From assembly GCA_029339195.1 (NCBI GenBank), contig JAPTJF010000354.1, positions 1 to 64,000 of the forward strand: a DNA stretch of 64,000 bases, in the 5' to 3' direction. The notes beneath the pieces were generated by a model. It worked only from the letters and a program-made list of their open reading frames with translations. It made no database searches and was not told the DNA's origin. The stretch comes from Micractinium sp. NFX-FRZ. Taxonomy: Eukaryota; Chlorophyta; Trebouxiophyceae; Chlorellales; Chlorellaceae. Made by a program: the position numbers and the translations under genes. This document shows positions 1-64,000 of the stretch, piece after piece; position 1 is the stretch's first letter, and every line of letters begins with the position of its first letter.

Positions 1-57
1 CCTCACTTCCCCTGCCTATCCGCCCGCTCGGTTGTGGGCCTGTCTCACAGCCCAGCA

Positions 58-77
58 CATATATATATATATATATA
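58..77. repeat. (AT)n microsatellite
   Basis: About ten AT dinucleotides lie roughly 230 bases upstream of the first gene. The stretch 1-308 otherwise shows no coding exon I can support and is probably promoter and 5' leader of the dioxygenase gene. Confidence 0.85.
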
Positions 78-308
78 GAGTCCGCTTGCGCACCGCAGGC
101 GCCAGCTAGCCAGGTGGCACGCCGCTCTGGCGGCGGGGGCTCCCACCCAAGACAGCCACCGGGGAGCCCCTGTTAATAGCGATCGTAATCGAAAGTAGAC
201 GCACCTTACTGATCTAGCCTTCAGTCTGGCGCTGTTGTCTGGCACTTTTGTCCGCACAGCGCGGCCCGGCGCACGGCCCGCCGTTGGACACCCGAGGGGC
301 GCGTGATC

Positions 309-3300
309 ATGGGGGGCAGCCCGCCGGTGATCGACGCGCAGCAGCTCATGGCGCCTGGCAACACGGCGCCGCCGCCGCTGGAGGTAGCGGCGGCGATTGC
401 GGCGGCGGCCACCTCTGCTGGCTTCTTTCAGGTGTGAGGATGCACAGCTTGCACCCCCACGACTGTGGTGGCCTGCAGGATCACGCTGGTTGAGGCGTGG
501 AGTGCAGCATTGCAGCCGCCGCCCTGCTGGCTGCCGCTGCCGCCCAGCCAGGCGGACGACCACGCCTCGCGGGCCCGCGCTGGTACGCGTGCTCTGTGTG
601 CACACCCTTGCCACCCCTGATCCCCACCCACAACACTGCTGGCACCACATGTCTGCAGCTGATCAACCATGGGGCCGACCCTTCCCTTCTGGAGCGCATG
701 ACCGCTGCCATGCACGCTTTCTTCGATCTGGAGCTGGAAGAGAAGCTGCAGGTGACGACAGGCGGCAGGAGCAGGGTGCAGCCGGGTGGCTGGGCAGCGG
801 TGCCAGCAAGAGCCTGCTGCTGCGGTTGGGGGGTTACGGATGCCTCCTCGCCTGTCGCTGTGTCACCCCCGCTGCACTCGCCTTCCGAGCGGCCCGCTGC
901 GGGCCCCATACTTGCGCCCCGTCTGCCCGCCTGCGTCCACCTGCCGCCTGCTCACGCACACCGTCGCGCACCTTGCCCTGGCCCCGCCCTGCCTGCCGCC
1001 CCCGCTTGGCAGGTGCGGCGCACGGCAGACAACGCCATGGGGTATGCTCACGACGAGCTCACCAAGCAGATGCGGGACCTAAAAGAAGTGAGGCTGGTGT
1101 TTGCAGATGGATGGGTGCATGAGGCATGTGACAGTGTATGCACACTTCAATGTGTGTGTGTGCACGTGGCAGGGGCAGGGTGCTCCTGCTCTTGGTAGAT
1201 CCTCAGGCAGCCACCCCGCCGTCTCTCCTGGGCCGAAATTATCCCTCTAGGGCTGTCCCCACCCTCTGCACTGCAAAGTGTTTTAACTCCTGCTGAAACC
1301 CTACTGTACCCTGCTGCACTGCCAGGTGTTTGACTTCTGCCGGGTGCCCCACCCAGAGCTGCCTGAAGACCACCCCGCCAACCGCACAATCGACGGGTAC
1401 AACAAGTGGCCGGCTGGGCAGGTGTGTGTGAGTGCGTGAGCCACAGCAGCTGGCATGCGGGTGCGCGTGGCAGGTGGTCATGCTTGGGCTGCTGGCGTGG
1501 CAGGTGTGTGTCAGTGTGTGTGTGGTGGCGTGCAGTGGTGAGAGGGCCTGTCCCATTCACCCACCCCACCCCCAACCTGCCCCCCTCGAAGCCTCGCTCC
1601 ATGCTCCCCCCCCCCAGCCTGAGTTGCACGCACGCCGCCACGCATGGCTCTTACGCAGAGACGGGATAAAGTGCTGCTCCGTATCTGCCTGCTGGAGCCC
1701 TTCTGCCCGGGCCTCAATACACCCTCACTGCCCCTCCCTCCCCGCCCTGTCCCCCGTGTCTCCGCAGCCCGAGTTCCACGCTGCCATGCGGGCCTACTAT
1801 GCTGAAATGGAGCGCTGCTCGTTCCGCCTGCTGGAGGCCTTCTGCCTGGGCCTGGGCCTGCCCCCCTCGGCGCTGCACCACCTCTTCCAGGCGCGTGCCG
1901 TGGGAGGGTCTTGCTCCCGTGGGTACCCGTCTCTGCATTCTTGCTTACTCCTCTGAATGTATTTTCGATAATTATATGTGTCTGGGGCTGGGCCTGCCCC
2001 AGTCGGTGCTGCACCGCCTCTTCCAGGCGCGTGCCACGGGGTCCTGTTCATCACGGATGTGCGCCTCTGCATGCTGGTTTTTCTGCTCTCGAGCCATTGT
2101 GCCTGGGCCTGCCCCCCTCGGCGTCGCACCGCCACTTTCAGATGCGCCTCAAAACACCACGTGGCAGCTGCCGCTCCCTGGCTCCTGCCAGCTACAAGGC
2201 ACGCACTGGCAGGGGCAGCCCCCGACGCTGTGCGACCTGCTCCAAGTGTGATCCCCGTCAGCAGGCACCCGGGGGTCTTGTGGATGTGGTGTGGGTCGCT
2301 GTGGCGCTGCTCTAGCCCCCTGCCCCAGTTCGCCAGCCCGGTTAAAGCACCGCTGTCCTCTGTGCCCTGCTCCCCAGCCTGCAGGCACAGCTGCGTTGCA
2401 GCTGGGGCCTCCCGGTTGCCCTGCAGCACAGCCCCGCTGCATCGGAGCCTGCCCTCTGCTCGCCTCGCCGCACCCTCTTACTCACACCTGCCCGTGGCCT
2501 CCACCCTCCCTGCCTGCCTGCAGGGCCAGCACACCTCCTTCCTGCGGCTCAACTATTACCCGGTGCAAGCCGGGCAGGGTGGACAGGCTGCGGCGGCAGA
2601 GCAGGCAGAGCAGGCAGAGCAGGCGCAGCAGGCGGAGCAGCTAGGAGTGAACCACCACACCGGTGCGTGGGGGCAGGGGTGGGTCTCAAGCGGGGGTAGG
2701 TGGGTTTTGAGTGGGTCGGGCAGCGCTGCAGGCACAGGCGCAAGTAGAGGCAAGACCGGACCCCTATAAACCCGATAAACCGCGGGTAGGGGTTGGGTGG
2801 GGCAGGGGGTGAAGAGCATGGCAGCAGCGGCAGGGCATCTGGGAGAGGAGTCGCCACACTGGTGGGTGGGTAAGGGTCAGGCTGGGGTGGCAGGGCTTGG
2901 GGTGCAGCCGGGGTGGTGCGGGGCATGTGCTCCAGGCTGGGGCGCAGGGCAGGGCAGAGGAGAAGACGTGCTTCCCTCACCCCCAGTGGCGCCGCCCCTG
3001 TCCAGCCCTGGCATGTGTGCGGCATGCCCACACGCTCGTCCCACTCCTTGCCCGCGTTCAGATGCCGGCTTACTCCCCATCATGTAGTTCCAGATGGCAT
3101 GCCTGGCCCCAAATGCCAACAGTACTCGCCGCCCCTCCTCCGCCCCTCTTATTGGTACCACCCTGCCCCTGCCCCGCCTGCAGATGCCGGCTTCCTCACC
3201 ATCCTGGTCCACGATGAGGTGCCGGGCCAGTAGATGCTGAGCAACTCGCCACCTGTCCACCCCTCTCTGTTTTCCTGCCCCGCCTGCAGACGCCGGCTTC

Positions 3301-4797
3301 TTGACCATCCTGGTTCAGGACGAGGTGCCGGGCCTGCAGATGCTGGATTCTGAGGGGCGCTGGCAGCTGGTGCAGCCGATACCTGGGGCACTGACCATCA
3401 ACGTGGGGGATCAGGCGCAGGTGCGACTTTCTATGTGGCTGTCCAGGTTTTTTCGGGTGGTATTTAGGTCAGCTTTGGTTGCCGGTTGCGAGGTTGCTGG
3501 CAGCTGGTGGGGGCAGTACCCCAGGTACTGACCATCAACGTGCGGGACCAGGCGCAGGTGCGACCCTTGCACCTGCCTTGCAAAATTAGCATCAGCAAAT
3601 GAAAGGAACAAGGAGGCGGGCGCACGTGAGGGAGCAGACGCTGCCGGGACGGCATCCATACAAGCATGCGTTGGCAGGCTATGTGACAGTCAAATGCCAT
3701 CGAAACGCCAGTGCACCACCTGCGTGCGTCACCGCCCTCACTAAGTTGAACCTCCCGCTTGCAGGTGCTGTCGAACGACCGCTACAAGGCACCCCTGCAC
3801 CGCGTGCTGGCGTCGCGCGGCCGTCGCCGCTACTCCGCCCCTTTCTTCTTCAACCCGCGGCCCGATGCCGACATCTCGCCGTTGCCAGTGGTGGGTGGGC
3901 CGGGAGGGAGGGGCGGGAGGGGCCTGTGAAGGGCAGACAGCGACAGCTCGCTGCCTGGTCACACGCACAGGTGGCACCACTGGCGTCGCTAGTGGGTGCG
4001 TGGAGCAGCAGCGTGGGGCAGTTCTGGGTGCTGCTGCTCCCCTTCCCACTTCAACCGACCCTGCGGCCTGGCGCACCTGTCGCACACAGCTGCCTGCGGT
4101 AGGTGGGCGATGAGGGAGGGGTGGACCCGGCGGGAGGGGTGTGGGGTCCTGCACTGGAAAGGTGCAGCAGCAGCCACCCGCCCGCGCTCACGCCCACCTT
4201 GCGCCGCCTTCTTTCCTCCCCTCCCCTCACCCCCTGCCTCCCTCACAGCAGTTCATTGACGGCCAGCACCCGCCCGCCTACCGGCCCATCAACTGGGGGC
4301 AGTTCCGCAGCCGCCGGTTTGCAGGTGTGCTGGTGTTGATGAGCGGTGCCCTGCTTGTGCGCCCTGGCTGCACCCAGTGCGCCCACTGCCGCTGCCCCTG
4401 CTGCTTCTCTATGCAACGAACCCTGCATGCCCCAGATGCATCTGTACTCACGGCACAGGCGGAGCAGCAACTTCCTGCCTCCTGCACTCCCCCTCCCTCA
4501 TACTGCTGGGGCCGACGGGGGAGAGGCCGGGGTGTGCTATACACCTACTGCCCCTTCGTTCCCTGTCATACGTCCCGTGCCTGACCTGCCCGCTGTGCCT
4601 GCTGCGCCTGCTGCGCCTGCCCGCCTGCAGGCGACTACTCAGACCAGGGCGAGGAGGTGCAGATTTCTGACTATCGACTGGACCGCCAGCCAGCAGCAGC
4701 AGCAGCAGCAGAAGAGGCACCAGATGCAGCAGCAGCGGCAGCGGTGCATGGTGCAGCAGCAAAGCCAGCGGCGGTGGCAGAAAGCGTGGGCGCATAA
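309..4797 (+). CDS. 2-oxoglutarate/Fe(II)-dependent dioxygenase (isopenicillin N synthase-like), 10 exons
   Basis: Exons 309-431, 659-751, 1013-1087, 1326-1421, 1768-1899, 2524-2662, 3290-3420, 3765-3890, 4249-4324 and 4631-4797 join in frame to about 385 residues. The N-terminal DIOX_N region is recognisable (PVIDAQQL, then LINHGADPSLLERM). The double-stranded beta-helix core carries the iron ligands: HTD (split by the intron between exons 6 and 7, HHT|DAGFLTIL) and the distal His in APLHRV. The 2-oxoglutarate-binding RxS is RYS, followed by APFFFNP. The length is normal for this soluble family, which oxidises small metabolites; the substrate cannot be told. Exon 5 could end at 1890 with a GC donor instead of 1899. 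The C-terminus is Ala-rich low complexity. Nearly every intron contains damaged copies of a neighbouring exon, listed separately. Confidence 0.88.
1264..1300 (+). repeat. Exon echo of dioxygenase exon 4 start
   Basis: About 37 bases resemble the acceptor and first codons of exon 4 (1311-1347): both read CTGCACTGC, then GTGTTT, then ACTYCTGC. The echo has lost the AG acceptor (AAAG in place of CCAGG) and carries a TAA in the matching frame. Confidence 0.6.
1615..1715 (+). repeat. Exon echo of dioxygenase exon 5
   Basis: About 100 bases match the 5' two-thirds of exon 5 (1763-1855). CAGCCTGAGTTGCACG corresponds to CAGCCCGAGTTCCACG, and the later segment encoding the equivalent of LLEAFCLGL is recognisable. 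It has indels and an in-frame TAA, so it is a decayed pseudo-exon just upstream of the functional exon. Confidence 0.75.
1978..2150 (+). repeat. Two exon echoes of dioxygenase exon 5 end
   Basis: Around 1980-2040 and 2098-2150 are two successive copies of the exon 5 3' end and its donor region. The first still reads GLGLPQSVLHRLFQARA against real GLGLPPSALHHLFQARA. The second is more degraded. Neither keeps the GTGGGA donor seen at 1900. Confidence 0.75.
3060..3240 (+). repeat. Two exon echoes of dioxygenase exon 7 start
   Basis: Upstream of exon 7 (3290) are two tandem copies of its acceptor and first ~45 bases. The copy at 3180-3234 keeps a CTGCAG acceptor and reads GFLTILVHDEVPG before an in-frame TAG. 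The copy at 3060-3110 is older and more degenerate. The three acceptors are spaced about 110-120 bases apart. Confidence 0.85.
3484..3562 (+). repeat. Exon echo of dioxygenase exon 7 end
   Basis: Downstream of the exon 7 donor (3420) is a second copy of the exon end and donor: CTGGCAGCTGGT, a gap, ACTGACCATCAACGTG, then CAGGCGCAG|GTGCGAC. It matches 3360-3428 but has a frame-breaking indel. Confidence 0.85.
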
Positions 4798-5290
4798 AGC
4801 GCGCTGGGACTGGGATGCAAGGCCAGCAGCGCATGTGGCTGCAGCAGCAGAGGCGAGAGCACCGCAGCATGACAGCGGGGAACCTGGCGGCGCGGGATGC
4901 ATGCATTCGCTGTTCTGGAGTGCAGTCTGGCCTTCCATTGTTTGATTATACCGGGTTTTTAATGATTCGACAGATATATGAGGAGAGCAAAGTTCGAACA
5001 GGCAGCATGGCCATTTTACGTTGCCATAGATGGGGGAGGCGACGGTGGCGGCGGGAGGCGTCCGCCGTCAACTTTGGGCCCGTAGCCAGATGGCAGCGGT
5101 GGCCAGGCACGCGAGCTCCTGATGCCCCGTAGCGTTGCAATCAAGCCTCGACTCGTTGCCACCCTCCCAAACACAAAATTCGTGCGTGCGTGCTGTGGCC
5201 AACTCCACCACAGCACGGCATACAAGTCGCGACAGCCGGCCGCTAGGAGCTGAATTCTCGCGGCGCCAATGCGCATCGCGTTCCAGCAGC
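4798..5290. other. Intergenic region, dioxygenase to MYB3R
   Basis: About 490 bases between a plus-strand gene end and a plus-strand gene start. It presumably holds the dioxygenase 3' UTR and the MYB promoter. It is less GC-rich near 4930-5000. I see no other gene. Confidence 0.6.
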
Positions 5291-8200
5291 ATGTCCAGCC
5301 ATTCTGGACGCAAGCGATCGGCTTCCAGCAGCCAGGGGCGGTCGGTGCGGCCCCGCAATGACGACCCAGACTACATCGCGGAGCAGCTGTCGTTGGAGGC
5401 GTGAGTGCATCCCCAGAGATCATTGTTGCAGCAGCGTCTGGGCCGCCGTGGTGCTTGGGGCGGGCTGTCAGCTGCTGCCTGCGCTCACGAAGCCCCCACC
5501 GCCTCTCCTGCTGCAGCAAGGTCCAGCCCAAGGTGCGGCGCAACGGACGCGGAGGATGGAACAAGCAGGAGGTGCGTGCCGGGGGCCGCGGGCAGCGCGA
5601 ATTGTCAGGCAGCTGTCGACGGCGGCAGGCGCTGCGCCGCCACCGCGGCGACGACGTCAGGCAGCCTGCCTGTCAAGGAGCCTTGCGATCCGAATTCCCC
5701 TCTTTCTCGCTGCCCGCGCTGCAGGACGATCTGCTGCGCCGCATGGTGGCCCAGTACGGGGCTAAGAACTGGAAGAAGATAGGTGCGGGGGCGGGTGGCA
5801 GCTCCGGGCAGTGCGGGGCGGGCGCCGTCGTGCGTGGAGGCATCACTGCCCCACCTTGGGAGTGGGCCGTAGGGCTGAGGGAATGAGGAGCTGCCATACA
5901 ATCGATGAAACCTCACAACTGTGTGGCTGCGCGTTGGGGTGGTTGCTCTGGGGGCTCGTGTGTTTATGGCATGAAGAGAGTTATGCACAACATCGACAGC
6001 TCGCGGACACTGCACGTGGGGCACATGCCGACAGCTGTCGCCTCCCATCCCACGGCCACTGACTGCCCCTCTCCCCAGGGGCGCCTCCCGCATCTCACAC
6101 CACCTGTGGCGGACGGACACTGTGGCAACTTGTCGCATGCATGCTGCTGTGTACTCCGCCAGATGCCCCCGACACGCCCTGCCTTCCTGTGCTAGCATGC
6201 AGCACCTGCAACGCCGGAGAAGGCTCCGACGCCTCCTCCCACATGCCCAACAACTTGCTATGAACCCGCCCCTCCCGCATGTCTGTCCCACTCCCGTCTG
6301 AATGCGCTGCAGCCGAGCACTTTGCCGACCGCAGCGACGTGCAGTGCCTGCACCGCTGGCAGAAGGTGCTGAACCCAGAGGTGCACAAGGGGCCGTGGAC
6401 GCCAGAGGAGGATGACGCAATCATGCGGTGAGGAGCTGGGGGGCACAGCTGCGCAGGCCGGCAGCGCCGCTGAACCTTGGCAGATCTCCCTGAGAGCCGC
6501 CTGGCCGCTTCAAGTCCAGTGGCGTGACAGCCAGCCAGCATGCTTCCATGCTTGTCCTTGCTCTCTTGTGGCTGTGCATGCTGGGGCATGCTGGGGCATA
6601 GCATGAGGAATGCTCATGTCAGGGCTCTACTGCATTGCTCGCTTGGTGCTCTCTGCAGGCTGGTGGGGCAGCACGGGCCCCAGAAGTGGACAATGATTGC
6701 GGAGCACCTGCCGGGGCGCATCGGCAAGCAGTGCCGCGAGCGGTGAGCGGGGGGTGCATGGGCGGCTGATGCCCTGCTTGATTCGACTGCTGTGCTTTCG
6801 AGGGCTGAGGGTAGGCTGCTATACGGCAGTGTAACGGTGCACTGATGAGGGGGTGCACAACACGCCTGCCCAGTCTGCCGCGCACCCCGGCACAGCCGCT
6901 TGAAGCCCTCTTCCTCACCGTGCCACCTCTCCCTCCCCTCCCCTCACATCACCTCACCTCACCCCCACCACCCCACACCCTCCCCTCAGGTGGCACAACC
7001 ATCTGAACCCCAACATCAAGCGGGGGCAGTGGTCCCGGCAGGAGGACGAGGTCATTGTCCGCTTCCACCGCAAGTTCGGCAACCAGGTGTGTGGGCATGG
7101 GAACCACCCAAGGGGTTTGAATGCGCACCCAGGGAGGGTGCGCTGCAATCTGAGCTGCATCCGCCGCGAGGGAGGCGTGCGGGCAGCTGCAGAGCCCGCC
7201 TGCCCATGCTGGCAGCCCTCCCTGACCATTGCTGGCCGCTCACCAGCTGGCCCGCCCATCCCACCGCCGCCGCCGCTGCAGTGGGCGCGCATGGCGATGC
7301 ACCTCAAGGGGCGCACCGACAACGCCATCAAGAACCACTGGAATAGCACGCTGCGGCGCAAGGTGGGCTGGGGGTTGCCAGGGGCAGCAGCTGTTTATCT
7401 CTCCCAGGTGGCTTGTTTCCAATGAGTGGCAGGTGCAACGGGCAGTGCGTCTCTCTCTGCAGTGGCCCTCGCGGTGGGCTGTTCCCCTGTCCGCCGCTGC
7501 CTGCCTGCCTCCTACGCGTGCCGCCACCTGTCGCATAGCTGCTGGACCATATGCTTTCGCTCTCCTCCGGCTGCTGCATGCGGGACGCGGCTAGCTTGCT
7601 GTGCTGCCTCCTCTGCCTGCCTTCCCACCTGCCCAGCTGCACCTGCTGGGCCCGCTGTGCTGGCTGGACTGACCCCCTCTGGCCCCTGCCTGGCACTGCT
7701 GTGCTGCGCTGGTGCAGCGAGCAAGGCGACTATCCTGTGCTGCGCTGCCCATTGACTTGAGCTCCCACCTTCAGTATCCTGCCTGCCTACCTCCCCACCA
7801 CAACATCATCATCACTGGCCGCTGCGTCTTCCCCTGTTGCTGCTGTGCCCGCGCAGGTGGAGCAGGGCGAGTTTGTGGGGCTGCCAGACTGGAAGGATGA
7901 TGACTCGGACGCGGGTGAGCGGCGTGAGGGGCCAGTGTGGATGGGATGCACGGTTGTGGGGAGCACCTTTTCAGGATTTTTGTGGTCACCAAAGAGTGGT
8001 GGAGATGGAACAGGTGTCCCTGCCCTGCGCAGCCAGCAACTGACTTGACTGACTTCCCCCCCGAACCTCATGCAGACTGCGGCTATGACGCCAGCGGCAG
8101 CAGCTTCATTGGCAGCCGGAGCGCCCTCCAAAACGAATGCATGCCCTCCTGCCCTGCATGTTCCATAACTGGCTCCCTCCCTCCCTCCCCTTGCTTTCAT

Positions 8201-11200
8201 ACAGAGTATGACTATGACGGCAGCAGCTACATGGACAGCCAGGAGCCCTCCCCCCACTCCATGCCCTCCTCCCCCGGCAGCCGCCAGCGCTCGGCCAGCC
8301 CATTCTGCAGCGGCGGCAGCGGGCCCCCAGCGGGCGCGTCGACCGACGGCAGCAGGTGGGGCAAGGCAGGGCGCTCGCTGGGCGGCCTGCTGCCTGGGGG
8401 ACCCCGCTGTTTCGCCAGCTCTGTGCCACGGCGTGCCTTGCGCCCAAGCTGCTGCAACACCTGGCGCTCCTTTCACTCGCCAGGCACCGTTGCTGATGTC
8501 CGCCAGCGTGCCCTGCCTGCCTGCCTGCCTCCTGCTTGCAGGCGCCTGCGGCCCAGCCACTCTCCCTCTGCCAGCCCAGCGCCGGTGAAGGACTATGCTC
8601 TGGCCCAGGTGAGCAAGCTGGGTGGAGCTGCAGGAAGCTGCGACGACTGGGAACCAGTATAAACAAGGCCTGAGCAGGGTGGCACACTGCGCTAGGGCAT
8701 TATTGCCCATTGCTTGCTGATGCTTACCTGCTGCTGTGCCTCTGCCACGCTGCTGCCTCACCCGCCATGTGCATGCCCTGCCCACCCGCCTCCGTGCTGC
8801 CCCGCAGGCGCCCACCGACGGCGCGACGCGGCGGTCTCGGCGGGTTGCGCAGCGTGCCTCCGGCGCCGGCGGCAGCGCCTCGCCTTCCGCGCCCGGGCTG
8901 GACCAAGAAGGGCGTGACCCAGCTGACCAAGAGGATGCGCTGCTGCCCATCCCTCAGCCACGCAAGACGCGGCAGGAGCTGCGGGTAGCGGCGGCAGCGG
9001 CGGCGGCGGCAGCGGCGGAGGCAGCAGCAGCAGCGGCGGAGGCAGCAGCGGCAGCGGTGGAGGAGGAGGAGAGAGCCAGAGCCCTTCAGCTGCTCCTGCT
9101 GCCAGAGGAGCTGCCACTGTCAGCACCCCAGCAGCCGGAGGAGCGGCAGGAGGAGGAGCAAGCTGCCGAGGAGCCAGCCAGGTCTGCGCAGCAGCATTAT
9201 GCCGCATTTGAGCAGCAGGCTGCGGCGGCAGCAGAGGCCGCCAAAGCGGCAGTGCTGGCGGCCGCTGCCGGCCCCTTTGCGGACGCAACTGCTTCAGGAG
9301 TGATGGCGGCCCCACCCCGGCCCAGCCGGCTGTCTATGGCTCTCATGGGACCGGCAGAAATGGATGCTTTCTTCCTCGCCTCCGACTCCCAGCCCGCAGC
9401 AGTGACCACGGCAACGCCTGCCGCGCCCACAGCAGCACAGCTGCCAGCAGCAGCAGCAGCAGCAGCAGCTCGCACTGCGGCCCCGCCGCTGGCGCAGCCT
9501 GACCCGACGCCGGCACGAGAGCCGCCGCCCGTGTTCGCCGCACCGCTGCCCCGGCGCGCCTCCCTGGCGCAGCTGCCCCAGCTGCAGCAGCTGCAGCAGC
9601 AGGACGAGCGGCGGCTGTCCACTGCCGTCAGCATCGGGCCCTCCATCTCGGCAGCACCAGATGCCATCCTGCCTGGCGGCGGTTCCACCGCTGCGCCAGA
9701 GTGCCCCGGCACCGCCGCCACGGCAGCCACCGCGCCCCCGGCAGCAGCAGCAGCGGCGGCGTCTGGGGCGGCCGGGCCCCCGGGCACGGCACCGCCTCCC
9801 AGCACGATCCATGCAGACACGTGGCGGAGCCTGGTTGAGCTGGGGGTGGCCAGCCCACCGTCAGGTATGCCCAAGGGGCCCCTCATATGTGCCTGTACTG
9901 CCTTGCTGGTTGTAGTGCCTTGCGATCTGCGAGCAGTACTGCCCTGCGCATCTGGCCAGTACCGTCTCGTAATTTAGCCTGGCCTGCACTGGCACCATGC
10001 TGGCACTGCGCAAGGAGGCATGAACCATGAATGTCCATGTACCGCACTTGAAATCGCTTCCTTCTTCACTTGTGTTCCCCTTCGCTGCAGGGCACACCAC
10101 TGTTGTGGGCACCCCGCTGCACATGGGCTCCCAGCCCAGCGGCACCGTGGCCACCCCCGCCATGCTCCTCTTTGGCACGGTGCTCAAGGGCCAGCACCGC
10201 AGCGGCGGCAGCGTGATGCGCACGGGCAGCGGGCTGCGACGGTAAGTGGAGCGCCTGCCTGAAGGGAAGGGGGTGACATGCTGCCAGTGAGCTGCCCTGT
10301 CCTTTGTATACGGGCGCCCCGCATATGCAGGCCTGCTGGCTTTTGCACACAAGCTTGAAGCTGCTGTGCTTGCACCCTGCATGTGGGTGCATGCTCAGCC
10401 AGCTGTTCCGCAGTAGCTGCTCAGCATGAGCACTCACCTGCCTGCTCGCCCCCTCCACACCCCTCTGGCTTGCTGCAGCGGCGGCGTGCGGCGGCAGCCG
10501 GAGCTGTCGCTCCTGCAGCCAGTGGCGGCCGGGCACAGCGCGCTCCACGCTGTGCCTGCTGAGTCAGCGCCAGCTCACACTCCAAGCATGACGGGGGCAA
10601 GCAACGGCGCCGCCGCCGCTGCTGCTGCAGCGCCCGGCAGCGTGGTCGGAGGGAGCCGGCTGGGCAAGGGCGCGACATCTGCCACTCGCACATTTGCCGT
10701 GACGCCGGCGCCTTGCGCTGCGTCTGCTGCGCCACCGGCAGCAGAAGGCGAGCAGGCACACGAGGGAGGTACTGCCCCGGTGGCGGCGGCGCCCGCGGAT
10801 GGTGCCAGCCCTCTGCCAGCTGGCGGCGCCAGGGGCGGCGAGGCGGGCGACCTGCAGCGCACCGACTCGGGCAACGGCCTGCCCATGCTCCTGCTCTCCC
10901 CTCCCATCAGCATGCCCTCCAGCAGCCTGCTGCCGCTGCCGCCGCTCAGCGTCACCAGCGGCGGCGCCTGCGCCGCGCGCACGGGCGGCGCCCCGGGCAC
11001 GGCCGGCCGGGCGGCAGCAACCGAGGAGGAAGCCGAGCGTCTGCTGCAGCAGCACTTCCGGCCCAGCAGCAGCAAGCTCACAGAAATGTTCAAGCCTTTG
11101 GAAGAGCAGCGGCAGGGGGCAGCACCCAGCAGCGGCGGCGCGTCGCCCAGCGCCGCCGCCGGCGCGTGCCAGCAGCAGCAGGCAGCGCCGCAGCGGTCGC

Positions 11201-12074
11201 CTCGCACAGCTGTGGAGCTGCGTGCCGCTCTGCTGCGGCTGGCGCAGCAATCCCCGCTGCCGGCACCGCCGGGTGGGGCGGCAGCCGCCGCGGCACTGCT
11301 GCCACCCTTGCTGGGGCTGCAGCCTTCTAGTCAGGCAGGGCTGCAGCAGGGGCTGTCCCTTCTGGACCTGGAGGCGTGGGGTGCGCTGACCCGCCCGGCA
11401 GACGCTCAGTACAGGTGGGGGTGAAGGGCATGCCTGGCATCAGGTTGTGCCTGTGCAGAGGCTGTGCAGGCATGCACGGCAGGGTGGGTGCTGGGCCTGG
11501 CACACCTGCCCACCTGTCTGCTTTGGCTGCTGGCTTCAGTGTGCACCCCGCCACCCCAGCTTCCCCCGGCCAAGCCAACCACGCCACTGCTGCTGCCTCA
11601 CATTTCTCCACCCTCGCACTCCTCTCCCTCTCACGCATGCAGGCTGGGCCCCTCTCAACCGGGGTGGGACCTGCATGCCTCCCCGCTGGGCGAGTCCTCC
11701 ATATCCGAGTTTGTGCAGCAGGCGCTCACCTGCCAGCCTCCCATGGGCAGCGGTGCGTGGGGAGTCGAGGAGGCACTTATGTGTGGGGGGAAGAGCATAT
11801 GCAATGCATTCCTGGGTGGCGGTTGCACATGAGCCGGCTGCGTGGGCCTGACAACCGTCCTGGCCTGCAATCAATGTGGGCATGTGCTGCCACTGCCCTC
11901 TCCCTTCAGCTTCCCACCCTGCACCCAGCTCTCCCAACCACCTGTGCCCCTGCAGGCCACAACCCGCTCACGGCGATGCAGCAGGCGACGGCCGACGGCG
12001 GCAGCCTGTATGAAGCCGCCATCAAGTACGCGGCTGCTGGCGGGCAACCGCCTGTGGCAGCTGCCACCCACTAG
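5291..12074 (+). CDS. MYB3R: Three-repeat MYB transcription factor (MYB3R type), 15 exons
   Basis: Exons 5291-5400, 5517-5571, 5725-5782, 6313-6427, 6659-6742, 6990-7086, 7282-7362, 7857-7914, 8205-8355, 8542-8608, 8808-9864, 10091-10241, 10479-11414, 11643-11752 and 11956-12074 give 1082 residues. Three MYB repeats lie at about residues 48-97 (GWNKQE...RWQKVLNP), 99-148 ([13 protein letters not shown]...RWHNHLNP) and 149-200 ([13 protein letters not shown]...NHWNSTLRR). The regularly spaced Trp are present and [13 protein letters not shown] is the recognition helix of repeat 2. Plant MYB3R proteins bind M-phase-specific activator elements and control G2/M genes in the nucleus; that role is inferred. 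The remaining ~880 residues are Ser/Pro- and Ala-rich with poly-Ala and Gln runs. The 1057- and 936-base exons encode mostly disordered sequence. The length is long for the family. Confidence 0.92.
8068..8165 (+). repeat. Exon echo of MYB3R exon 9 start
   Basis: The segment has its own acceptor (TGCAG at about 8073) and reads [14 protein letters not shown], paralleling [12 protein letters not shown] at the start of exon 9 (8205). Both are followed by an ATGCCCTCCT motif. No clear donor follows the upstream copy, so exon 9 at 8205 is taken as real. Confidence 0.65.
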
Positions 12075-12949
12075 GCTCACCATTTGCCCTGCCTGGACCA
12101 GTAGGGCCAGGCCACTTACACTCACCTACGTTAAAATTGACACAGGGTCAAATCTGCAACGCATGCCGCCCCATCTATCATCCCTCGACATGCCACCCCC
12201 CTAATCTCCCATCCTCACACTGCCGCTCCAATCTGCTGCCTCCCTGTGACATTACCTAGCTGCAATCTACGCTCCCATCTATGCTCCCAACCCCCGTTCC
12301 CAGAACTGACCATGACAAGTTGACATGTTGACAAACTGACGCCCCCTGTGCACTTACTGACCTTACCGGCCTGGGTGGTGCTGCCTGCCTCGGTGGTGCA
12401 ATGCCACCCCACCCCACCTTGCCCGCTTGGGCGGTGTTCATTCTTTGACTTGTGAGAACGCCTCGCCCCTTGAGAGTCTGCTTCGGCTTGCTCATGCAGC
12501 GCCGCCGCCCACTGCTGTGCACCCAACAGTGCACGCTACTTCACCCTGGCACTCCCGCCAATTGAAACCCTCCCCAAACTGACTGACTGTAACGGACTGG
12601 AGACACCAATTGCAGTGGCAATGTAGTTTCGAAGACGGTTGTGCGGAACACGTGCAGTTTCCGTGGGAGGTGCATGGCGCAGCGGCGGCTCCGCTCTAAT
12701 GTGGGCGGTGCCCGAGTGTGCTGCCATAGGCCCTGCCCCGTAGCTGGCGGCAGCATCGGTCTGAATCTTAGTACGTTTGCATGCAACTCCAATGTGGTAT
12801 TGGTATTTGGAGGGAGCCACAGTTTTTGTCTACTCAACCTGAAGGCAGGCCAGCGGGCACAGCGGGGCGACAAGCGGCGGCGCCGTGGCAGGTGGCAGCG
12901 GCAGGTGGCGCAGGAGATTGTGAGGTCTCCAGCTGCATCTCAGTCCTTC
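12075..12949. other. Intergenic region, MYB3R to F-box/LRR copy A
   Basis: About 875 bases without a supportable exon. It is less GC-rich in the middle (12120-12620), consistent with a 3' UTR and promoter. A block at 12840-12890 resembles 14990-15040 upstream of the next paralog, so promoter sequence was duplicated with the gene. Confidence 0.6.
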
Positions 12950-14855
12950 ATGATGTCAGCCGCAGCCATGCCTCCCGCCTTGATCGCCGCGGACGCTGCG
13001 CCCGGCCTCCTCGACCTGCCAGAGGTGCTATTGGAGGGCATTCTGCTGCTGCTGCCGCTCAAAGCGAGGTTGGAGGGAGCCTGGGGCGATAGGGGGCAGC
13101 CATGCCGCTGGGCCGCTCCCGCAGCCGGCCCCGCCTGCCCGGCCTTGCCGCCCTGACTGCGGAACCCGCGTCCCCCTTGCCCGCCCCGCCAGCGCCTATC
13201 CGGCAGTTAGCACACCAATTTCTGATCTCCTCCCGCCTGCAGGGCGCGCTTCACCACCACCTGCAAGGCGGCTCAGCATCTGGGCGCTGCCAGCCCCATG
13301 CTGTGGCGCGACGTGGCCACCTCCTGCCTGGGCCGCCAGCAGAGCCTGTACCTGCTGCGCTGGCTGGCCGCCGCACCACGCGGCACCTTGACTTTTGACA
13401 CCAGCATGAGCTTCCAAGCGGTGCCACCCGAGCGGCAGCTCTTCGGGGGCCTCACCATGCAGGGGGCAACACTGGAGGTCTTGAAGCTGAGGTGGGTGCT
13501 GGCGCCTGCCCTTGCGCCTGCCTGCCTGCCTGCATGCATGCATGCATGCATGCCTCTCTGCTTGTAAGAACACCTTCCTCCCTGTCTGCTTGCCTGCCCA
13601 CTTGCCTGCCTGGTGCAAATGAGCTGCTACAGTGATGGGGGTTTTTGGGGTTTGGGGTTTTTGGGGTTTGGGGGCCCTAAAACCCAAAACCCTAAACCCA
13701 AACCCCCAAAACCCTAAACCCTAAACCCACTCGACTATGATGACGAGTACGAGGAGTGGCCGCCCGGCATGCAGGTGCAGTAACTGCCACGCCCGGCAGG
13801 CCCGAGGCCCGCCTCTCCATGCTGGCGCAGCCTGCAAAGGCCTGGGGGTGGTGATACAACCGCAGTCATTCCAACCACATGTAGTAGAAAGACCTGACGA
13901 GGCGTGTTCCACTCTTCGTGCAGGTCCTGGGCGCGCTGACGGCGCTCACCTCTGTGCAGCTCTCTGGCATGAGCCTGCCCTGGCTGACGTCGCAGCTTAC
14001 CGCTGTGACCGGGCTGCAGCGGCTCGACCTGCGCCGCCTCTCCTTTGGGTGGCACGACAGCTTGGACACGCTGCACCGGCTGCCCGCCCTAGGGGGCCTG
14101 TGCCTGCAGTTTGACGAATGGTGGGAGGGTGAGGCGCAGGGGCCGGCCGGCGCCTGCACCCGCGAGCTGCCTCAGGTGGAGGACCTCACCGCCTACGTGC
14201 ACCCCTGCTGTGTCGACCAGAGCCTGCCGCAGCTGGCGGCGCTTCCGCAGCTGGTTCACTTGGAGATTTCGGCTGGGGCGCTGCTGTGGGGCGCCAACGT
14301 GCCCTGGCTGGCCAGGCTGGCTCGCCTGCAAGGCCTGTACGTCATGTGAGAGCTCGCAGCTGTTTGAACAAGCACCCACTTTGCGTGCCAGCTGTCGGCA
14401 GGGGCCCTGCCGCTTGGACACCACTGTGCAAGCACCAGGCTTTCTGGCCATGCTGCACCGAGGACCCATGCCAGTGCAGGTTTGAACACGTTTGCATTCG
14501 CCAACCGCTGGCCCACAAGCGAGCACCGCATTGAACCAGCCTGCGAGGGGGCCCCCTCCCTGCTGCCTTCTGCTCCCACTCCCGCAGCCTGCCGGAGACT
14601 CCAGAGGAAGCCGGCGCCATGGCGAACTCAGGGCTGCAGAGCTTTCTGGCGGTCGCCCGGGGCATGCCAGCGCTGAACCACATCTCTTTAGTGGTCCCTG
14701 AAGATGCGATAGGCATGCTGCCCTGGGACCTGCTGTGTGACTGGCAGGAGGGGCTGATGGGAGGGCTGCCAGGGCTGGAATGTGTGCTGTACACGCTGGC
14801 ACAGTGGGAGGCGCTGCTGGTGTCGGGCACAGCGCCGCCTGATGCGCTGCCGTGA
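12950..14855 (+). pseudogene. F-box/leucine-rich repeat protein, copy A, disrupted by a telomere-like block
   Basis: Recognisable pieces are 12950-13068 (start could be 12968; LLDLPEVLLEGILLLLPLKAR, F-box), 13243-13491 (RFTTTCKAAQHLG, WLAAAPRG), a remnant ending at 13774 (WPPGMQ), 13924-14346 (VLGALTALTSVQLSGM, then LRRs to LQGLY) and 14587-14855 (C-terminal LRRs). The two intact paralogs in this window encode the region after exon 2 in one 810-base exon. Here about 110 residues of it are missing, and the gap holds head-to-head telomere-like repeats at 13637-13728. Exon 2 ends in phase 2, and none of the AG acceptors after the block restores the frame of the remnant, so I call it a probable pseudogene. 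Every other piece is still open, so the break may be recent. Confidence 0.65.
13637..13728. repeat. Head-to-head interstitial telomere-like repeat
   Basis: Positions 13637-13674 are G/T-rich (TTTTTGGGG and TTTGGGG units). From 13675 to 13728 the strand switches to CCCTAAA, CCCTAAAA and CCCAAAA units. This is the inverted arrangement TTT(A)GGG...CCCTAAA expected if two chromosome ends were fused. It lies inside the disrupted F-box/LRR copy A. A preceding GCAT/TGCC microsatellite lies at about 13515-13552. Confidence 0.92.
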
Positions 14856-15126
14856 GCACTACTTGTGCCGCCCTGCCATGCGCTGAACATGGAGGTGGCA
14901 TGTGAACTTGGCTGTTGCTTGTTTGAGGTCGTGGCATTGCTAGAATGTGGAAGTGTGCGAAATGAATCCTAAAGGGGCCAATCACGAAGTCGGTGCAACA
15001 GGCCAGCGGGCGCAGCGGGGCGGCCAGGCAGGCGCCGCCTGGCACCGCCCTCAACAGTGCCGGGCGGTCAATTCGACATTGCCAAAGTCTTGAGATCGCT
15101 TGCTAGCCAGGAACTGCCCTGCAGCC

Positions 15127-17067
15127 ATGCCGGTGCCACCAACCGCCTCGGCCGAGGGCCCCGCGCTGCACCTGTTGGACCTGCCGGCTGTGCTGCTGGA
15201 AACGATAATGCTGTTGCTACCGCTGAAGCTGAGGTATGCGGGAACCGGCGGGCGGGAAGGCGACAGGACAGCCGGTGGCGGCACCCCGCCCACTCCAGCC
15301 CGCTTGCAGGACCGACAGCTGCTAATCCACCCGCACACTGCTTCTTGTGTCTCCTTGGTCTGCAGTGTGCGCTTCACCACCACCTGCAAGGCGGTGCACC
15401 AGCTGGGCAGGCACAGCCCAGTGCTGTGGCGCGCCCTGGCGTTGGCCTCTCAGAGTCGCCAGCAGAGCCTGACGCTGCTGCGCTGGCTGGCTGAGGCACC
15501 TCGCGGCCTACGGCAGTTGCATGCACGCATGCTCTTCCAGCGCGTCGTGCCCACACGGCAGCTGACTGCAGGACTGGCCATGCAGGGCGCAGCGCTGGAG
15601 GCGTTGGTTCTGAGGTGGGTGCTGGTGCGGGTGCTGGCGCTGTCTGCCCATTTGGTTTGCACTTGTATCCACTAATCCTGGCACCACCTCTGGTCGGGCT
15701 GCATAATTCATCTACGCTGGTACGATCCTCTGCAACCTCCCAGCCACCAAGCACCCACCAACCCCAACCTCCTTGCAGCATACGCGATGCGCCGCTCTCC
15801 CTGGACGGAAGCTGGGTGCTGCAGCTGGGCCGGCTGCAGCACTTGGACATCGCAGCGTGCGGCGTGGAGCTGGGCCCATGCTGTGGCATGCTGACCACCC
15901 TGCAGCATCTGCGAGTCAGCTGCGGCATTGAGAGCACCTCGAGGCCTGGCCGCTATAGCACACGCCAGTGGGGCTGCTGTGTGTCGGTGCACCCCGGCGC
16001 CATCCCTGCCAGCCTCACCAGCCTGGCGTTTGAGCACTGCGCCCTGCCAGAGCTGCCCCCAGCGCTGACCGCCGCTGCCAGCAGCCTGCAGTCCCTCACA
16101 ATGCACTACTGCGTGAACAGCCCCCAGGGCTTCAAGCTCACAGCTTCCAAGAGGAAGCTTCCAGACCTGCAGCCTCTGAGCCAGCTGGCGGCGCTGACCG
16201 CGCTGCGGCTTGCTGGACAGCTCATGGAGGGGCTTCCCCCGCAGGTAGTGGACCTGACCGGCCTGCAGCGCCTGGACCTGCAGGGCTGCGGCACCAAGCA
16301 GGCGCGGCTGAGCCTGGGCATTGTGTGCCAGCTGCACGGTCTGACGCACCTCAACCTGGGCATCCTGTGCCACGGGGGGGCGGGCCAGATGCAGGTGCCG
16401 CGTGGCGCTCTGCCGCTGCTGCAGGAGCTGGCCACGGATTCCCACTCTGGCTGGCTCCGTCAGTTCCTGCCGTTGATGGGCGCGGCGCCGCGGATCAGTG
16501 CCCTGAGGGTGCCATCAGGCGCACTGCTGTCCAGGACAAATGCGCGGTGGCTGCACGAGTTGGCCTGCCTCGAGAGCCTCTGCATCAGGTGGGTGGGGGC
16601 AGGCAGTTCACAGGTGTGCGGCTGTCTTGGAAGCCTTGGGTTCAGGTTCTGCACGCGGTGCTGTGCTGGCCAAAACCATGGCATGCGTGCATGTGGGGCG
16701 CCGTACCGTGACAACCATCGCTGCGTGTGCCCGCCCGCCTTCCCTGCCCCCCTCCCTTGGCAGGATTCCCCGCTCCATGAATGGCAAGCTGGCTGACCCA
16801 CAGTGTGGGATGGCGCGCTGGCTGCCAGCAGTGCTGGGGCTGCCGGCGCTGCGCTACATTCTGCTGCTAATCGACAAAGAGGCCCTGGAAAGGGATTCCG
16901 CCATGGACATCCTTGTAGAGTGGTGTGAAGCCGTGTCTGCGCGACTGCCCTGCGTGCACTTAGCGGCGCTGCCGCTTGAGGTAGAGTACATGCAGGTGCA
17001 TGGGCTCACCTTGGACGATGTGTGGCCTGCCAGCCCAAAGGTGTTCCAGCTGCTGCTGGACGATTGA
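15127..17067 (+). CDS. F-box/leucine-rich repeat protein, copy B, 4 exons
   Basis: Exons 15127-15233, 15366-15614, 15779-16588 and 16764-17067 give 489 residues. The N-terminus is F-box-like (LLDLPAVLLETIMLLLPLKL, then VRFTTTCKAVHQLG). Then comes a conserved segment with WLAEAPRG, and leucine-rich repeats (LGRLQHLDIAACGV, LAALTALRLAGQL, VDLTGLQRLDLQGCG, LHGLTHLNLGIL). F-box proteins usually recruit substrates to SCF ubiquitin ligases; the target is unknown. The exon structure and sizes (249 and 810 for exons 2 and 3) match the minus-strand copy C exactly. It starts 271 bases after the end of copy A in the same orientation, so A and B are a tandem pair. The start was chosen by alignment with the MP(x)P start of copy C. 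Confidence 0.85.
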
Positions 17068-17629
17068 GGGGGTGTGAAAGAACATCCTGCCACCAGCCAC
17101 CGGCCGTCGGCTGAGCGGCAAGTCAGCTTCAAGTCAGATCCTGAGCCTATACCACAGATCTGCAATGCTTCTGTACCCACACGTTTTCTCCAGATGACTA
17201 GACTGGCTGTACCCTGGCGGTTCGTCTGTGATGCTTTGCCCTGTATTTCTGCCTTGGAATTAAGGAACTCCCTGCAAGGCTCTGTGTATGGCACAGGGAA
17301 CACGACCCACAGCCAGCGAGCGAGCAGTCGGCCAGTGGGCAAAGCAGGGTGGCCGGCCGGGCATGCTGCTGGCACCTGCAATCCTGTCCGGAGTCATACG
17401 CTCATACCCAGCCTCTTGCAATTGTCTCAGGTAGCGCAGTGACGAGGGGGTGGAATTCAGCCAATGCACCAGTTGCAACAGCTGAAGATGTGAGCATGGC
17501 ATGTGGGAGAGGCAAGTAGGGGCCGGCAGGCATGCTGCGGCAGTGGTGCAAGCAGGGGGTTCAGTATAATACAGGAGCACAACAAGTGGGCAAGCCCGGC
17601 GCCAGCTAGACAACTGCCTCGTATCTGCC
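17068..17629. other. Convergent intergenic region
   Basis: About 560 bases between the ends of a plus gene and a minus gene (VPS20). It is probably the two 3' UTRs. I see no exon. Confidence 0.6.
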
Positions 17630-19910
17630 TCATGCCTCCACCAGCACCCGCTCCGCCTCCCGCTCCTCCTCTGCCTCCGCCGCTGCCGGCAGCTGCACCT
17701 TGGTTTTCGGCACGCTCGGCAGCTCTGGCAGCGCCCCCTCTTCCGCCACCTCCCCAGCTGCTGCTGCCGCTGCCGCCGCCTGCTGCTGCTCCCCCTGCTG
17801 CTCCTCTTGTGCTGCGGGCAGAACTGGCATGGGTGCTGAGGGCACCCGTGGCAGCTCCAGTTTGTGCTGGTCCATCAGCTGCGCCTCCAGCTCCTCCAGC
17901 TCAGCAGCCGCCGCCTCCGCCTCCTCTGGGTTGAGCGAGTCCCCTGCACAGGGATGCGCGTTGTGTACAAATCGGGCGAGTGCAGGACGTGAGTGTGCAG
18001 TAAGGTGAGGCTCCTGCAACATGCTGCCTTGCCAGAGCCCACCCTGCCGGGTCGAGCGACTCCCCTGCTCAGATTGTTTAGGCGCAGCAGCCAGGCGATG
18101 AGGGATGAGGGCGGGATGAGGGACATGCACGTGCGCCTGTGCGCGGGCTGCTGAGCAGGCAGGAGGCGGGCGGGCACCAACGGGCAGGCAACGCCACGCA
18201 CCCAGCATCTGCCTCAGGCTGTCCTCGTACTCCTTGGCATCCGCGCTGTCCTGCATCAGCTTCTCCACATCTTCCAGCGGCATCTCCTGCACGTGTGAAA
18301 TAGAAAGTTGGTGACCAAATCAGTTGCGATAGCGATGCAAAGTAAACCTGCATAAACATCTCCACAATCTCCACCGGCATCTCTCGCAAGCAGTGCAAAA
18401 CAGCGGTGAGTTGGCGGCAGAGGGGAAGGCAGGAGCAGGCCGCCCAGCTAACGCGACAAGTGGGAATAGCGCACAGGGGAACGTGCGCGAGGGCGGGCGC
18501 TGCGCCAGCTGCCGCACGCGGTGTTCCTGCTGCGCCACAGGTGACGGCACACGGGCATACCCCCAACCCCCTACTCCTGCCTCCACCCTGCCTCCTTCGT
18601 GCATTCGCTTTTCATGGCGCAGTTGCCCTCCTTTCCCAGCTGAGTTTGCCCAGTCCCCCAGCCGCCCTGCCTTCCCTGCCCGGCCAGCCCCCACCCCACC
18701 TGCTGCATCTGCTTGACTGCGCTGTTGCCCTCCTTGAGTGCCGCAAACAGGCGCTGCTGGTTCTTGGTGGTCTCAAGGTTGGCCAGCTGCGTGGCAGGGC
18801 AGGGGCAGTGGGGCAGGCGGTGGTGAAGGCAGTGAGTGAAGGCAGGGCGCAGTGCGGCAGCAACACATATGAGCACCAGCACGACACAGCAACGCCGGAA
18901 AATAGCCAGTCTGTTCATGCAGCACAATGCAGCAAGGAGCGGCATGGCACAGCACGGCGCAGCACAGCGCAGCGCAGCACCCACCATCTCCTCCACGTTC
19001 AGCAGCCACGCGTCCAGCTTGGCGGCCTGCCCCTCCTGCAGCAGCGGCAGCGGCAGCAGCACCCAGCAGAACACGTTGAGAAAACTGGCCTCACATAACG
19101 AGACCCCCACAGTGGCAGACAGCACATGGCATCCTCCACATGCACACATTCCCTTGATCCCTTGCCTGCAGCGCCAACCAGCAGGACCGCAGCAGCCAGC
19201 CAAGCTGACATCCAGCAAGGCAAGCTAGCCCGCCCCCGCAACCGTCAGCCCGCCAGCATCCGTCCTGCACCCACCTGCAGCTTGCGCCGCTTGAGTGCCA
19301 GCAGCGCCCTGTCCTTCTTGCCCTGCGCCACCAGTGTTGTGGCCATCACCATCTCACGATCTATGTTGGCATGAATCTGCGGTCATGAGGGAAAAGAAGA
19401 TGGAATGGTAGGCGGAGGAATGGTGACCATCTGTGCGGCCCTCAAGGCAGGCGGGTGCAGCAGGTTGGGAAGTGGAGGGGCACGGTTCAAGTGCGACACA
19501 GGGCGGCAGGGGTGAAGACCGAGCAAGCAGGCACCTGCCCACGCACCCGCGTGCGCTGCTGCTCCAGCTTGCGGGCCTGCGTCTTGAGGGTCAGCACCGC
19601 CCGGTCCGCCTCATTGATCTCCAGCCTGCACAACCACAGAGAACACGCACGAGTGAGGCAGCACAGCAGCATGAGGTCGGCAGTGACTGGCGCCCAGAGG
19701 CAGCTGCTGCAGCAGCAGGGCGGCGGCAGGGTGCCAGCGGTCGAGTGTTGGTTGGCGGTCTGCCGCAGTCCGCATCAGCGGTTCGCGGTGACTGTGAGGT
19801 GGTGAGTAGCGTCGCAGCGTTGGCAAGAAAGAGAGAGAGCACAGCGGTGAAGGGGTTTTGAGTCCCGCCTGTCGCGCTCACTTTGGTTTCTTGCTGAGAA
19901 GCTGGCCCAT
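17630..19910 (-). CDS. VPS20: ESCRT-III subunit VPS20/CHMP6, 7 exons
   Basis: Exons (5' to 3') 19910-19882, 19625-19535, 19376-19275, 19035-18985, 18786-18700, 18286-18202 and 17943-17630 give 252 residues. The protein starts MGQLLSKKPK: Gly2 is a likely N-myristoylation site, as in CHMP6. The Snf7 core follows (LTLKTQARKLEQQRTRVRGQ, REMVMATTLVAQGKKDRALLALKRRKLQ, LANLETTKNQQRLFAALKEG). The C-terminal helices are EMPLEDVEKLMQDSADAKEY and the acidic LNPEEAEAAAAELEELEAQL. VPS20 sits on endosomal membranes, binds ESCRT-II and nucleates Snf7 polymers for multivesicular-body sorting (family knowledge). The tail is unusually Ala/Gln-rich. Introns are rich in CAGCA-type simple sequence. An extra exon-like copy at 18352-18389 is omitted from this model. 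Confidence 0.93.
18352..18389 (-). repeat. Exon echo or alternative mini-exon of VPS20
   Basis: On the minus strand this reads MPVEIVEMFMQ, preceded by AG and followed by a GTTTAC donor-like site. It is a near copy of the start of the next real exon (MPLEDVEKLMQ at 18283-18251). Including it would repeat the helix that CHMP6 proteins have once, in frame with exon 5. Confidence 0.75.
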
Positions 19911-20725
19911 ATTGTGGTAAAGTTTCAGGCGCGCCGAGGAAGGTGGACAGTTGTTGCGAGCTCGCAGGGCGGCTTGGTGGGCCCAGAGAGCCTCTGGCGT
20001 CGCCACAGCACGAGAAGTTGCCAAAACGTTATATACCAGGCTGCGAGATCGCGCTCTCACCACCCTCGGTGAAGGTAGGGTTCCCGCCGGCGCCGCCGCG
20101 TCAGCGGGCGCAGCAGGTGACCCCTGTCCTTTGTGCCCAGCTGAATCACACCACCAGACCTGGGAGTGCTATGGGATCGGAATAAAGAAAGGTGTAAAAA
20201 TCAAAGCAACTGCACGCTGGACGCTGCAGGGTTCCTTGTGAGCGGCCGGCAGCGGGAGTCGGGTCGCAGGGCGCCGCCGCTGCTGCCATGGGCTCGGCGC
20301 TGTTGCCAGCCGGGAAAAGTCGAGGTCGAGAGGATGTGATATGGAGGAAAGAGGGGCGCGATAAATGCACTTGCATGGGAAGAGAAACAAGTGCCATCCA
20401 CTGCGGCTCAGCTTATTGCCAGGGGTAGCGTATCGGGGACAGATTGCAGAGTGCACTGCGCTGCAGGTTCGGCAGCACTGAGAGAGGAAAGATGAGGCGT
20501 GGGGAGGGAGGGGCCGGAGCTGAGATGTGATAGTAGAAAAGCAAGGGACAGAGAGGTGGTGGGCGTGCCATAGCATGCTGTGGTGCTGCAGGGTGCCCCG
20601 CTAGCTCCTGCTGCCGAGAGGGCCCGTGATGGCAAGCCCACCGGACCGTTCCCCCTGACGTTGTGCTTGCCCATTCGCGTCTTCCTACCAGGGCCCGCCT
20701 TGGACCGAACTGCTGGTAGGAGGAC
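19911..20725. other. Intergenic region upstream of VPS20
   Basis: About 815 bases between the VPS20 start and the end of the next minus-strand gene. It holds the VPS20 promoter and that gene's 3' UTR. Several ORFs overlap it, but none has family features. Confidence 0.55.
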
Positions 20726-23700
20726 TCAGTTGCCGCACAGGATGAACTTGAAGGTGTCGCAGTGGGGGAAGAAGGCGGTGGAGCAGGCGGAGGCCTGCGG
20801 GGTGAGGGAGGGGCAGGCGAGGGCGGGGCATGGTGAGGGCGGGAAGGCTGTGGTGGGATGGAGGCAGGCTGGAGTAATGGGGAGTCGTGTGGCGTGCCGC
20901 CCCAGCTCTCCATCCTGCCTGCCCTCCCCAGTTCGCCTGATAAGAAACGATGGCAGCGGGATTGGGGCAAGCATACGACGGCCGCGCACGTGAAGCGCAG
21001 CTTGCGCTCACGCCTCCACCCTGGCAGCCTCCCCGATTCAAAGAAGTCTGACAGAAACCCACTGGGCTTGCAGCCCACCTGTTCAGGGATGACTGTCGCC
21101 ACGCAGTTGGGGCATGGCGGGGTGACGGGCACTTTGACCCGGCTCCAGTCCGCCGCGCGCCCGTAGCCGTGCAGCTGGCAAAAGTAGTCGGCTGCAGTGG
21201 GGCGGGGATGTGGTGGGCGGGGGGTGGGCGCACGGAGAGATGCACACCCAGCAGCGATGTGGTTGTGCAATCCCCGGGCATGCTGGTACTGGCCAGTACC
21301 GGACACGGGTTACGAGGTTGCTACACTTTGATCTGCGCCAGCCAGCTAGTGGCCCTCACATGATTCACAGACGTGCAGCGGTGCGCCTGTTTACAACCCA
21401 GCTTCACTTGCCTGCGGGCGCGCCGCAGCGCACCCCAAAGGAGCGGCAGAAGTCCAGGGGCGTGTCCTTCCACTTGGGGGAGTCAAAGCGGGGGCCGTTG
21501 CCTGCCAGGTGTGGGGGCAAGTGTTCAAGAGTGCCAGGTGGCAGGCAGGGTAGAGGTGACGTGTCATGGCGCACTGGTGGGGTAAACAGATCCAGGCCAG
21601 GATCGGTTGAGAGGCAAGCATGGCAAGTGCCCGCTCACACCAAGCGCTCACAGCTGGTGCAGCCTGCACTTGAAACCCCAAATGCACCTCCCCCATCAAC
21701 CCACCCCCTGCCCCTGTACTAGTGTTCACTGCCCGCCCCAGCCCTTGCAGCACTGCCGCACCTGGTTCGGGCTGGCTGCCATTGAGCAGGCGGACGCACT
21801 CGTTTGGCATCACCGCCGGGCCTCCAGGACCGGGCGCCAGGCGGAAGGGCTGGTAGCGCACCTCCCCCGCAGAGTCCTCGAATATGATGCGCACCTCGCT
21901 CACCTCTGCAGGCAAGCAGGCGGGCGGGGCGGCAGCAGCGGCGGTGGTGTGCAGCAGTTGGGAACGAAGGGGCAGGCATGCCGGCAAGCATTAGCAGGGG
22001 CGCACCTCACCCACCCCCCTTGACCTGCGTGCGGGCGCCCCCCGGTGCCGCGCTTCGCTGCACATGTGGAGAGTGCCGCAGCAGGGTGCGCCAGCAGCAG
22101 CGGGGAGCACGGGCGGCAGCGGCAACAGCAGCAGCAGAGGCGGCAGGGTAGGCCCCTTGAGCGCCCCTCCATAGGGCTTTGTGCAGTGGCCCCCATCTTC
22201 CAGTGGAGTGTCTCATGCCAGGCTGTGCAGTGGGCCTCCCATTCAGCAGTACAGCGCCCCCCTCACCCCTGGGCTTGCAGAACAGGTTGCCGCAGCAGTC
22301 TGTGTCCATCTCGCACGTAGCGCCCTCCTCCGTGCGGCCGCCGGACACGCCGGTGGAGCAGCCTGCAGGTGCGGGTGCCAGCAAGGGAGCCAGACATGAG
22401 GGGCTGCCAGCTCCAGCTGGCAGGCTCACCCCAAGTCCTGCATTGGGTGCTGAGAGAGCCCCTGCCCAGACTCACCCGTCCCTCTCTGGCACAGCCCTTC
22501 CGGCCTGGCCATGCAATCATGGACAGCCGGGGCCACCCTGCCACCCCGCACCCACCCGGGTGCTCCCCCTCGCAGCTCTCCAGCTTTGCGGCGTCGTACA
22601 TCCAGAAGGTTTTGGTGTCGTTGAAGAAGAGCACTGCCCACTGCACGCCCTCCTCATCCTTCAACCGCAGGCCCGTGTAGATGACCTGCCAGGCGGGGCG
22701 CAGGTGGAGAGGGAAGGGCAAGCGAGGGCTAGCCCGGCAGGCAGGCAGGTGGCTGGGACAGGCAGGGTCCAGAAAGGACAAAGGGCAACACATGCGCGTC
22801 GCCAGCTGCCAGCCCCTTGTCCCAGCCCCACGTGAGGTGCAAAACGTGCCTCGTCTCCCTGTGAAAGGCGCCTCAGCCCACCCCCTTACCTCCATCCCCT
22901 CGCTCAGAGAGGGCGCAACGGTGCCCACGGCAGCTCGCACCGGCCGGATCTGCAGCAGCAGCAACAGCAGCCAGCAGCAGCAAGCAGCGGCAGGGCGTGC
23001 TGTCGGCGGGCATGGACGGTGGGGGGCAGGGCAGGCCTTGCTCGTGGGGGGGAGGGGTGGGCAACACAGGGTAAACAGCCGGCAGACGGGCAGGCGGGCA
23101 GGCAGGCGGGCAGGCGGGCAGGCAGGCAGCCGGGCGGGCAGGCAGCCGGGCGGGCAGGCAGGCAGGCCTCACACCTCTGCCGGGGGGCCCGCAATCCTGC
23201 GGCAGAAGAACGCATCCTCCCTGCTCTCAATGCCCTCCATGTCATCTGCAAACAGAGCTGGAGGGGTCAAGAGCGCGCCCGGTCTTGGCAGTGTGCAAAA
23301 AAAAGGGCAAGCCAGCCCACCGAGCCACCTACTTGCCCACATGGGCCGCCACACAAGCATGCATCCCTCCACACCATCACAAACACCCAGCCACACACCC
23401 GCATTGGCAAGCGGCTGCATCCTCAAACACCTTAAGGCACACCCCACCCTTGGCCCCGCCCTTCTCCGCTGGGTGCTTCAGGGCACACCTCGCCGCCTGC
23501 ACATGCGTTGGTGCTGGACAGACCTCATGCAACGGCTCAAGACAACCAGCTTGAAAGCACCAGTTGGCAGCAGCAGTTGAGAGGCACCCACCCGTGTAGG
23601 AGGATGCGTCCTCAAACACCTGCACCTCCAGGCCCTCCGGCGTCCAGGTCCCCGCATGCCACGGGTTCCCCGGCTGCATGAAGCTCCACGACAGGAAGGT

Positions 23701-24186
23701 GGAGTTGTCCCCCGCCCTGCCGTTGCTCAGCAGGCAGGCGCCGGCGGGGAAGGCGCGGCGCGCCAGCGGGCCCACGGGCACCGTGCACCTGCAGGTGTAG
23801 AGGTGCAGCGCAGCGCAGCGCGAAGTGGCGATCACAGCGTGCAGCAGCGGGCAAAGACGGCGGCAGCGGGGCACCAGGAACGAATGTGCGCTGGCGACCC
23901 GTGATTGGTTCCTGGCTGAGCCGTGGGCTGTGATGCTGTGCCCCACCGCGCATCCTCCCCAGTATGCCCCCAGTAAGCATGCCAGGCCCTCGCCTTACCC
24001 CTGGGCCTGGCTGGCGGGGCAGTAAGTCCACTTTGTGCATGCGGTGTTGTCGTCGCATGCTTTGCAGCACCCCCCAATTGTGTCCTTGGCTTCCACGCCC
24101 AGCAGATTGACCCCCAGCCAAAAGTTTTCGCCGTAAAAGCTGTTCCTGGGGCAGGTGGCCAGCACTTCAGTTGCCACGGGGCCATA
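20726..24186 (-). CDS. Cys-rich protein with PAN/Apple-like domain, probably secreted; 5' end unresolved
   Basis: Exons (5' to 3') 24186-23999, 23788-23592, 23245-23175, 22949-22890, 22685-22556, 22362-22267, 21905-21762, 21501-21412, 21191-20977 and 20794-20726 join in phase to 419 residues and a stop; the first exon(s) and start codon are missing. The N-terminal part looks PAN/Apple-like (FWLGVNLLGVEAKDTIGGCC, KACDDNTACTKWTYC). A middle segment contains VQWAVLFFNDTKTFWMYDA. A short disulfide-rich segment follows (CEMDTDCCGNLFCK), then WKDTPLDFCRSFGVRCG and ADYFCQLHGYGRAADW, ending FPHCDTFKFILCGN. The many paired Cys suggest an extracellular or cell-wall protein; no signal peptide is assigned because the start is not found. 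The intron at 21411 uses a GC donor (GCAAGT). No named family fits the whole protein. Confidence 0.7.
23087..23166. repeat. GGGCAGGC minisatellite
   Basis: About 80 bases of alternating GGGC and AGGC units inside an intron of the Cys-rich gene. It overlaps the zone just before the acceptor-distal side and has no coding role. Confidence 0.85.
23398..23440 (-). repeat. Exon echo of Cys-rich gene exon 2 end
   Basis: On the minus strand GTGTTTGAGGATGCAGC copies the real exon end GTGTTTGAGGACGCATC (about 23620-23600), including the following GGGTG donor region. It reads VFEDAAA against real VFEDASS. It lies about 190 bases downstream of the real donor, inside the intron. Confidence 0.75.
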
Positions 24187-25434
24187 CTGCACACGGGGAC
24201 GGTGGCAGGGGCGGCAGCGCGGCGGGGCGGTTGGGTGCACTGCCCACGTGTCTGCCGGTGTGCACTGGCATAGACGCTGGAAGCATCCCGCTCCAGTCGA
24301 GGCTGTCTTCTGCTTATTCAATTTGCCCAGCAGGGCGGCAGGCAGCGACATCATGATGTTGGGGCGGTTCAGGGCCCGGGCCGGCCTGGAACTGGCAGCT
24401 GGTTTTGGCTGCCCAGCCCTCAGCACACCTGCTGCGCGTGACTGCCGCAGGCCAGAAATGCGACTCCCAGCGCAAGCGCCAGGGGCGCTCTCCGGGCGAG
24501 CATACTCGACAGTGTCGTTGTTGCTCTTGGGACGGTGATTAGGCTGTCTCTGCCAATTGCATGTCATCTCTGTCCACCGTAAGCCTGCTACATGAAGCAG
24601 AAGAGGCGCCACTGCGCTGAACACGGCCCGCCGCGTTTGAACGCGGTGCAAGGCCCCCTTCCTCCTGGCTTCCTGCGCCCTGCAGCGCTCAGGCGGCAGC
24701 TGCATGCTTGCAAGGAAATGGGAGAAGATGGGCTCCGGTCAAAAACACGCCTGATCAAAGGGTGCGCCACCTAACCTGGCGGCGGCGAACGGCCCGCTGG
24801 CGGCGAATGCCCCGAATGGTGGCTGCGCTGCTGGCATGGCAGGCGCGGCAATTGGCACCCAAATTGACAGACTGGTGGGCTTCATCACGATTACTTGAAT
24901 CACAGCCTGCTCGCCATACGAGTCGACTGCGGCCTGCAAGGAACAAGTTGAGAGCTGCAGGCAGCTGAGGCAGCCTGCCGTGGGCCAAGGGGAGCGATTG
25001 GCGGAACGCTCTGCAACATAATAGTGCATGCGAGCTACAGGGGTGGCAGTCTCATGAATATGACAATGGCTGCTGACGGCGAAGCAGCCCTCCTTGTCCA
25101 ATGCCGTGGCGGCTGAGGTCGACCGCCGCCGCCGGCCCCGACCCCCGGTCTTTGTCATGCGCCAGGGATGAGTTTGGTCACAGATCGACCACAGGCTTAA
25201 TGCGGGAGGGATTGCATGACCAATTGCAGGATGCGATCCTCATGCCATGTGCATGAGGCCTCACTGCCGCGCACGCTGAGCCTCAGCTGCCGCCGCCAGT
25301 GCCGCTGCCCAGGCAACTGCACGGCCCGATGCGGATCCACCTAGTTTGGTCAATCTGTTCAGACTTTGCTTTTCCTCACTGCTCAGCTTCCACAGCGCTT
25401 TGCGTCCCACGCCAGCGGCTTTGCGGGCTCCAAC
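24187..25434. other. Divergent region holding an unresolved 5' exon of the Cys-rich gene
   Basis: This separates the minus-strand Cys-rich gene from the plus-strand DUF6737 gene. The missing first exon(s) should lie here. A minus-strand open stretch at about 24964-24770 (AVDSYGEQAVIQVIVMKPTS...) is a weak candidate, but its best donor is in the wrong phase for the exon at 24186. Both promoters should also be here. Confidence 0.4.
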
Positions 25435-26264
25435 ATGGCGCGGCCAAGCACAGCGGCATGCCGCGCAGATGTCGCCTTCATGCATAGCCTCAGCGCGAGC
25501 CCGCGGCTGAGCTCGCAGCGTTGCTGGCGGCAGCACACATGCCCCGCCGCACCTGCCGGCCGTGCCGCCTGCTGCCCTCCAATGGCGGCGGCAGCAACTC
25601 GGGCTCCGTGTGGGCTGCTGGCTGCTAGGCCGCACTACAACAGCAGTAGTCAGGGGATGACGCGGGGGGACCGGTGCAGAGCTGAGGCGGGTGGCTCTGA
25701 GGTGAGGGCGCATGCTTCCCCGCCAGCACTGTGCTGCACAACACGCAGGCAGCACCCGGTGAACGCTTCCCTCGTGCTTGGGACAGGCAGTCATGAGGGG
25801 GATTCAATGCCTACGTGCCGGCCTCACCACCGGCAGCACCAATAGAATGTTAGCACCTGCCATTCCACTCATCCTTAGGGACCCCCTCCTTCACGGCTGT
25901 ATGCGCCTCGCTGCTTGTGTGCCTGCAGGGGCCCAGTAGCAACCCTGGCGAGTCACCGCCACCGCCTCGGCAGCAGCAGCAGCCCGCTGCCCCACCACCA
26001 CAGGCACAGCAGCAGGCTCCAATGGACACCAACGTGTGGGCCTACAAGCCCGCCTGGTGCCAGCCCTGGAGCATCCTGGGCACCGGCTCCGCCGTCGTCG
26101 CCGGCGTGTGGGCCGTCAGCGGGCACTCCCCCGGCTGGACCGCTGCTGCAGCGTTGCCCGTGGGCGCCTGGTGGGCGCTCTTCTTGGTGATCTACCCAGC
26201 ACAGTTCCGGCAGTATGTGGAGGGGATGAGGGAGGAGCAGCTGCGGCAGGGGCGGAGGGAGTAG
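25435..26264 (+). CDS. Plastid-targeted DUF6737-type small membrane protein, 2 exons
   Basis: Exons 25435-25701 and 25929-26264 give 200 residues. The last ~75 residues match the cyanobacterial/plastid DUF6737 pattern: NVWAYKPAWCQPWSILGTG, then two hydrophobic membrane segments (SAVVAGVWAVSG and ALPVGAWWALFLVIYPAQF). The N-terminus is rich in Ala, Arg, Ser and Cys with few acidic residues (MARPSTAACRADVAF...), as expected for a chloroplast transit peptide. A Pro/Gln-rich linker joins the two. The function of this family is not known to me; a thylakoid or envelope membrane location is inferred from its cyanobacterial origin. Confidence 0.78.
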
Positions 26265-27040
26265 CGGCGGCAGCGGCGGCAGCAGAGGCGGCGGTGCGCG
26301 GCAGCAGCGCAGCAAGTGGAGGAAGCAGCAGCGGCGGCGGAGTGGCTGCGAGCGGCGGCGGCATCTTGGTGGGAAAGGGACAGGCGCCGCCCATGGGTAG
26401 CTCGTGTTCCCTCGGCAGCGCTGCTGCTCGCTACATGGGCACTCGCAGAAGCAGCAGCAGGGAGGCCACAGCAGCAGGCAGGCAGCAGCAGCAAAAAGCA
26501 GGCAGCAGCACCGGTGGATGACAGCAGTGTGCAGCAACTCGCTGTCCCTCTGTTCATTTGTCTGTCAAGCACCAAAATTCTCTCTGCGATCACCAGGAGC
26601 ACATGCATGTCACCCCAGGAGGCTGCGGGTGGCCCATGCAAGCAAAGGGAGGAGCGATTCCCTGCTGCACATTGCAGGCCCCGCATGCTATCGTTTGATG
26701 GCCTGCTGCATGCCAGCTTGTTTGCCGGCGGGCGCGCAGTGCGCTGACCGTTTCTGTTCACAGGCTTGCGCGGGCAAATAAAACGAGCAGGGGCATGAAC
26801 CACGGGGGAAGGGGCAGGGGCAGGGAGCAGGCAGGAGCAGAGGCGTGCATGCGCATGTGCAGGCAATGTGCATCAAGCACAGGACAGCCGAGGTGTGAAC
26901 TGCCTGGAGCCAGCACCGGGGTTTGTGACAGCAGGGAGATGCTTGATGCAAGGCCCTTGGGCCTCCTCCTCCTCCTGAATACAGTGTGTCCAGTTCAGGC
27001 ACCTTCAAGGCCTCTGCTCCCCTCCTATGAAGAGCCTGGC
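26265..27040. other. Convergent intergenic region
   Basis: About 775 bases between the DUF6737 gene end and the ARM-MYND gene end. The first 250 bases are GCAGCA-rich simple sequence, probably 3' UTR. Antisense open frames here are compositional and show no family features. Confidence 0.6.
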
Positions 27041-28997
27041 TCACTGGGTGGGCTCAGGGGCAGCCGCACCAGCTGCGGCAGCCTGCAGGCGGCGGCACTC
27101 AGGCTTGTGGGCCTTCCAGTGTGCACGGCTGCACTCCTGACTGCAGTACCGTACGGTGCGGCAGCTGCAGGCAGGGGGGGGGGACAATGAGGCAGCGCTA
27201 GATGGATGGATGCGCACTCCCAGGCAGGGGCGAAAGCCAAAACCAAGGACATCAGCCAGGCGACCAGCACCAGTGTCACAGTCGCCAGCAAGCCCAACAA
27301 GCATCTGCCCACTTACCCGCTGCAGAGGCGCAGATGCTTGCCATTGCCGCAGCCGTCGGCGCCACACACCCTGGCCGTCGCGGCAGCGGATGTAGCAAGG
27401 GCGGCGCGTGCTGCAGGCGGCTCGACGGTCTCGGCTGCGTCCGCCGTCTCAGCCGCCCCACCTGCCACGCCGCCAGCTGCCGCAGTCTCGCCAGCTGGCG
27501 CTGCCTGGCCCACACAAGCATTTGCCAGGGTGGCCAAGGCATCGGCTGCCTCCGCTTTGACTGCATCGCTCACGCTGGCACTCTGCAGCTGCTGAAGTGC
27601 TGTGACGCCACCAGCAGCAGCCACGGCAGCGATGTGCTCTGGACTGCCCTTGGCCAGGCGAGCCAGTGCCCTGACTGCATAGCCCTGCATCTCCTCACCG
27701 CTGCTGTCGCACAGGCACTGCACCAAGGCGGCAGCGCCGCCCGCAGCAACGGTGAGCGCACCCCGCTCTGGGCTGTCTGTGACGAGGTTGCGGAGCGCAG
27801 CCGCTGCTGCCGTCCGCACCGGTACGCTGCCGCTGTGCTGCAGGAGGTGGACCAGGGCAGCAATGCCACCCGCTGCCGCGATGGCCCAGCTGCACGCTGC
27901 ACTGCTGGCGATGTTGCACAGCACTGAGGCTGCCTCCAACTGCACCATCGGGCCATTGCAGGGGCGCAGGTGCTCCACCAGTAGGGGGATTGCGCCTGCC
28001 GCCGCAACAGCTGCTGCTGTCTTGGCTGGGCACACGACTGTGTCGGGCACGCCGGCGATGCACAGGGTGCACAGCAGCCCATCTGCAATGTAATGCAATG
28101 CCGCGTTGCGGTCGCGCCGAAGGCAAGGCACTACGGCAGCAATGGCACCTGCGCCGGCAACAGCTGCGGCGCAACGGGGCTGTGGCAGGCCAGCGCTCCT
28201 AGGGCTGCAGTTGCCCAGTACTGCACGAGCTCGCTGCTGCTGCTGCTGCTGCTGCTGGTGCGCAGGACCCTCGTCAGCACGGGGATTGCGCCGGCAGCGG
28301 CAATGGCTGCCTTGGTTGGTGCGCTGTCATCTGCAAGGCTCCACAAAGCCTGAGCTGCCGCCGCATGTGCTTTTTCGCCGCTGCTGCTGCTGCGCAAAAC
28401 TTGCACCAAGGCAGGAATTCCGCCCGCGGTTGCTATGGCTGCCTTGGTTGCGGTGCTGCCCGCCAAATTGCTCAGCGCCTTAGATGCATACTGTTGCGCC
28501 GCCTGACTGTACATCTGGGTTTGGCTGCTGCTCCTGCTGCCGCTGCTGTTGACTGCCCGCATGCTGCGCATGCTGCCCAAGCAGCGAATGAGGGCTGGAA
28601 TGCCGCCAGCCTCCGTGACGGCTGCCTCGTAGGAGCCACTGACCGAGCAAAGAACCAGAGCAACTGACATCTGCAGCTTGTGGCTGGCACGGCTGTGCAG
28701 GTGCCGTAGCAGCACTGGCAGGCTGTCCGCTGCTGCTATGGTCGCCCTGCTGTCGGGACAGCTGGCGGCAACCTTGGCAAGAACCGCAGCTGCACACTCC
28801 GCCAGTTCGGTGCTGCCGCCCTTCTCCAGGCATGCTACTAGCGCAGGAACTCCGCCGGCTGCTGCAACGGCCGCGCTGTGCTCGGGCCCTTCGTCCGTGG
28901 CGCTGTCCAGCAGCCTTGCCGCCCGAGTTGGGACAGCCCCGCAGCCCCGCTGCAGCTGCTGCACCAGCGCTGCAATGTCGACGTCTGATGCTGCCAT
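27041..28997 (-). CDS. Armadillo-repeat protein with C-terminal MYND zinc finger; one frameshift
   Basis: The first large exon runs 28997-27317 and the second 27164-27041. The protein starts MAASDVDIAALVQQLQRG and contains about twelve ARM-type repeats of the form (A)IAAAGGIPALVxLL...A..AL.NLA. It ends with a MYND finger split by the intron: CGADGCGNGKHLRLCSG|C, then RTVRYCSQECSRAHWKAHKP with the last Cys in PEC. ARM repeats and MYND fingers both mediate protein-protein contacts; the partner is unknown. Near 28170 the reading frame breaks: the upstream frame runs ALGALACHSPVAP and stops at 28131, while the repeat continues one frame over as AAVAGAGAIAAVVPCL. Both sides fit the repeat consensus, so this is a 1-base deletion (or 2-base insertion) in the gene or in the assembly. 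No normal intron fits there. Confidence 0.82.
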
Positions 28998-30139
28998 AGC
29001 CTTTGATTTCCGAGGGGAAAGAAGCAGTGGTGGCCTGGAGGGAAGGTGCCCGGGCGGGCCAGTGCACATTAGCAAGGACGGTGGTGGGCGGCGGGCGCCT
29101 GCGGGCGGTAGTGCAGGGTCTTTGGCCGAGCCGGCGGGAGGCGGCGGGAGGCGGCTGCGGCGGCGGGGTGCGGATTCGGCGCTTGGGTCGTTTGCGGCGC
29201 GCATAAGCCACGGCAGTGATAAACGCAGCCTGCACTTGCTGATCCTGCGCGTCCCAGTCTCACCGGGTCTCACCGGCTTGAACACGAGTGCGCTCAAGAA
29301 GCACAAAGCAGCTAACCGGCACCTCAAAGTTCTCCGAGCATCCTGCGACACAGGCAGAAGGCAGAGACTGAGATCAGGAAAGCATCAATGATGCCAGGCT
29401 GGCGCAACGCCGCGGCCGCAGCGCGCCGACGCTGGCCGCCAGCGGCTGGGCGCCCTGCTGCGATAGTGAACGGGGTGGGATATGTTACATGCTGTTTCTA
29501 CGAGGAACGCTCTGTCTATGACCAAATGAGCTCTTTAGGTGTTCTGCCTTGGAAGCAATTGATTCACTCTTCCGTTGAGTTGATCACAGCGGGACGGCTG
29601 CGGGTGCTGAAAAGTGTGAACGGATTACACTGCTGTTGATGGAAGACCTGCAATGCCCTAACACACGTAGTTTCTCTCCAAAGAGGTCTACGCTGGTTAG
29701 GCAGCATGCACGACCAGGGATGCTCTTATGTTTGGGCGGCAGTGGGCGGCAGGAGATGCAGCGCCGTGGGCGGCAGTGCGCTCCGCCTTGCATGTCGGGC
29801 GCAGCCCGCCAAGACGGCACTCCCTCTCCGCTCAGTGTAAATTGCCTTACATCCACTGCAATTCCACCGCTCACTCACTTTGATTCCACTGCTTCATCAC
29901 TATTATTGATTCTTAGTTCCATTGCTTCATTATCTTCCTACGCGCTCCTACCACTCCCACCATGCAGGTTGCACCGCCACGTCTCTCCTCCACGGATGTT
30001 TCATGTACGATTTGCTAACGGCACTGTGAAATCTGTTACCGTGGCGCAGAGCATGGCCGGGCAGCCCACTGCACATGCACACTTGCAATCAAATGCAAGA
30101 TGCACGAAGAAAAGGGGACAGCAGTGCGGTGCCCCCCAG
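28998..30139. other. Intergenic region upstream of the ARM-MYND gene
   Basis: About 1.1 kb between the ARM-MYND start and the BAHD gene end. GC drops markedly at 29470-30080, with T-rich tracts. I see no exon. It should hold the ARM-MYND promoter and the BAHD 3' UTR. Confidence 0.6.
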
Positions 30140-32187
30140 CTACAGCTCCCTCGCCACCGCAGCCTCAAGCTCCGCCGCCTCCTGCGGCCACAGCCACAGG
30201 TGCAGCATGACGCCGCCCCCAGCCGCCGCCGCCGCCGCCTGGCTGACGGCCACGGGAAACATGAGCGACCCGGGGGCAAATGTGGGCACCGCCGCCAGCG
30301 GCAGCTGCCCCCCGAAGTCGGCATCGGCGGCAAAGTCGAGCGCCCACTGGCTGGCCATCAGAACGGGCACCTGCCCGGCAGCTACCGCCTCTAGGATGCG
30401 CAGCACTGGCAGGATGGCGAGGGAGGAGCAGCTGGCGCCGGCGGCTGCACGCTGGGTGGCGTACGCCACGTCGCCGGCAAACCGGGTGGCGTCCCTGCAG
30501 CCACGGGTGGAGGGGTGGGAGGGCAGGTGGGTGGCTTGAAGTGCTTCTGGAGTGCTTCTTATGAACTAGTGGGGGTGGGATGGCCATGGTGCGTGGTGTG
30601 GGCATACAGCTTGCGTGGATGCCCAGTTTGCATCCGCGTGCAGGTTGGCCTGGCTCCATGCGCTCAACCACAGCGCAGCACAGCATGATGCCAGCCCCGC
30701 CGTTCCCAACCGCCGCGCACCCACCCACCTGGCCACCGTCTGCCGCAGCGCCAGCGCCACACGCCCCAGCGGCAGCCCCACCACATCCAGCTCTGGAGTG
30801 TAAGCGCTGGTGGCCAGGTTGCCATACACCCAGCGTGGCACAGGAGCTGGCGGGTGCTGAGCTGGCGTGTCCAGGCGGCGCCGCATGTCCAGGGCCATGT
30901 TGAAGGGGGTGACCGCTCCCTGGCGGCAGGGCAGCCCAGCCAGCGTCTTCCACAGCCAAGCCATGAGGGCATCATTGCTGGACACCCAGGGGGCGCTGCC
31001 GGCAGCAGAGCCGCCGCTGTTGCTGATCCTGTCGTCAGCGCCGTTGCTGTCATCGATGCCGTCAGCCATGGCAGCGGCAGTGACGCCGCCATCGTTGTCA
31101 GCGCCAGCCGCACAATGCTGGCTGCTGGCGGCAGCGTCTGAAGCGCCCTGCTGGCTGTTGCTTATGTCAGCCAGAGCCTGCGCCTTCAGGGCCTCCAGCT
31201 TTGCCTGGCTGACGTGGAGGCGCAGCGTGCGCAGCGGCGGCTTGGCTGCCAGCGCCGCAAACTGGGTGCCCACCTCCGGCGGCAGCGGGCGGTAGTTCCA
31301 CGCCTCAAACCCTGGCGGCAGCTGCATGGCAGCTGCCAGGGCCGCCACCAGTGGCGCTGCGGGGGCCGGCGCCTCGCCCGCCGGAAGCTGCCGCCCGCTG
31401 TAACTGCGCGCCAGGTGGTGCAGCGTGGCGCGTGCCGTCCCAAAGTCTGCCACTAAGTGCGACACCCGCAGGCCCAGCACGCAGCCGCCGCCTGCCAGCG
31501 TCACCAGCGCAACATGCAGCAGCGGCACCGCCGCAGATGCGGCTGCATCATCAGGCATCCGGGTTGGCAGGTGGCCAAAGAGCTCAGCACCCAGGTCGTC
31601 CAGGGCGGCAAGCGCCGGCGGCGGCAGCGGCGCCAGGTGCTGCAGGGCTGCTTGTGAGGAGCCCAGAGCGAGGCTTGCGTCCGCGCCGGGCTGGGTGAGC
31701 TGCCACTCGCCGTCCTGCAGAGGGTGGTAGTGGGGGTTGCATGCGAGGCGGAGGTGGGGTGCGGTGCACTGCCTTCTGTCGCCTGGACCCCAGCCGCCGT
31801 GCCGATCAAGCAGACTCCGCACATGAGGCAGCTGTGCCTGGAAGGCAGGCCAAGGCACTGCAGGCTCTCCTGTGGTAAACAACACCAGTCCCTTGCGTCC
31901 CAGCTGCCCCCCTTGTGTCACCTCACCTGGCCCTTGGCGGCCCGGCAGGCCAGGGTGGGGATGAGGTGCTGCACCTCTGCCAGCGCAGCACGCAGCCTGG
32001 CGGCATCCAGCCCTCGCTCAAACACCAGGACTTGGTGCAGGAAGGCTGTGGGTGCTGCGATGCGGTCCACAACCGACAGCTGCAGGGCGGGGCTGTCGCC
32101 GGGCGGGGGCGGGGCTGATGGTGGCACAATCGCTTCAGAATCCACGGTCCAGGGCAGCAGCCCAGGGGTGCCACGGTGCGGGAGCAT
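30140..32187 (-). CDS. BAHD-family acyltransferase, 3 exons
   Basis: Exons 32187-31927, 31714-30729 and 30494-30140 give 533 residues. The start region LQLSVVDRIAAPTAFLHQVLVFERG is typical of BAHD enzymes. The catalytic HxxxD is HLVAD (in SHLVADFGTARATLHHLARSY). The usual C-terminal DFGWG is degenerate (ADFGGQ, then VPTFAPGSLMFP). BAHD enzymes transfer acyl groups from acyl-CoA to alcohols or amines in the cytosol; the acceptor and donor cannot be told from sequence. The protein is ~80 residues longer than usual, because of a Ser/Asn/Gly/Asp-rich insert of ~70 residues in the middle (around SNSQQGASDAAASSQ). Confidence 0.88.
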
Positions 32188-32839
32188 CGCTGCTGCTGGG
32201 GGCAGGCGGGCTACCAGGCGGGCAAACAGCGGGGGTCGGCGGCGGGAGGCGGTCAGGGGTGGCAGTCAGGGGGGGCCTGCAGGCAGCTGCAGCACATAAT
32301 GCAGCAAAGTGCGATCGGTGTTCTAGATACGCGACCGCTCCTTAACGCAGGCCGGGTGGCACTTGCGCCGCGCACCGTGAGCGCCTCACTGAGCGCCTCC
32401 TTCCGCGCTTGCGAGCCTTTGAGCACGCGTAGTCTAGTGTTTCCAAAGTGGTTAACAGTGGTTGAGAAGCAGCAATGCCGGCCGGACTCCGCATGCGGTA
32501 TCGTGCTGTGTGGCCACACCAGGCGGCGGAGCGCAGCGCAGCAGGCAGCGCCCGTCCAGTGCTGGAAAAAGACCCCCGGTCGTTTGTAACTACAAAATTC
32601 ACACAGATCAAGCACCGCATTCTATACGGTAAACGTATTCTCAAACAATCCAAAATTATCGGGTACCTCCACACATGTTTTCAGTGAATGGCTGTGCAGA
32701 TCCGCCCAGCCTGGCGCACCCAGGCATCGCCCGGACCCAGGGGGGCTGGCAGGCAGCGCAGGTGGCTCGCAGGTAGCCCCCTGTCAGCTGCACCCAGCTG
32801 TCCCGCGGGCCTTCAACTGCAGATGCTATTCATCCCATG
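32188..32839. other. Intergenic region upstream of the BAHD gene
   Basis: About 650 bases, AT-richer at 32400-32690. It holds the BAHD promoter and the 3' UTR of F-box/LRR copy C. No exon seen. Confidence 0.6.
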
Positions 32840-34783
32840 TCACGGGCGATCCTGCCACTTGTCCAGCGTCCACACTTCTGTCCACCGGGTCAGGCCCGGC
32901 AGTGCAGCCCGCAGCTCCTCCTGCCAGCGGCGCAGCAGCTTGGGGGTGAACACGTGGGCAGTGACCTCGGGCACCACCAGCACAACACGGCGCAGCACCG
33001 GGAGCTCCCGTGCCACGGGGGCCAGAGCCTCCACTCCCATAACTGCCACCTCGTTGGCTTCGTCCTCCACCTGGGGCAGACTGCAGGGTGTGGCAGAAGA
33101 GAGGGTGGCACTGAGCGGCATGATTGGGGTGAGGTGGAGGGGCATAACGTCTGGCATGCCTGTCAAGGGCAGCGCGGCCCTCTGGGCGGGCACGTGACTG
33201 AACACAACATCAAACACCAGCCAACACAGGGTGGGGCACTGCAGGCGCGCCCTCGCCCGACAATGCAGGGCGGCCCAACCGCCTGCTGTGCATGGCCGTG
33301 ACGGGGCGACAACAGCAGCCGGCAACACGCACAGGATGTAGAGGCCGAACAGCCTGTCCATCTCGCGCAGCCAGGGCAGGTTGGCGGCGCACAACAGGGC
33401 GCCTATTGTGATCTCCAGGTGGCGCAGCCGCTGCACTGCTGCCAGCTGCGGCAGGCGCTGGTGAGCGCAGTCGGGGTGCACGTGCACACACAGGCTCTGC
33501 ACTTGCGGCAGCTCGCCGAAGCAGCTGCTGGCCAGCCTCTGTGGCTCGCCCTCCCACTTCTTCTGGTAACTCAGCGTCAGCCTCCGCAGGCTGGGCAGCT
33601 GGCGCAGGGTGCGCATGCTGGAGTGCCAGCAGAGCGTGTCGCATTCCACGTGCAGCCGCTTGAGCCCCGCCACGGCCGCCAGCTGCGGCGGCAGCTCCTC
33701 CAGCCGCATTGCGCTGAGGTACACGCTGGTCAGCGCCGTCAGCTGGCTCAGTACCTGCATGCCCGGCGGGCGCTCCTCCGAGATCTCACTGACGCTAAAG
33801 TCGGCTGCGCAATCGTACATGCAGAGCTCCTGTAGGCTGCCAGCTGCGGTGGTCAGCGCCGCCGGCAGCTCCGGCAGCGCGCAGGTGGAGGAGTCGATGC
33901 TGGTGAGGCTGGGGGGGATGGCGCCGGGGTGCACGACAAGTGTGCAGGCGTCCCGATAGTACACGGATGGTGAGGTTTCACCTGCGCACGTGAAGCCGCA
34001 GCTGAGCTCCAGGTCTTTCAGGGCGGTCAGCTGCCCGCAGCCGGCGCCCAGCACCAGGCCGCACGCTGCTAGCTCAAGGGTGCGCAGGCGCCCCAGCTGC
34101 GAAAGCCAGCTGCCATCCAGGGTCAGGGGCGTGTCGTGCACCCTGCAGTTGGTGGGGCCCGGGATGTTGGCACTGAAGGCTGGCAGTGTTCATGCCCAAG
34201 CCTGCTGGCACCATCAACGGCAGCATGCACCAGCCACGGCCCAACGCAGGCAGAATGGCGCAGAGTTGGCGTCGGTGCCGGCAGCCCACCTGAGATCGAG
34301 GGACTCTAATGTTGCCGCCTGCACGGCAAGGCCTGAGAGCAGCCGGCGTGTGGGTATGACGGCCTGGAAGTGCAGCTGGACGTCAAGCCAGCTGATGTCG
34401 CGTGGCGCGGCAGCCAGCCAGCGCAGCAGGTACAGGCTCTGCTGGTGGCCATAACAGGAGGTGTGCACATGGTCCCAGAGGACAACATTGGTCTTTCCCA
34501 GCTGCCGCGCAGCCTTGCAGATGGTGGTGAAGCGCGCCCTGCAGATCGTCCAGGGGCAGAGACATGCCTCAGTTGTGCGCGACGGTGGGCACCCGCTATC
34601 GGGTTGGTGGGACGCCGGCACCAACGAAGCGGGGCGGAGCGGCATCAGGCAAGTCCTGTGCGCCCCGCGTTGCCCCCACCTCGCTTTGAGAGAAAGTATC
34701 ACCAGGATGGCCTCCAGCAGCACGCCAGGCAGGCTTAACAGGCCGGGCGCTGCGTCCGAGGCGGCAGTTGGGGCGCGCGGCAT
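32840..34783 (-). CDS. F-box/leucine-rich repeat protein, copy C, 4 exons
   Basis: Exons 34783-34680, 34538-34290, 34142-33333 and 33080-32840 give 467 residues. The layout is the same as copies A and B: F-box LLSLPGVLLEAILVILSLKA then RFTTICKAARQLG, then WLAAAPRD, then LRRs (LGRLRTLELAACGLVLG, LTALTSVYLSAMRLEELPPQ, VAGLKRLHVECDT) and a C-terminal repeat block ending LDKWQDRP. Exons 2 and 3 are 249 and 810 bases, identical in length to copy B. It lies 15 kb from copies A and B in the opposite orientation. A substrate-receptor role in an SCF ubiquitin ligase is inferred from the family. Its uninterrupted exon 3 is the reference showing what copy A has lost. Confidence 0.87.
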
Positions 34784-35042
34784 GGCCGCGGGGCTGACTG
34801 GAAGGCACGATATTAGTGTGAGAGCAGCTTGTAATTCGAATTGACGCCCAGCGAAATTGGCAGGGCACGGCTGGGCGCGCCGACTGGCGGCACGGTGTGC
34901 ACGCTGGGGCGGCACTGGTGGGTGCTGCTTCGGCCAGCGACATGAGACTCGTCCACTGCACTCTCCGACAAGCCTTGTTACATGCATCCCCATTGCACGC
35001 CTTTCTAGTTGCATGAGAAGCATGGGAGAATATGCGACTCGC

Positions 35043-38000
35043 TCAGCCGGCAAACCAGCTGTCCAGCCAGCCCCACACCGCCGCCTGCACCTCAAGGAGG
35101 CTCCCCGCCTCCCACAGCTTCGGCCGCCTTTTGAACACGTCATGCACAGTGCCCAGCTCGTGCAGCAGCGTGTAGCACATGGCCACGTAGCTGATGCTGG
35201 CGGCAGCCGGGCGCGCCGGCCAGCAGCGCGGCAAGGGGCGCGGGCCTGCCGCCGCCGCTGCATCTTCTGGTCGCCCCTCGGCAGCCGCCAGTGCCGAGCA
35301 GTAGGCCGCCAGGCAAGCCTCTGCCGCCGGCTGGCTGGACCTGCCACAGGAAAAACACATATATTTCAGCCAGTGGGTGCTAACTTAAAGCAGGCTCCCG
35401 GCCCGGCGATGCAACGGATGCGCTGACAGACAGGCAGACTGCGAAGCAGGCAGGCAGGCAGGCAGGCACCACGCCACAACGCAACCCTCGCAAGCAGAGG
35501 GCTGGCAGCACCCACAGCGCACACCTGAGGGTGCGCAGCAGCAGGGGCACCAAGTCCCAGAGAGGGTCGCCATGCCCGCTGTCGGCAAAGTCAATCAGCA
35601 CAGCACCCAGAGCCTTGGCGCGGCCCCGCTCCTGCTCCGCTGTGTGCTGCCCCCGCCGCTCCTCTGCCCCGTCTGGCTGACCCTGCACAGCTGCCTGCTC
35701 CTGCGCCCCATCTTGATGTCCCTGCTGCTTGCCGCTCTTGCAGGCCAGCAGCCCCTCGCCAAGCAGGATGTTCTCAGCCGTGAGATCCCCGTGCACCCAC
35801 ACAGGCATGGCGGCCGCAGCGCACCCGCCGCCGCCGCCGCCGCAGCTGCCACCGCCACCGCCACAAGCTGCCGCTGCTGCAGTTGTGGCATCAGGTGCGC
35901 TGCCTGCAGCAGCCGCAGCGCAGGAGCCGCTGCAGCCGCTGCCCAGCCCCAGCAGGAGCTCAGCAGGGTCAGCAGGGAGGTAGCTTTCCAGCTGCTCCAA
36001 CAGCTGAGGTGGCAGCGCGCCATCGCTGCGATGCCGCCGCTGGCGCCTCAGGAAGCTGGCAAACGGCTGCCAGGCACGGCAGCGCTGGCAGGCTGGGCCT
36101 CCGGCTGTTGCCAGTGCCGCCTCTGGCGCTGCCGCTGCGGCGCTGCTCTGCAGGCCGGCAGTTGTAGTCCCCTGCTGCCCCTGCCCCTGCTGCTGTGCCT
36201 GCTGTGGACACGGCGGCAGCGGCGCTGAAAGTGGCGCTGCTTGCTCCAGCCCTGCTGCCAGCAGTGCCGCTCCCGCCTCTGGGAACAGCTGCACCAGTGC
36301 CGTTTGCTGCCGGTGGACCAGCTGCTGCGGGCCCTCCACCTCTTCCTCCCGCATCTCTATCGTGCCGGCTGCACCGCTGCTGTACACAAAGCCATCCCGT
36401 ACGACCCAGGCGGTACTGCAGTCGGTACCGCTTCCGACGCTGCCACAACTGCCAGCTGCTGCTGCCGTCGGGACTGCTGCTGCTGCTGCTGTCGCCGCTG
36501 AACTGCCTGTGGGCCGCAATGAGACTGGCGTGCTGTTGCCTGCGGGTGGCGGTGCCGCCAACGGCAGCGGCAGGCGGTGGAAGGCTGCCAGGCTCCGCCC
36601 CACTGCCGCCGCCACTGCCAGCCACTGCTGGCTGCTCAAACAGTCAGCCTGGCTGCCCACTGTCACGCCCGGGGACTTGCGAACGACGATGAATGGCAGC
36701 GCTGCGCTCACCTCTGCTGCCTCCGCTGCCTCAGCCCCTGCCGCTTCCCCATCCTCCCCTGCTGCCATCGACCAGCCGCACTCGCTGACGGGCATCCCCT
36801 GCACCCCTGCCCCCAGCAGCAAGGCCGTGCCACCACCGCCGCCAGTGCTGCCGTCGTGCTTGCTGCCGCCATTGCATTTGCTGCTGCCACTGCTACCGCG
36901 CTTCCCACTGTTGCTCTGCTTGCTGCTGCTGCTGCTGCCGCTGCCCCTGGCTGCCCGCTCCAGGCTGAGGTAGGCAGCCAGCTCCATGGCGGCCATGGCG
37001 GCAGAGTGGGGGGCCTGGGGGTGGTAGAACTTGATGATGGCGCCGGCCACCTGCGGCAGTCAAGTAAGCGGCGGGGATCAAGGAGTCAAAGGAGTTGAGA
37101 AACATGTGCCCGCACCAGTCATGACGGGAAGAAGGCGGGGCAAAGGAGCAGCTTGCAGCGTCCCTTCCCCAAAGCAGGCGTGCGGGTGGGGCGTGTGAGA
37201 TGAGAACAGCTGGCGAGGGGAGCGAGCGGGCGCACAGAGGGTCAGGGCGCTATTGCGAAATGGCGCACAGAAGCCGCTGCCAAGACAGGCGCAACAAGGC
37301 AGTGACCCCCAGGCACACATACAGAAACATGTGCAGAGCGCCAAGCAGGCAGAAAGCCTGCACGGCAGGCCCTATGCAGTTTGACTCACCTCGAAAACGA
37401 CGCACTGGCCGGTGGCTAGCGGCAGCCACTCATGCACGTGCTGTGGTGGCGCAAGCCCTGCTGCTGTGCACGCTGCGGTCACGCGCGGCTGCCACACCGC
37501 CAGGTCAGACCACTGCTGCGCCAGCTCCCACACCCTGCCGCCCAGCCCTCGACCCTGCTCCTGCTCCTGCTGCGCCTCCGGGCCTGCCTCGCCCGCCTGC
37601 TGCAGCTGCTGGCTCAGCAGCTGGCGCAGCCAGGGCGCCAGGAAAGCAGAGCGGGCAAACCCGAGCGTCAAATCTTGCAGATGCTCCTCAGCTGCTGCTG
37701 CACGCTCCACGCCCTCCTCCTCCTCCTCCCCCTCCTCTGCCTCCTCTTGCCGCTTCTGCCGCTTCTGCTGCTTCCGCAGATCCTCCTGATGCTGCTTCTG
37801 CTGCGCCCGGCGGTGGCGCTTGGCCGGCCGCCCCTCTGTCTGCGCTGCCTCCTCGCCCTGCTCCTTCCGCGGCTTGGCCTCCCCATTCAGCCGTCCTGCC
37901 TGCTCTTGCTGCTGCTGCTGCTGCTGCAGCTGCTGCTCCTGCTGCTGCTGCTGCTGCCTCGCTCTGAGGTAGATGGGGGCCAGCAGCGGGTCGAACATGG

Positions 38001-41000
38001 AGCCTGCAAGAAGGCAGGGGAGGGGGATGCCAGAAGCAAAGAGGGCGTGCGCTGTGTGTGAGTGTGGGGCTTGCAGGCGGCCAGCAGGGCTTGGAGGCAA
38101 GGGGAGCAGGGCAAGCCGTGGGAGTGGACCCTGACCGCTGGCTAGGAGCAGAGCGGGCTAAACCGTCCCACTGTGCCGGCCTACATGCCACCACACGTGC
38201 CCAGCGCCTTTCCCTACACCACCCCCTCCCAAGCTACACACATACTTGGCCCCGGTGCCCTCCTGTCCCACCCTCTTCCCACCCATCCCTGAGCACTCTG
38301 CCCTGCTGATGCGCATTCGGCAAGCATGCCCCACCCTCCGCCCAGCCCACGTTGCCCGCCTGTGCACAGCCCCTGCCCCCGCGCACCGCTGCCCCCCACC
38401 CTTCAACCCACCCTTCGCCTAGCCAGCGTCCCGTGCAGTTCGCAAGTGGTTGCCAGTGCTCACCTGCCCCCAGAGCCTGCCACTGCACTGCCGCCTCCAG
38501 GTTGGCGGGGCTCACAAAGTTCTGGGTGAGGGCCACGGTTTGGTCCAGGTTGAGCACCGCGTGCCACCAGCCTGCATGCCGGCGAGGGGGGGAAACGGGG
38601 TGAAGGGGTGGGGCTGAAGGGACCAGGGAGGGGAGGCTGGGGAAGAGGTGAAAGCAGAGGGTTTGCAGAAGAGCGGGAGCAGATACCCCACGCACACACG
38701 AGATACCCCACGCACGCACGAGATACCCCACCCATACCTTCTTGCCTGCTGACAGCAGATCGCCTCCGCCGAACCCAACCACAAGACATTGAAGCAAAGA
38801 ACAGCAGTTGTACATTCACGCTGCCATCTTGCCTGCGGCAGGAAGATCATATCCCCCAAGGGCCATACCCAACTACGCAAACACAGAACAAAGAGCAGAA
38901 GCTGCACGCGTGCCGTCTTGCCTGCGGGCAGGAAGATGGTCTCCCCCGGGTGCTGCACCACCTCCAGTGGGCAGGCCTCGGGCGGCAGCTGGGGGTACAC
39001 CTCGAGGTACCACTGCAGGGAGGTGGGGGCCTGCAAAAGGGAGGAACACGACTTAGAAAGGCAACTCAGGCGACGCTTCTGTGGCGCCAGCTGGAAGTAT
39101 GCCTCGCGGTGCCACTGCAGGGAGGTGGGGGCCTGCGGCAGGAGGGGGGAGGGAGGGAGGGGCAACAACAGATGCAATCTTCGGGGGTTGGGCCTCTGGT
39201 ACCAGCTGAGGGTGCACCTTCAGGTACCAAGTGCCAGGGGGGGTGGGGGCCTGGGGAGGAGGGGACACAACAGGAGGAGTAAAAGCAATGACCACCCAAT
39301 GCCCAACTGTTCCGGGGGTGTTTTCTGCAGTGGAGAAGGCAAGAAAAACGAGGAACAAAGACGAAGGAAGCAGAACAGGCGCCTCACCTCAAAGGAGGGG
39401 CTGCCGTCTGCATCGATGGCCAGCTGCACCCCAGGGGGCACGCGCCCCGGCGGGTACAGCGCCCACCGCTTGCGGCCTGCGAGCGGTGGTGTGAGGAGGG
39501 TGTGCGCATGGGGCCGAGCGTTGTATGTGGCAGCGGCATCATGCAAGGAGAGGGGCAGCTCAAAGAATGGGTCATGGCGATCACAGCAGCCTGCCACAAG
39601 GCACATGTGTTGTGTGTACGCTCACCGGCAAGCAGCGTGTTCCAGGCTGACGTGGCGGAGGGGTCCACGTGCCAGCTGGCGCCGCTGCGTGCCGGCCCCG
39701 CCACCAGCCACCTGCGCAGCGGGCGAGCCAGCGTGCAAGCAAGCAGAGCAGGTATATCCAGGAGATCACACTGCTGCAACAGCTTGAAATTGTTGCACAG
39801 CCCGGGCCAAGCACCGCCATGCCTCCCGCAGGCTTGCAGAATGATCCCGGCTTGCAAGGGAAGCAGGCAGGCGGTTGGCAGCAGGCTGGCTCGGGCATGC
39901 CCTCCCTGACACTGCTGCCCCTCCTTGGCGTGCCTGCCTGCTGTCCTCCCTCCTCTACACACGGGTGGCAGGCACAGAGTGTCATAGACACATAGTATAC
40001 TCACTCCCCCTCCCTCCTCAAAGCCTCAAAAGGCATCCTTGCCTGTACTCCTCCCGTCGGTAGCCCAGGCAAGCAAAGAGGTCGTGCCGGAACAGGTGGG
40101 GCACACGGTACTGGGCCAGCAGCTCTGACGCCGTCTCGCCAAACCCCCTGCATGCACCAAGGGCCGCAGCAGCTGAACAGGGCATGAGTTTCGAAACCAA
40201 TTCTAGCGCAGCAGGCTAAATTGGGAATAGCGCAGACGGGGCACGTGCTAGATTGTGTGGGCTAGATTGGGAATAGCGCGGACGGGGTACGTGTGAGACA
40301 GTGGGTGGGTAGCAGTGCAGCTGGCGGCAGGCGGCGACGGCTGGGCAGGGGTGGAAGCAAGTGGCAGCTGGGCGGCTGGCCTGTCCTGCTTGGCTGGCTT
40401 GGCCAGGGGCACGCATCTCAAGCGCGCCAAACACCCTCTGACAACCATCCACGCCGAAAACTGAGTAGAAAGCACTCAAACCTCAAACCAGTGCCAACAC
40501 GCAGCCACATTATCTGGACAGCACGCATTCATCACAAGACATAGAGAGAGAGAGGCACTCACGCATCAAAGATGTACAAAAGCTCAAAAGCCCCCTCCGC
40601 ACTCCTACTCACGCATCAAAGATGTACAGCGGCTCCTCGTCGTGCTGCTGCTGGCAATAGGCCATGTAGTCCGCCAGCCGCATGCGCGTGCGGCCTGCAA
40701 GGGTGTGCGGGGTTACAGGTTTCCAGAGGGACAGCAACAGAGACGCGGGGGTGAGAGGGAGGTAGAGGGTGGGAGAGGGAGGCGGAAGGAGGGTGAGGGA
40801 GGCAACCAAGGCATGGACACGTATGCCACTCATGGCAGCCCATCCACCTTTGGAGGCAGGGCTTGAACATTTGGAGCAGGCGGCAACCAGGGCTGCATCA
40901 CTCACAGGCAACAGGACAGACTGTAGCAGATCAAGTTGTCGTTTCACAGGGCTTAAGAGCTCACCTCCCGTCATGAAGGGCTTGGACACCTTGAACATGC

Positions 41001-42613
41001 GGTCCCCAAAGCGCAGCGCCATGCTGGCGGGCTGCCAGAAATGCAGGCTGCCTGCAATCAAGGCAGCAGCGACAGGTGGACCCTTGTGCCAGGGGATGAG
41101 ATAGAGTAGCAGCGGGAAAGGCACGGGGAGCTACCCAAGCAGGCATTTATTGCAAGCAGGGTTGGGGGAAGGAAGTCGCAGCAAAAAAGTGAGATGGCCT
41201 CTTGATCACGGCAGGCTGCCCAACAGCAAGCCTGCCCCCCCTGTCGACGCTGCCAGCCGCGCTGCCCATCCTGCCTGCCAGGCCTGCCCCCAGCCCCCTG
41301 CAGCGCCCTGCATGCCCATCCCACCAAGCCTGCCTGCCTGCCCTGCCGCCCTCCCTGCCTGCCAGGCCTGCCCCCTGCCCCCTGGAGCGGCCCTGCACAC
41401 ACACCTGGCCAGCCGGCGGTCAGTCCCCCTAGCATGACCGGCTGCCGAGGCCTATCAAAACGTTCCTCAAACTCCTCGGCACTCATCCCGCCGGCATCAG
41501 GGATGCGTGGAATGGGCGGGCCAACCGGCAACACGTCAGCCGCCGCTGCTGCTGCTGGGACGAGGCTGCTGGCTGCTGCTGCGGCTGCTGCTGCGCCGGC
41601 GGGTGTGCCGTTGGATGGTGCACCCAAGAGGCTGCCGCGGGCTGCTGCTGCGCTGGCGATGGAAGTTGCTGCGCCGTTGGGGGCTCCTGAGGGCTGCTCT
41701 GGAAGGAAAGCAGAGAGGTCCACGTGGCAGCGGTACCACCGCCTGAGGGACAGAGGCAGGGCAGGCAGGCGGGGGTGGGAAGTGGCCGGGGGGCCTGGCG
41801 CTGCCTACCGCAACAGTACAGGATGAATGCTACAGCAGCCGGCGAAACAAGCAGTCCACCGACAAACTGTGTCCCTCGCTGCAGCTAGCTCAAGGTCAAT
41901 GGAATCTCTGTTCTGTGCTCTGACCAAACCATGTAGGCACCCCGCCCCCCGCCCCCCGCTCTCAAACTTACCGGTAGAGCACCACGGAAGAGAAAACCCG
42001 CCACCGGTGCAGCTCGCAATCCTTTCTTGCATAAACCATGATGTCAAAGCAATAATTTCCTGACTTTATACAACGCCGTCCTCACCGGTAGAGCACCATG
42101 GAAGAGAAGCCCGGCACCGGCGCTGGCGGAACTAATTCGGCAGCGGTCAGGTCGGGGCGCCCGCTCTCGGGAAGGTGTGCCAGGTAGGTGGCTCGCCATG
42201 ATCCCTGCAGTATCAATGTTGTATAAACGGTGCAAGAACCGGGCACATGGCTGTTATCAGAGAGCGGGTGCGAGGAGCAGTAGGGCAGGACCGCACGGGC
42301 GGGAGGCGGCGGGGCAGTGCCGCTTGCCGCCACCCACCAACACTGCTGCTCCGGCGCTGCTGCTGTTGGCGGCATCGCGGTGCTTGCTCACCCGATAGGA
42401 AAACGGGCGGAGGCAACGCTCCAAGTGCTTCTGGCACCAGAGCGGCTCCTCGCAAACCAGCAAGCGGAAGAGGCGTGAGGCCCGAGAGAGCTGCAGCAGG
42501 TCCTTCACGTCCAGCGAGTTCAAAAAGAAGCAGACCAGCTCGTCCGGCCAAGTAGCAAAGAAGGGCCCAAGGCCCCGCTGCCGGGCGGCCTGCAGCTCCT
42601 GCGCCTGATCCAT
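35043..42613 (-). CDS. JMJ21: JMJ21 homolog: F-box + JmjC oxygenase + phosphotransferase-like domain, 13 exons
   Basis: Exons 42613-42392, 42204-42086, 41742-41405, 41051-40965, 40694-40613, 40147-40043, 39711-39626, 39476-39388, 39030-38922, 38571-38464, 38003-37390, 37050-35525 and 35340-35043 give exactly 1260 residues. The F-box spans residues ~20-65 (TWPDELVCFFLNSLDVKDLL). The JmjC domain spans ~215-440, with iron ligands in SWHVDP (H332, D334) and GWWHAVLNLD (H416); AWNTLLAGRKRWALYPPG is strongly conserved. The aminoglycoside-phosphotransferase-like part has VHGDLTAENIL (~1071) and LIDFADSGHGDPLWDL, and the C-terminus (SYVAMCYTLLHE) matches the plant JMJ21 tail. This domain order is that of Arabidopsis JMJ21 (At1g78280) and related JMJD6-group proteins: hydroxylation or demethylation plus a ubiquitin-ligase link. 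The algal protein is ~300 residues longer because of Ala, Gln and Ser tracts. Introns after 40043 and 38922 use GC donors. Several exon echoes lie in its introns. Confidence 0.93.
35445..35468. repeat. (GGCA)n microsatellite
   Basis: Five to six GGCA units in the last JMJ21 intron. Confidence 0.85.
38689..38738. repeat. Intronic ~20-base tandem repeat
   Basis: Three copies of a GAGATACCCCACGCAC-like unit in the JMJ21 intron after exon 9. No coding potential. Confidence 0.8.
38826..38878 (-). repeat. Exon echo of JMJ21 exon 9 end
   Basis: About 50 bases copy the real exon end at 38915-38965. The minus strand reads GDMIFLPQ against real GETIFLPAG, including the GCAGGCAAGA donor context. One base is missing, so the frame is lost. 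It lies ~90 bases downstream of the real donor. Confidence 0.85.
39092..39256 (-). repeat. Two exon echoes of JMJ21 exon 9 start
   Basis: Upstream of exon 9 (acceptor at 39030) are two further copies of the acceptor and first codons. About 39137-39096 reads APTSLQWHREAY; about 39253-39211 reads APTPPGTWYLKVHPQL. The real exon reads APTSLQWYLEVYPQL. The spacing is about 105-115 bases. Neither echo continues into the GETIFLPAG segment. Confidence 0.9.
40221..40296. repeat. Intronic tandem repeat with dispersed TGGGAATAGCGC motif
   Basis: Two copies of TGGGAATAGCGC(A/G)GACGGGG(C/T)ACGTG at about 40222-40248 and 40268-40293, inside a JMJ21 intron. A related copy is at 18461-18485 in a VPS20 intron. 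Confidence 0.75.
40561..40592 (-). repeat. Exon echo of JMJ21 exon 5 end
   Basis: The minus strand reads LYIFDA followed by GTGAGTGCC, copying the real exon end and donor at 40629-40605 (PLYIFDA|GTGAGT). It lies 50 bases downstream, and both donors look usable. Confidence 0.85.
41966..42020 (-). repeat. Exon echo of JMJ21 exon 2 end
   Basis: The minus strand reads FSSVVLYR followed by a GTAAGT donor. The real exon end at 42110-42086 reads FSSMVLYR followed by GTGAGG. The echo's donor is closer to consensus than the real one. The homology extends ~50 bases. Confidence 0.88.
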
Positions 42614-42920
42614 GGCGCCCTGTATTCAGGGTTTGCGCGTCGCCGGCGCAGTGAATGCCCCGATCAGGCAGCGAGCGCCCACCTGCGCTGGAATAATGCA
42701 CAGCGCGTCTCGGCATGGCGGCGGCGCCGCCCGTCTTGCCGGCAGGTCCTAGCTCTCTCTCTCTCTCTCTCGATGCACCCAGTCTCAGCACACCTGGGTC
42801 GCCTTCAGACAGTTTGCATGCAGAGTTGCAAGGCACGGGCCCACCAAACAAGATTCGCGGGGGCAACCAAAAAGGCATCAGACCCCGCAGCCTCGCAGGC
42901 AGCCGACCAGCGGTTGGCAG
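42614..42920. promoter_or_regulatory. JMJ21 upstream region with (CT)n tract
   Basis: About 300 bases between the JMJ21 start and the end of the next gene. It contains a (CT)9-10 tract at 42753-42771 (GA-rich on the gene strand). Its position fits a promoter or 5' leader; a regulatory role is inference only. Confidence 0.45.
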
Positions 42921-44254
42921 CTATGCACCCCTCCCCCGCCAGCCGCACACCCGTAACGTTTCCTCCTGCTGCGCCGCCTCCTCAGCATCCAGCGGGAAGT
43001 AAGGCAGCGCCACTGGCTGCTGCTGCTCGCTGCCGTCATCTTCAGGGGGTGGCTGAGCCTCTCCCCTGCGCACCGCCGCCATCGCCGCTGCCTCGGTGCT
43101 CTCCTCCCCAAGCCCCCCGCCCTTGCCAGCCGCCGCCAGCTCAGCAGCAGCAGCGCTGTCGGGCGGCGGCTGCCACACCGCCTGTGCCCGCATGCCTGAC
43201 GTGGCAGGTGCAACGCCCGGCCGGCCGGCGTCCCAACGCGTGCGCTTGCCTGCACGCTCTGCTGGTGCGCTGCCGTCAGCACTGGCGGCGCCCTCTGTGG
43301 GCTGCTCTTGCCCGGCAGCGTCCCAGCGGGAGCGCCGGCGCTTGCCTGCGCTCCCGGCCTGCTGCTCCATGTCGGCTGGGGCTGCCGCCTGCTGCTGCTG
43401 CTCCTCCTGCTGCTGCTTCATTACTGCTGGTGGTGCCGCATGCTGCTGCTGCTGGTGCTGCTGCCGCTCTCGCTTCACCACTGTTGATGCTGGTGCGGGC
43501 GCCACCTCTGCAGAGGCAGGTGGACAGCCCGCCTGCTGCTGTGCAGCCTGCGGAGGAGGCAGTGCGTGCTGCTGCGCTGCTGGCAACCCTGCAACCGCAG
43601 GTGCTGGCGCTTGCTGCAGTGCCGCTGGCGGGGGCGGCGGGGCCTGCTGCCATGCTGCAGAGAGCGGTGCTGCTTCCGCTGAGGCGGGCGCGGGCACATC
43701 GGCGGCCGGTGCTGCCGGCGTCCCTGCTCCATGCGACAGTGGCCGGGGGGAAGGCACCCCCACAACCTCCGCCGCCTCCCTAGGCTGCACCGGTATAGAT
43801 GCCGCCTCTTGCTCCCCCGGCTGCCCTGCTCCCTGTGCCACCTGCTGCTTGCTCTTAACCGACTCAAGCCTCAAAAGGCGGCTGGCCTCAGCAGTGCCGC
43901 CGCCTGCCCCAGCCCGCGGGGCCCGAGTTACCTTCGGCGACCCAATGGGTGCGGCCGCCGCCTGCGCTGCCGCTGCCGTGGCGGTGCTAGCAGCGGCGGT
44001 CCCCGCGCCGCTGGTGCTGCTGCGGGCAGGTACCGACGCCTTGGCAGCTGCAAGCGAGCGCTTGAACTTTTGAAACAGGGAGGGCTTGGGGAGCGCCTTG
44101 CCCCCCGCCTGCGCTGCGGGCTGCGATAGTTCTGGCTCCATCGCTACAGTCGGTTTCTGCTGATGCGCTGGCTGGGCCTCCTGCTGTTGCTGCTGCTGCT
44201 GCTTCTGCTGCACTGGCCGTGCTTGCTTCTGCTGCGCTGACTGCTGCGCTAGTG

Positions 44255-44289
<35 letters not shown>

Positions 44290-46249
44290 GACTGCTGCTC
44301 GTTCTGCCGTGCATTCTGCTGCCGCTGTTGCCCTCTCTCCTGTTGGGTCTGTGACTGCTGCTGCGCTGCCTGCTGGCCTTCCCCCCCGCCCGCAGCCTGC
44401 CGCTCCTGCTGGCGTGCCTGCTGCAGCTGCTCCTGCGGCTGCTGCTTCTTGAGGCCATCTGCTGACGTGGGCCGCTGAGCTGGCATCGCTGAGCTGGCGC
44501 CAGGCGCTGTGCCTGCTGCCGGCGGCAGCGCTTGGCCACCTCTGACTGCCGGCTTCTGGCCGTGCTGAGGCGGCACCTCGCTGCCGCCTGCCGCAGAGGC
44601 TGCTGGTACAGCGTAGGTGAGAGTTGCCAGCCCTTTGGCCCCAACAGCATGGCTGGTGCCGCCGTGGGCCACCCTTGCAGGCCCTGCCGCTCCCCCGCCG
44701 GGCGTGCTGCCTAGCAGCTGCTGCCACTTGGCGTGCAGGCCCTCTGCTGCCGCAGCCACGGCTGCCTGCGGGTGCGCTTGCAGGTGGCGCACGGTGCGCT
44801 GCAGGTCGGCACTGCTGCGCACCAAGCGGGCCTCCAGGGGTAGGGCAGCCAGTGCCAGCAGTACATCTCCCAGCAACGTGTACTGCTCCTGCTGCCGCGC
44901 AGCTTCCAGCCACTCCTCCATCACCGTCAAGAAGCCGGCTGCAGCAGCGCAGGGCAAAGCAGGAGCGGCATACCAGGACGGAGCGGGCAGATCAGGGCAA
45001 TGCAGAGAGCGGTAGCGCATGCTGGCATCCCAAGCAGCAACACAGCAGGGGCACAGGTCTGGCGCAGGCGGCAACGCTGCCTGTGGGCAGCAACTCTGGG
45101 GCGGAAAGTAGCCACTTGCCACGTCTGCTGCCAGGCACAAACATGTGCACGTGCTGCCCGCAGCTGCATGCACTAACCAATCCATCTATCTATCCGTCTG
45201 CACGCACGCACCTGTACCCACGAGTTTGTTGAGGATCGTCTTGCGGCTGGCGGCGATGGCGCAGGCCGCCTGGCAGCGCACAATGTTGCTGTGAAGCGAC
45301 GCCACGAGGGACACAAACTGGCCTGCAGCACAGCACAGCACAGCACGGCACGGCGCAGCACAGCAGTGTGACAGCACTGTGATGCAACACAAGCGGCACA
45401 ACCCGGCCTAAAGAAGTAGCAGCACAGCGCAGTGACAGCACAGCACAGTGACAGCACTGCAATGCGACACAGGAGGCACAAACCGGCCTGCAGGCACGAA
45501 GGAAACCGCAGCACAGCATGGCACAGCACAGCACATGCCGTGTGTAGGGAGAGCAGCAGCCCGGCAGCACGGTGAATGCGGTCACTGGCACATGCGCACG
45601 TGCTGGGCTGCAGCTGCCGGCTGATGGGGCTACTCTGCAGCCACACAACCCTTGTATTCACCTATCACTGACATGTCCTTGAGCCCGCCGCTGCCTCCCG
45701 TGTCCAGCAACGCCCGCAGCTTTGCTGCTGCCGCCTGCCGCGCTGCCGCGCCAGCGGCCACCGCTGCCCGCTGAGCTTCTTCATCCAGCACCGCTGCACC
45801 GCCTCTTGTGCGGCCGCCCTCCCCGGTGCTCCCATCCTCTGCTGCCTCCTCTGCTGCCCGCTCCGTGGCACGCTTCAAGCACGCTTTGGAGGCCGCATGC
45901 ATTTCCAGAAAGAAGGCAAGCGCAGCCTCGGGGGTGCACCCGGTTTGGGCGGCCACCGCCGCTGCCTGCGCCGGCGGCAGGCTGCCCTGCACGGAAAACA
46001 GCTGCCACAGGCGGCCGGGAACAGGGCGGGAGGGGGCGACGTTGGCAGCTGTGTGCTGGTCAGATACAACCAGCCTGCATCTTCACATGCATTACAACGT
46101 CTGCATACGTGTCAGTTTGTAAAAAGCCTATCCGGCGTCACCTGCCGCAGGAGAGTCTGGGCTGCGTCTGGCAGCAGCATGGCCGCTGCCCCCGCCCCGC
46201 CGCCTGCAGCTTCTGCGCGCCGTCCTGGCCGCGCTGCGCGCTTCACCAT
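42921..46249 (-). CDS. LUMINIDEPENDENS-like protein: homeodomain-like + TFIIS N-terminal (LW) domain, 4 exons
   Basis: Exons 46249-46142, 45986-45662, 45322-45218 and 44938-42921 give 851 residues. Residues ~45-75 (QTGCTPEAALAFFLEMHAASKACLKR) resemble a homeodomain third helix. Residues ~150-260 form a helical TFIIS-N/LW-type domain (LTVMEEWLEAARQQEQYTLL, then DVLLALAALPLEARLV, ending EGLHAKWQQLL). Plant LUMINIDEPENDENS, a nuclear regulator of flowering-time and RNA processing, has this order, with a similar EEQTS...LKVLxHLPL segment. The remaining ~590 residues are Gln/Ala/Pro-rich (poly-Gln around 44265) and end with two basic RSRWDA/KRTRWDA motifs. Assignment to LD rather than to another TFIIS-N protein (PNUTS, IWS1, Med26 families) is my inference. 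Confidence 0.72.
45327..45365. repeat. (CAGCA)n pentanucleotide repeat
   Basis: Six to eight imperfect CAGCA/CGGCA units just beyond the acceptor of exon 3, in the intron of the LD-like gene. Related CAGCA runs recur at 45425-45450 and 45510-45535. Confidence 0.8.
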
Positions 46250-47168
46250 CGTGCTCCCCGCTTGCGGCAGCCCCGCACTGGCCACACTGCGCGCTCCTCT
46301 TGGCGAGTGTGCGATGAGGCTGCTGTCTAGGGGGACTGTCTGGGCCTGGCTTCTGTTGCGCAAAGGCCGCCAACGGCGGGCACGAGCCGATCCCGATTGC
46401 TAGCAGGCGCACTGGCGGCTGACTGGAGTGTGGGGTTTCCGCGCCACGTCCTCGCCCCCTTGTGCTCTCCAGTCAGAACCTTTGTACTGGCACCGGAGAC
46501 CAGAATTGCCAGTTTGAATTGGTAAAAAGCACCCAGGACGCACCCCGCGGTGTTCCAAGCGGGTCTTCCTTGCCGCCAATGGGCCGTCGGAAGGCGGCAG
46601 CCGCCGCTGTGCAGGCCAGCAGCGGTGCTGCCCAGCAGGCACAACACGGCCCGCCCCCATGTGAAATGCGTGCACGCAACGCACTATGTTTCTCACACTG
46701 ATAATAGCAGCAGCCAGCTGCAAGTACGGCTGCAGGGTGCTGAGGTGGACTGTTTGAAACTGTGCAAACGGACAGGGGGCAGGCAAAAACATGATGTCCG
46801 GCCGCTGGTGTGCAGTGGCATCGGTGGCGCAGTGGACATGCTTGCAGGTGGGCGAGGTAGGAAAGTGTCCGAACGCAGTAAGACGCAGTTTGTGCTGCTC
46901 ATGCCATCCGCATCACGACCGCAATTGTAGCCTACCAGCAATTGTGGCCTACCACCGTGGCTGTGACAAACACACGGGAGGTTCCACAAACACCACTGGG
47001 CTTGTGCTTGCTGAAACAATCACCACACGCCCCACTGTAGCACCCACGACCAGTACTGCTGCCGCCGCTGCTGCTACCGCGCATTGCTGCTGCTGCTGCT
47101 GCTGTCGCCGCTGCTGCCCCCCCATGGCAGGCGCGCCTCCTGCCCAGCCAGCAGCGCCCAGTTGCAGC
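46250..47168. other. Intergenic region upstream of the LD-like gene
   Basis: About 920 bases between the LD-like start and the MGST3 end. No exon or RNA gene recognised. It holds the LD-like promoter and the MGST3 3' UTR. A GCT/CTG-rich tract is at 47060-47120. Confidence 0.55.
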
Positions 47169-47500
47169 TCATGGCTTGGAGGGGAGGGTGAGCAGAAGCT
47201 CGGCCGCCCAGCGCAGCAGCATGGCCAGAAGAGCATACAGTCTAGCCACCTGCAGCGGCCACATGCCGCTCAGGCGGGCCTGGGGGTCGCCGGTGCAGTA
47301 GCCCTGCCGGGGGAGCACGCAAGGGGGGGGGGCCAGGGGGGCCAGGGGGCAGGTTTTGATCCGCTTCCGTGAGGAGGCGTGGGCAGCTGTACCGACTTGG
47401 TTAGATTCTGGCACAAAGCGCAGGGGGACGTGCATGCGCTATGCCCCCCGCCATGCTGCCATGCACGCTGAGGGTACGGTGCCACATCTGGGTGGTGTGC

Positions 47501-47564
<64 letters not shown>

Positions 47565-48827
47565 AGTGTCACTAAAGAGCGCAGTGGCGAATGAGGAGGC
47601 TTCAAGCAAGTTGCCACAGCAGTGCCGGAAGTACAAGGAAGCCGAGTGCCAGCTACTAGTAAGCAAAGGGTGCGGTGTGAGAGGGCTGCCCAGGTTGCCG
47701 TGCTTCTTGCATTGCAACTGTTAGTGTAGTCACGCACCCGGAAGTAGCTGAAGCGGCCCAAAAGGTAGCCGGCGCCAGCTGCCGCCGCCGACAGTGGGAA
47801 CTGCACAGCACCGTCAGTGGGTGGGAATGCCAAGGGCAGCCCAGCAAGGGAGAGCCAAGGGGTCAGGCGGAGAGGACCATTACGACGCCGCCGCGGCATG
47901 AATCAGTGAATCAGGCGACCGCCTGCGGAATAGCATCACACCGCCACAGCACCCTCAGGCTGGCGGTCACCGGGTGCTCTCCAGGGACTTGCTGCAGACG
48001 CAGCACCCACCCCAGGCCGGCAAAAAGCAGCTCCAGGAGGAGACCTGCCCTAGCTAGAGCTCTTAACAACATACCACATTTGTGTGGTCAGTGGCTGGCA
48101 CACCCTCACCCGCAGGCCAGCCACCAGCAGCACGGCCATGAAGCCGGGCAGGCTCTCCAGAGAGTTCTGGTGCCCCCGCTGGATGCAGTTGAACTCCCGC
48201 TCGTGGCTGTGCCCTGCGGAAGAAGAAGGAGAAGAAGCACACGAAGAGAGGGACGTTTCTCTGCTGCTGCTGTCGGTAGTGGGAAGTCGGCGCAGCAAGA
48301 AGGCGCGGGGCTGCGCAAATCAGCAGGGTATCGTAGCCAAGGGCGCCAGTCAGATCACGAAAGGTTGTGCCCTGCCAGCGCTCATCATACGGGGGAAGGG
48401 CACAAGCTGGCGAGGCGGCGGCGCTCACCATGTGGTGCGTAGGCGTAGGGGTAGGGCACATTCAGGCGACGTCGGGCATAGTTGACGGCAGACCCCATCC
48501 AAAGATACTGCGCAGTTGCATGCGGGTGCAGACTGATGACAATCAATGGGACGTGGTGGTGGTGACAATGAGAGTGCTGCCTGGCCGGCGACGCTGACGC
48601 AACGCTGCCGCCAATCCGATATGCTGCGCAACAGTGTCGCATCTCCACTGCCGGGGCCGGCGCCCAGGCTGCGTGTGCGGTGACAACCCCTCGTCCATAT
48701 GCGTCCGAGGTTCAGCAGCGGCAGCTGAAGGGGTGGGAGGAGGCCACCAGGCACTCACGTGCTCGAGGATGGCGGCAGCCAGCACCAGCAGCACCCAGCC
48801 ATGCTCCGGCCCCACTGTGAGCTCCAT
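47169..48827 (-). CDS. MGST3: Microsomal glutathione S-transferase 3 (MAPEG family), 5 exons
   Basis: Exons 48827-48759, 48507-48429, 48213-48110, 47800-47738 and 47303-47169 give 149 residues, the usual MGST3 length. The start MELTVGPEHGWVLLVLAAAI matches the MGST3 first membrane helix, and YARRRLNVPYPYAYAP follows. The MAPEG signature EFNCIQRGHQNSLE is intact, then helices FMAVLLVAGL, AAAAGAGYLLGRFSYFRGYC and the C-terminal ARLYALLAMLLRWAAELLL. MAPEG enzymes are four-helix trimeric proteins of the endoplasmic reticulum or outer mitochondrial membrane, with glutathione transferase or peroxidase activity on lipid hydroperoxides and leukotriene-type substrates. Intron 4 carries a long CAG repeat. 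Confidence 0.93.
47503..47562. repeat. (CAG)~20 trinucleotide repeat
   Basis: An uninterrupted run of about twenty CAG units inside MGST3 intron 4 (CTG on the transcribed strand). Likely length-polymorphic. Confidence 0.95.
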
Positions 48828-49408
48828 GTCGGCAGGCGGTGCACCATATGCTAACCGAGGAGATTGAAATCGTTTGGCAACTGGGAAAATGTCCTGCCAC
48901 GTCAGCACTGCACGCGGTTTGTCCAAAATCGCATGTGCAGCACGCTGGCACCACACACATGTACATACATTCGCAGCTCTAGCATGCCTGAGCAGCTTTA
49001 GCAGAACCAGGGTGGCATCGAAGCCTGCAAGATGCTTGGGGAACGAGCGCTGCTGCCCTTGTGCCTCCTGCTGTCCTTGTGCCTCCTGCCGACCGGCTGC
49101 CTGCTCAGGCTGTGGCTACCCCCATCAAACGCTCATCATCAAATGTTTGCAATCATCAAACGATGGTCAGGAAGCTCAGATGCACGCCTACTATACACGA
49201 GCAGATGGTGGCTGGGCAGCGAAAAGCAGAGAGCAAGAAGCAGACGTGGGCTGAGAGGGGGCGCAATCAAGTTGGGGGAGGGCCGCCCTCCCCGGGGGAG
49301 AAGCGCAAGGTAGCACAAGGGCCAGAAAGAAGAGGCAAGGGAATACGAAACAACGGAAGTAGCAGCCAAACAAGGTAAGCAGTTCATCATGCATTGGTGT
49401 CGGTACAT
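48828..49408. other. Intergenic region, MGST3 start to ankyrin gene end
   Basis: About 580 bases with lower GC at 48860-49260. Expected to hold the MGST3 promoter and the ankyrin gene 3' UTR. No exon seen. Confidence 0.55.
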
Positions 49409-52400
49409 TTAGCAGGTTGCCACGCATTGCGCGCCCACGTGCATTGCCTGCATCGCCGTCAGCGCCGGCCTGAGGTCGGGCGCAGCGCAGTCCAGGGGCG
49501 TCTTGCCCTCGTCGTTGCGCGCTGCCAGGCTGGCACCCTTGGAGGCCAGCAGCAGGGCCACTGCTTGGTGCTGCTTTTCGCAGGCCCACAGCAGGGGCGT
49601 GGACCCGCTGCTGCTCCTGGCATCTATGGAGGCCCCCTTCTGGAGGAGCAGGGCGGCGGCGCCGGCGGCGCCGCCATGCGCTGCGTGGTACAGAGGGGTG
49701 CAGCGGTCGCAGTCCCCTGCTTCCAAGTCAGCGCCCGCCTCCAGCAGCACCGCCACCAAGGCGGTGTGGCCGCCTTGGGCGGCAAAGTGCAGGGGCGTGC
49801 TGCCTTTGGCGGTGACTGCACCCACCGGCGCGCCTGCCGCCACCAGCGCCTGCGCCACCTCGACGTGGCCCTTGATCGCCGCCCAGTGCAGGGGGGTGCA
49901 CTTGTTGCTGTCGGCGGCAGAGGCAGGCGCGCCGGCCCGCAGCAGCGCCTGCACCTGAACTGCAGCACAAGAGTGAGGGGGAGGGGGAAGAGGTCTGTCA
50001 GTGCTGCAACTGGAGGCCAAACCTAGCCTGGCAGCATTGACAATGACCCGATGGGCACAGCTGGCCGCTGGTGGATGCCTTGCCTGGTAGCACGCACCCC
50101 TGTGTGCACGCACCAGGCAGGCGCGCCTGGAAGCCCACAGCATCCCAGCACCCCCGCCAGCGCCCCACCTGTGTTGCCCTCCACCGCCGCCGCCAGCAAC
50201 GCAGCGCCCTGGTCAGCTGGCGCCGCCGCGGGTGGAGAAGGGGGTGGGGCGGTCTGCCTGCGCGAGTCACAGGGCTGGGAGGTGCAGAGTCAGCAGATGG
50301 CAAACAACAACAGCGTCGGTATGCTGATGCATGCGACCTTTTCAACTGCTGCTGACCCGTGCCAGCTGGGCTGCCAACGGAAACAGCACGAGCGCGGCAT
50401 CATGCTTTTCCAACACATTCACCAATCACCGAAACCCTGCCCTGCACAGAGTGGCAGACGCCCAGCGACTGCCAGCACGCTGGCATGCAGGCATGCCCCA
50501 ATGGGCACTTACCCCTGCGGCTGCACCGCCAGCAGCGTCTGCTTGAGGTCGGGTGTGGCGCAGTCCAGGGGCGTCTTGCCCTCGCTGTTGCGCGCTGCCA
50601 GGCTGGCACCCTTGGAGGCCAGCAGCAGGGCCACTGCTTGGTGCTGCTTCTTGCAGGCCCACAGCAGGGGCGTGGACCCGCTGATGCTCCTGGCGTCCAC
50701 GGAGGCCCCCTTCTGGAGGAGCACGGCGGCGGCGCCCGCCTGCCCAAATTGCGCCGCATGGTTTAGAGGGGTGCAGAGGCCTAGATCCCGGGCATCCACG
50801 TCAGCGCCCGCCTCCAGCAGCAGAGCCACCAGGGCGGTGCTGACGCCTTGTGAGGCAAAGTGCAGGGGCGTGCGGCCATCGGTGTTGGCCGCACCCACCG
50901 ATGCGCCCGCCGCCAGCAGCGCCCGCGCCACGCCAATGTGGCCCTTTGATGCCGCAATGTGCAGGGGGGTAGACTTGTCACAGTCGGTGGCAGACACGGA
51001 TGCGCCCTTCTGGATGAGCAGCGCTGCTGGGCCCGCATGGTCAAACTGCGCCGCGTGGTTCAGCGGCGTCTGAAGGAAGCCGGCAGGGTGGCAGGCATCC
51101 ACGTCAGCGCCCGCCTCCAGCAGCAGAGCCATCAGGACGGTGTTGCCGGCTTGGGTTGCATAGTGGAGGGGCGTGCTGCCTTTGGCGGTGGCTGCACCCA
51201 CCGGCGCGCCTGCCGCCAGCAGCGCCCGCGCCGCCTCGACGTGGCCCTTGATCGCCGCCCAGTGCAGGGCGGTCCACTTGTTGCTGTCGGCGGCAGAGGC
51301 AGGCGCGCCGGCGCGCAGCAGCGCCTGCACCTCGGCTGCAGCACAAGAGAGAGGGTGAGGGGGAGGTGGAGAGGTGGACGGGTGTCAGTGCCAGATGCAG
51401 CTGCCGGTGCCAGCGGAGGACCCACCTGGCACAGCTGCTGGTTGCTGCGGCCCGATAGCACTTGGAAGGCCAATCAGCAGCCAATCAGGGCGCCCGATGG
51501 TCACAGGTGGCATCCGTTGGATGGCCAGACTACGCACATGCTGGCCATGCATGCACACAGCTGCACCGCACTGGCTGCCTTCAACAGCCGCAAATCAAAT
51601 CACCAGGCAGCAACCCAGCCCCCCGCCAGCAGCCCACCTGTGTTGCCCTGTGTTGCCGCCGCCAGCAGCGCGGCACCCTTGTCGACAGGCGCCGCCGCGG
51701 GTGGTGGAGGGGGTGGGGCTGATGCCGGGTGCGCAGCCTGAACGTGAGGCCTGCATCAATCACAGAGAAGGGGGGCAAAGGGGTTGGCAGGTGCGGCACA
51801 ACAAACTGGGTGCGCATGGGGCTGCATGCCGGCCACCCATCCCGGAGGCTGCTGAACGTGCCAGCTTGCCGGCAGACACACAGGCTTCATGCATGCGGTG
51901 CCATGCTTTCCACCAGCCACCCAGGAACCAGCACCCAGCTATGCTACGAGCAGCCACGGCTCCAAGCGGCCCTCAGCAGCCGCTCAAGCAGGCGGGCTCC
52001 GGCGACTCACCGCTGCGCAGGCGCAGGCGGGCCCTGCAGCGCCTGCCGCACTTCGGCAGTGGCCAGGTCCAGTGGCGTCTGCCCCGCCTTGGTGCGAGCA
52101 CCCAGCGAGGCGCCAGCCTGCACCAGCGCCTGGGCAGCCTCCACCATGCCGGCGGCCGCTGCCAGGTGCAGCGCCGTGGCTCCAGAGGTGGTGACGGCGT
52201 GGAGGGAGGCCCCGTAGGCCAGCAGAGCGCGCACGACGTCGGCGCGCCCCCGCCGCGCCGCCCAGTGCAGCGGCCGGGCGTCTTCCTTGTCCCGTGCGTC
52301 CAGCTTGGCGCCCCGCCGCGCCAGCACGTCCACCACTGCCGTGTGCCCGTTGGCGGCGGCGTAGTGCAGGGGGCGGGCGTTGGCGCTGCACTTCCCGTTG

Positions 52401-52854
52401 ATGTCCGCGCCCTTGCCCAGCAGATGTTGCACCTGCTGGATGTCACCTCCCCCGGCGGCATCAAACAGGTTGCCTGTCTGCAGTTCCGATGGGAGGTAGG
52501 GGCCGTGAGGGGCGTGAGGGGCTGTCCAGGATGGAGGGAGGCAAGTGGGGGCGGCGCCGGCATCGCCAGCCGCGTGGCGGCGCCGCAGCGCACCGGCCAA
52601 ACCAGGCCAGCTGGCCTAGGGCTGGGCATTCGGCAGATGGTTGCTGCCCCTGAGCTCTGCACGCAACCAGCTGGCGACCGGGACAACGCAGGGCAGGCAC
52701 GCCAGGCAAACGGCGGGCCAGGAAGGCGGCGGCAAGTGCCAGCAAGGCGCTGGCACAAACTTGCCCTTCTCACCCGCTTGTTCTTCTTCTCCTTCTCGTG
52801 CGCCATCACGCCGCTGATGGCAAGTCGAATACCCATGCCTACCAACTGTTCCAT
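49409..52854 (-). CDS. Ankyrin-repeat protein built of duplicated exon cassettes, 6 exons
   Basis: Exons 52854-52774, 52477-52011, 51750-51638, 51335-50513, 50257-50169 and 49959-49409 give 707 residues in perfect phase. The protein starts MEQLVGMGIRLAISGVMAHE with a Lys-rich KEKKNKR. A first block of ~5 ankyrin repeats (LFDAAGGGDIQQVQHLL...) is followed by two copies of a cassette: a Pro/Ala linker exon ending KGAALLAAATQGNT or QGAALLAAAVEGNT, plus a long ankyrin exon starting VQALLRAGAPASAADSNK. The first cassette has ~8 repeats and the second ~5. The last 100 residues of the two ankyrin exons are nearly identical (QKGASxDARSxSGSTPLLWAC). Ankyrin repeats bind other proteins; the partner is unknown. 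There is no membrane segment. Confidence 0.9.
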
Positions 52855-53881
52855 TTTGTCGTGCTGTGCAGCAACTTCTCAGCGGGAGGGCTGGGCAGGG
52901 CGCGCGGAGAGGGTGCAATGATGATTGGTGGCGGAAGTCGCCAAGCCGGCTATCTGTGGCCTCACAGGGGCTTGCAGCTTCGCTGCCACTTCACTGAGCG
53001 AGGTGCCTCTGTGACGATTCGCTTCGCTGCACCTTCCGAACCGCGTGCGCCTTACTGGAGCTGACCCCTGCCAGTGATGTGCGCTGCTCGCACCTTGAAT
53101 CGGTCTGCGGCAGTTCACGCGGGTGGCGGTTAGGGCAGCAGCAGCTATGGCGGCAGCGGCGCAGGTAGCGAGGCATCACGGTCCTGTTTGCAACTGCCAC
53201 ATCTCTGGCTGGATGGCTACATGGGGATGGGATACATAGTAACGCTGGAATAAAACTGGGTTGCTACATCGGCTCCTCAGGCTGGTGATGCTGACGGGCA
53301 CGGAGGGCCGCGCCGTGCTGTAAGGGCAGCGGGTGTGGACGGCCTCCGCTGGCGGTGGTGGGAAACTCGCAGCAAACATGCCTGCAGCATACAGGAGGCA
53401 CGTTGAGGGCGTGTCATTGCTGTGGCAGCTGGGCAGGGGCAATCGCTCCACTTGCAGGCGCTGCGCACGCGCTTGGCAGGCACCCCTGCCTGGCTGCCGC
53501 ACACATGAGCAAAACAGCATGCCAGCCTGGCGCCACCTGGGCGCACCTGGCATGCTGCGCCCGCTGCTGGGCAACGAGCACCTAACCGCTCATGGCTCCT
53601 CCAGATCCCTGCGGGCATCAACAGGGGCAAGGTTGTGGGGGGCCCTTGTGCCGTGTGACATGCTCACCCCACTCCCCCGGGGGATGGCAGTGGGTGCAAT
53701 GCGCCCGGGCCATGTCGTGGAGTGCTCCCTGCCTCTGCCACGGAAACTCCCCCTTCTCATGTGTTCCTAGTTAGCCTACCACACCCCGCATGGCTGCACG
53801 GTCCGCTGGCCAGCGCCAGCATGCACACCATGCACCCCCTGCCACCAGCAAGGGGCGCTGCAAACGTCGTCGTCACCGATC
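52855..53881. other. Intergenic region, ankyrin promoter and HRGP 3' side
   Basis: About 1 kb on the 5' side of the ankyrin gene. Open frames on both strands here have no family features and look compositional. I see no RNA gene. Confidence 0.5.
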
Positions 53882-56269
53882 TCACCAGAGCCTCACGCTG
53901 CCCCTGCCAGCGGCATCCAGCATGCCAACCCAGGGGTTGCCGTCACGGTCCAAAACCAGGGAGGCGAGCGTGTGGTTGAGTGGCAGAGCGCCTGTGGTGC
54001 CCAGCAGGCCCCAAGAAGGGCTGGGAGGTGGCGGCGGGGAGGGGCTTGGTGAAGGCGGGGGTGAGGGGCTGGGAGGTGGCGGCGGGGAGGGGCTTGGTGG
54101 AGGGGGGGAAGGGCTGGGAGGCGGCGGGGGAGAAGGGCTCGGGGGCGGTGGCGGGGAGGGGCTGGGCGGCGGAGGAGGGGGGCTGAGGACCCCCGCAGCC
54201 AGGCGGCGCCGGGGCGAGGAAGGGGCGGGGTTCAGGCGCACCACAGAGACCACGGTTGCGCCTGGCTCAGAGCTCGAGGGGCGGGTGAGCGCCAGGGTTG
54301 GCAGCCCAGCAGGGCCCAGAGACATGTGCAGCCGCCCGGGGGCCCAGGAGGTGAAGGGCCAGGGCGCGAGGGGCGCCCAGGCGCCGCTGCGGTACCGCTG
54401 TACCGCCACGCCACCTGGCACGCTGGCATCCAGGTATCCCACGGTGGGGCTGTCATCAGAGGGGTTGAGCGCCAGGTTGAGGCTGCGTGCTGCGCCGGCT
54501 GAGATGCCCGCTGTGCCGCCCAGCGCGCACCATGCTGACGTGGCGTTGTCAAACCGCAGCACCACCAGCCTGCCGGCGGCATCGGCGTCCGAGTAGGCCA
54601 CCAGTGGCTGATCATCTGCTGCCATCACAAGCCTGAGGTCTGTCTCTTCGCTGGCATAGGTGTCTGAGATGCGGCGCTGCCCCCCCACAGGCTCCCACAG
54701 CCGCTCCGCCGTCAAGCGCAGCACTGTGAGTTGCCCGCCGGACCTCACATCCACGTAGGCTATCACCGGCCGCCCCGCTGCGTCAACGGCGATGCTGAAG
54801 GCGCCTGCCGTGGTGGCGTACTGCGCACGGCCGCGCAGGGGGAGGCCGCTGCACTGCACCCACACTTGGTCGGCGGCGGCATCGGCGCTGCTGACGTAGG
54901 CGGCGCAGGCGCGGGCGGGCGCGGCTGTGCCCGGTGCCACCACGCCCTGCAGCCCGGCGTCAGACGGCAGCGAGGCGAGACCCTCCCAGCCTTGCCGGCT
55001 GTTGGCGTGCAGGGAGCGGAGGCCACCGGTCCAGGAGGCGTACAGCTTGCCGGTGGCAGAGAATGCCAGGGAGATGTAGCGAGTTGGGCCCAGGGTGGCA
55101 AGCGGCGAGCCCACAATGTGCCAGCTGCGCAGGCGGGGTGGGGTGAGAGGGTGGGCAGGCGGTAAGGTGGGTGGGGCGGGCCAACAGGCTTGCCCAACAG
55201 GCAAAGCGGTCGCATGGGCCGGCGGGGGGGACAAGGAAAGGAGCGGGGGCTGCCGGTGCAGCTGCAGGCAGCAGTGGTGTGGCCAGCCAGCTTGGCTGCA
55301 GCTCAGCACAAACCTGGGAGGTGGCGACGGGCTGGGAGGCGGGGGCGGCGAGCGCCGCGGTGGCGGGCTCCTGGGCGGACGTGGCGGGGGCGGCGAGGGG
55401 CGGGGTGGGGGAGAGGGAAGAGGGGAGGGGCGGGGAGGCGGGGGGCTCTTGGGAGGCCTGGGGGGAGGCGGGGATGGGCGAGGCCGGGTGAGAGGCGGCG
55501 GCGAGCGTGGGGGCTGAGGTGGCGGAGGCGACGGCGAGGGTGGGCGCGGGGGCGGCCTCTTCATGGCCGGCCTCGGGGGCTTTGGGGGTGGCGGCGGCGA
55601 CCTGGGCGGCCTGGGCGCATGTGTATGTGAGAGGGCCCGGCGGGGGGCAGATGACCTGCAGGGCAGCGGGGCAGCAGGGCAGGCGGGCGTGAGGCGGGCA
55701 GGCACACAAGTCGATGCCCGTGCAGCTGCCGTGGGCAATTCGGTATGGTGGGATTCTTCTGCGCAGCTGACTTTGCAGCAGGTGCTGCTGCGCACTTGCG
55801 GTGCAGCAATGCCATCCCAAAGGGCTGGTTGGCAGCCAGTTAATTTCAGCGTGACGCGGCAACCGCCGGCAACCGCCGCTGCCGCTGGCAGGCGGGCCAA
55901 GCCGTACCGCCTGCTTTCACATTTGCACGAGCGCTGGATGACCCCACTAAGTCTGCAGCCTTGCCTGAAAGAGGTGTCATCGGTAGCGCCACACACTGCA
56001 GCTCCAGGGGGCAGGGGCGGCATTGTGGACATGGGCGGAGAGAAGGCACCAGCAGCGGCGGCTGCGGCGCGGGCGGCGGGTGGGCCCCAGCAACCAGCCC
56101 GCGCGCCACCGTTGGGGCAGTGCTGTACTGACGCCAGTATTATCCAGCGGCGAGCAGATTGCGCTACAATGCTTGCACAACGCCTGAGCGGACATGTCAC
56201 CTTCAGACAGGTTGTTCTCCCCCCACTGCTGTTACTTGATGAAGACCCACACAAAGTATGTAGACGCAC
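53882..56269 (-). CDS. Hydroxyproline-rich cell-wall protein with beta-propeller-like domain; start uncertain
   Basis: The well-supported part is exons 55655-55314 and 55124-53882 (stop TGA at 53884-53882). The first exon is a Ser-Pro-Pro-Pro arm (RPPPRPPSPSPPPPQPPRS...). The second starts SWHIVGSPLATLGPTRYISL and carries repeats of the type (D)xxGxPxVAYxD (GRPVIAYVDVRSGG, DQPLVAYSDADAAG, DSPTVGYLDASVPG), which look like propeller blades. A second SPPPPPSPSPPP arm follows, then LASLVLDRDGNPWVGMLDAA. SPPP arms are the hydroxyproline-O-glycosylated rods of algal cell-wall glycoproteins. The frame stays open upstream to an ATG at 56269, with several Cys (GCRLSGVIQRSCKCESRR), so upstream coding is possible, but no clear signal peptide is seen. 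Confidence 0.75.
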   Translation of the reverse strand: MRLHTLCGSSSSNSSGGRTTCLKVTCPLRRCASIVAQSARRWIILASVQHCPNGGARAGCWGPPAARAAAAAAGAFSPPMSTMPPLPPGAAVCGATDDTSFRQGCRLSGVIQRSCKCESRRYGLARLPAAAAVAGGCRVTLKLTGCQPALWDGIAAPQVRSSTCCKVSCAEESHHTELPTAAARASTCVPARLTPACPAAPLPCRSSAPRRALSHTHAPRPPRSPPPPPKPPRPAMKRPPPRPPSPSPPPPQPPRSPPPLTRPRPSPPPPRPPKSPPPPRPSPLPSPPPRPSPPPPRPPRSPPPRRSPPPPPSPSPPPRFVLSCSQAGWPHHCCLQLHRQPPLLSLSPPPAHATALPVGQACWPAPPTLPPAHPLTPPRLRSWHIVGSPLATLGPTRYISLAFSATGKLYASWTGGLRSLHANSRQGWEGLASLPSDAGLQGVVAPGTAAPARACAAYVSSADAAADQVWVQCSGLPLRGRAQYATTAGAFSIAVDAAGRPVIAYVDVRSGGQLTVLRLTAERLWEPVGGQRRISDTYASEETDLRLVMAADDQPLVAYSDADAAGRLVVLRFDNATSAWCALGGTAGISAGAARSLNLALNPSDDSPTVGYLDASVPGGVAVQRYRSGAWAPLAPWPFTSWAPGRLHMSLGPAGLPTLALTRPSSSEPGATVVSVVRLNPAPSSPRRRLAAGVLSPPPPPPSPSPPPPPSPSPPPPPSPSPPPPSPSPPPPPSPSPPPSPSPSPPPPPSPSWGLLGTTGALPLNHTLASLVLDRDGNPWVGMLDAAGRGSVRLW

Positions 56270-56893
56270 TTGCAGCAGCCACCGTTAGCAGCAGCAGCGT
56301 GAGGACGCGGGCCGGGCGAACTTGTGCCAATTGGGGCGCCATCGTGTGCACGGAGCGCTTTGATAGAGCTCCGGAGCGATCGGGACGCAAGCTTCAACCT
56401 GATTAAATGCAGCAAATAGGGGCATTCGGCGGGAGCTCGTAGTACGGTGTCATCTTGCCAGGTGAGCAGGTACAGGCGGCGAGAGTCGGTTCAGCATCTG
56501 CGCCGGCAGCTGAGATGCATTCGCACAGCTTTCACAGGCCCCCGTCCTCGCCTCTGGATAAAATGAATGTGCGGCAGCAGGCTGCCGACTGCTCACTGCT
56601 GGGGCCGCAGCAGCACAGCTGCTTGTCTACCAAAGGCGGGAGAAGCGGGCGTACTGTAGGCGCCAGCGGGGCGCTGGTGCCTCTGCACCCCACCCTTACT
56701 ATGCATGCTGCTCCACCAACAGCGTGGAAATGGTCGTGTTACACCATTGATTGCAGCCGCAATCTATACAGCAGAGAGCAAGCAGCGCCGGCCAGCAGCA
56801 GCAGGCACAGCAGGTGTCACTCGAGGGGCCACGCTTCTGCCTGCTGCCTGCTGTGTGGCCTGCCATTAGGTAAGGGCAGCTTGCTTTGCTTCC
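56270..56893. other. Intergenic region, HRGP start to ClpR end
   Basis: About 620 bases. Presumed HRGP promoter and ClpR 3' UTR. No exon supported. Confidence 0.5.
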
Positions 56894-59692
56894 CTACCGC
56901 GCCACCAGACCCGCCTCCTTGTCCCACTGGTCTGCGCTCTTCACGTTGTCAATGATCTGCACGGGTGATAAGGTGGGGGTTCGCGAAAGTCTTATCTGAG
57001 CTTGAGGTGAAAAGGCTTCGCAGAGAAGCTTTGAGAGCACGCTCCTCACTCCACGTCATCAATAAGCTGCAAGGGTGCGAGCAAGCCGCAGTAGCATGCA
57101 GAGGGAGCAACGCCCCCACCACACGCGCACCACCCGTGGCTTTCGGCCAGCCGCTGCCCAGCGGGGCGCGGCAACGCACCTGCTTCTCTGGCGTCACCAC
57201 CCCATCGATGACGCCATAGGCCAGGGCATCTGCCGGCTGCATGTACAGGGGCCGCTGCATGTCCTGCGGGACGGAAGGGCGCAGCATGGGCGGGAGTGCC
57301 CAGGGCAAGGGGGTCAGCCGAGCGGCGGGAGGGGTGGGCAGGGAATGAGGGGCGGGCAGGGGAGTGTGGACGGAGCAGGTGGGACTGGGCAGGTTGAATC
57401 ACCACCGCTGCCTGCCTGCCAGCACGGCAGGCGGCCCAGCCTGGCACCCTCTCACAGGCAGCCCCATCCACCACTGCCCGTCTCTTCGCCTCCTGATCAG
57501 CACGCACTTCCCTGCTTTCCCGAGTCCCGCAACCCTGCCAGCTTCCGGGGGGATGCGGGGCACATCCTGCTGCTTCCAGGGGGTCCCAGCAAACCAAGAG
57601 AGACACAAACCCCAACATCCACACATCCTCCCCAGCATGGGTGCCAAGATGCGCTGTGGGTGGCCCCCGCCAACTCTACTTGAGCGCCCCACCTGTGCTG
57701 CACTAGGGGCACAGCAGGCCCCGCCCTCACCGCCCGCTCCCCTGCCCTAGGGGTACAGAAGCGCACTGCCCACACCGCCCGCTCCCCTGCCCCAGGGGTA
57801 CAGCAGCGTCCTGCCCCCCACAAGACCCACCCCAGCTGCCCCCCTCCTCACCTTGTCCAGCTTCTCCGGCGAGTGCCCCGTGGTGCGGCTCAGGATGTTG
57901 AGCATGTTCTGCTTCTGCGCCAGCACCTCCCGCCACTTGATCTGGATCTCAATCGCCTGCCGCTGCCCCGTGGGCGGCACGCGCGGCTGGTGCAGCATGG
58001 CCGTCGCGTGCTCAAGCATGAACCGCTTGCCCTTCTCCCCCGCGGACAGAAGCATGCACGACTGGCCAATTGCCACGCCCACGCCCACGGTGTGCACCTG
58101 CGTGCAGCAGCCAGAGGGCGGGCAGGCAGTGGGAGGCCGGGCGGGGGGGAGGGCTCACCATGCGGCACAGCCGATGCACGTGTGTGCTGGCACACATGCT
58201 CACTTGTGTCCACACACGGCTGCAGGCGCGTGCCCCTGTGCGCACCCCTCAAACAAAAACACAAGCTTTCCAGCCAGTTGGCACATGCGCACGCATGCAT
58301 GGCAGCAGCCAACACACACGCCACGCTCTCTCAGCCAGCGCGGCCCACCTCGTTCTTGATGAAGCACATGGTGTCGTAAATGGCGGTGCCCTCCGTCTCA
58401 AATCCAACCGTCTCGCCGTCGGCGCGCGTGGTGCCTGCCGGGGGCGGGGTTGAGGCAGGGCGGGCGGCGGGGTGAGGCCCAGCGAGCAACAGGCAGGGCG
58501 GTGGGCGGTCAGCCGTGGCCCCACCCCTCTGCGATCCCGCTGCCTGCTGCGGGACACGCAAAAGAACACACGTATCGAGTTGCCTTTGGACAGCAGGGCA
58601 GCACCCACCGGTGGAGTTGATGTAGAGGTAGATGGGCTTCACCCGGTCCTTGCTCTGCAGGTACAGCATCTCCGCGATGATCAGCTCCGTCACGGCAGGC
58701 ACCAGCTGCGGGGGGTTGGCACAGGGAGGGAAGGAGGGCAAGATGTTGACGCCAACCCCGGCATGATGCGGGTACCTCAGCATCTCAGCGGTGGACCTGC
58801 TGCATCGCCACGGGCAGCAGGGGTGCCCTGCCCCCTGGCCGTCGTGTAACAATGTTCCATGCGCAGGAAGAGCAAAGTGGGATGCAATGGTTGCATCACA
58901 TCCACGTTGTTGCCATCCTCTCCCACTGGCAACAAGCAGGCGGCTGAGCGCTTGCAAGGCCAGGGCGCGGTCCATTGGCGCCCAACAAGCTAGCAGCCAC
59001 GGGCGCATAGCAAGCAACGTCAGGGTGACGAGGCTCGAGTGGCGCGCCGGCATGCCAAGGTAGACGTTAGACAACAGAGACACAGCAACAAACCAAACGG
59101 GACCCTAGATAGCCCCCCCAGGCTGGGCAGCAGCGCACCGGCATGCCGAGGTAGACGATGCGCGAGTCGAGCAGCAGGGAGGGCAGGTCCGGGGGCGGGG
59201 TGCGCGGCTTGTGGTCATCAAACGCGGAGGCTGCTGCTGCGGGGGCGCCGCCGCGTGCCTGCACGTCCAGCTGTGCGGTGGGAGGCGTCCAGAGCTGCTG
59301 GAAGCGGTGGAGGTCGCCCACGTCGGCAGACGCGGGCGTGCCTGGAAGGGGGGAGAGGGAAGTGAGGCGTGGATTGGGCGGCGGTTGATGAGGCGGGTGG
59401 CAACTGCGGATAGCACATGCAGAGCCGCATGGTTGGAGCTTGCAGGGTGGCAATTGGCGGAAATGAGGGCGGCTGCAGCGGCAACGGCAAGCTGGCGGCG
59501 GCCCTGCCGCCGCCGCCGCTCGCTGCCGCTCCGCCACCCTCACGGCGCGCCTGCCCACCAGCATCTCCCCTCCTGCTCACCGTGCACCGCCGCTACAATC
59601 TGCTGCCGCTGCTGCCTGCCTGCCCGAGCGCTGCCATGTCGCCGGGCCAAGGCAGGCTGCAGGCTGGCGGCCCGTGCGGCGCTCAGCTGCAT
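56894..59692 (-). CDS. Plastid ClpR subunit (non-proteolytic Clp core protein), 7 exons
   Basis: Exons 59692-59581, 59341-59139, 58705-58609, 58434-58349, 58097-57852, 57263-57180 and 56956-56894 give 296 residues. The first ~37 residues (MQLSAARAASLQPALARRHG...) look like a chloroplast transit peptide. The Clp fold follows: IVYLGMP, then LIIAEMLYLQSKDRVKPIYL, YINSTG, and the ClpR-specific insert TTRADGETVGFETEG. In VGVAIGQSCMLLSAGEKGKR the position of the catalytic Ser of ClpP is Gly by my alignment (G177), while His (MLHQPRV) and Asp (KLDKDMQRP) remain, as in ClpR proteins. It would sit in the plastid ClpPR ring as an inactive subunit. I cannot choose between R1, R3 and R4. The last exon (IIDNVKSADQWDKEAGLVAR) matches the ClpR tail; a decoy exon lies before it. 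Confidence 0.9.
57046..57066 (-). repeat. Decoy terminal exon of ClpR (exon echo)
   Basis: A CTTGCAG acceptor is followed by LIDDVE and a TGA in the correct phase for exon 6. It copies the start of the real last exon, which has a GTGCAG acceptor and IIDNVK at 56956. If used, it would remove the conserved 14-residue tail. Confidence 0.8.
57681..57815. repeat. Intronic tandem repeat, ~45-50-base unit, three copies
   Basis: Copies of AGGGG(T/C)ACAG followed by GCCC, CACCGCCCGCTCCCCTGCCC in ClpR intron 5. Non-coding. Confidence 0.85.
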
Positions 59693-60101
59693 GTCCTGGC
59701 CACTACAAAGCCCCTGCCTGGTGGCGCAGCGCCGCGAGGAGCGAGGAAGCGGCGGTGGGTGTAAAAGTGTGCTCGCTGCCCTCGGCTAAGGCTGCGCTGC
59801 CCTCTTTTCACTAGCACGCCAATGCTCTATAGCTTGCCGTCCTCCGCACGTCCTCATCCATCCTTGTGCCACATGGACGACACGCCCAGCATGAAAGTCC
59901 GAGCTGAAAGCCTTTGACGCATTTCGTTATGGTCTGCATCGCCATTTGCGCCCTCAAAATCCGATAGCGACTCTTCTAGGGCCCCCGTTGCGCGGGTTCT
60001 TTGCCGACCCACTCGCCCTGGCGTTTGACGGCCTTGCCGGCCCTTCAGAAAGTCGTTCGACACCGCCCCTGTGCTGATAAGGAGAGCAAACCGCCGCCAA
60101 G
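59693..60101. promoter_or_regulatory. Divergent promoter between ClpR and TFIIE-beta
   Basis: About 410 bases separate two start codons in opposite orientation, with no exon between. It must hold both promoters. GC falls at 59880-59970. No specific element is claimed. Confidence 0.65.
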
Positions 60102-62099
60102 ATGTCGCGGGTGGACGCAGTGCTCGCCAAGTTCAAGCAGGGGCAGAAGGCGGCCCTGAAGACGCAGGCGGAGGCGCGGCAGGAGCGAGAGGACAAGTTG
60201 GCCAAGGCAGCGCAGCAGGGCGGCGCAGGTGCGGGGCGGGGCGGCGGGGCAGACGGGCGGGCGGGTGGAGCAGACTGGGCAAGATGCTGAAGGCAGCGCA
60301 CCGCTACTCCAGCCCGGTGCGGCAGCGCCTGAAACCACTGCCGATTTGGTGGTGCACCCTGCTGCAGGCAAGCGAGCAGCGGGCAAGGCAGCAGGCGGGC
60401 GCGGGCGCGTCGGCAAGGCCGGCTCCGGCGAGCCCACCGCCTCGGTTGCCTCGGTCGCCAGCGCTGCCACGCTCGACTGGAAGCAGCGCAGCCGCACAGC
60501 GCAGCAGGCGGTGCCGCTGGGCGTGAAGATCAAAGCGGTGGTGGACTTCCTGCGCGCCAGCGGAGACCCGCAGCGCCCTGCAGCCATCGCAGCAGCCACC
60601 GGCTTGTGAGTTGCACGCCGCCGCCGTGCCACCTGAACTGATTAGCTGCTCGAGCGCTGCTGCTGCTGCCTCCGCCGCCGCTGCCACTGGTGCACCTCCT
60701 CATGCGCCACAGCCATGCACAATAATGCACCAGATGGTGTTTATGTCACTCACCAAGCCCCTTGCCGCCCCTCACCGGTGCCTTTGCGCCTGCCTGCGAC
60801 CCCGCCCGCCCTCCCGCCGCAGCAACCCGCAGGCGGATGCGCAGCTGCACTCTGCCCTGGCCGCCAACAACAAAGTGGATGCACAGCCGGATGGGCTGTA
60901 CGCCTACCGCCCAGGTGGGTGCACACATGGTGTATGCCGATGCTGCGGGAGTGTGATGCCGTCGGAGTCTGACACTGCAGTAGCGAAGCTCTGCGGAGCG
61001 CTGCCTGCGGGATGGTTTGCCTGGGGGCTTGACTGGGCTAGGCAGGTTGAGTGGGTGCTGGCTGGAGCACCCTTGCGTCCCGTACAGCAACGCACCCAGT
61101 TCCCCCCCCTCCTGTTGATGAGAACAGTTGTTTCTGTCTCCCTCCCCTCCCTTCCTCCGCAGCGGTGGTCAGTGGGTGCAGCTAGCATGAGCTGCTCAAG
61201 CATTGCCACATCTCTTTCATGAACCATTTTCTGGCATGTCTTCCCCCCCTGCAGAGGTGGCCAATGTGCGCAGCAAGCACGAGGTGCTGGAGTACCTGCG
61301 GCGGCGGGAGCGGCAGGTGGGCGTCGGATGGGTGCCCTTGACCGCTTCTAACCGCCCTCAAGCACGAGTGATTGAAATGGCGGTGAAGCACGCATACCTC
61401 TGCTCGCCCGCTTGCCGACCTGTGTGGCATTTCGGTGCCCGGTTTTGGCCGCCACCCACCTGGCCACATGGCAGCCACCTCCGCCGCCCTTTCCTCTGCT
61501 GTCCCCTGCTGTCCCCTGCCGCCTACCCCAACCCGACCGCACTCTGGCACGCGCCCCGCCTTGCCTGCAGGGCGAGGGGTATGCTGCGCTGGGGGAGCTG
61601 CAGGATGCATACCCCGGGGTGCGGCAGGACTTGGAGGTGCGAAGGAGCAGGGGCTCTGCCTCTTCTGGCCTGCTCCTGTGCTGGCGTGCCTGCTGCTTCG
61701 CCTTTGCATCTTGGGTACCACGCACATCCAGCTGGGTGTGGAGGTGGGCGCAGCCAGCTCCCGTGCTGGCTTGCATATCGCCTCGCCCTGTGCTGCTGCC
61801 TCCGCCTGCCCACAGCATGCGGGCGGCCAAGGGGAGCACCGGCTGCTACCCCTGGCCCCGCCCTGCCCTGCTGCCTGCCGCTGCCTGGCGTAACCCTGCC
61901 ATGGTTCTTCCCATGCTGCTCCTGCACCCCGCAGGCTCTCAAGAAGGAGGGGCTGCTGCTGAGCCTGCCTGCGGGGGATGCGCAGCGCAAGGAGGTGTTT
62001 TACCCAGTGGACATGCGCCTGCAGCTCAGAGTGGATGCAGACCTGCAGGTGGGGGCGGGCGGCTGGTGCACGCTGGCTTTTGGTTGGGCATGGAGGGGC

Positions 62100-62130
<31 letters not shown>

Positions 62131-62878
62131 ATGTTGCAGGTGGTGCGCGTGCGGGGCGGCGGCTCAGAGTGGATGCAGACCTGCAGGTGGGGGCGGGCGG
62201 CTGTGAGCGGAGTGTTGTATTGCCTTCTGTTTGGGCATGGAGGTGGCGGGCGCCAACGTTGCAGGTGGCATCCCCGGGGCGTGCCGAAGGTGTTGCTGTC
62301 CCAAGCTGCCTCTCATCGCCAGCTGCTGCCTGCCCCTGGGCTGATGCCCTGCGGTGTGCAGGAAGCTGGGGCTGCCCCCGGCTGCCCCCGGCTGCCTCTC
62401 ATGTCTGCCCCTGCTGGCGGTTGTGCCTCTGCCCCCCCGGTGTGTGCAGGAGCTGTGGCTGTCCCTGGGTGACCAGCTGCCGGAGGAGGAGGAGGAGATG
62501 GCGGCGGAGCTGCAGAAAATAGGTGGGTGGGCGGGCGGGGCACCTGGCACAGGCGGGGGCAGGAGGGCGCCCACCTGGCCAGTTTTGTTTTCGTGGGGGT
62601 GTCAACAGGGGAGGCGGTAGAAAGAGGTGGGGCTGCAGAGGAGCGCGAGGTGCGGGAGGAGATGTGCACACACATGCCCCTGCTCAGGCACCAAACCCAT
62701 TTCCTGCTTCCCCTGTTCGGCAGGCCTCAAGCCCGCCCCGCGGCAGGTGGTCGAGAAGCGTGAGGCGCGCGAGAAGAAGCGCAAGGCGCGCAAGGTGCGG
62801 CGGCTGACCAAGGTGACCAACGTGCACCTGCAGCACCTGCTGGAGGGGGATGCGCCCGTCAACATCGAGACGGCGTGA
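60102..62878 (+). CDS. TFIIE-beta: Transcription initiation factor TFIIE beta subunit, 8 exons
   Basis: Exons 60102-60228, 60326-60605, 60823-60914, 61255-61316, 61571-61636, 61935-62048, 62450-62522 and 62724-62878 give 322 residues. The N-terminus is basic (MSRVDAVLAKFKQGQKAALK). Two winged-helix domains follow: VKIKAVVDFLRASGDPQRPA, then NPQADAQLHSAL, DAQPDGLYAYRP; and VANVRSKHEVLEYLRRRERQ, GYAALGELQDAYPGVRQDLE, ALKKEGLLLSL. DADLQELWLSLGDQLPEEEE matches the human FQKLWRSVxVDSMDEE region. The C-terminus is highly basic (KREAREKKRKARKVRRLTK, then NVHLQHLLEGD), like RRFKTHNEHLAGVL in human TFIIE-beta. It acts with TFIIE-alpha in RNA polymerase II promoter opening and TFIIH recruitment. The length is close to the usual ~290. 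Confidence 0.93.
62101..62128. repeat. (GT)13-14 microsatellite
   Basis: Pure GT dinucleotides in TFIIE-beta intron 6, ending directly in GCAG. It sits between the two copies of the duplicated exon 6 end. Confidence 0.95.
62160..62255 (+). repeat. Exon echo of TFIIE-beta exon 6 end
   Basis: A near-perfect copy of the last ~20 coding bases of exon 6, its donor and intron start (CTCAGAGTGGATGCAGACC, then CTGCAG|GTGGGGGCGGGCGGC) at 62162-62200 repeats 62026-62064. Homology resumes at TTTGGGCATGGAGG. The duplication is ~135 bases and looks young. Confidence 0.92.
62354..62390 (+). repeat. Exon echo of TFIIE-beta exon 7 start
   Basis: TGTGCAGGAAGCTGGGGCTG at about 62355 copies the exon 7 acceptor and first codons TGTGCAGGAGCTGTGGCTG at 62443. 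A one-base change in spacing breaks the frame. Confidence 0.65.
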
Positions 62879-63552
62879 GGGACTCCAGCGGGCACATGCT
62901 GTCCTATGAAAGTGAATGAATGTACTGCTGTACTTTGTCAAGTGCTCGCCCCTTGTACTCTCCTATTCGCTCACACTGTTTGCGTCGTACTCCCTCTGCT
63001 ACCTCCTGCCTTTCCTACCGCTGCCCGCCTTCTGCCCTGCTGACTTTTGCCGCTTCCGCGGGCGCCGCCCGCCGTCCCCTCTGCCCCCTGCCTCCCTTGG
63101 CTGTGCCGCTTGCAATAAGCAAGCCTGTTCCTTTCCAGACTGAAAGTTAAAGAACAAGTGTTACAGTACAGGGGTGGATACAGGATGAGGAAAGGATTGG
63201 GTCCACGGTGGGAACGTGGGGAGACAAATTTGCACACAGAGTACAGTAGGCAGAGGCAGTGCCAAGGGTAGGGTTACATGGTGACAGCCCCGCACACAGT
63301 CCAACAAAGCACACAGAGATACACACAGCCAGGGGCAGCACTCTCAGGGACAGGCAATGCACAGGGCGCGCTGTGCAGAAGCAGCAAGAGGGGTGCACGA
63401 GTCGGCTGCTCGGCCAGCTGTGTGGCTGGCAGGGCGGGGCACAGAGGAGCATGTGTGCGCCAAGCAGGGGCTCCTCAGTACTGCATGGTTTCCCTCTGCT
63501 GCAGGCCGCCGCACTCGATGCCTGTCTCACAAGCGCCGGCCTCAGAAGAGGC
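62879..63552. other. Convergent intergenic region
   Basis: About 670 bases between the ends of TFIIE-beta (plus) and ClpP (minus). Presumed 3' UTRs. It is T/C-rich at 62930-63010. No exon. Confidence 0.6.
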
Positions 63553-64000
63553 TCAGAAGAGCTTGTTTGCGCCCGCCTCGTTGAGCAGCTGCGCCTCGGT
63601 CTCTGCCGGCGGCCGCGTGTCGATCACCTCGTCCACCAGCCCAAAGTCCTTGGCCTCGGGGGCAGACATGAAGTAGTCGCGCTCCAGCACCTCCTCTGCA
63701 AAATCAGAGTTGTGACATTATAAAGGAGAGGAAGGAATGAGGGGAGCTGGTTGGGAGGAAATCATGTAGTGCAGCCCAAACCCGTCAACTGCAGGGGGGG
63801 CCGACATGAAGTAGCCGCGCTCCAGCACCTCTTCTGCAGGTGTCAAAGTTATAGAAAGATAGGTGTAAAGCAGGTGTGAAGGCGGTGAGGGGTGGGCATA
63901 GACAGGGTCGGAAAGTAAAGTAGTTGTGCTCCAGCGCCTCGGCTGTATTGACTAAGCAGAAGGGGGGAGGAAAGAAGGAGGGGAGCTGGCGAGGTGGGGG
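63553..64000 (-). CDS. ClpP-family protease subunit, C-terminal exon only (cut by window edge)
   Basis: The only exon I can place is 63695-63553, reading EEVLERDYFMSAPEAKDFGL, then VDEVI, ending GANKLF and TGA. RDYFMSAPEAKDFGLVDEVI is the standard C-terminal helix and loop of ClpP. The upstream exons with Ser and His are outside the window, so catalytic status is unknown. It is probably a plastid or mitochondrial ClpP. The visible intron (63696-64000) contains two echoes of this exon's start. It lies 3.9 kb from the ClpR gene in the same orientation, with TFIIE-beta between. Confidence 0.85.
63797..63955 (-). repeat. Two exon echoes of the ClpP last exon start
   Basis: At 63840-63797 the minus strand reads CTGCAG, then EEVLERGYFMSAP with the CTGCAG acceptor intact. 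At about 63950-63906 an older copy reads EALEHNYFTF. The real exon reads EEVLERDYFMSAP at 63695. Spacing is about 140 and 110 bases; divergence increases away from the real exon. Confidence 0.9.

Follow-up and report, generated by a model that had tools for sequence, protein, structure and literature searches.

Many introns of this alga carry damaged copies of the edges of their neighbouring exons, here called echoes. They probably stem from short tandem duplications, of about 140 bp at most, that occurred along genes long ago and whose second copy has since decayed. The repeats, their direct orientation, their distances and their non-coding decay were observed directly, and the main anatomy was reproduced in simulation by duplication followed by neutral decay. 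The origin proposed in the first-pass annotation, tandem duplication across splice sites, is well supported. The window is the whole 64-kb stretch of DNA that was analyzed.

We examined 304 kb of sequence, made up of the window and 24 further 10-kb stretches of the same genome, which is assembled as 66 Mb in 838 contigs. The gene models are self-trained predictions from sequence alone, and all comparisons were made within one genome. The GC content is 66%. Within the window, self-comparison at E ≤ 1e-3 found 20 direct repeats whose copies lie under 1500 bp from each other. Over the 304 kb, with E ≤ 0.01 and a spacing of 60–300 bp, there were 93 direct pairs and 1 inverted pair, which is the orientation expected of tandem duplications from staggered-break repair. 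A single shuffle that preserved dinucleotides, applied to the first 264 kb, gave 0 pairs. The spacing was 80–140 bp in 64 of the 93, a density about 50 times that at 1000–3000 bp (64 in 60 bp vs 38 in 2000 bp). By label, the direct pairs comprise 52 exon-intron, 20 exon-exon, 13 intron-intron and 8 with little exon, where the exon-exon label covers coding repeats or echoes called exons by the gene finder. For the 73 pairs other than exon-exon, the interquartile range of the start-to-start distance was 96–134 bp. Two or more pairs occur in 13 of 75 clusters, as in arrays of at least three units, and a few of these are coding or low-complexity repeats. Some pairs are longer than their own period and are therefore plain tandem arrays (3051–3345 in the window, and 1237–1514 and 4206–4485 in stretches L008 and L011). 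Arrays of three units are also present at 6656–6926 in L011 and at 5140–5380 in L007. The process had been called unusually active locally, which is not supported, since 19 of the 25 sequences sampled bear pairs and the window has 3.75 per 10 kb against 2.9 in the other stretches. Rfam (gathering scores) and tRNA scans of the window gave no matches, and none of the literature matches listed described echoes of exon edges in the introns of algae.

Comparison of each intron with its own flanking exons confirmed that the echoes are real. At 27 bits or more, 55 of 566 introns matched their own flanks (59 of 1085 exon-edge/intron pairs), far above the 2.0 pairs that mismatched exons, taken from other loci, would be expected to give. 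A threshold of 33 bits left 30 introns and 32 pairs, with 0.13 expected. Block-shuffled and reverse-complemented introns gave 0–2 matching introns at every threshold. Smith-Waterman alignment of introns with their own exon edges reached p ≤ 0.05 in 139 of 954 pairs, compared with 54 in the antisense control, and donor and acceptor sides both showed the excess. The idea that the assembly is a mix of two organisms, raised by four repeat-poor stretches that use GCG little, was dropped after the exon-edge test, in which 18 of 153 pairs reached p ≤ 0.05 in those stretches and 121 of 801 in the others.

Placement relative to exons is near random in the first 264 kb: 43 exon-intron pairs vs 34.8 expected, 19 vs 15.1 exon-exon, 12 vs 17.9 intron-intron and 8 vs 6.9 with little exon. 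Intergenic pairs numbered 0 against 7.3 expected under random placement, with low power there. We give this absence little weight, since at such decay a pair that lacks an exon copy mostly escapes detection, intron-intron detection in simulation being only 0.30 at decay 0.20 and 0.05 at 0.25. The upper size limit is real, since counts drop past 140 bp while detection power grows with unit length (0.10 at 70–90 bp, 0.27 at 150–200 bp); such a limit, at about 125–200 bp, is expected of duplications from staggered-break repair. A sharp lower limit at 75 bp was rejected as largely an artefact of power, as detection was 0.004 at 30–50 bp and 0.037 at 50–70 bp.

Gene names used here are those of the first-pass annotation, and Pfam backs the domain class of six. 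That annotation named eight genes with echoes; seven have pairs at E ≤ 0.01, the threshold used for all loci, whereas the Cys-rich gene (20726–24837) has no pair at that threshold and reached p ≤ 0.05 in 2 of 20 exon-edge tests, with about 1 expected. In the dioxygenase gene (forward strand; DIOX_N and 2OG-FeII_Oxy on the protein), the modeled exon at 1768–1890 is the source of three echoes. The upstream one, at 1670–1714, copies part of the exon (86.7% over 45 bp to 1811–1853, distance 141 bp), and fainter similarity reaches as far as its acceptor. The first downstream echo, 1979–2035, contains the exon end and 9 bp of intron (89.5% over 57 bp to 1843–1899, distance 136 bp), and the second, 2098–2141, matches both the exon (86.4% over 44 bp to 1847–1890, distance 251 bp) and the first downstream echo (79.5%, distance 115 bp). 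A three-unit array at 3051–3345, with 72% identity over 191 bp at a distance of 122 bp and thus exceeding its period, may be read from its sequence as the real exon preceded by two putative echoes that bear acceptor sites. The exon end and donor site at 3359–3427 recur at 3496–3564 (84% over 69 bp, distance 137 bp). In MYB3R (forward strand), a pair within 8095–8274 (8095–8154 and 8218–8274; 76.7% over 60 bp, distance 123 bp, E 2e-4) sits after the MYB domain (5530–7354). VPS20 (Snf7; reverse strand) has an intronic echo at 18347–18383 of the exon part at 18250–18286 (81% over 37 bp, distance 97 bp, E 2e-3).

The remaining loci follow the same plan. JMJ21 (reverse strand) has a pair within 38773–38947, in which an echo at 38773–38857 matches an exon end with intron at 38867–38947 (75% over 88 bp, distance 94 bp). 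Its real exon edge with acceptor at 38981–39034, where SLQWYLEVYP begins at 39021, is the source of echoes at 39083–39136 (87% over 54 bp, distance 102 bp) and 39191–39253 (78–79% over 63 bp, distance 217 bp), and the exon end with donor site at 42081–42123 is echoed at 41967–42010 (86.4% over 44 bp, distance 114 bp). In ClpR (reverse strand), the exon end with donor at 59133–59157 has an echo at 59042–59066 (92% over 25 bp, distance 91 bp, E 6e-4). TFIIE-beta (forward strand; TFA2_Winged_2 on the protein) shows a near-identical echo at 62159–62203 of the segment 62021–62065, which joins the exon end to the opening 17 bp of the intron (97.8% over 45 bp, distance 138 bp). In ClpP (reverse strand), the start of the last exon with its acceptor, 63658–63700, is echoed at 63796–63838 (93% over 43 bp, distance 138 bp), and a second echo, the third unit, lies at 63916–63989, with an exon-like core at about 63916–63948 by eye and an intron flank at 63964–63989 that is 88% identical over 26 bp to 63725–63750 (distance 239 bp). 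The copies had been said always to include the splice site; in the first 264 kb, 28 of 43 exon-intron pairs do.

Most pairs are partial. The median ratio of match length to distance is 0.46, as in simulated old units; whole-unit homology was seen in plain arrays, and 6 of 45 exon-intron clusters (13%) cover at least 80% of the unit. Homology outside the core is weak: in intron flanks the mean z is 0.7 at acceptors and 1.4 at donors, and in exon flanks it is 0.5–0.6. In the 16 pairs that keep at least 15 bp of both parts, divergence was 0.166 in the exon part and 0.207 in the intron part, a ratio below the expected two-fold, where detection truncates the higher value. Gap openings per bp in these 16 pairs were 0.041 where both copies are intron and 0.019 where one is exon, the excess that would arise when changes can accumulate in both lineages instead of just one.

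We simulated tandem duplication followed by neutral decay at 0.20–0.35 changes per site per copy, and compared the outcome with the real clusters, leaving out the 16 exon-exon clusters of the 70. The simulation reproduced short matches that stop just past the splice site. The median ratio of length to distance was 0.40 at a decay of 0.30 and 0.54 at 0.25. The share of cores below 85% identity that stop no more than 10 bp from the junction was 49 of 163, 53 of 122 and 34 of 48 at 0.20, 0.25 and 0.30, respectively, compared with 8 of 22 real cores. No single decay level matched all statistics: the 45:9 ratio of exon-intron to intron-intron clusters fits about 0.20, core length 0.25–0.30, and the share of cores at least 90% identical 0.35 or more.

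The sharp edges could also come from direct copying of short fragments into the adjoining intron: template switching or conversion would transfer 20–60 bp from the exon end together with the splice signal, and no tandem unit would be involved. Among junction-crossing cores of at least 85% identity, 14 of 15 stop 4–10 bp beyond the junction, a count that excludes pairs classed as exon-exon such as TFIIE-beta (17 bp past the junction). Homology was not seen in 64 exon-side flanks beyond the core (median p 0.59), and 9 of 70 clusters are highly similar partial cores (at least 36 bp and 91% identity). However, the exact stop at the splice site was rejected as a sign of a new copying mechanism, as simulated old tandem duplications gave the same edge through survivorship: at a decay of 0.30, 21 of 22 simulated cores of at least 85% identity ended within 10 bp of the junction, and 12 of 13 real cores did. 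In cores below 85% identity, 13 of 22 junction edges extend 25–122 bp into the intron, and faint homology covers the rest of the period in ClpP and dioxygenase and, by eye, in TFIIE-beta. Templated insertion is expected to yield inverted copies as well, and only the one inverted pair was found. Fragment copying is therefore unlikely. We also think it improbable that duplication is ongoing at a constant rate, with young copies collapsed by short-read assembly. The fragmented assembly is compatible with collapse of near-identical tandem copies, but collapse would probably conceal the youngest class only. Ages uniform over 0–0.5 gave 76% of simulated cores spanning at least 80% of the unit vs the real 13%, and adding large deletions still left 58–72%; a spread of old ages (0.15–0.5) fitted poorly, with 42% full-length. 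Since a constant rate misfits, most events look old, and the decay pattern agrees better with old events than with current activity.

A function for the echoes, as alternative or mutually exclusive exons or as conserved decoy splice sites, is very unlikely. Some do retain both splice sites and were called exons by the gene finder (dioxygenase 3496–3564, JMJ21 39083–39136), but the copies mostly do not keep the reading frame that such exons need. Of 31 indels in echoes, 30 break the frame, and changes at codon positions 1, 2 and 3 (0.115, 0.129 and 0.189) give a third-position excess of only about 1.5-fold, both of which bear on coding rather than decoy use. Distances do not favour multiples of three (18, 21 and 13 for remainders 0, 1 and 2), and a frame is open through 17 of 52 echoes, like the 36% in random intron. 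To judge from sequence, these patterns argue against a coding role for the majority of echoes, and against their proposed role as a source of alternative exons. It is just as hard to credit that the duplications made the introns themselves, each intron being a duplicated exon piece, as in the AGGT model of intron gain reportedly due to Rogers 1989 and Hellsten 2011. Published cases exist, and one report describes a potato intron from duplication over an intron-exon border (PMC4974935). In our sample, 42 of 495 introns had a start that resembled the start of the downstream exon at p ≤ 0.05, which is somewhat above expectation. However, the match that the model predicts, between the upstream exon end and the intron's own 3' end, occurred at this threshold in 22 of 495 introns with 25 expected, which removes the support for echoes as a source of new introns; both ends together matched in 8 introns vs 5 expected, and the echoes lie inside introns whose splice sites are elsewhere. 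Finally, an introner family, or chance likeness of GC-rich sequence, is extremely unlikely. The base composition and 94 matches between introns of different stretches (E ≤ 1e-3) would fit it, but the best 15 of the 94 are 22–84 bp long and on both strands, and links among 72 spacers amount to 9 short matches. Near-identical introns at many loci were not found when 569 introns were compared with each other and two stretches, TFIIE-beta 62021–62300 and ClpP 63640–64000, with the whole 66-Mb genome, where both matched only themselves (very common words skipped). The shuffled, inverted and mismatched controls were likewise near zero.

We return to old tandem duplication and read the echoes as a fossil record of an already known kind of mutation. 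In this mechanism, a duplication would span one splice junction, the outer of the two splice-site copies would stay in use, and the inner one would leave with the intron, which is why the event would be tolerated. Purifying selection would hold the exon copy while the intronic copy drifts alone, and in the intron part both copies would drift. The exon part and a few constrained splice-signal bases would thus outlast the rest, and the match would seem to stop at the splice site. The likeliest candidate for the mutational step is repair by fill-in at staggered breaks, made by neighbouring nicks on opposite strands, of the kind known from rice and mammalian cells, and the duplication rate probably fell over time. 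The nine over-similar clusters suggest later patchy homogenisation, possibly by short gene-conversion-like tracts, since uniform decay gave too few (12 of 858 detected vs 9 of 70, though 3 of the 9 lie beyond the simulated distances of 78–142 bp); large deletions yielded at most 9 of 162 and then misfitted elsewhere. It is rather doubtful that a past burst of 80–140 bp duplications gave much of the intron DNA, with exchange of tracts between exon and echo thereafter, the selected exon rewriting its useless copy. Such a burst would amount to about 110–415 events among 569 introns, an estimate obtained by correcting the 54 non-exon-exon clusters for the detection rate in simulation (0.48–0.13 at decay 0.20–0.30). 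If burst and exchange are true, introns are archives of old exon sequence, partly freshened by conversion.

Because selection fixes one copy, the other records the duplication, and exon edges can serve as mutation fossils: the free copy tells how large the duplication was, where it lay and roughly how old it is. There is also a warning for annotation, as our gene finder took several echoes for exons and others may too. Tandem-duplication insertions in rice are linked to patch-mediated break repair (PMC7971508), and were reportedly also treated by Vaughn and Bennetzen (2014). The rice study describes tandem duplications as enriched among 50–200 bp mutations, with a share that declines past 125 bp and is down to 5% at 200 bp (PMC7971508). 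As in the alga, the copies are short, direct and in tandem, and transposons did not cause them; the fall-off resembles that of the alga beyond about 140 bp. Unlike the alga, where old fossils are seen through decay and mostly at exon edges, they are recent differences among varieties (PMC7971508). A rice-like size ceiling would suggest a repair route common to green plants. In mouse and human cells, CST with Pol alpha-primase makes small tandem duplications at breaks with 3' overhangs, and the introduction of that paper mentions insertions below 100 bp (PMC8355091). These too are direct tandem copies, there from fill-in at complementary overhangs, by enzymes known in those cells, whereas the alga is read from its genome alone (PMC8355091). 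In the potato RdRp gene, the duplicated segment spans an intron-exon border as in the alga and a new intron formed, whereas existing algal introns mostly seem lengthened and the AGGT prediction fails (PMC4974935). Daphnia neointrons also share direct repeats with the exon end, and staggered breaks are given as the cause; their exon-shared repeats are 4–12 bp and mark new introns, whereas the algal matches are 20–190 bp in introns mostly without sign of newness (PMC4202315).

We compared the window (64 kb of contig C354) with itself and added 24 further 10-kb stretches, giving 304 kb from one eukaryotic genome of 66 Mb in 838 contigs. Decayed intronic copies of neighboring exon edges ("echoes") are present beyond chance. 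Introns matched their own exon edges at 27 bits or more in 59 of 1085 pairs, versus 2.0 expected from exons of other loci, and at 33 bits or more in 32 pairs versus 0.13 expected. The first-pass annotation, which had claimed such echoes and proposed other genes' exons as a control, is borne out on this point. A more sensitive alignment gave p ≤ 0.05 in 139 of 954 exon-edge/intron pairs versus 54 in the antisense control, with an estimated null share of 0.84 versus 0.97. An echo may thus be present in about one of every seven or eight exon-edge/intron pairs.

At E ≤ 0.01, the 304 kb contain 93 direct repeat pairs versus 1 inverted pair at a start-to-start distance of 60–300 bp. Most direct pairs (64) are spaced at 80–140 bp; none occur at 30–60 bp and 38 over 1000–3000 bp, and one doublet-preserving shuffle of 264 kb yielded 0 pairs. 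By label, 52 of the 93 are exon-intron, 20 exon-exon (coding repeats among them), and 13 intron-intron; the other 8 contain little exon. Pairs are present in 19 of the 25 sequences; the window has 3.75 per 10 kb and the other stretches 2.9, which argues against the earlier suggestion of an unusually active local process. Stretches L016, L017, L020, and L021 have one repeat pair in 40 kb; their GCG share among alanine codons is 0.10–0.19 versus at least 0.27 in the other sequences, and these low-GCG genes are perhaps strongly expressed.

Other repeats were also seen in the window. The tandem repeat table places interstitial telomere-like repeats at 13638–13729 (GGGGTTTTT/GGGGTTT, then CCCTAAACCC-type units), and a perfect (GCA)20 run lies at 47502–47561. 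Two segments at 12846–15648, ~2.1 kb apart and 73% alike over 292 bp, are by eye apparent F-box/LRR coding sequence. Coding DNA at 49448–51719, resembling ankyrin repeats by eye and with internal repeats 78–84% alike at 297, 1073, and 1370 bp, is a coding repeat array and not an echo.

Gene models are sequence-based predictions by a self-trained gene finder, and those parts of the donor (CAG|GTGNG) and acceptor (TGCAG|G) consensus that were not preset arose during its training. Gene names follow the first-pass annotation; six submitted window proteins or protein parts gave the expected Pfam matches (2OG-Fe(II) oxygenase, Myb, Snf7, Clp protease, JmjC, and TFA2 winged helix), which back these names at the domain level only. 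Because the gene finder fuses adjacent genes and labels some echoes as exons, exon-intron counts are lower bounds. Some 8–10% of predicted introns in the 304 kb start with GC rather than GT and are either real GC-AG introns or prediction errors.

Copies had been said always to hold the splice site, yet a predicted junction lies inside 28 of 43 exon-intron pairs and outside 15 (first 264 kb). Junction-crossing cores, the matching parts of repeat pairs, end 4–10 bp past the junction in 14 of 15 cases at ≥85% identity; TFIIE-beta is outside this count, its echo being called an exon and the pair hence classed exon-exon. Further homology was not found in exon-side flanks (median p 0.59). The edge rule first suggested copying limited to splice sites; however, simulated tandem duplication gives the same anatomy. 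We duplicated 78–142 bp units in real gene contexts, let both intron copies and the echo change neutrally while exons (apart from silent changes at half rate) and splice signals were kept fixed, and applied the detection used for the real data. Simulated ≥85% cores ended within 10 bp in 11 of 14 cases at 0.25 and 21 of 22 at 0.30 changes per site per copy; with overlapping pairs merged, real cores did so in 12 of 13. Median length/distance was 0.54 and 0.40, respectively, and 0.46 in the real merged set. Selection would anchor the exon copy, so that exon and echo diverge at one rate and intron and intron at twice that rate, and only the exon part of the duplicated unit would outlast the detection limit. 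The fit is imperfect. Edges of real cores below 85% identity lie within 10 bp in 8 of 22 cases, nearer to simulations at 0.20–0.25 (49/163 and 53/122) than at 0.30 (34/48). A decay of about 0.20 matches the 45:9 ratio of exon-intron to intron-intron clusters, and one of 0.35 or more matches the proportion of cores that are ≥90% identical (0.22).

Exon-echo differences by codon position are 0.115, 0.129, and 0.189; the echo changes everywhere, and the exon adds silent changes. Indels are not multiples of three in 30 of 31 cases, distances modulo three leave remainders 0, 1, and 2 in 18, 21, and 13 pairs, and a frame is open through the echo in 17 of 52, similar to random intron. Most echoes thus look like debris, not the source of alternative exons envisaged earlier. 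An introner family could be read from the 94 matches (E ≤ 1e-3) joining introns of different stretches among 569 introns, but the best 15 of these are short (22–84 bp) and on both strands, and the TFIIE-beta and ClpP stretches had no other match in the searched genome, which is evidence against such a family. The earlier proposal that AGGT duplication creates introns predicts the upstream exon end repeated at the intron's 3' end. This occurred at p ≤ 0.05 in 22 of 495 introns, with 25 expected; the mirror test exceeded expectation with 42 of 495 (14 of them at p ≤ 0.01), and 8 introns versus 5 expected showed both matches. The AGGT prediction thus fails, and the duplications seem mostly to have lengthened existing introns. 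A potato study describes an intron made by duplication across an intron-exon border (PMC4974935), which shows that an echo could become a new intron.

Nine of 70 clusters (overlapping pairs merged) have cores of ≥36 bp and 91% identity covering ≤61% of the distance, versus 12 of 858 detected in simulation; distances of 170, 199, and 214 bp put three of the nine outside the sizes simulated. In two arrays, L011 6656–6926 and L007 5140–5380, units 1 and 3 are 95% and 97% alike, and the middle unit is 78–89% alike to either neighbor. In ClpP, the third unit has intron flank in common with the first, and the second has the exon core. Short conversion-like tracts would leave such a trace; a second duplication round could also.

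If the rate had been constant (ages uniform from 0 to 0.5), 76% of detected exon-intron cores should cover ≥80% of the unit, or 58–72% with large deletions added; the real cores do so in 13% of cases (6/45). Most events thus appear old. A spread of ages from 0.15 to 0.5 still predicts 42%, also too high, and the best fit is thus a narrow span of old ages. If the assembly collapsed near-identical copies, the very youngest events could be missing from view.

With decay set at 0.28, the power of detection in the simulation is 0.004 (30–50 bp units), 0.037 (50–70), 0.104 (70–90), 0.121 (90–120), 0.179 (120–150), 0.267 (150–200), and 0.388 (200–300). Counts per 20 bp are 19–24 at 80–140 bp and 6 or fewer beyond. 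As power grows with unit length while counts drop, the ceiling near 140 bp is real; the lower floor need not be. A rice study (PMC7971508) reports tandem duplications enriched among 50–200 bp mutations, their share declining above 125 bp and reaching 5% by 200 bp, and attributes them to adjacent-nick repair. In mammalian cells, CST and Pol alpha-primase are reported to produce such duplications by filling in 3' overhangs (PMC8355091). The size limit described in rice is similar to the alga's, an agreement that is suggestive only.
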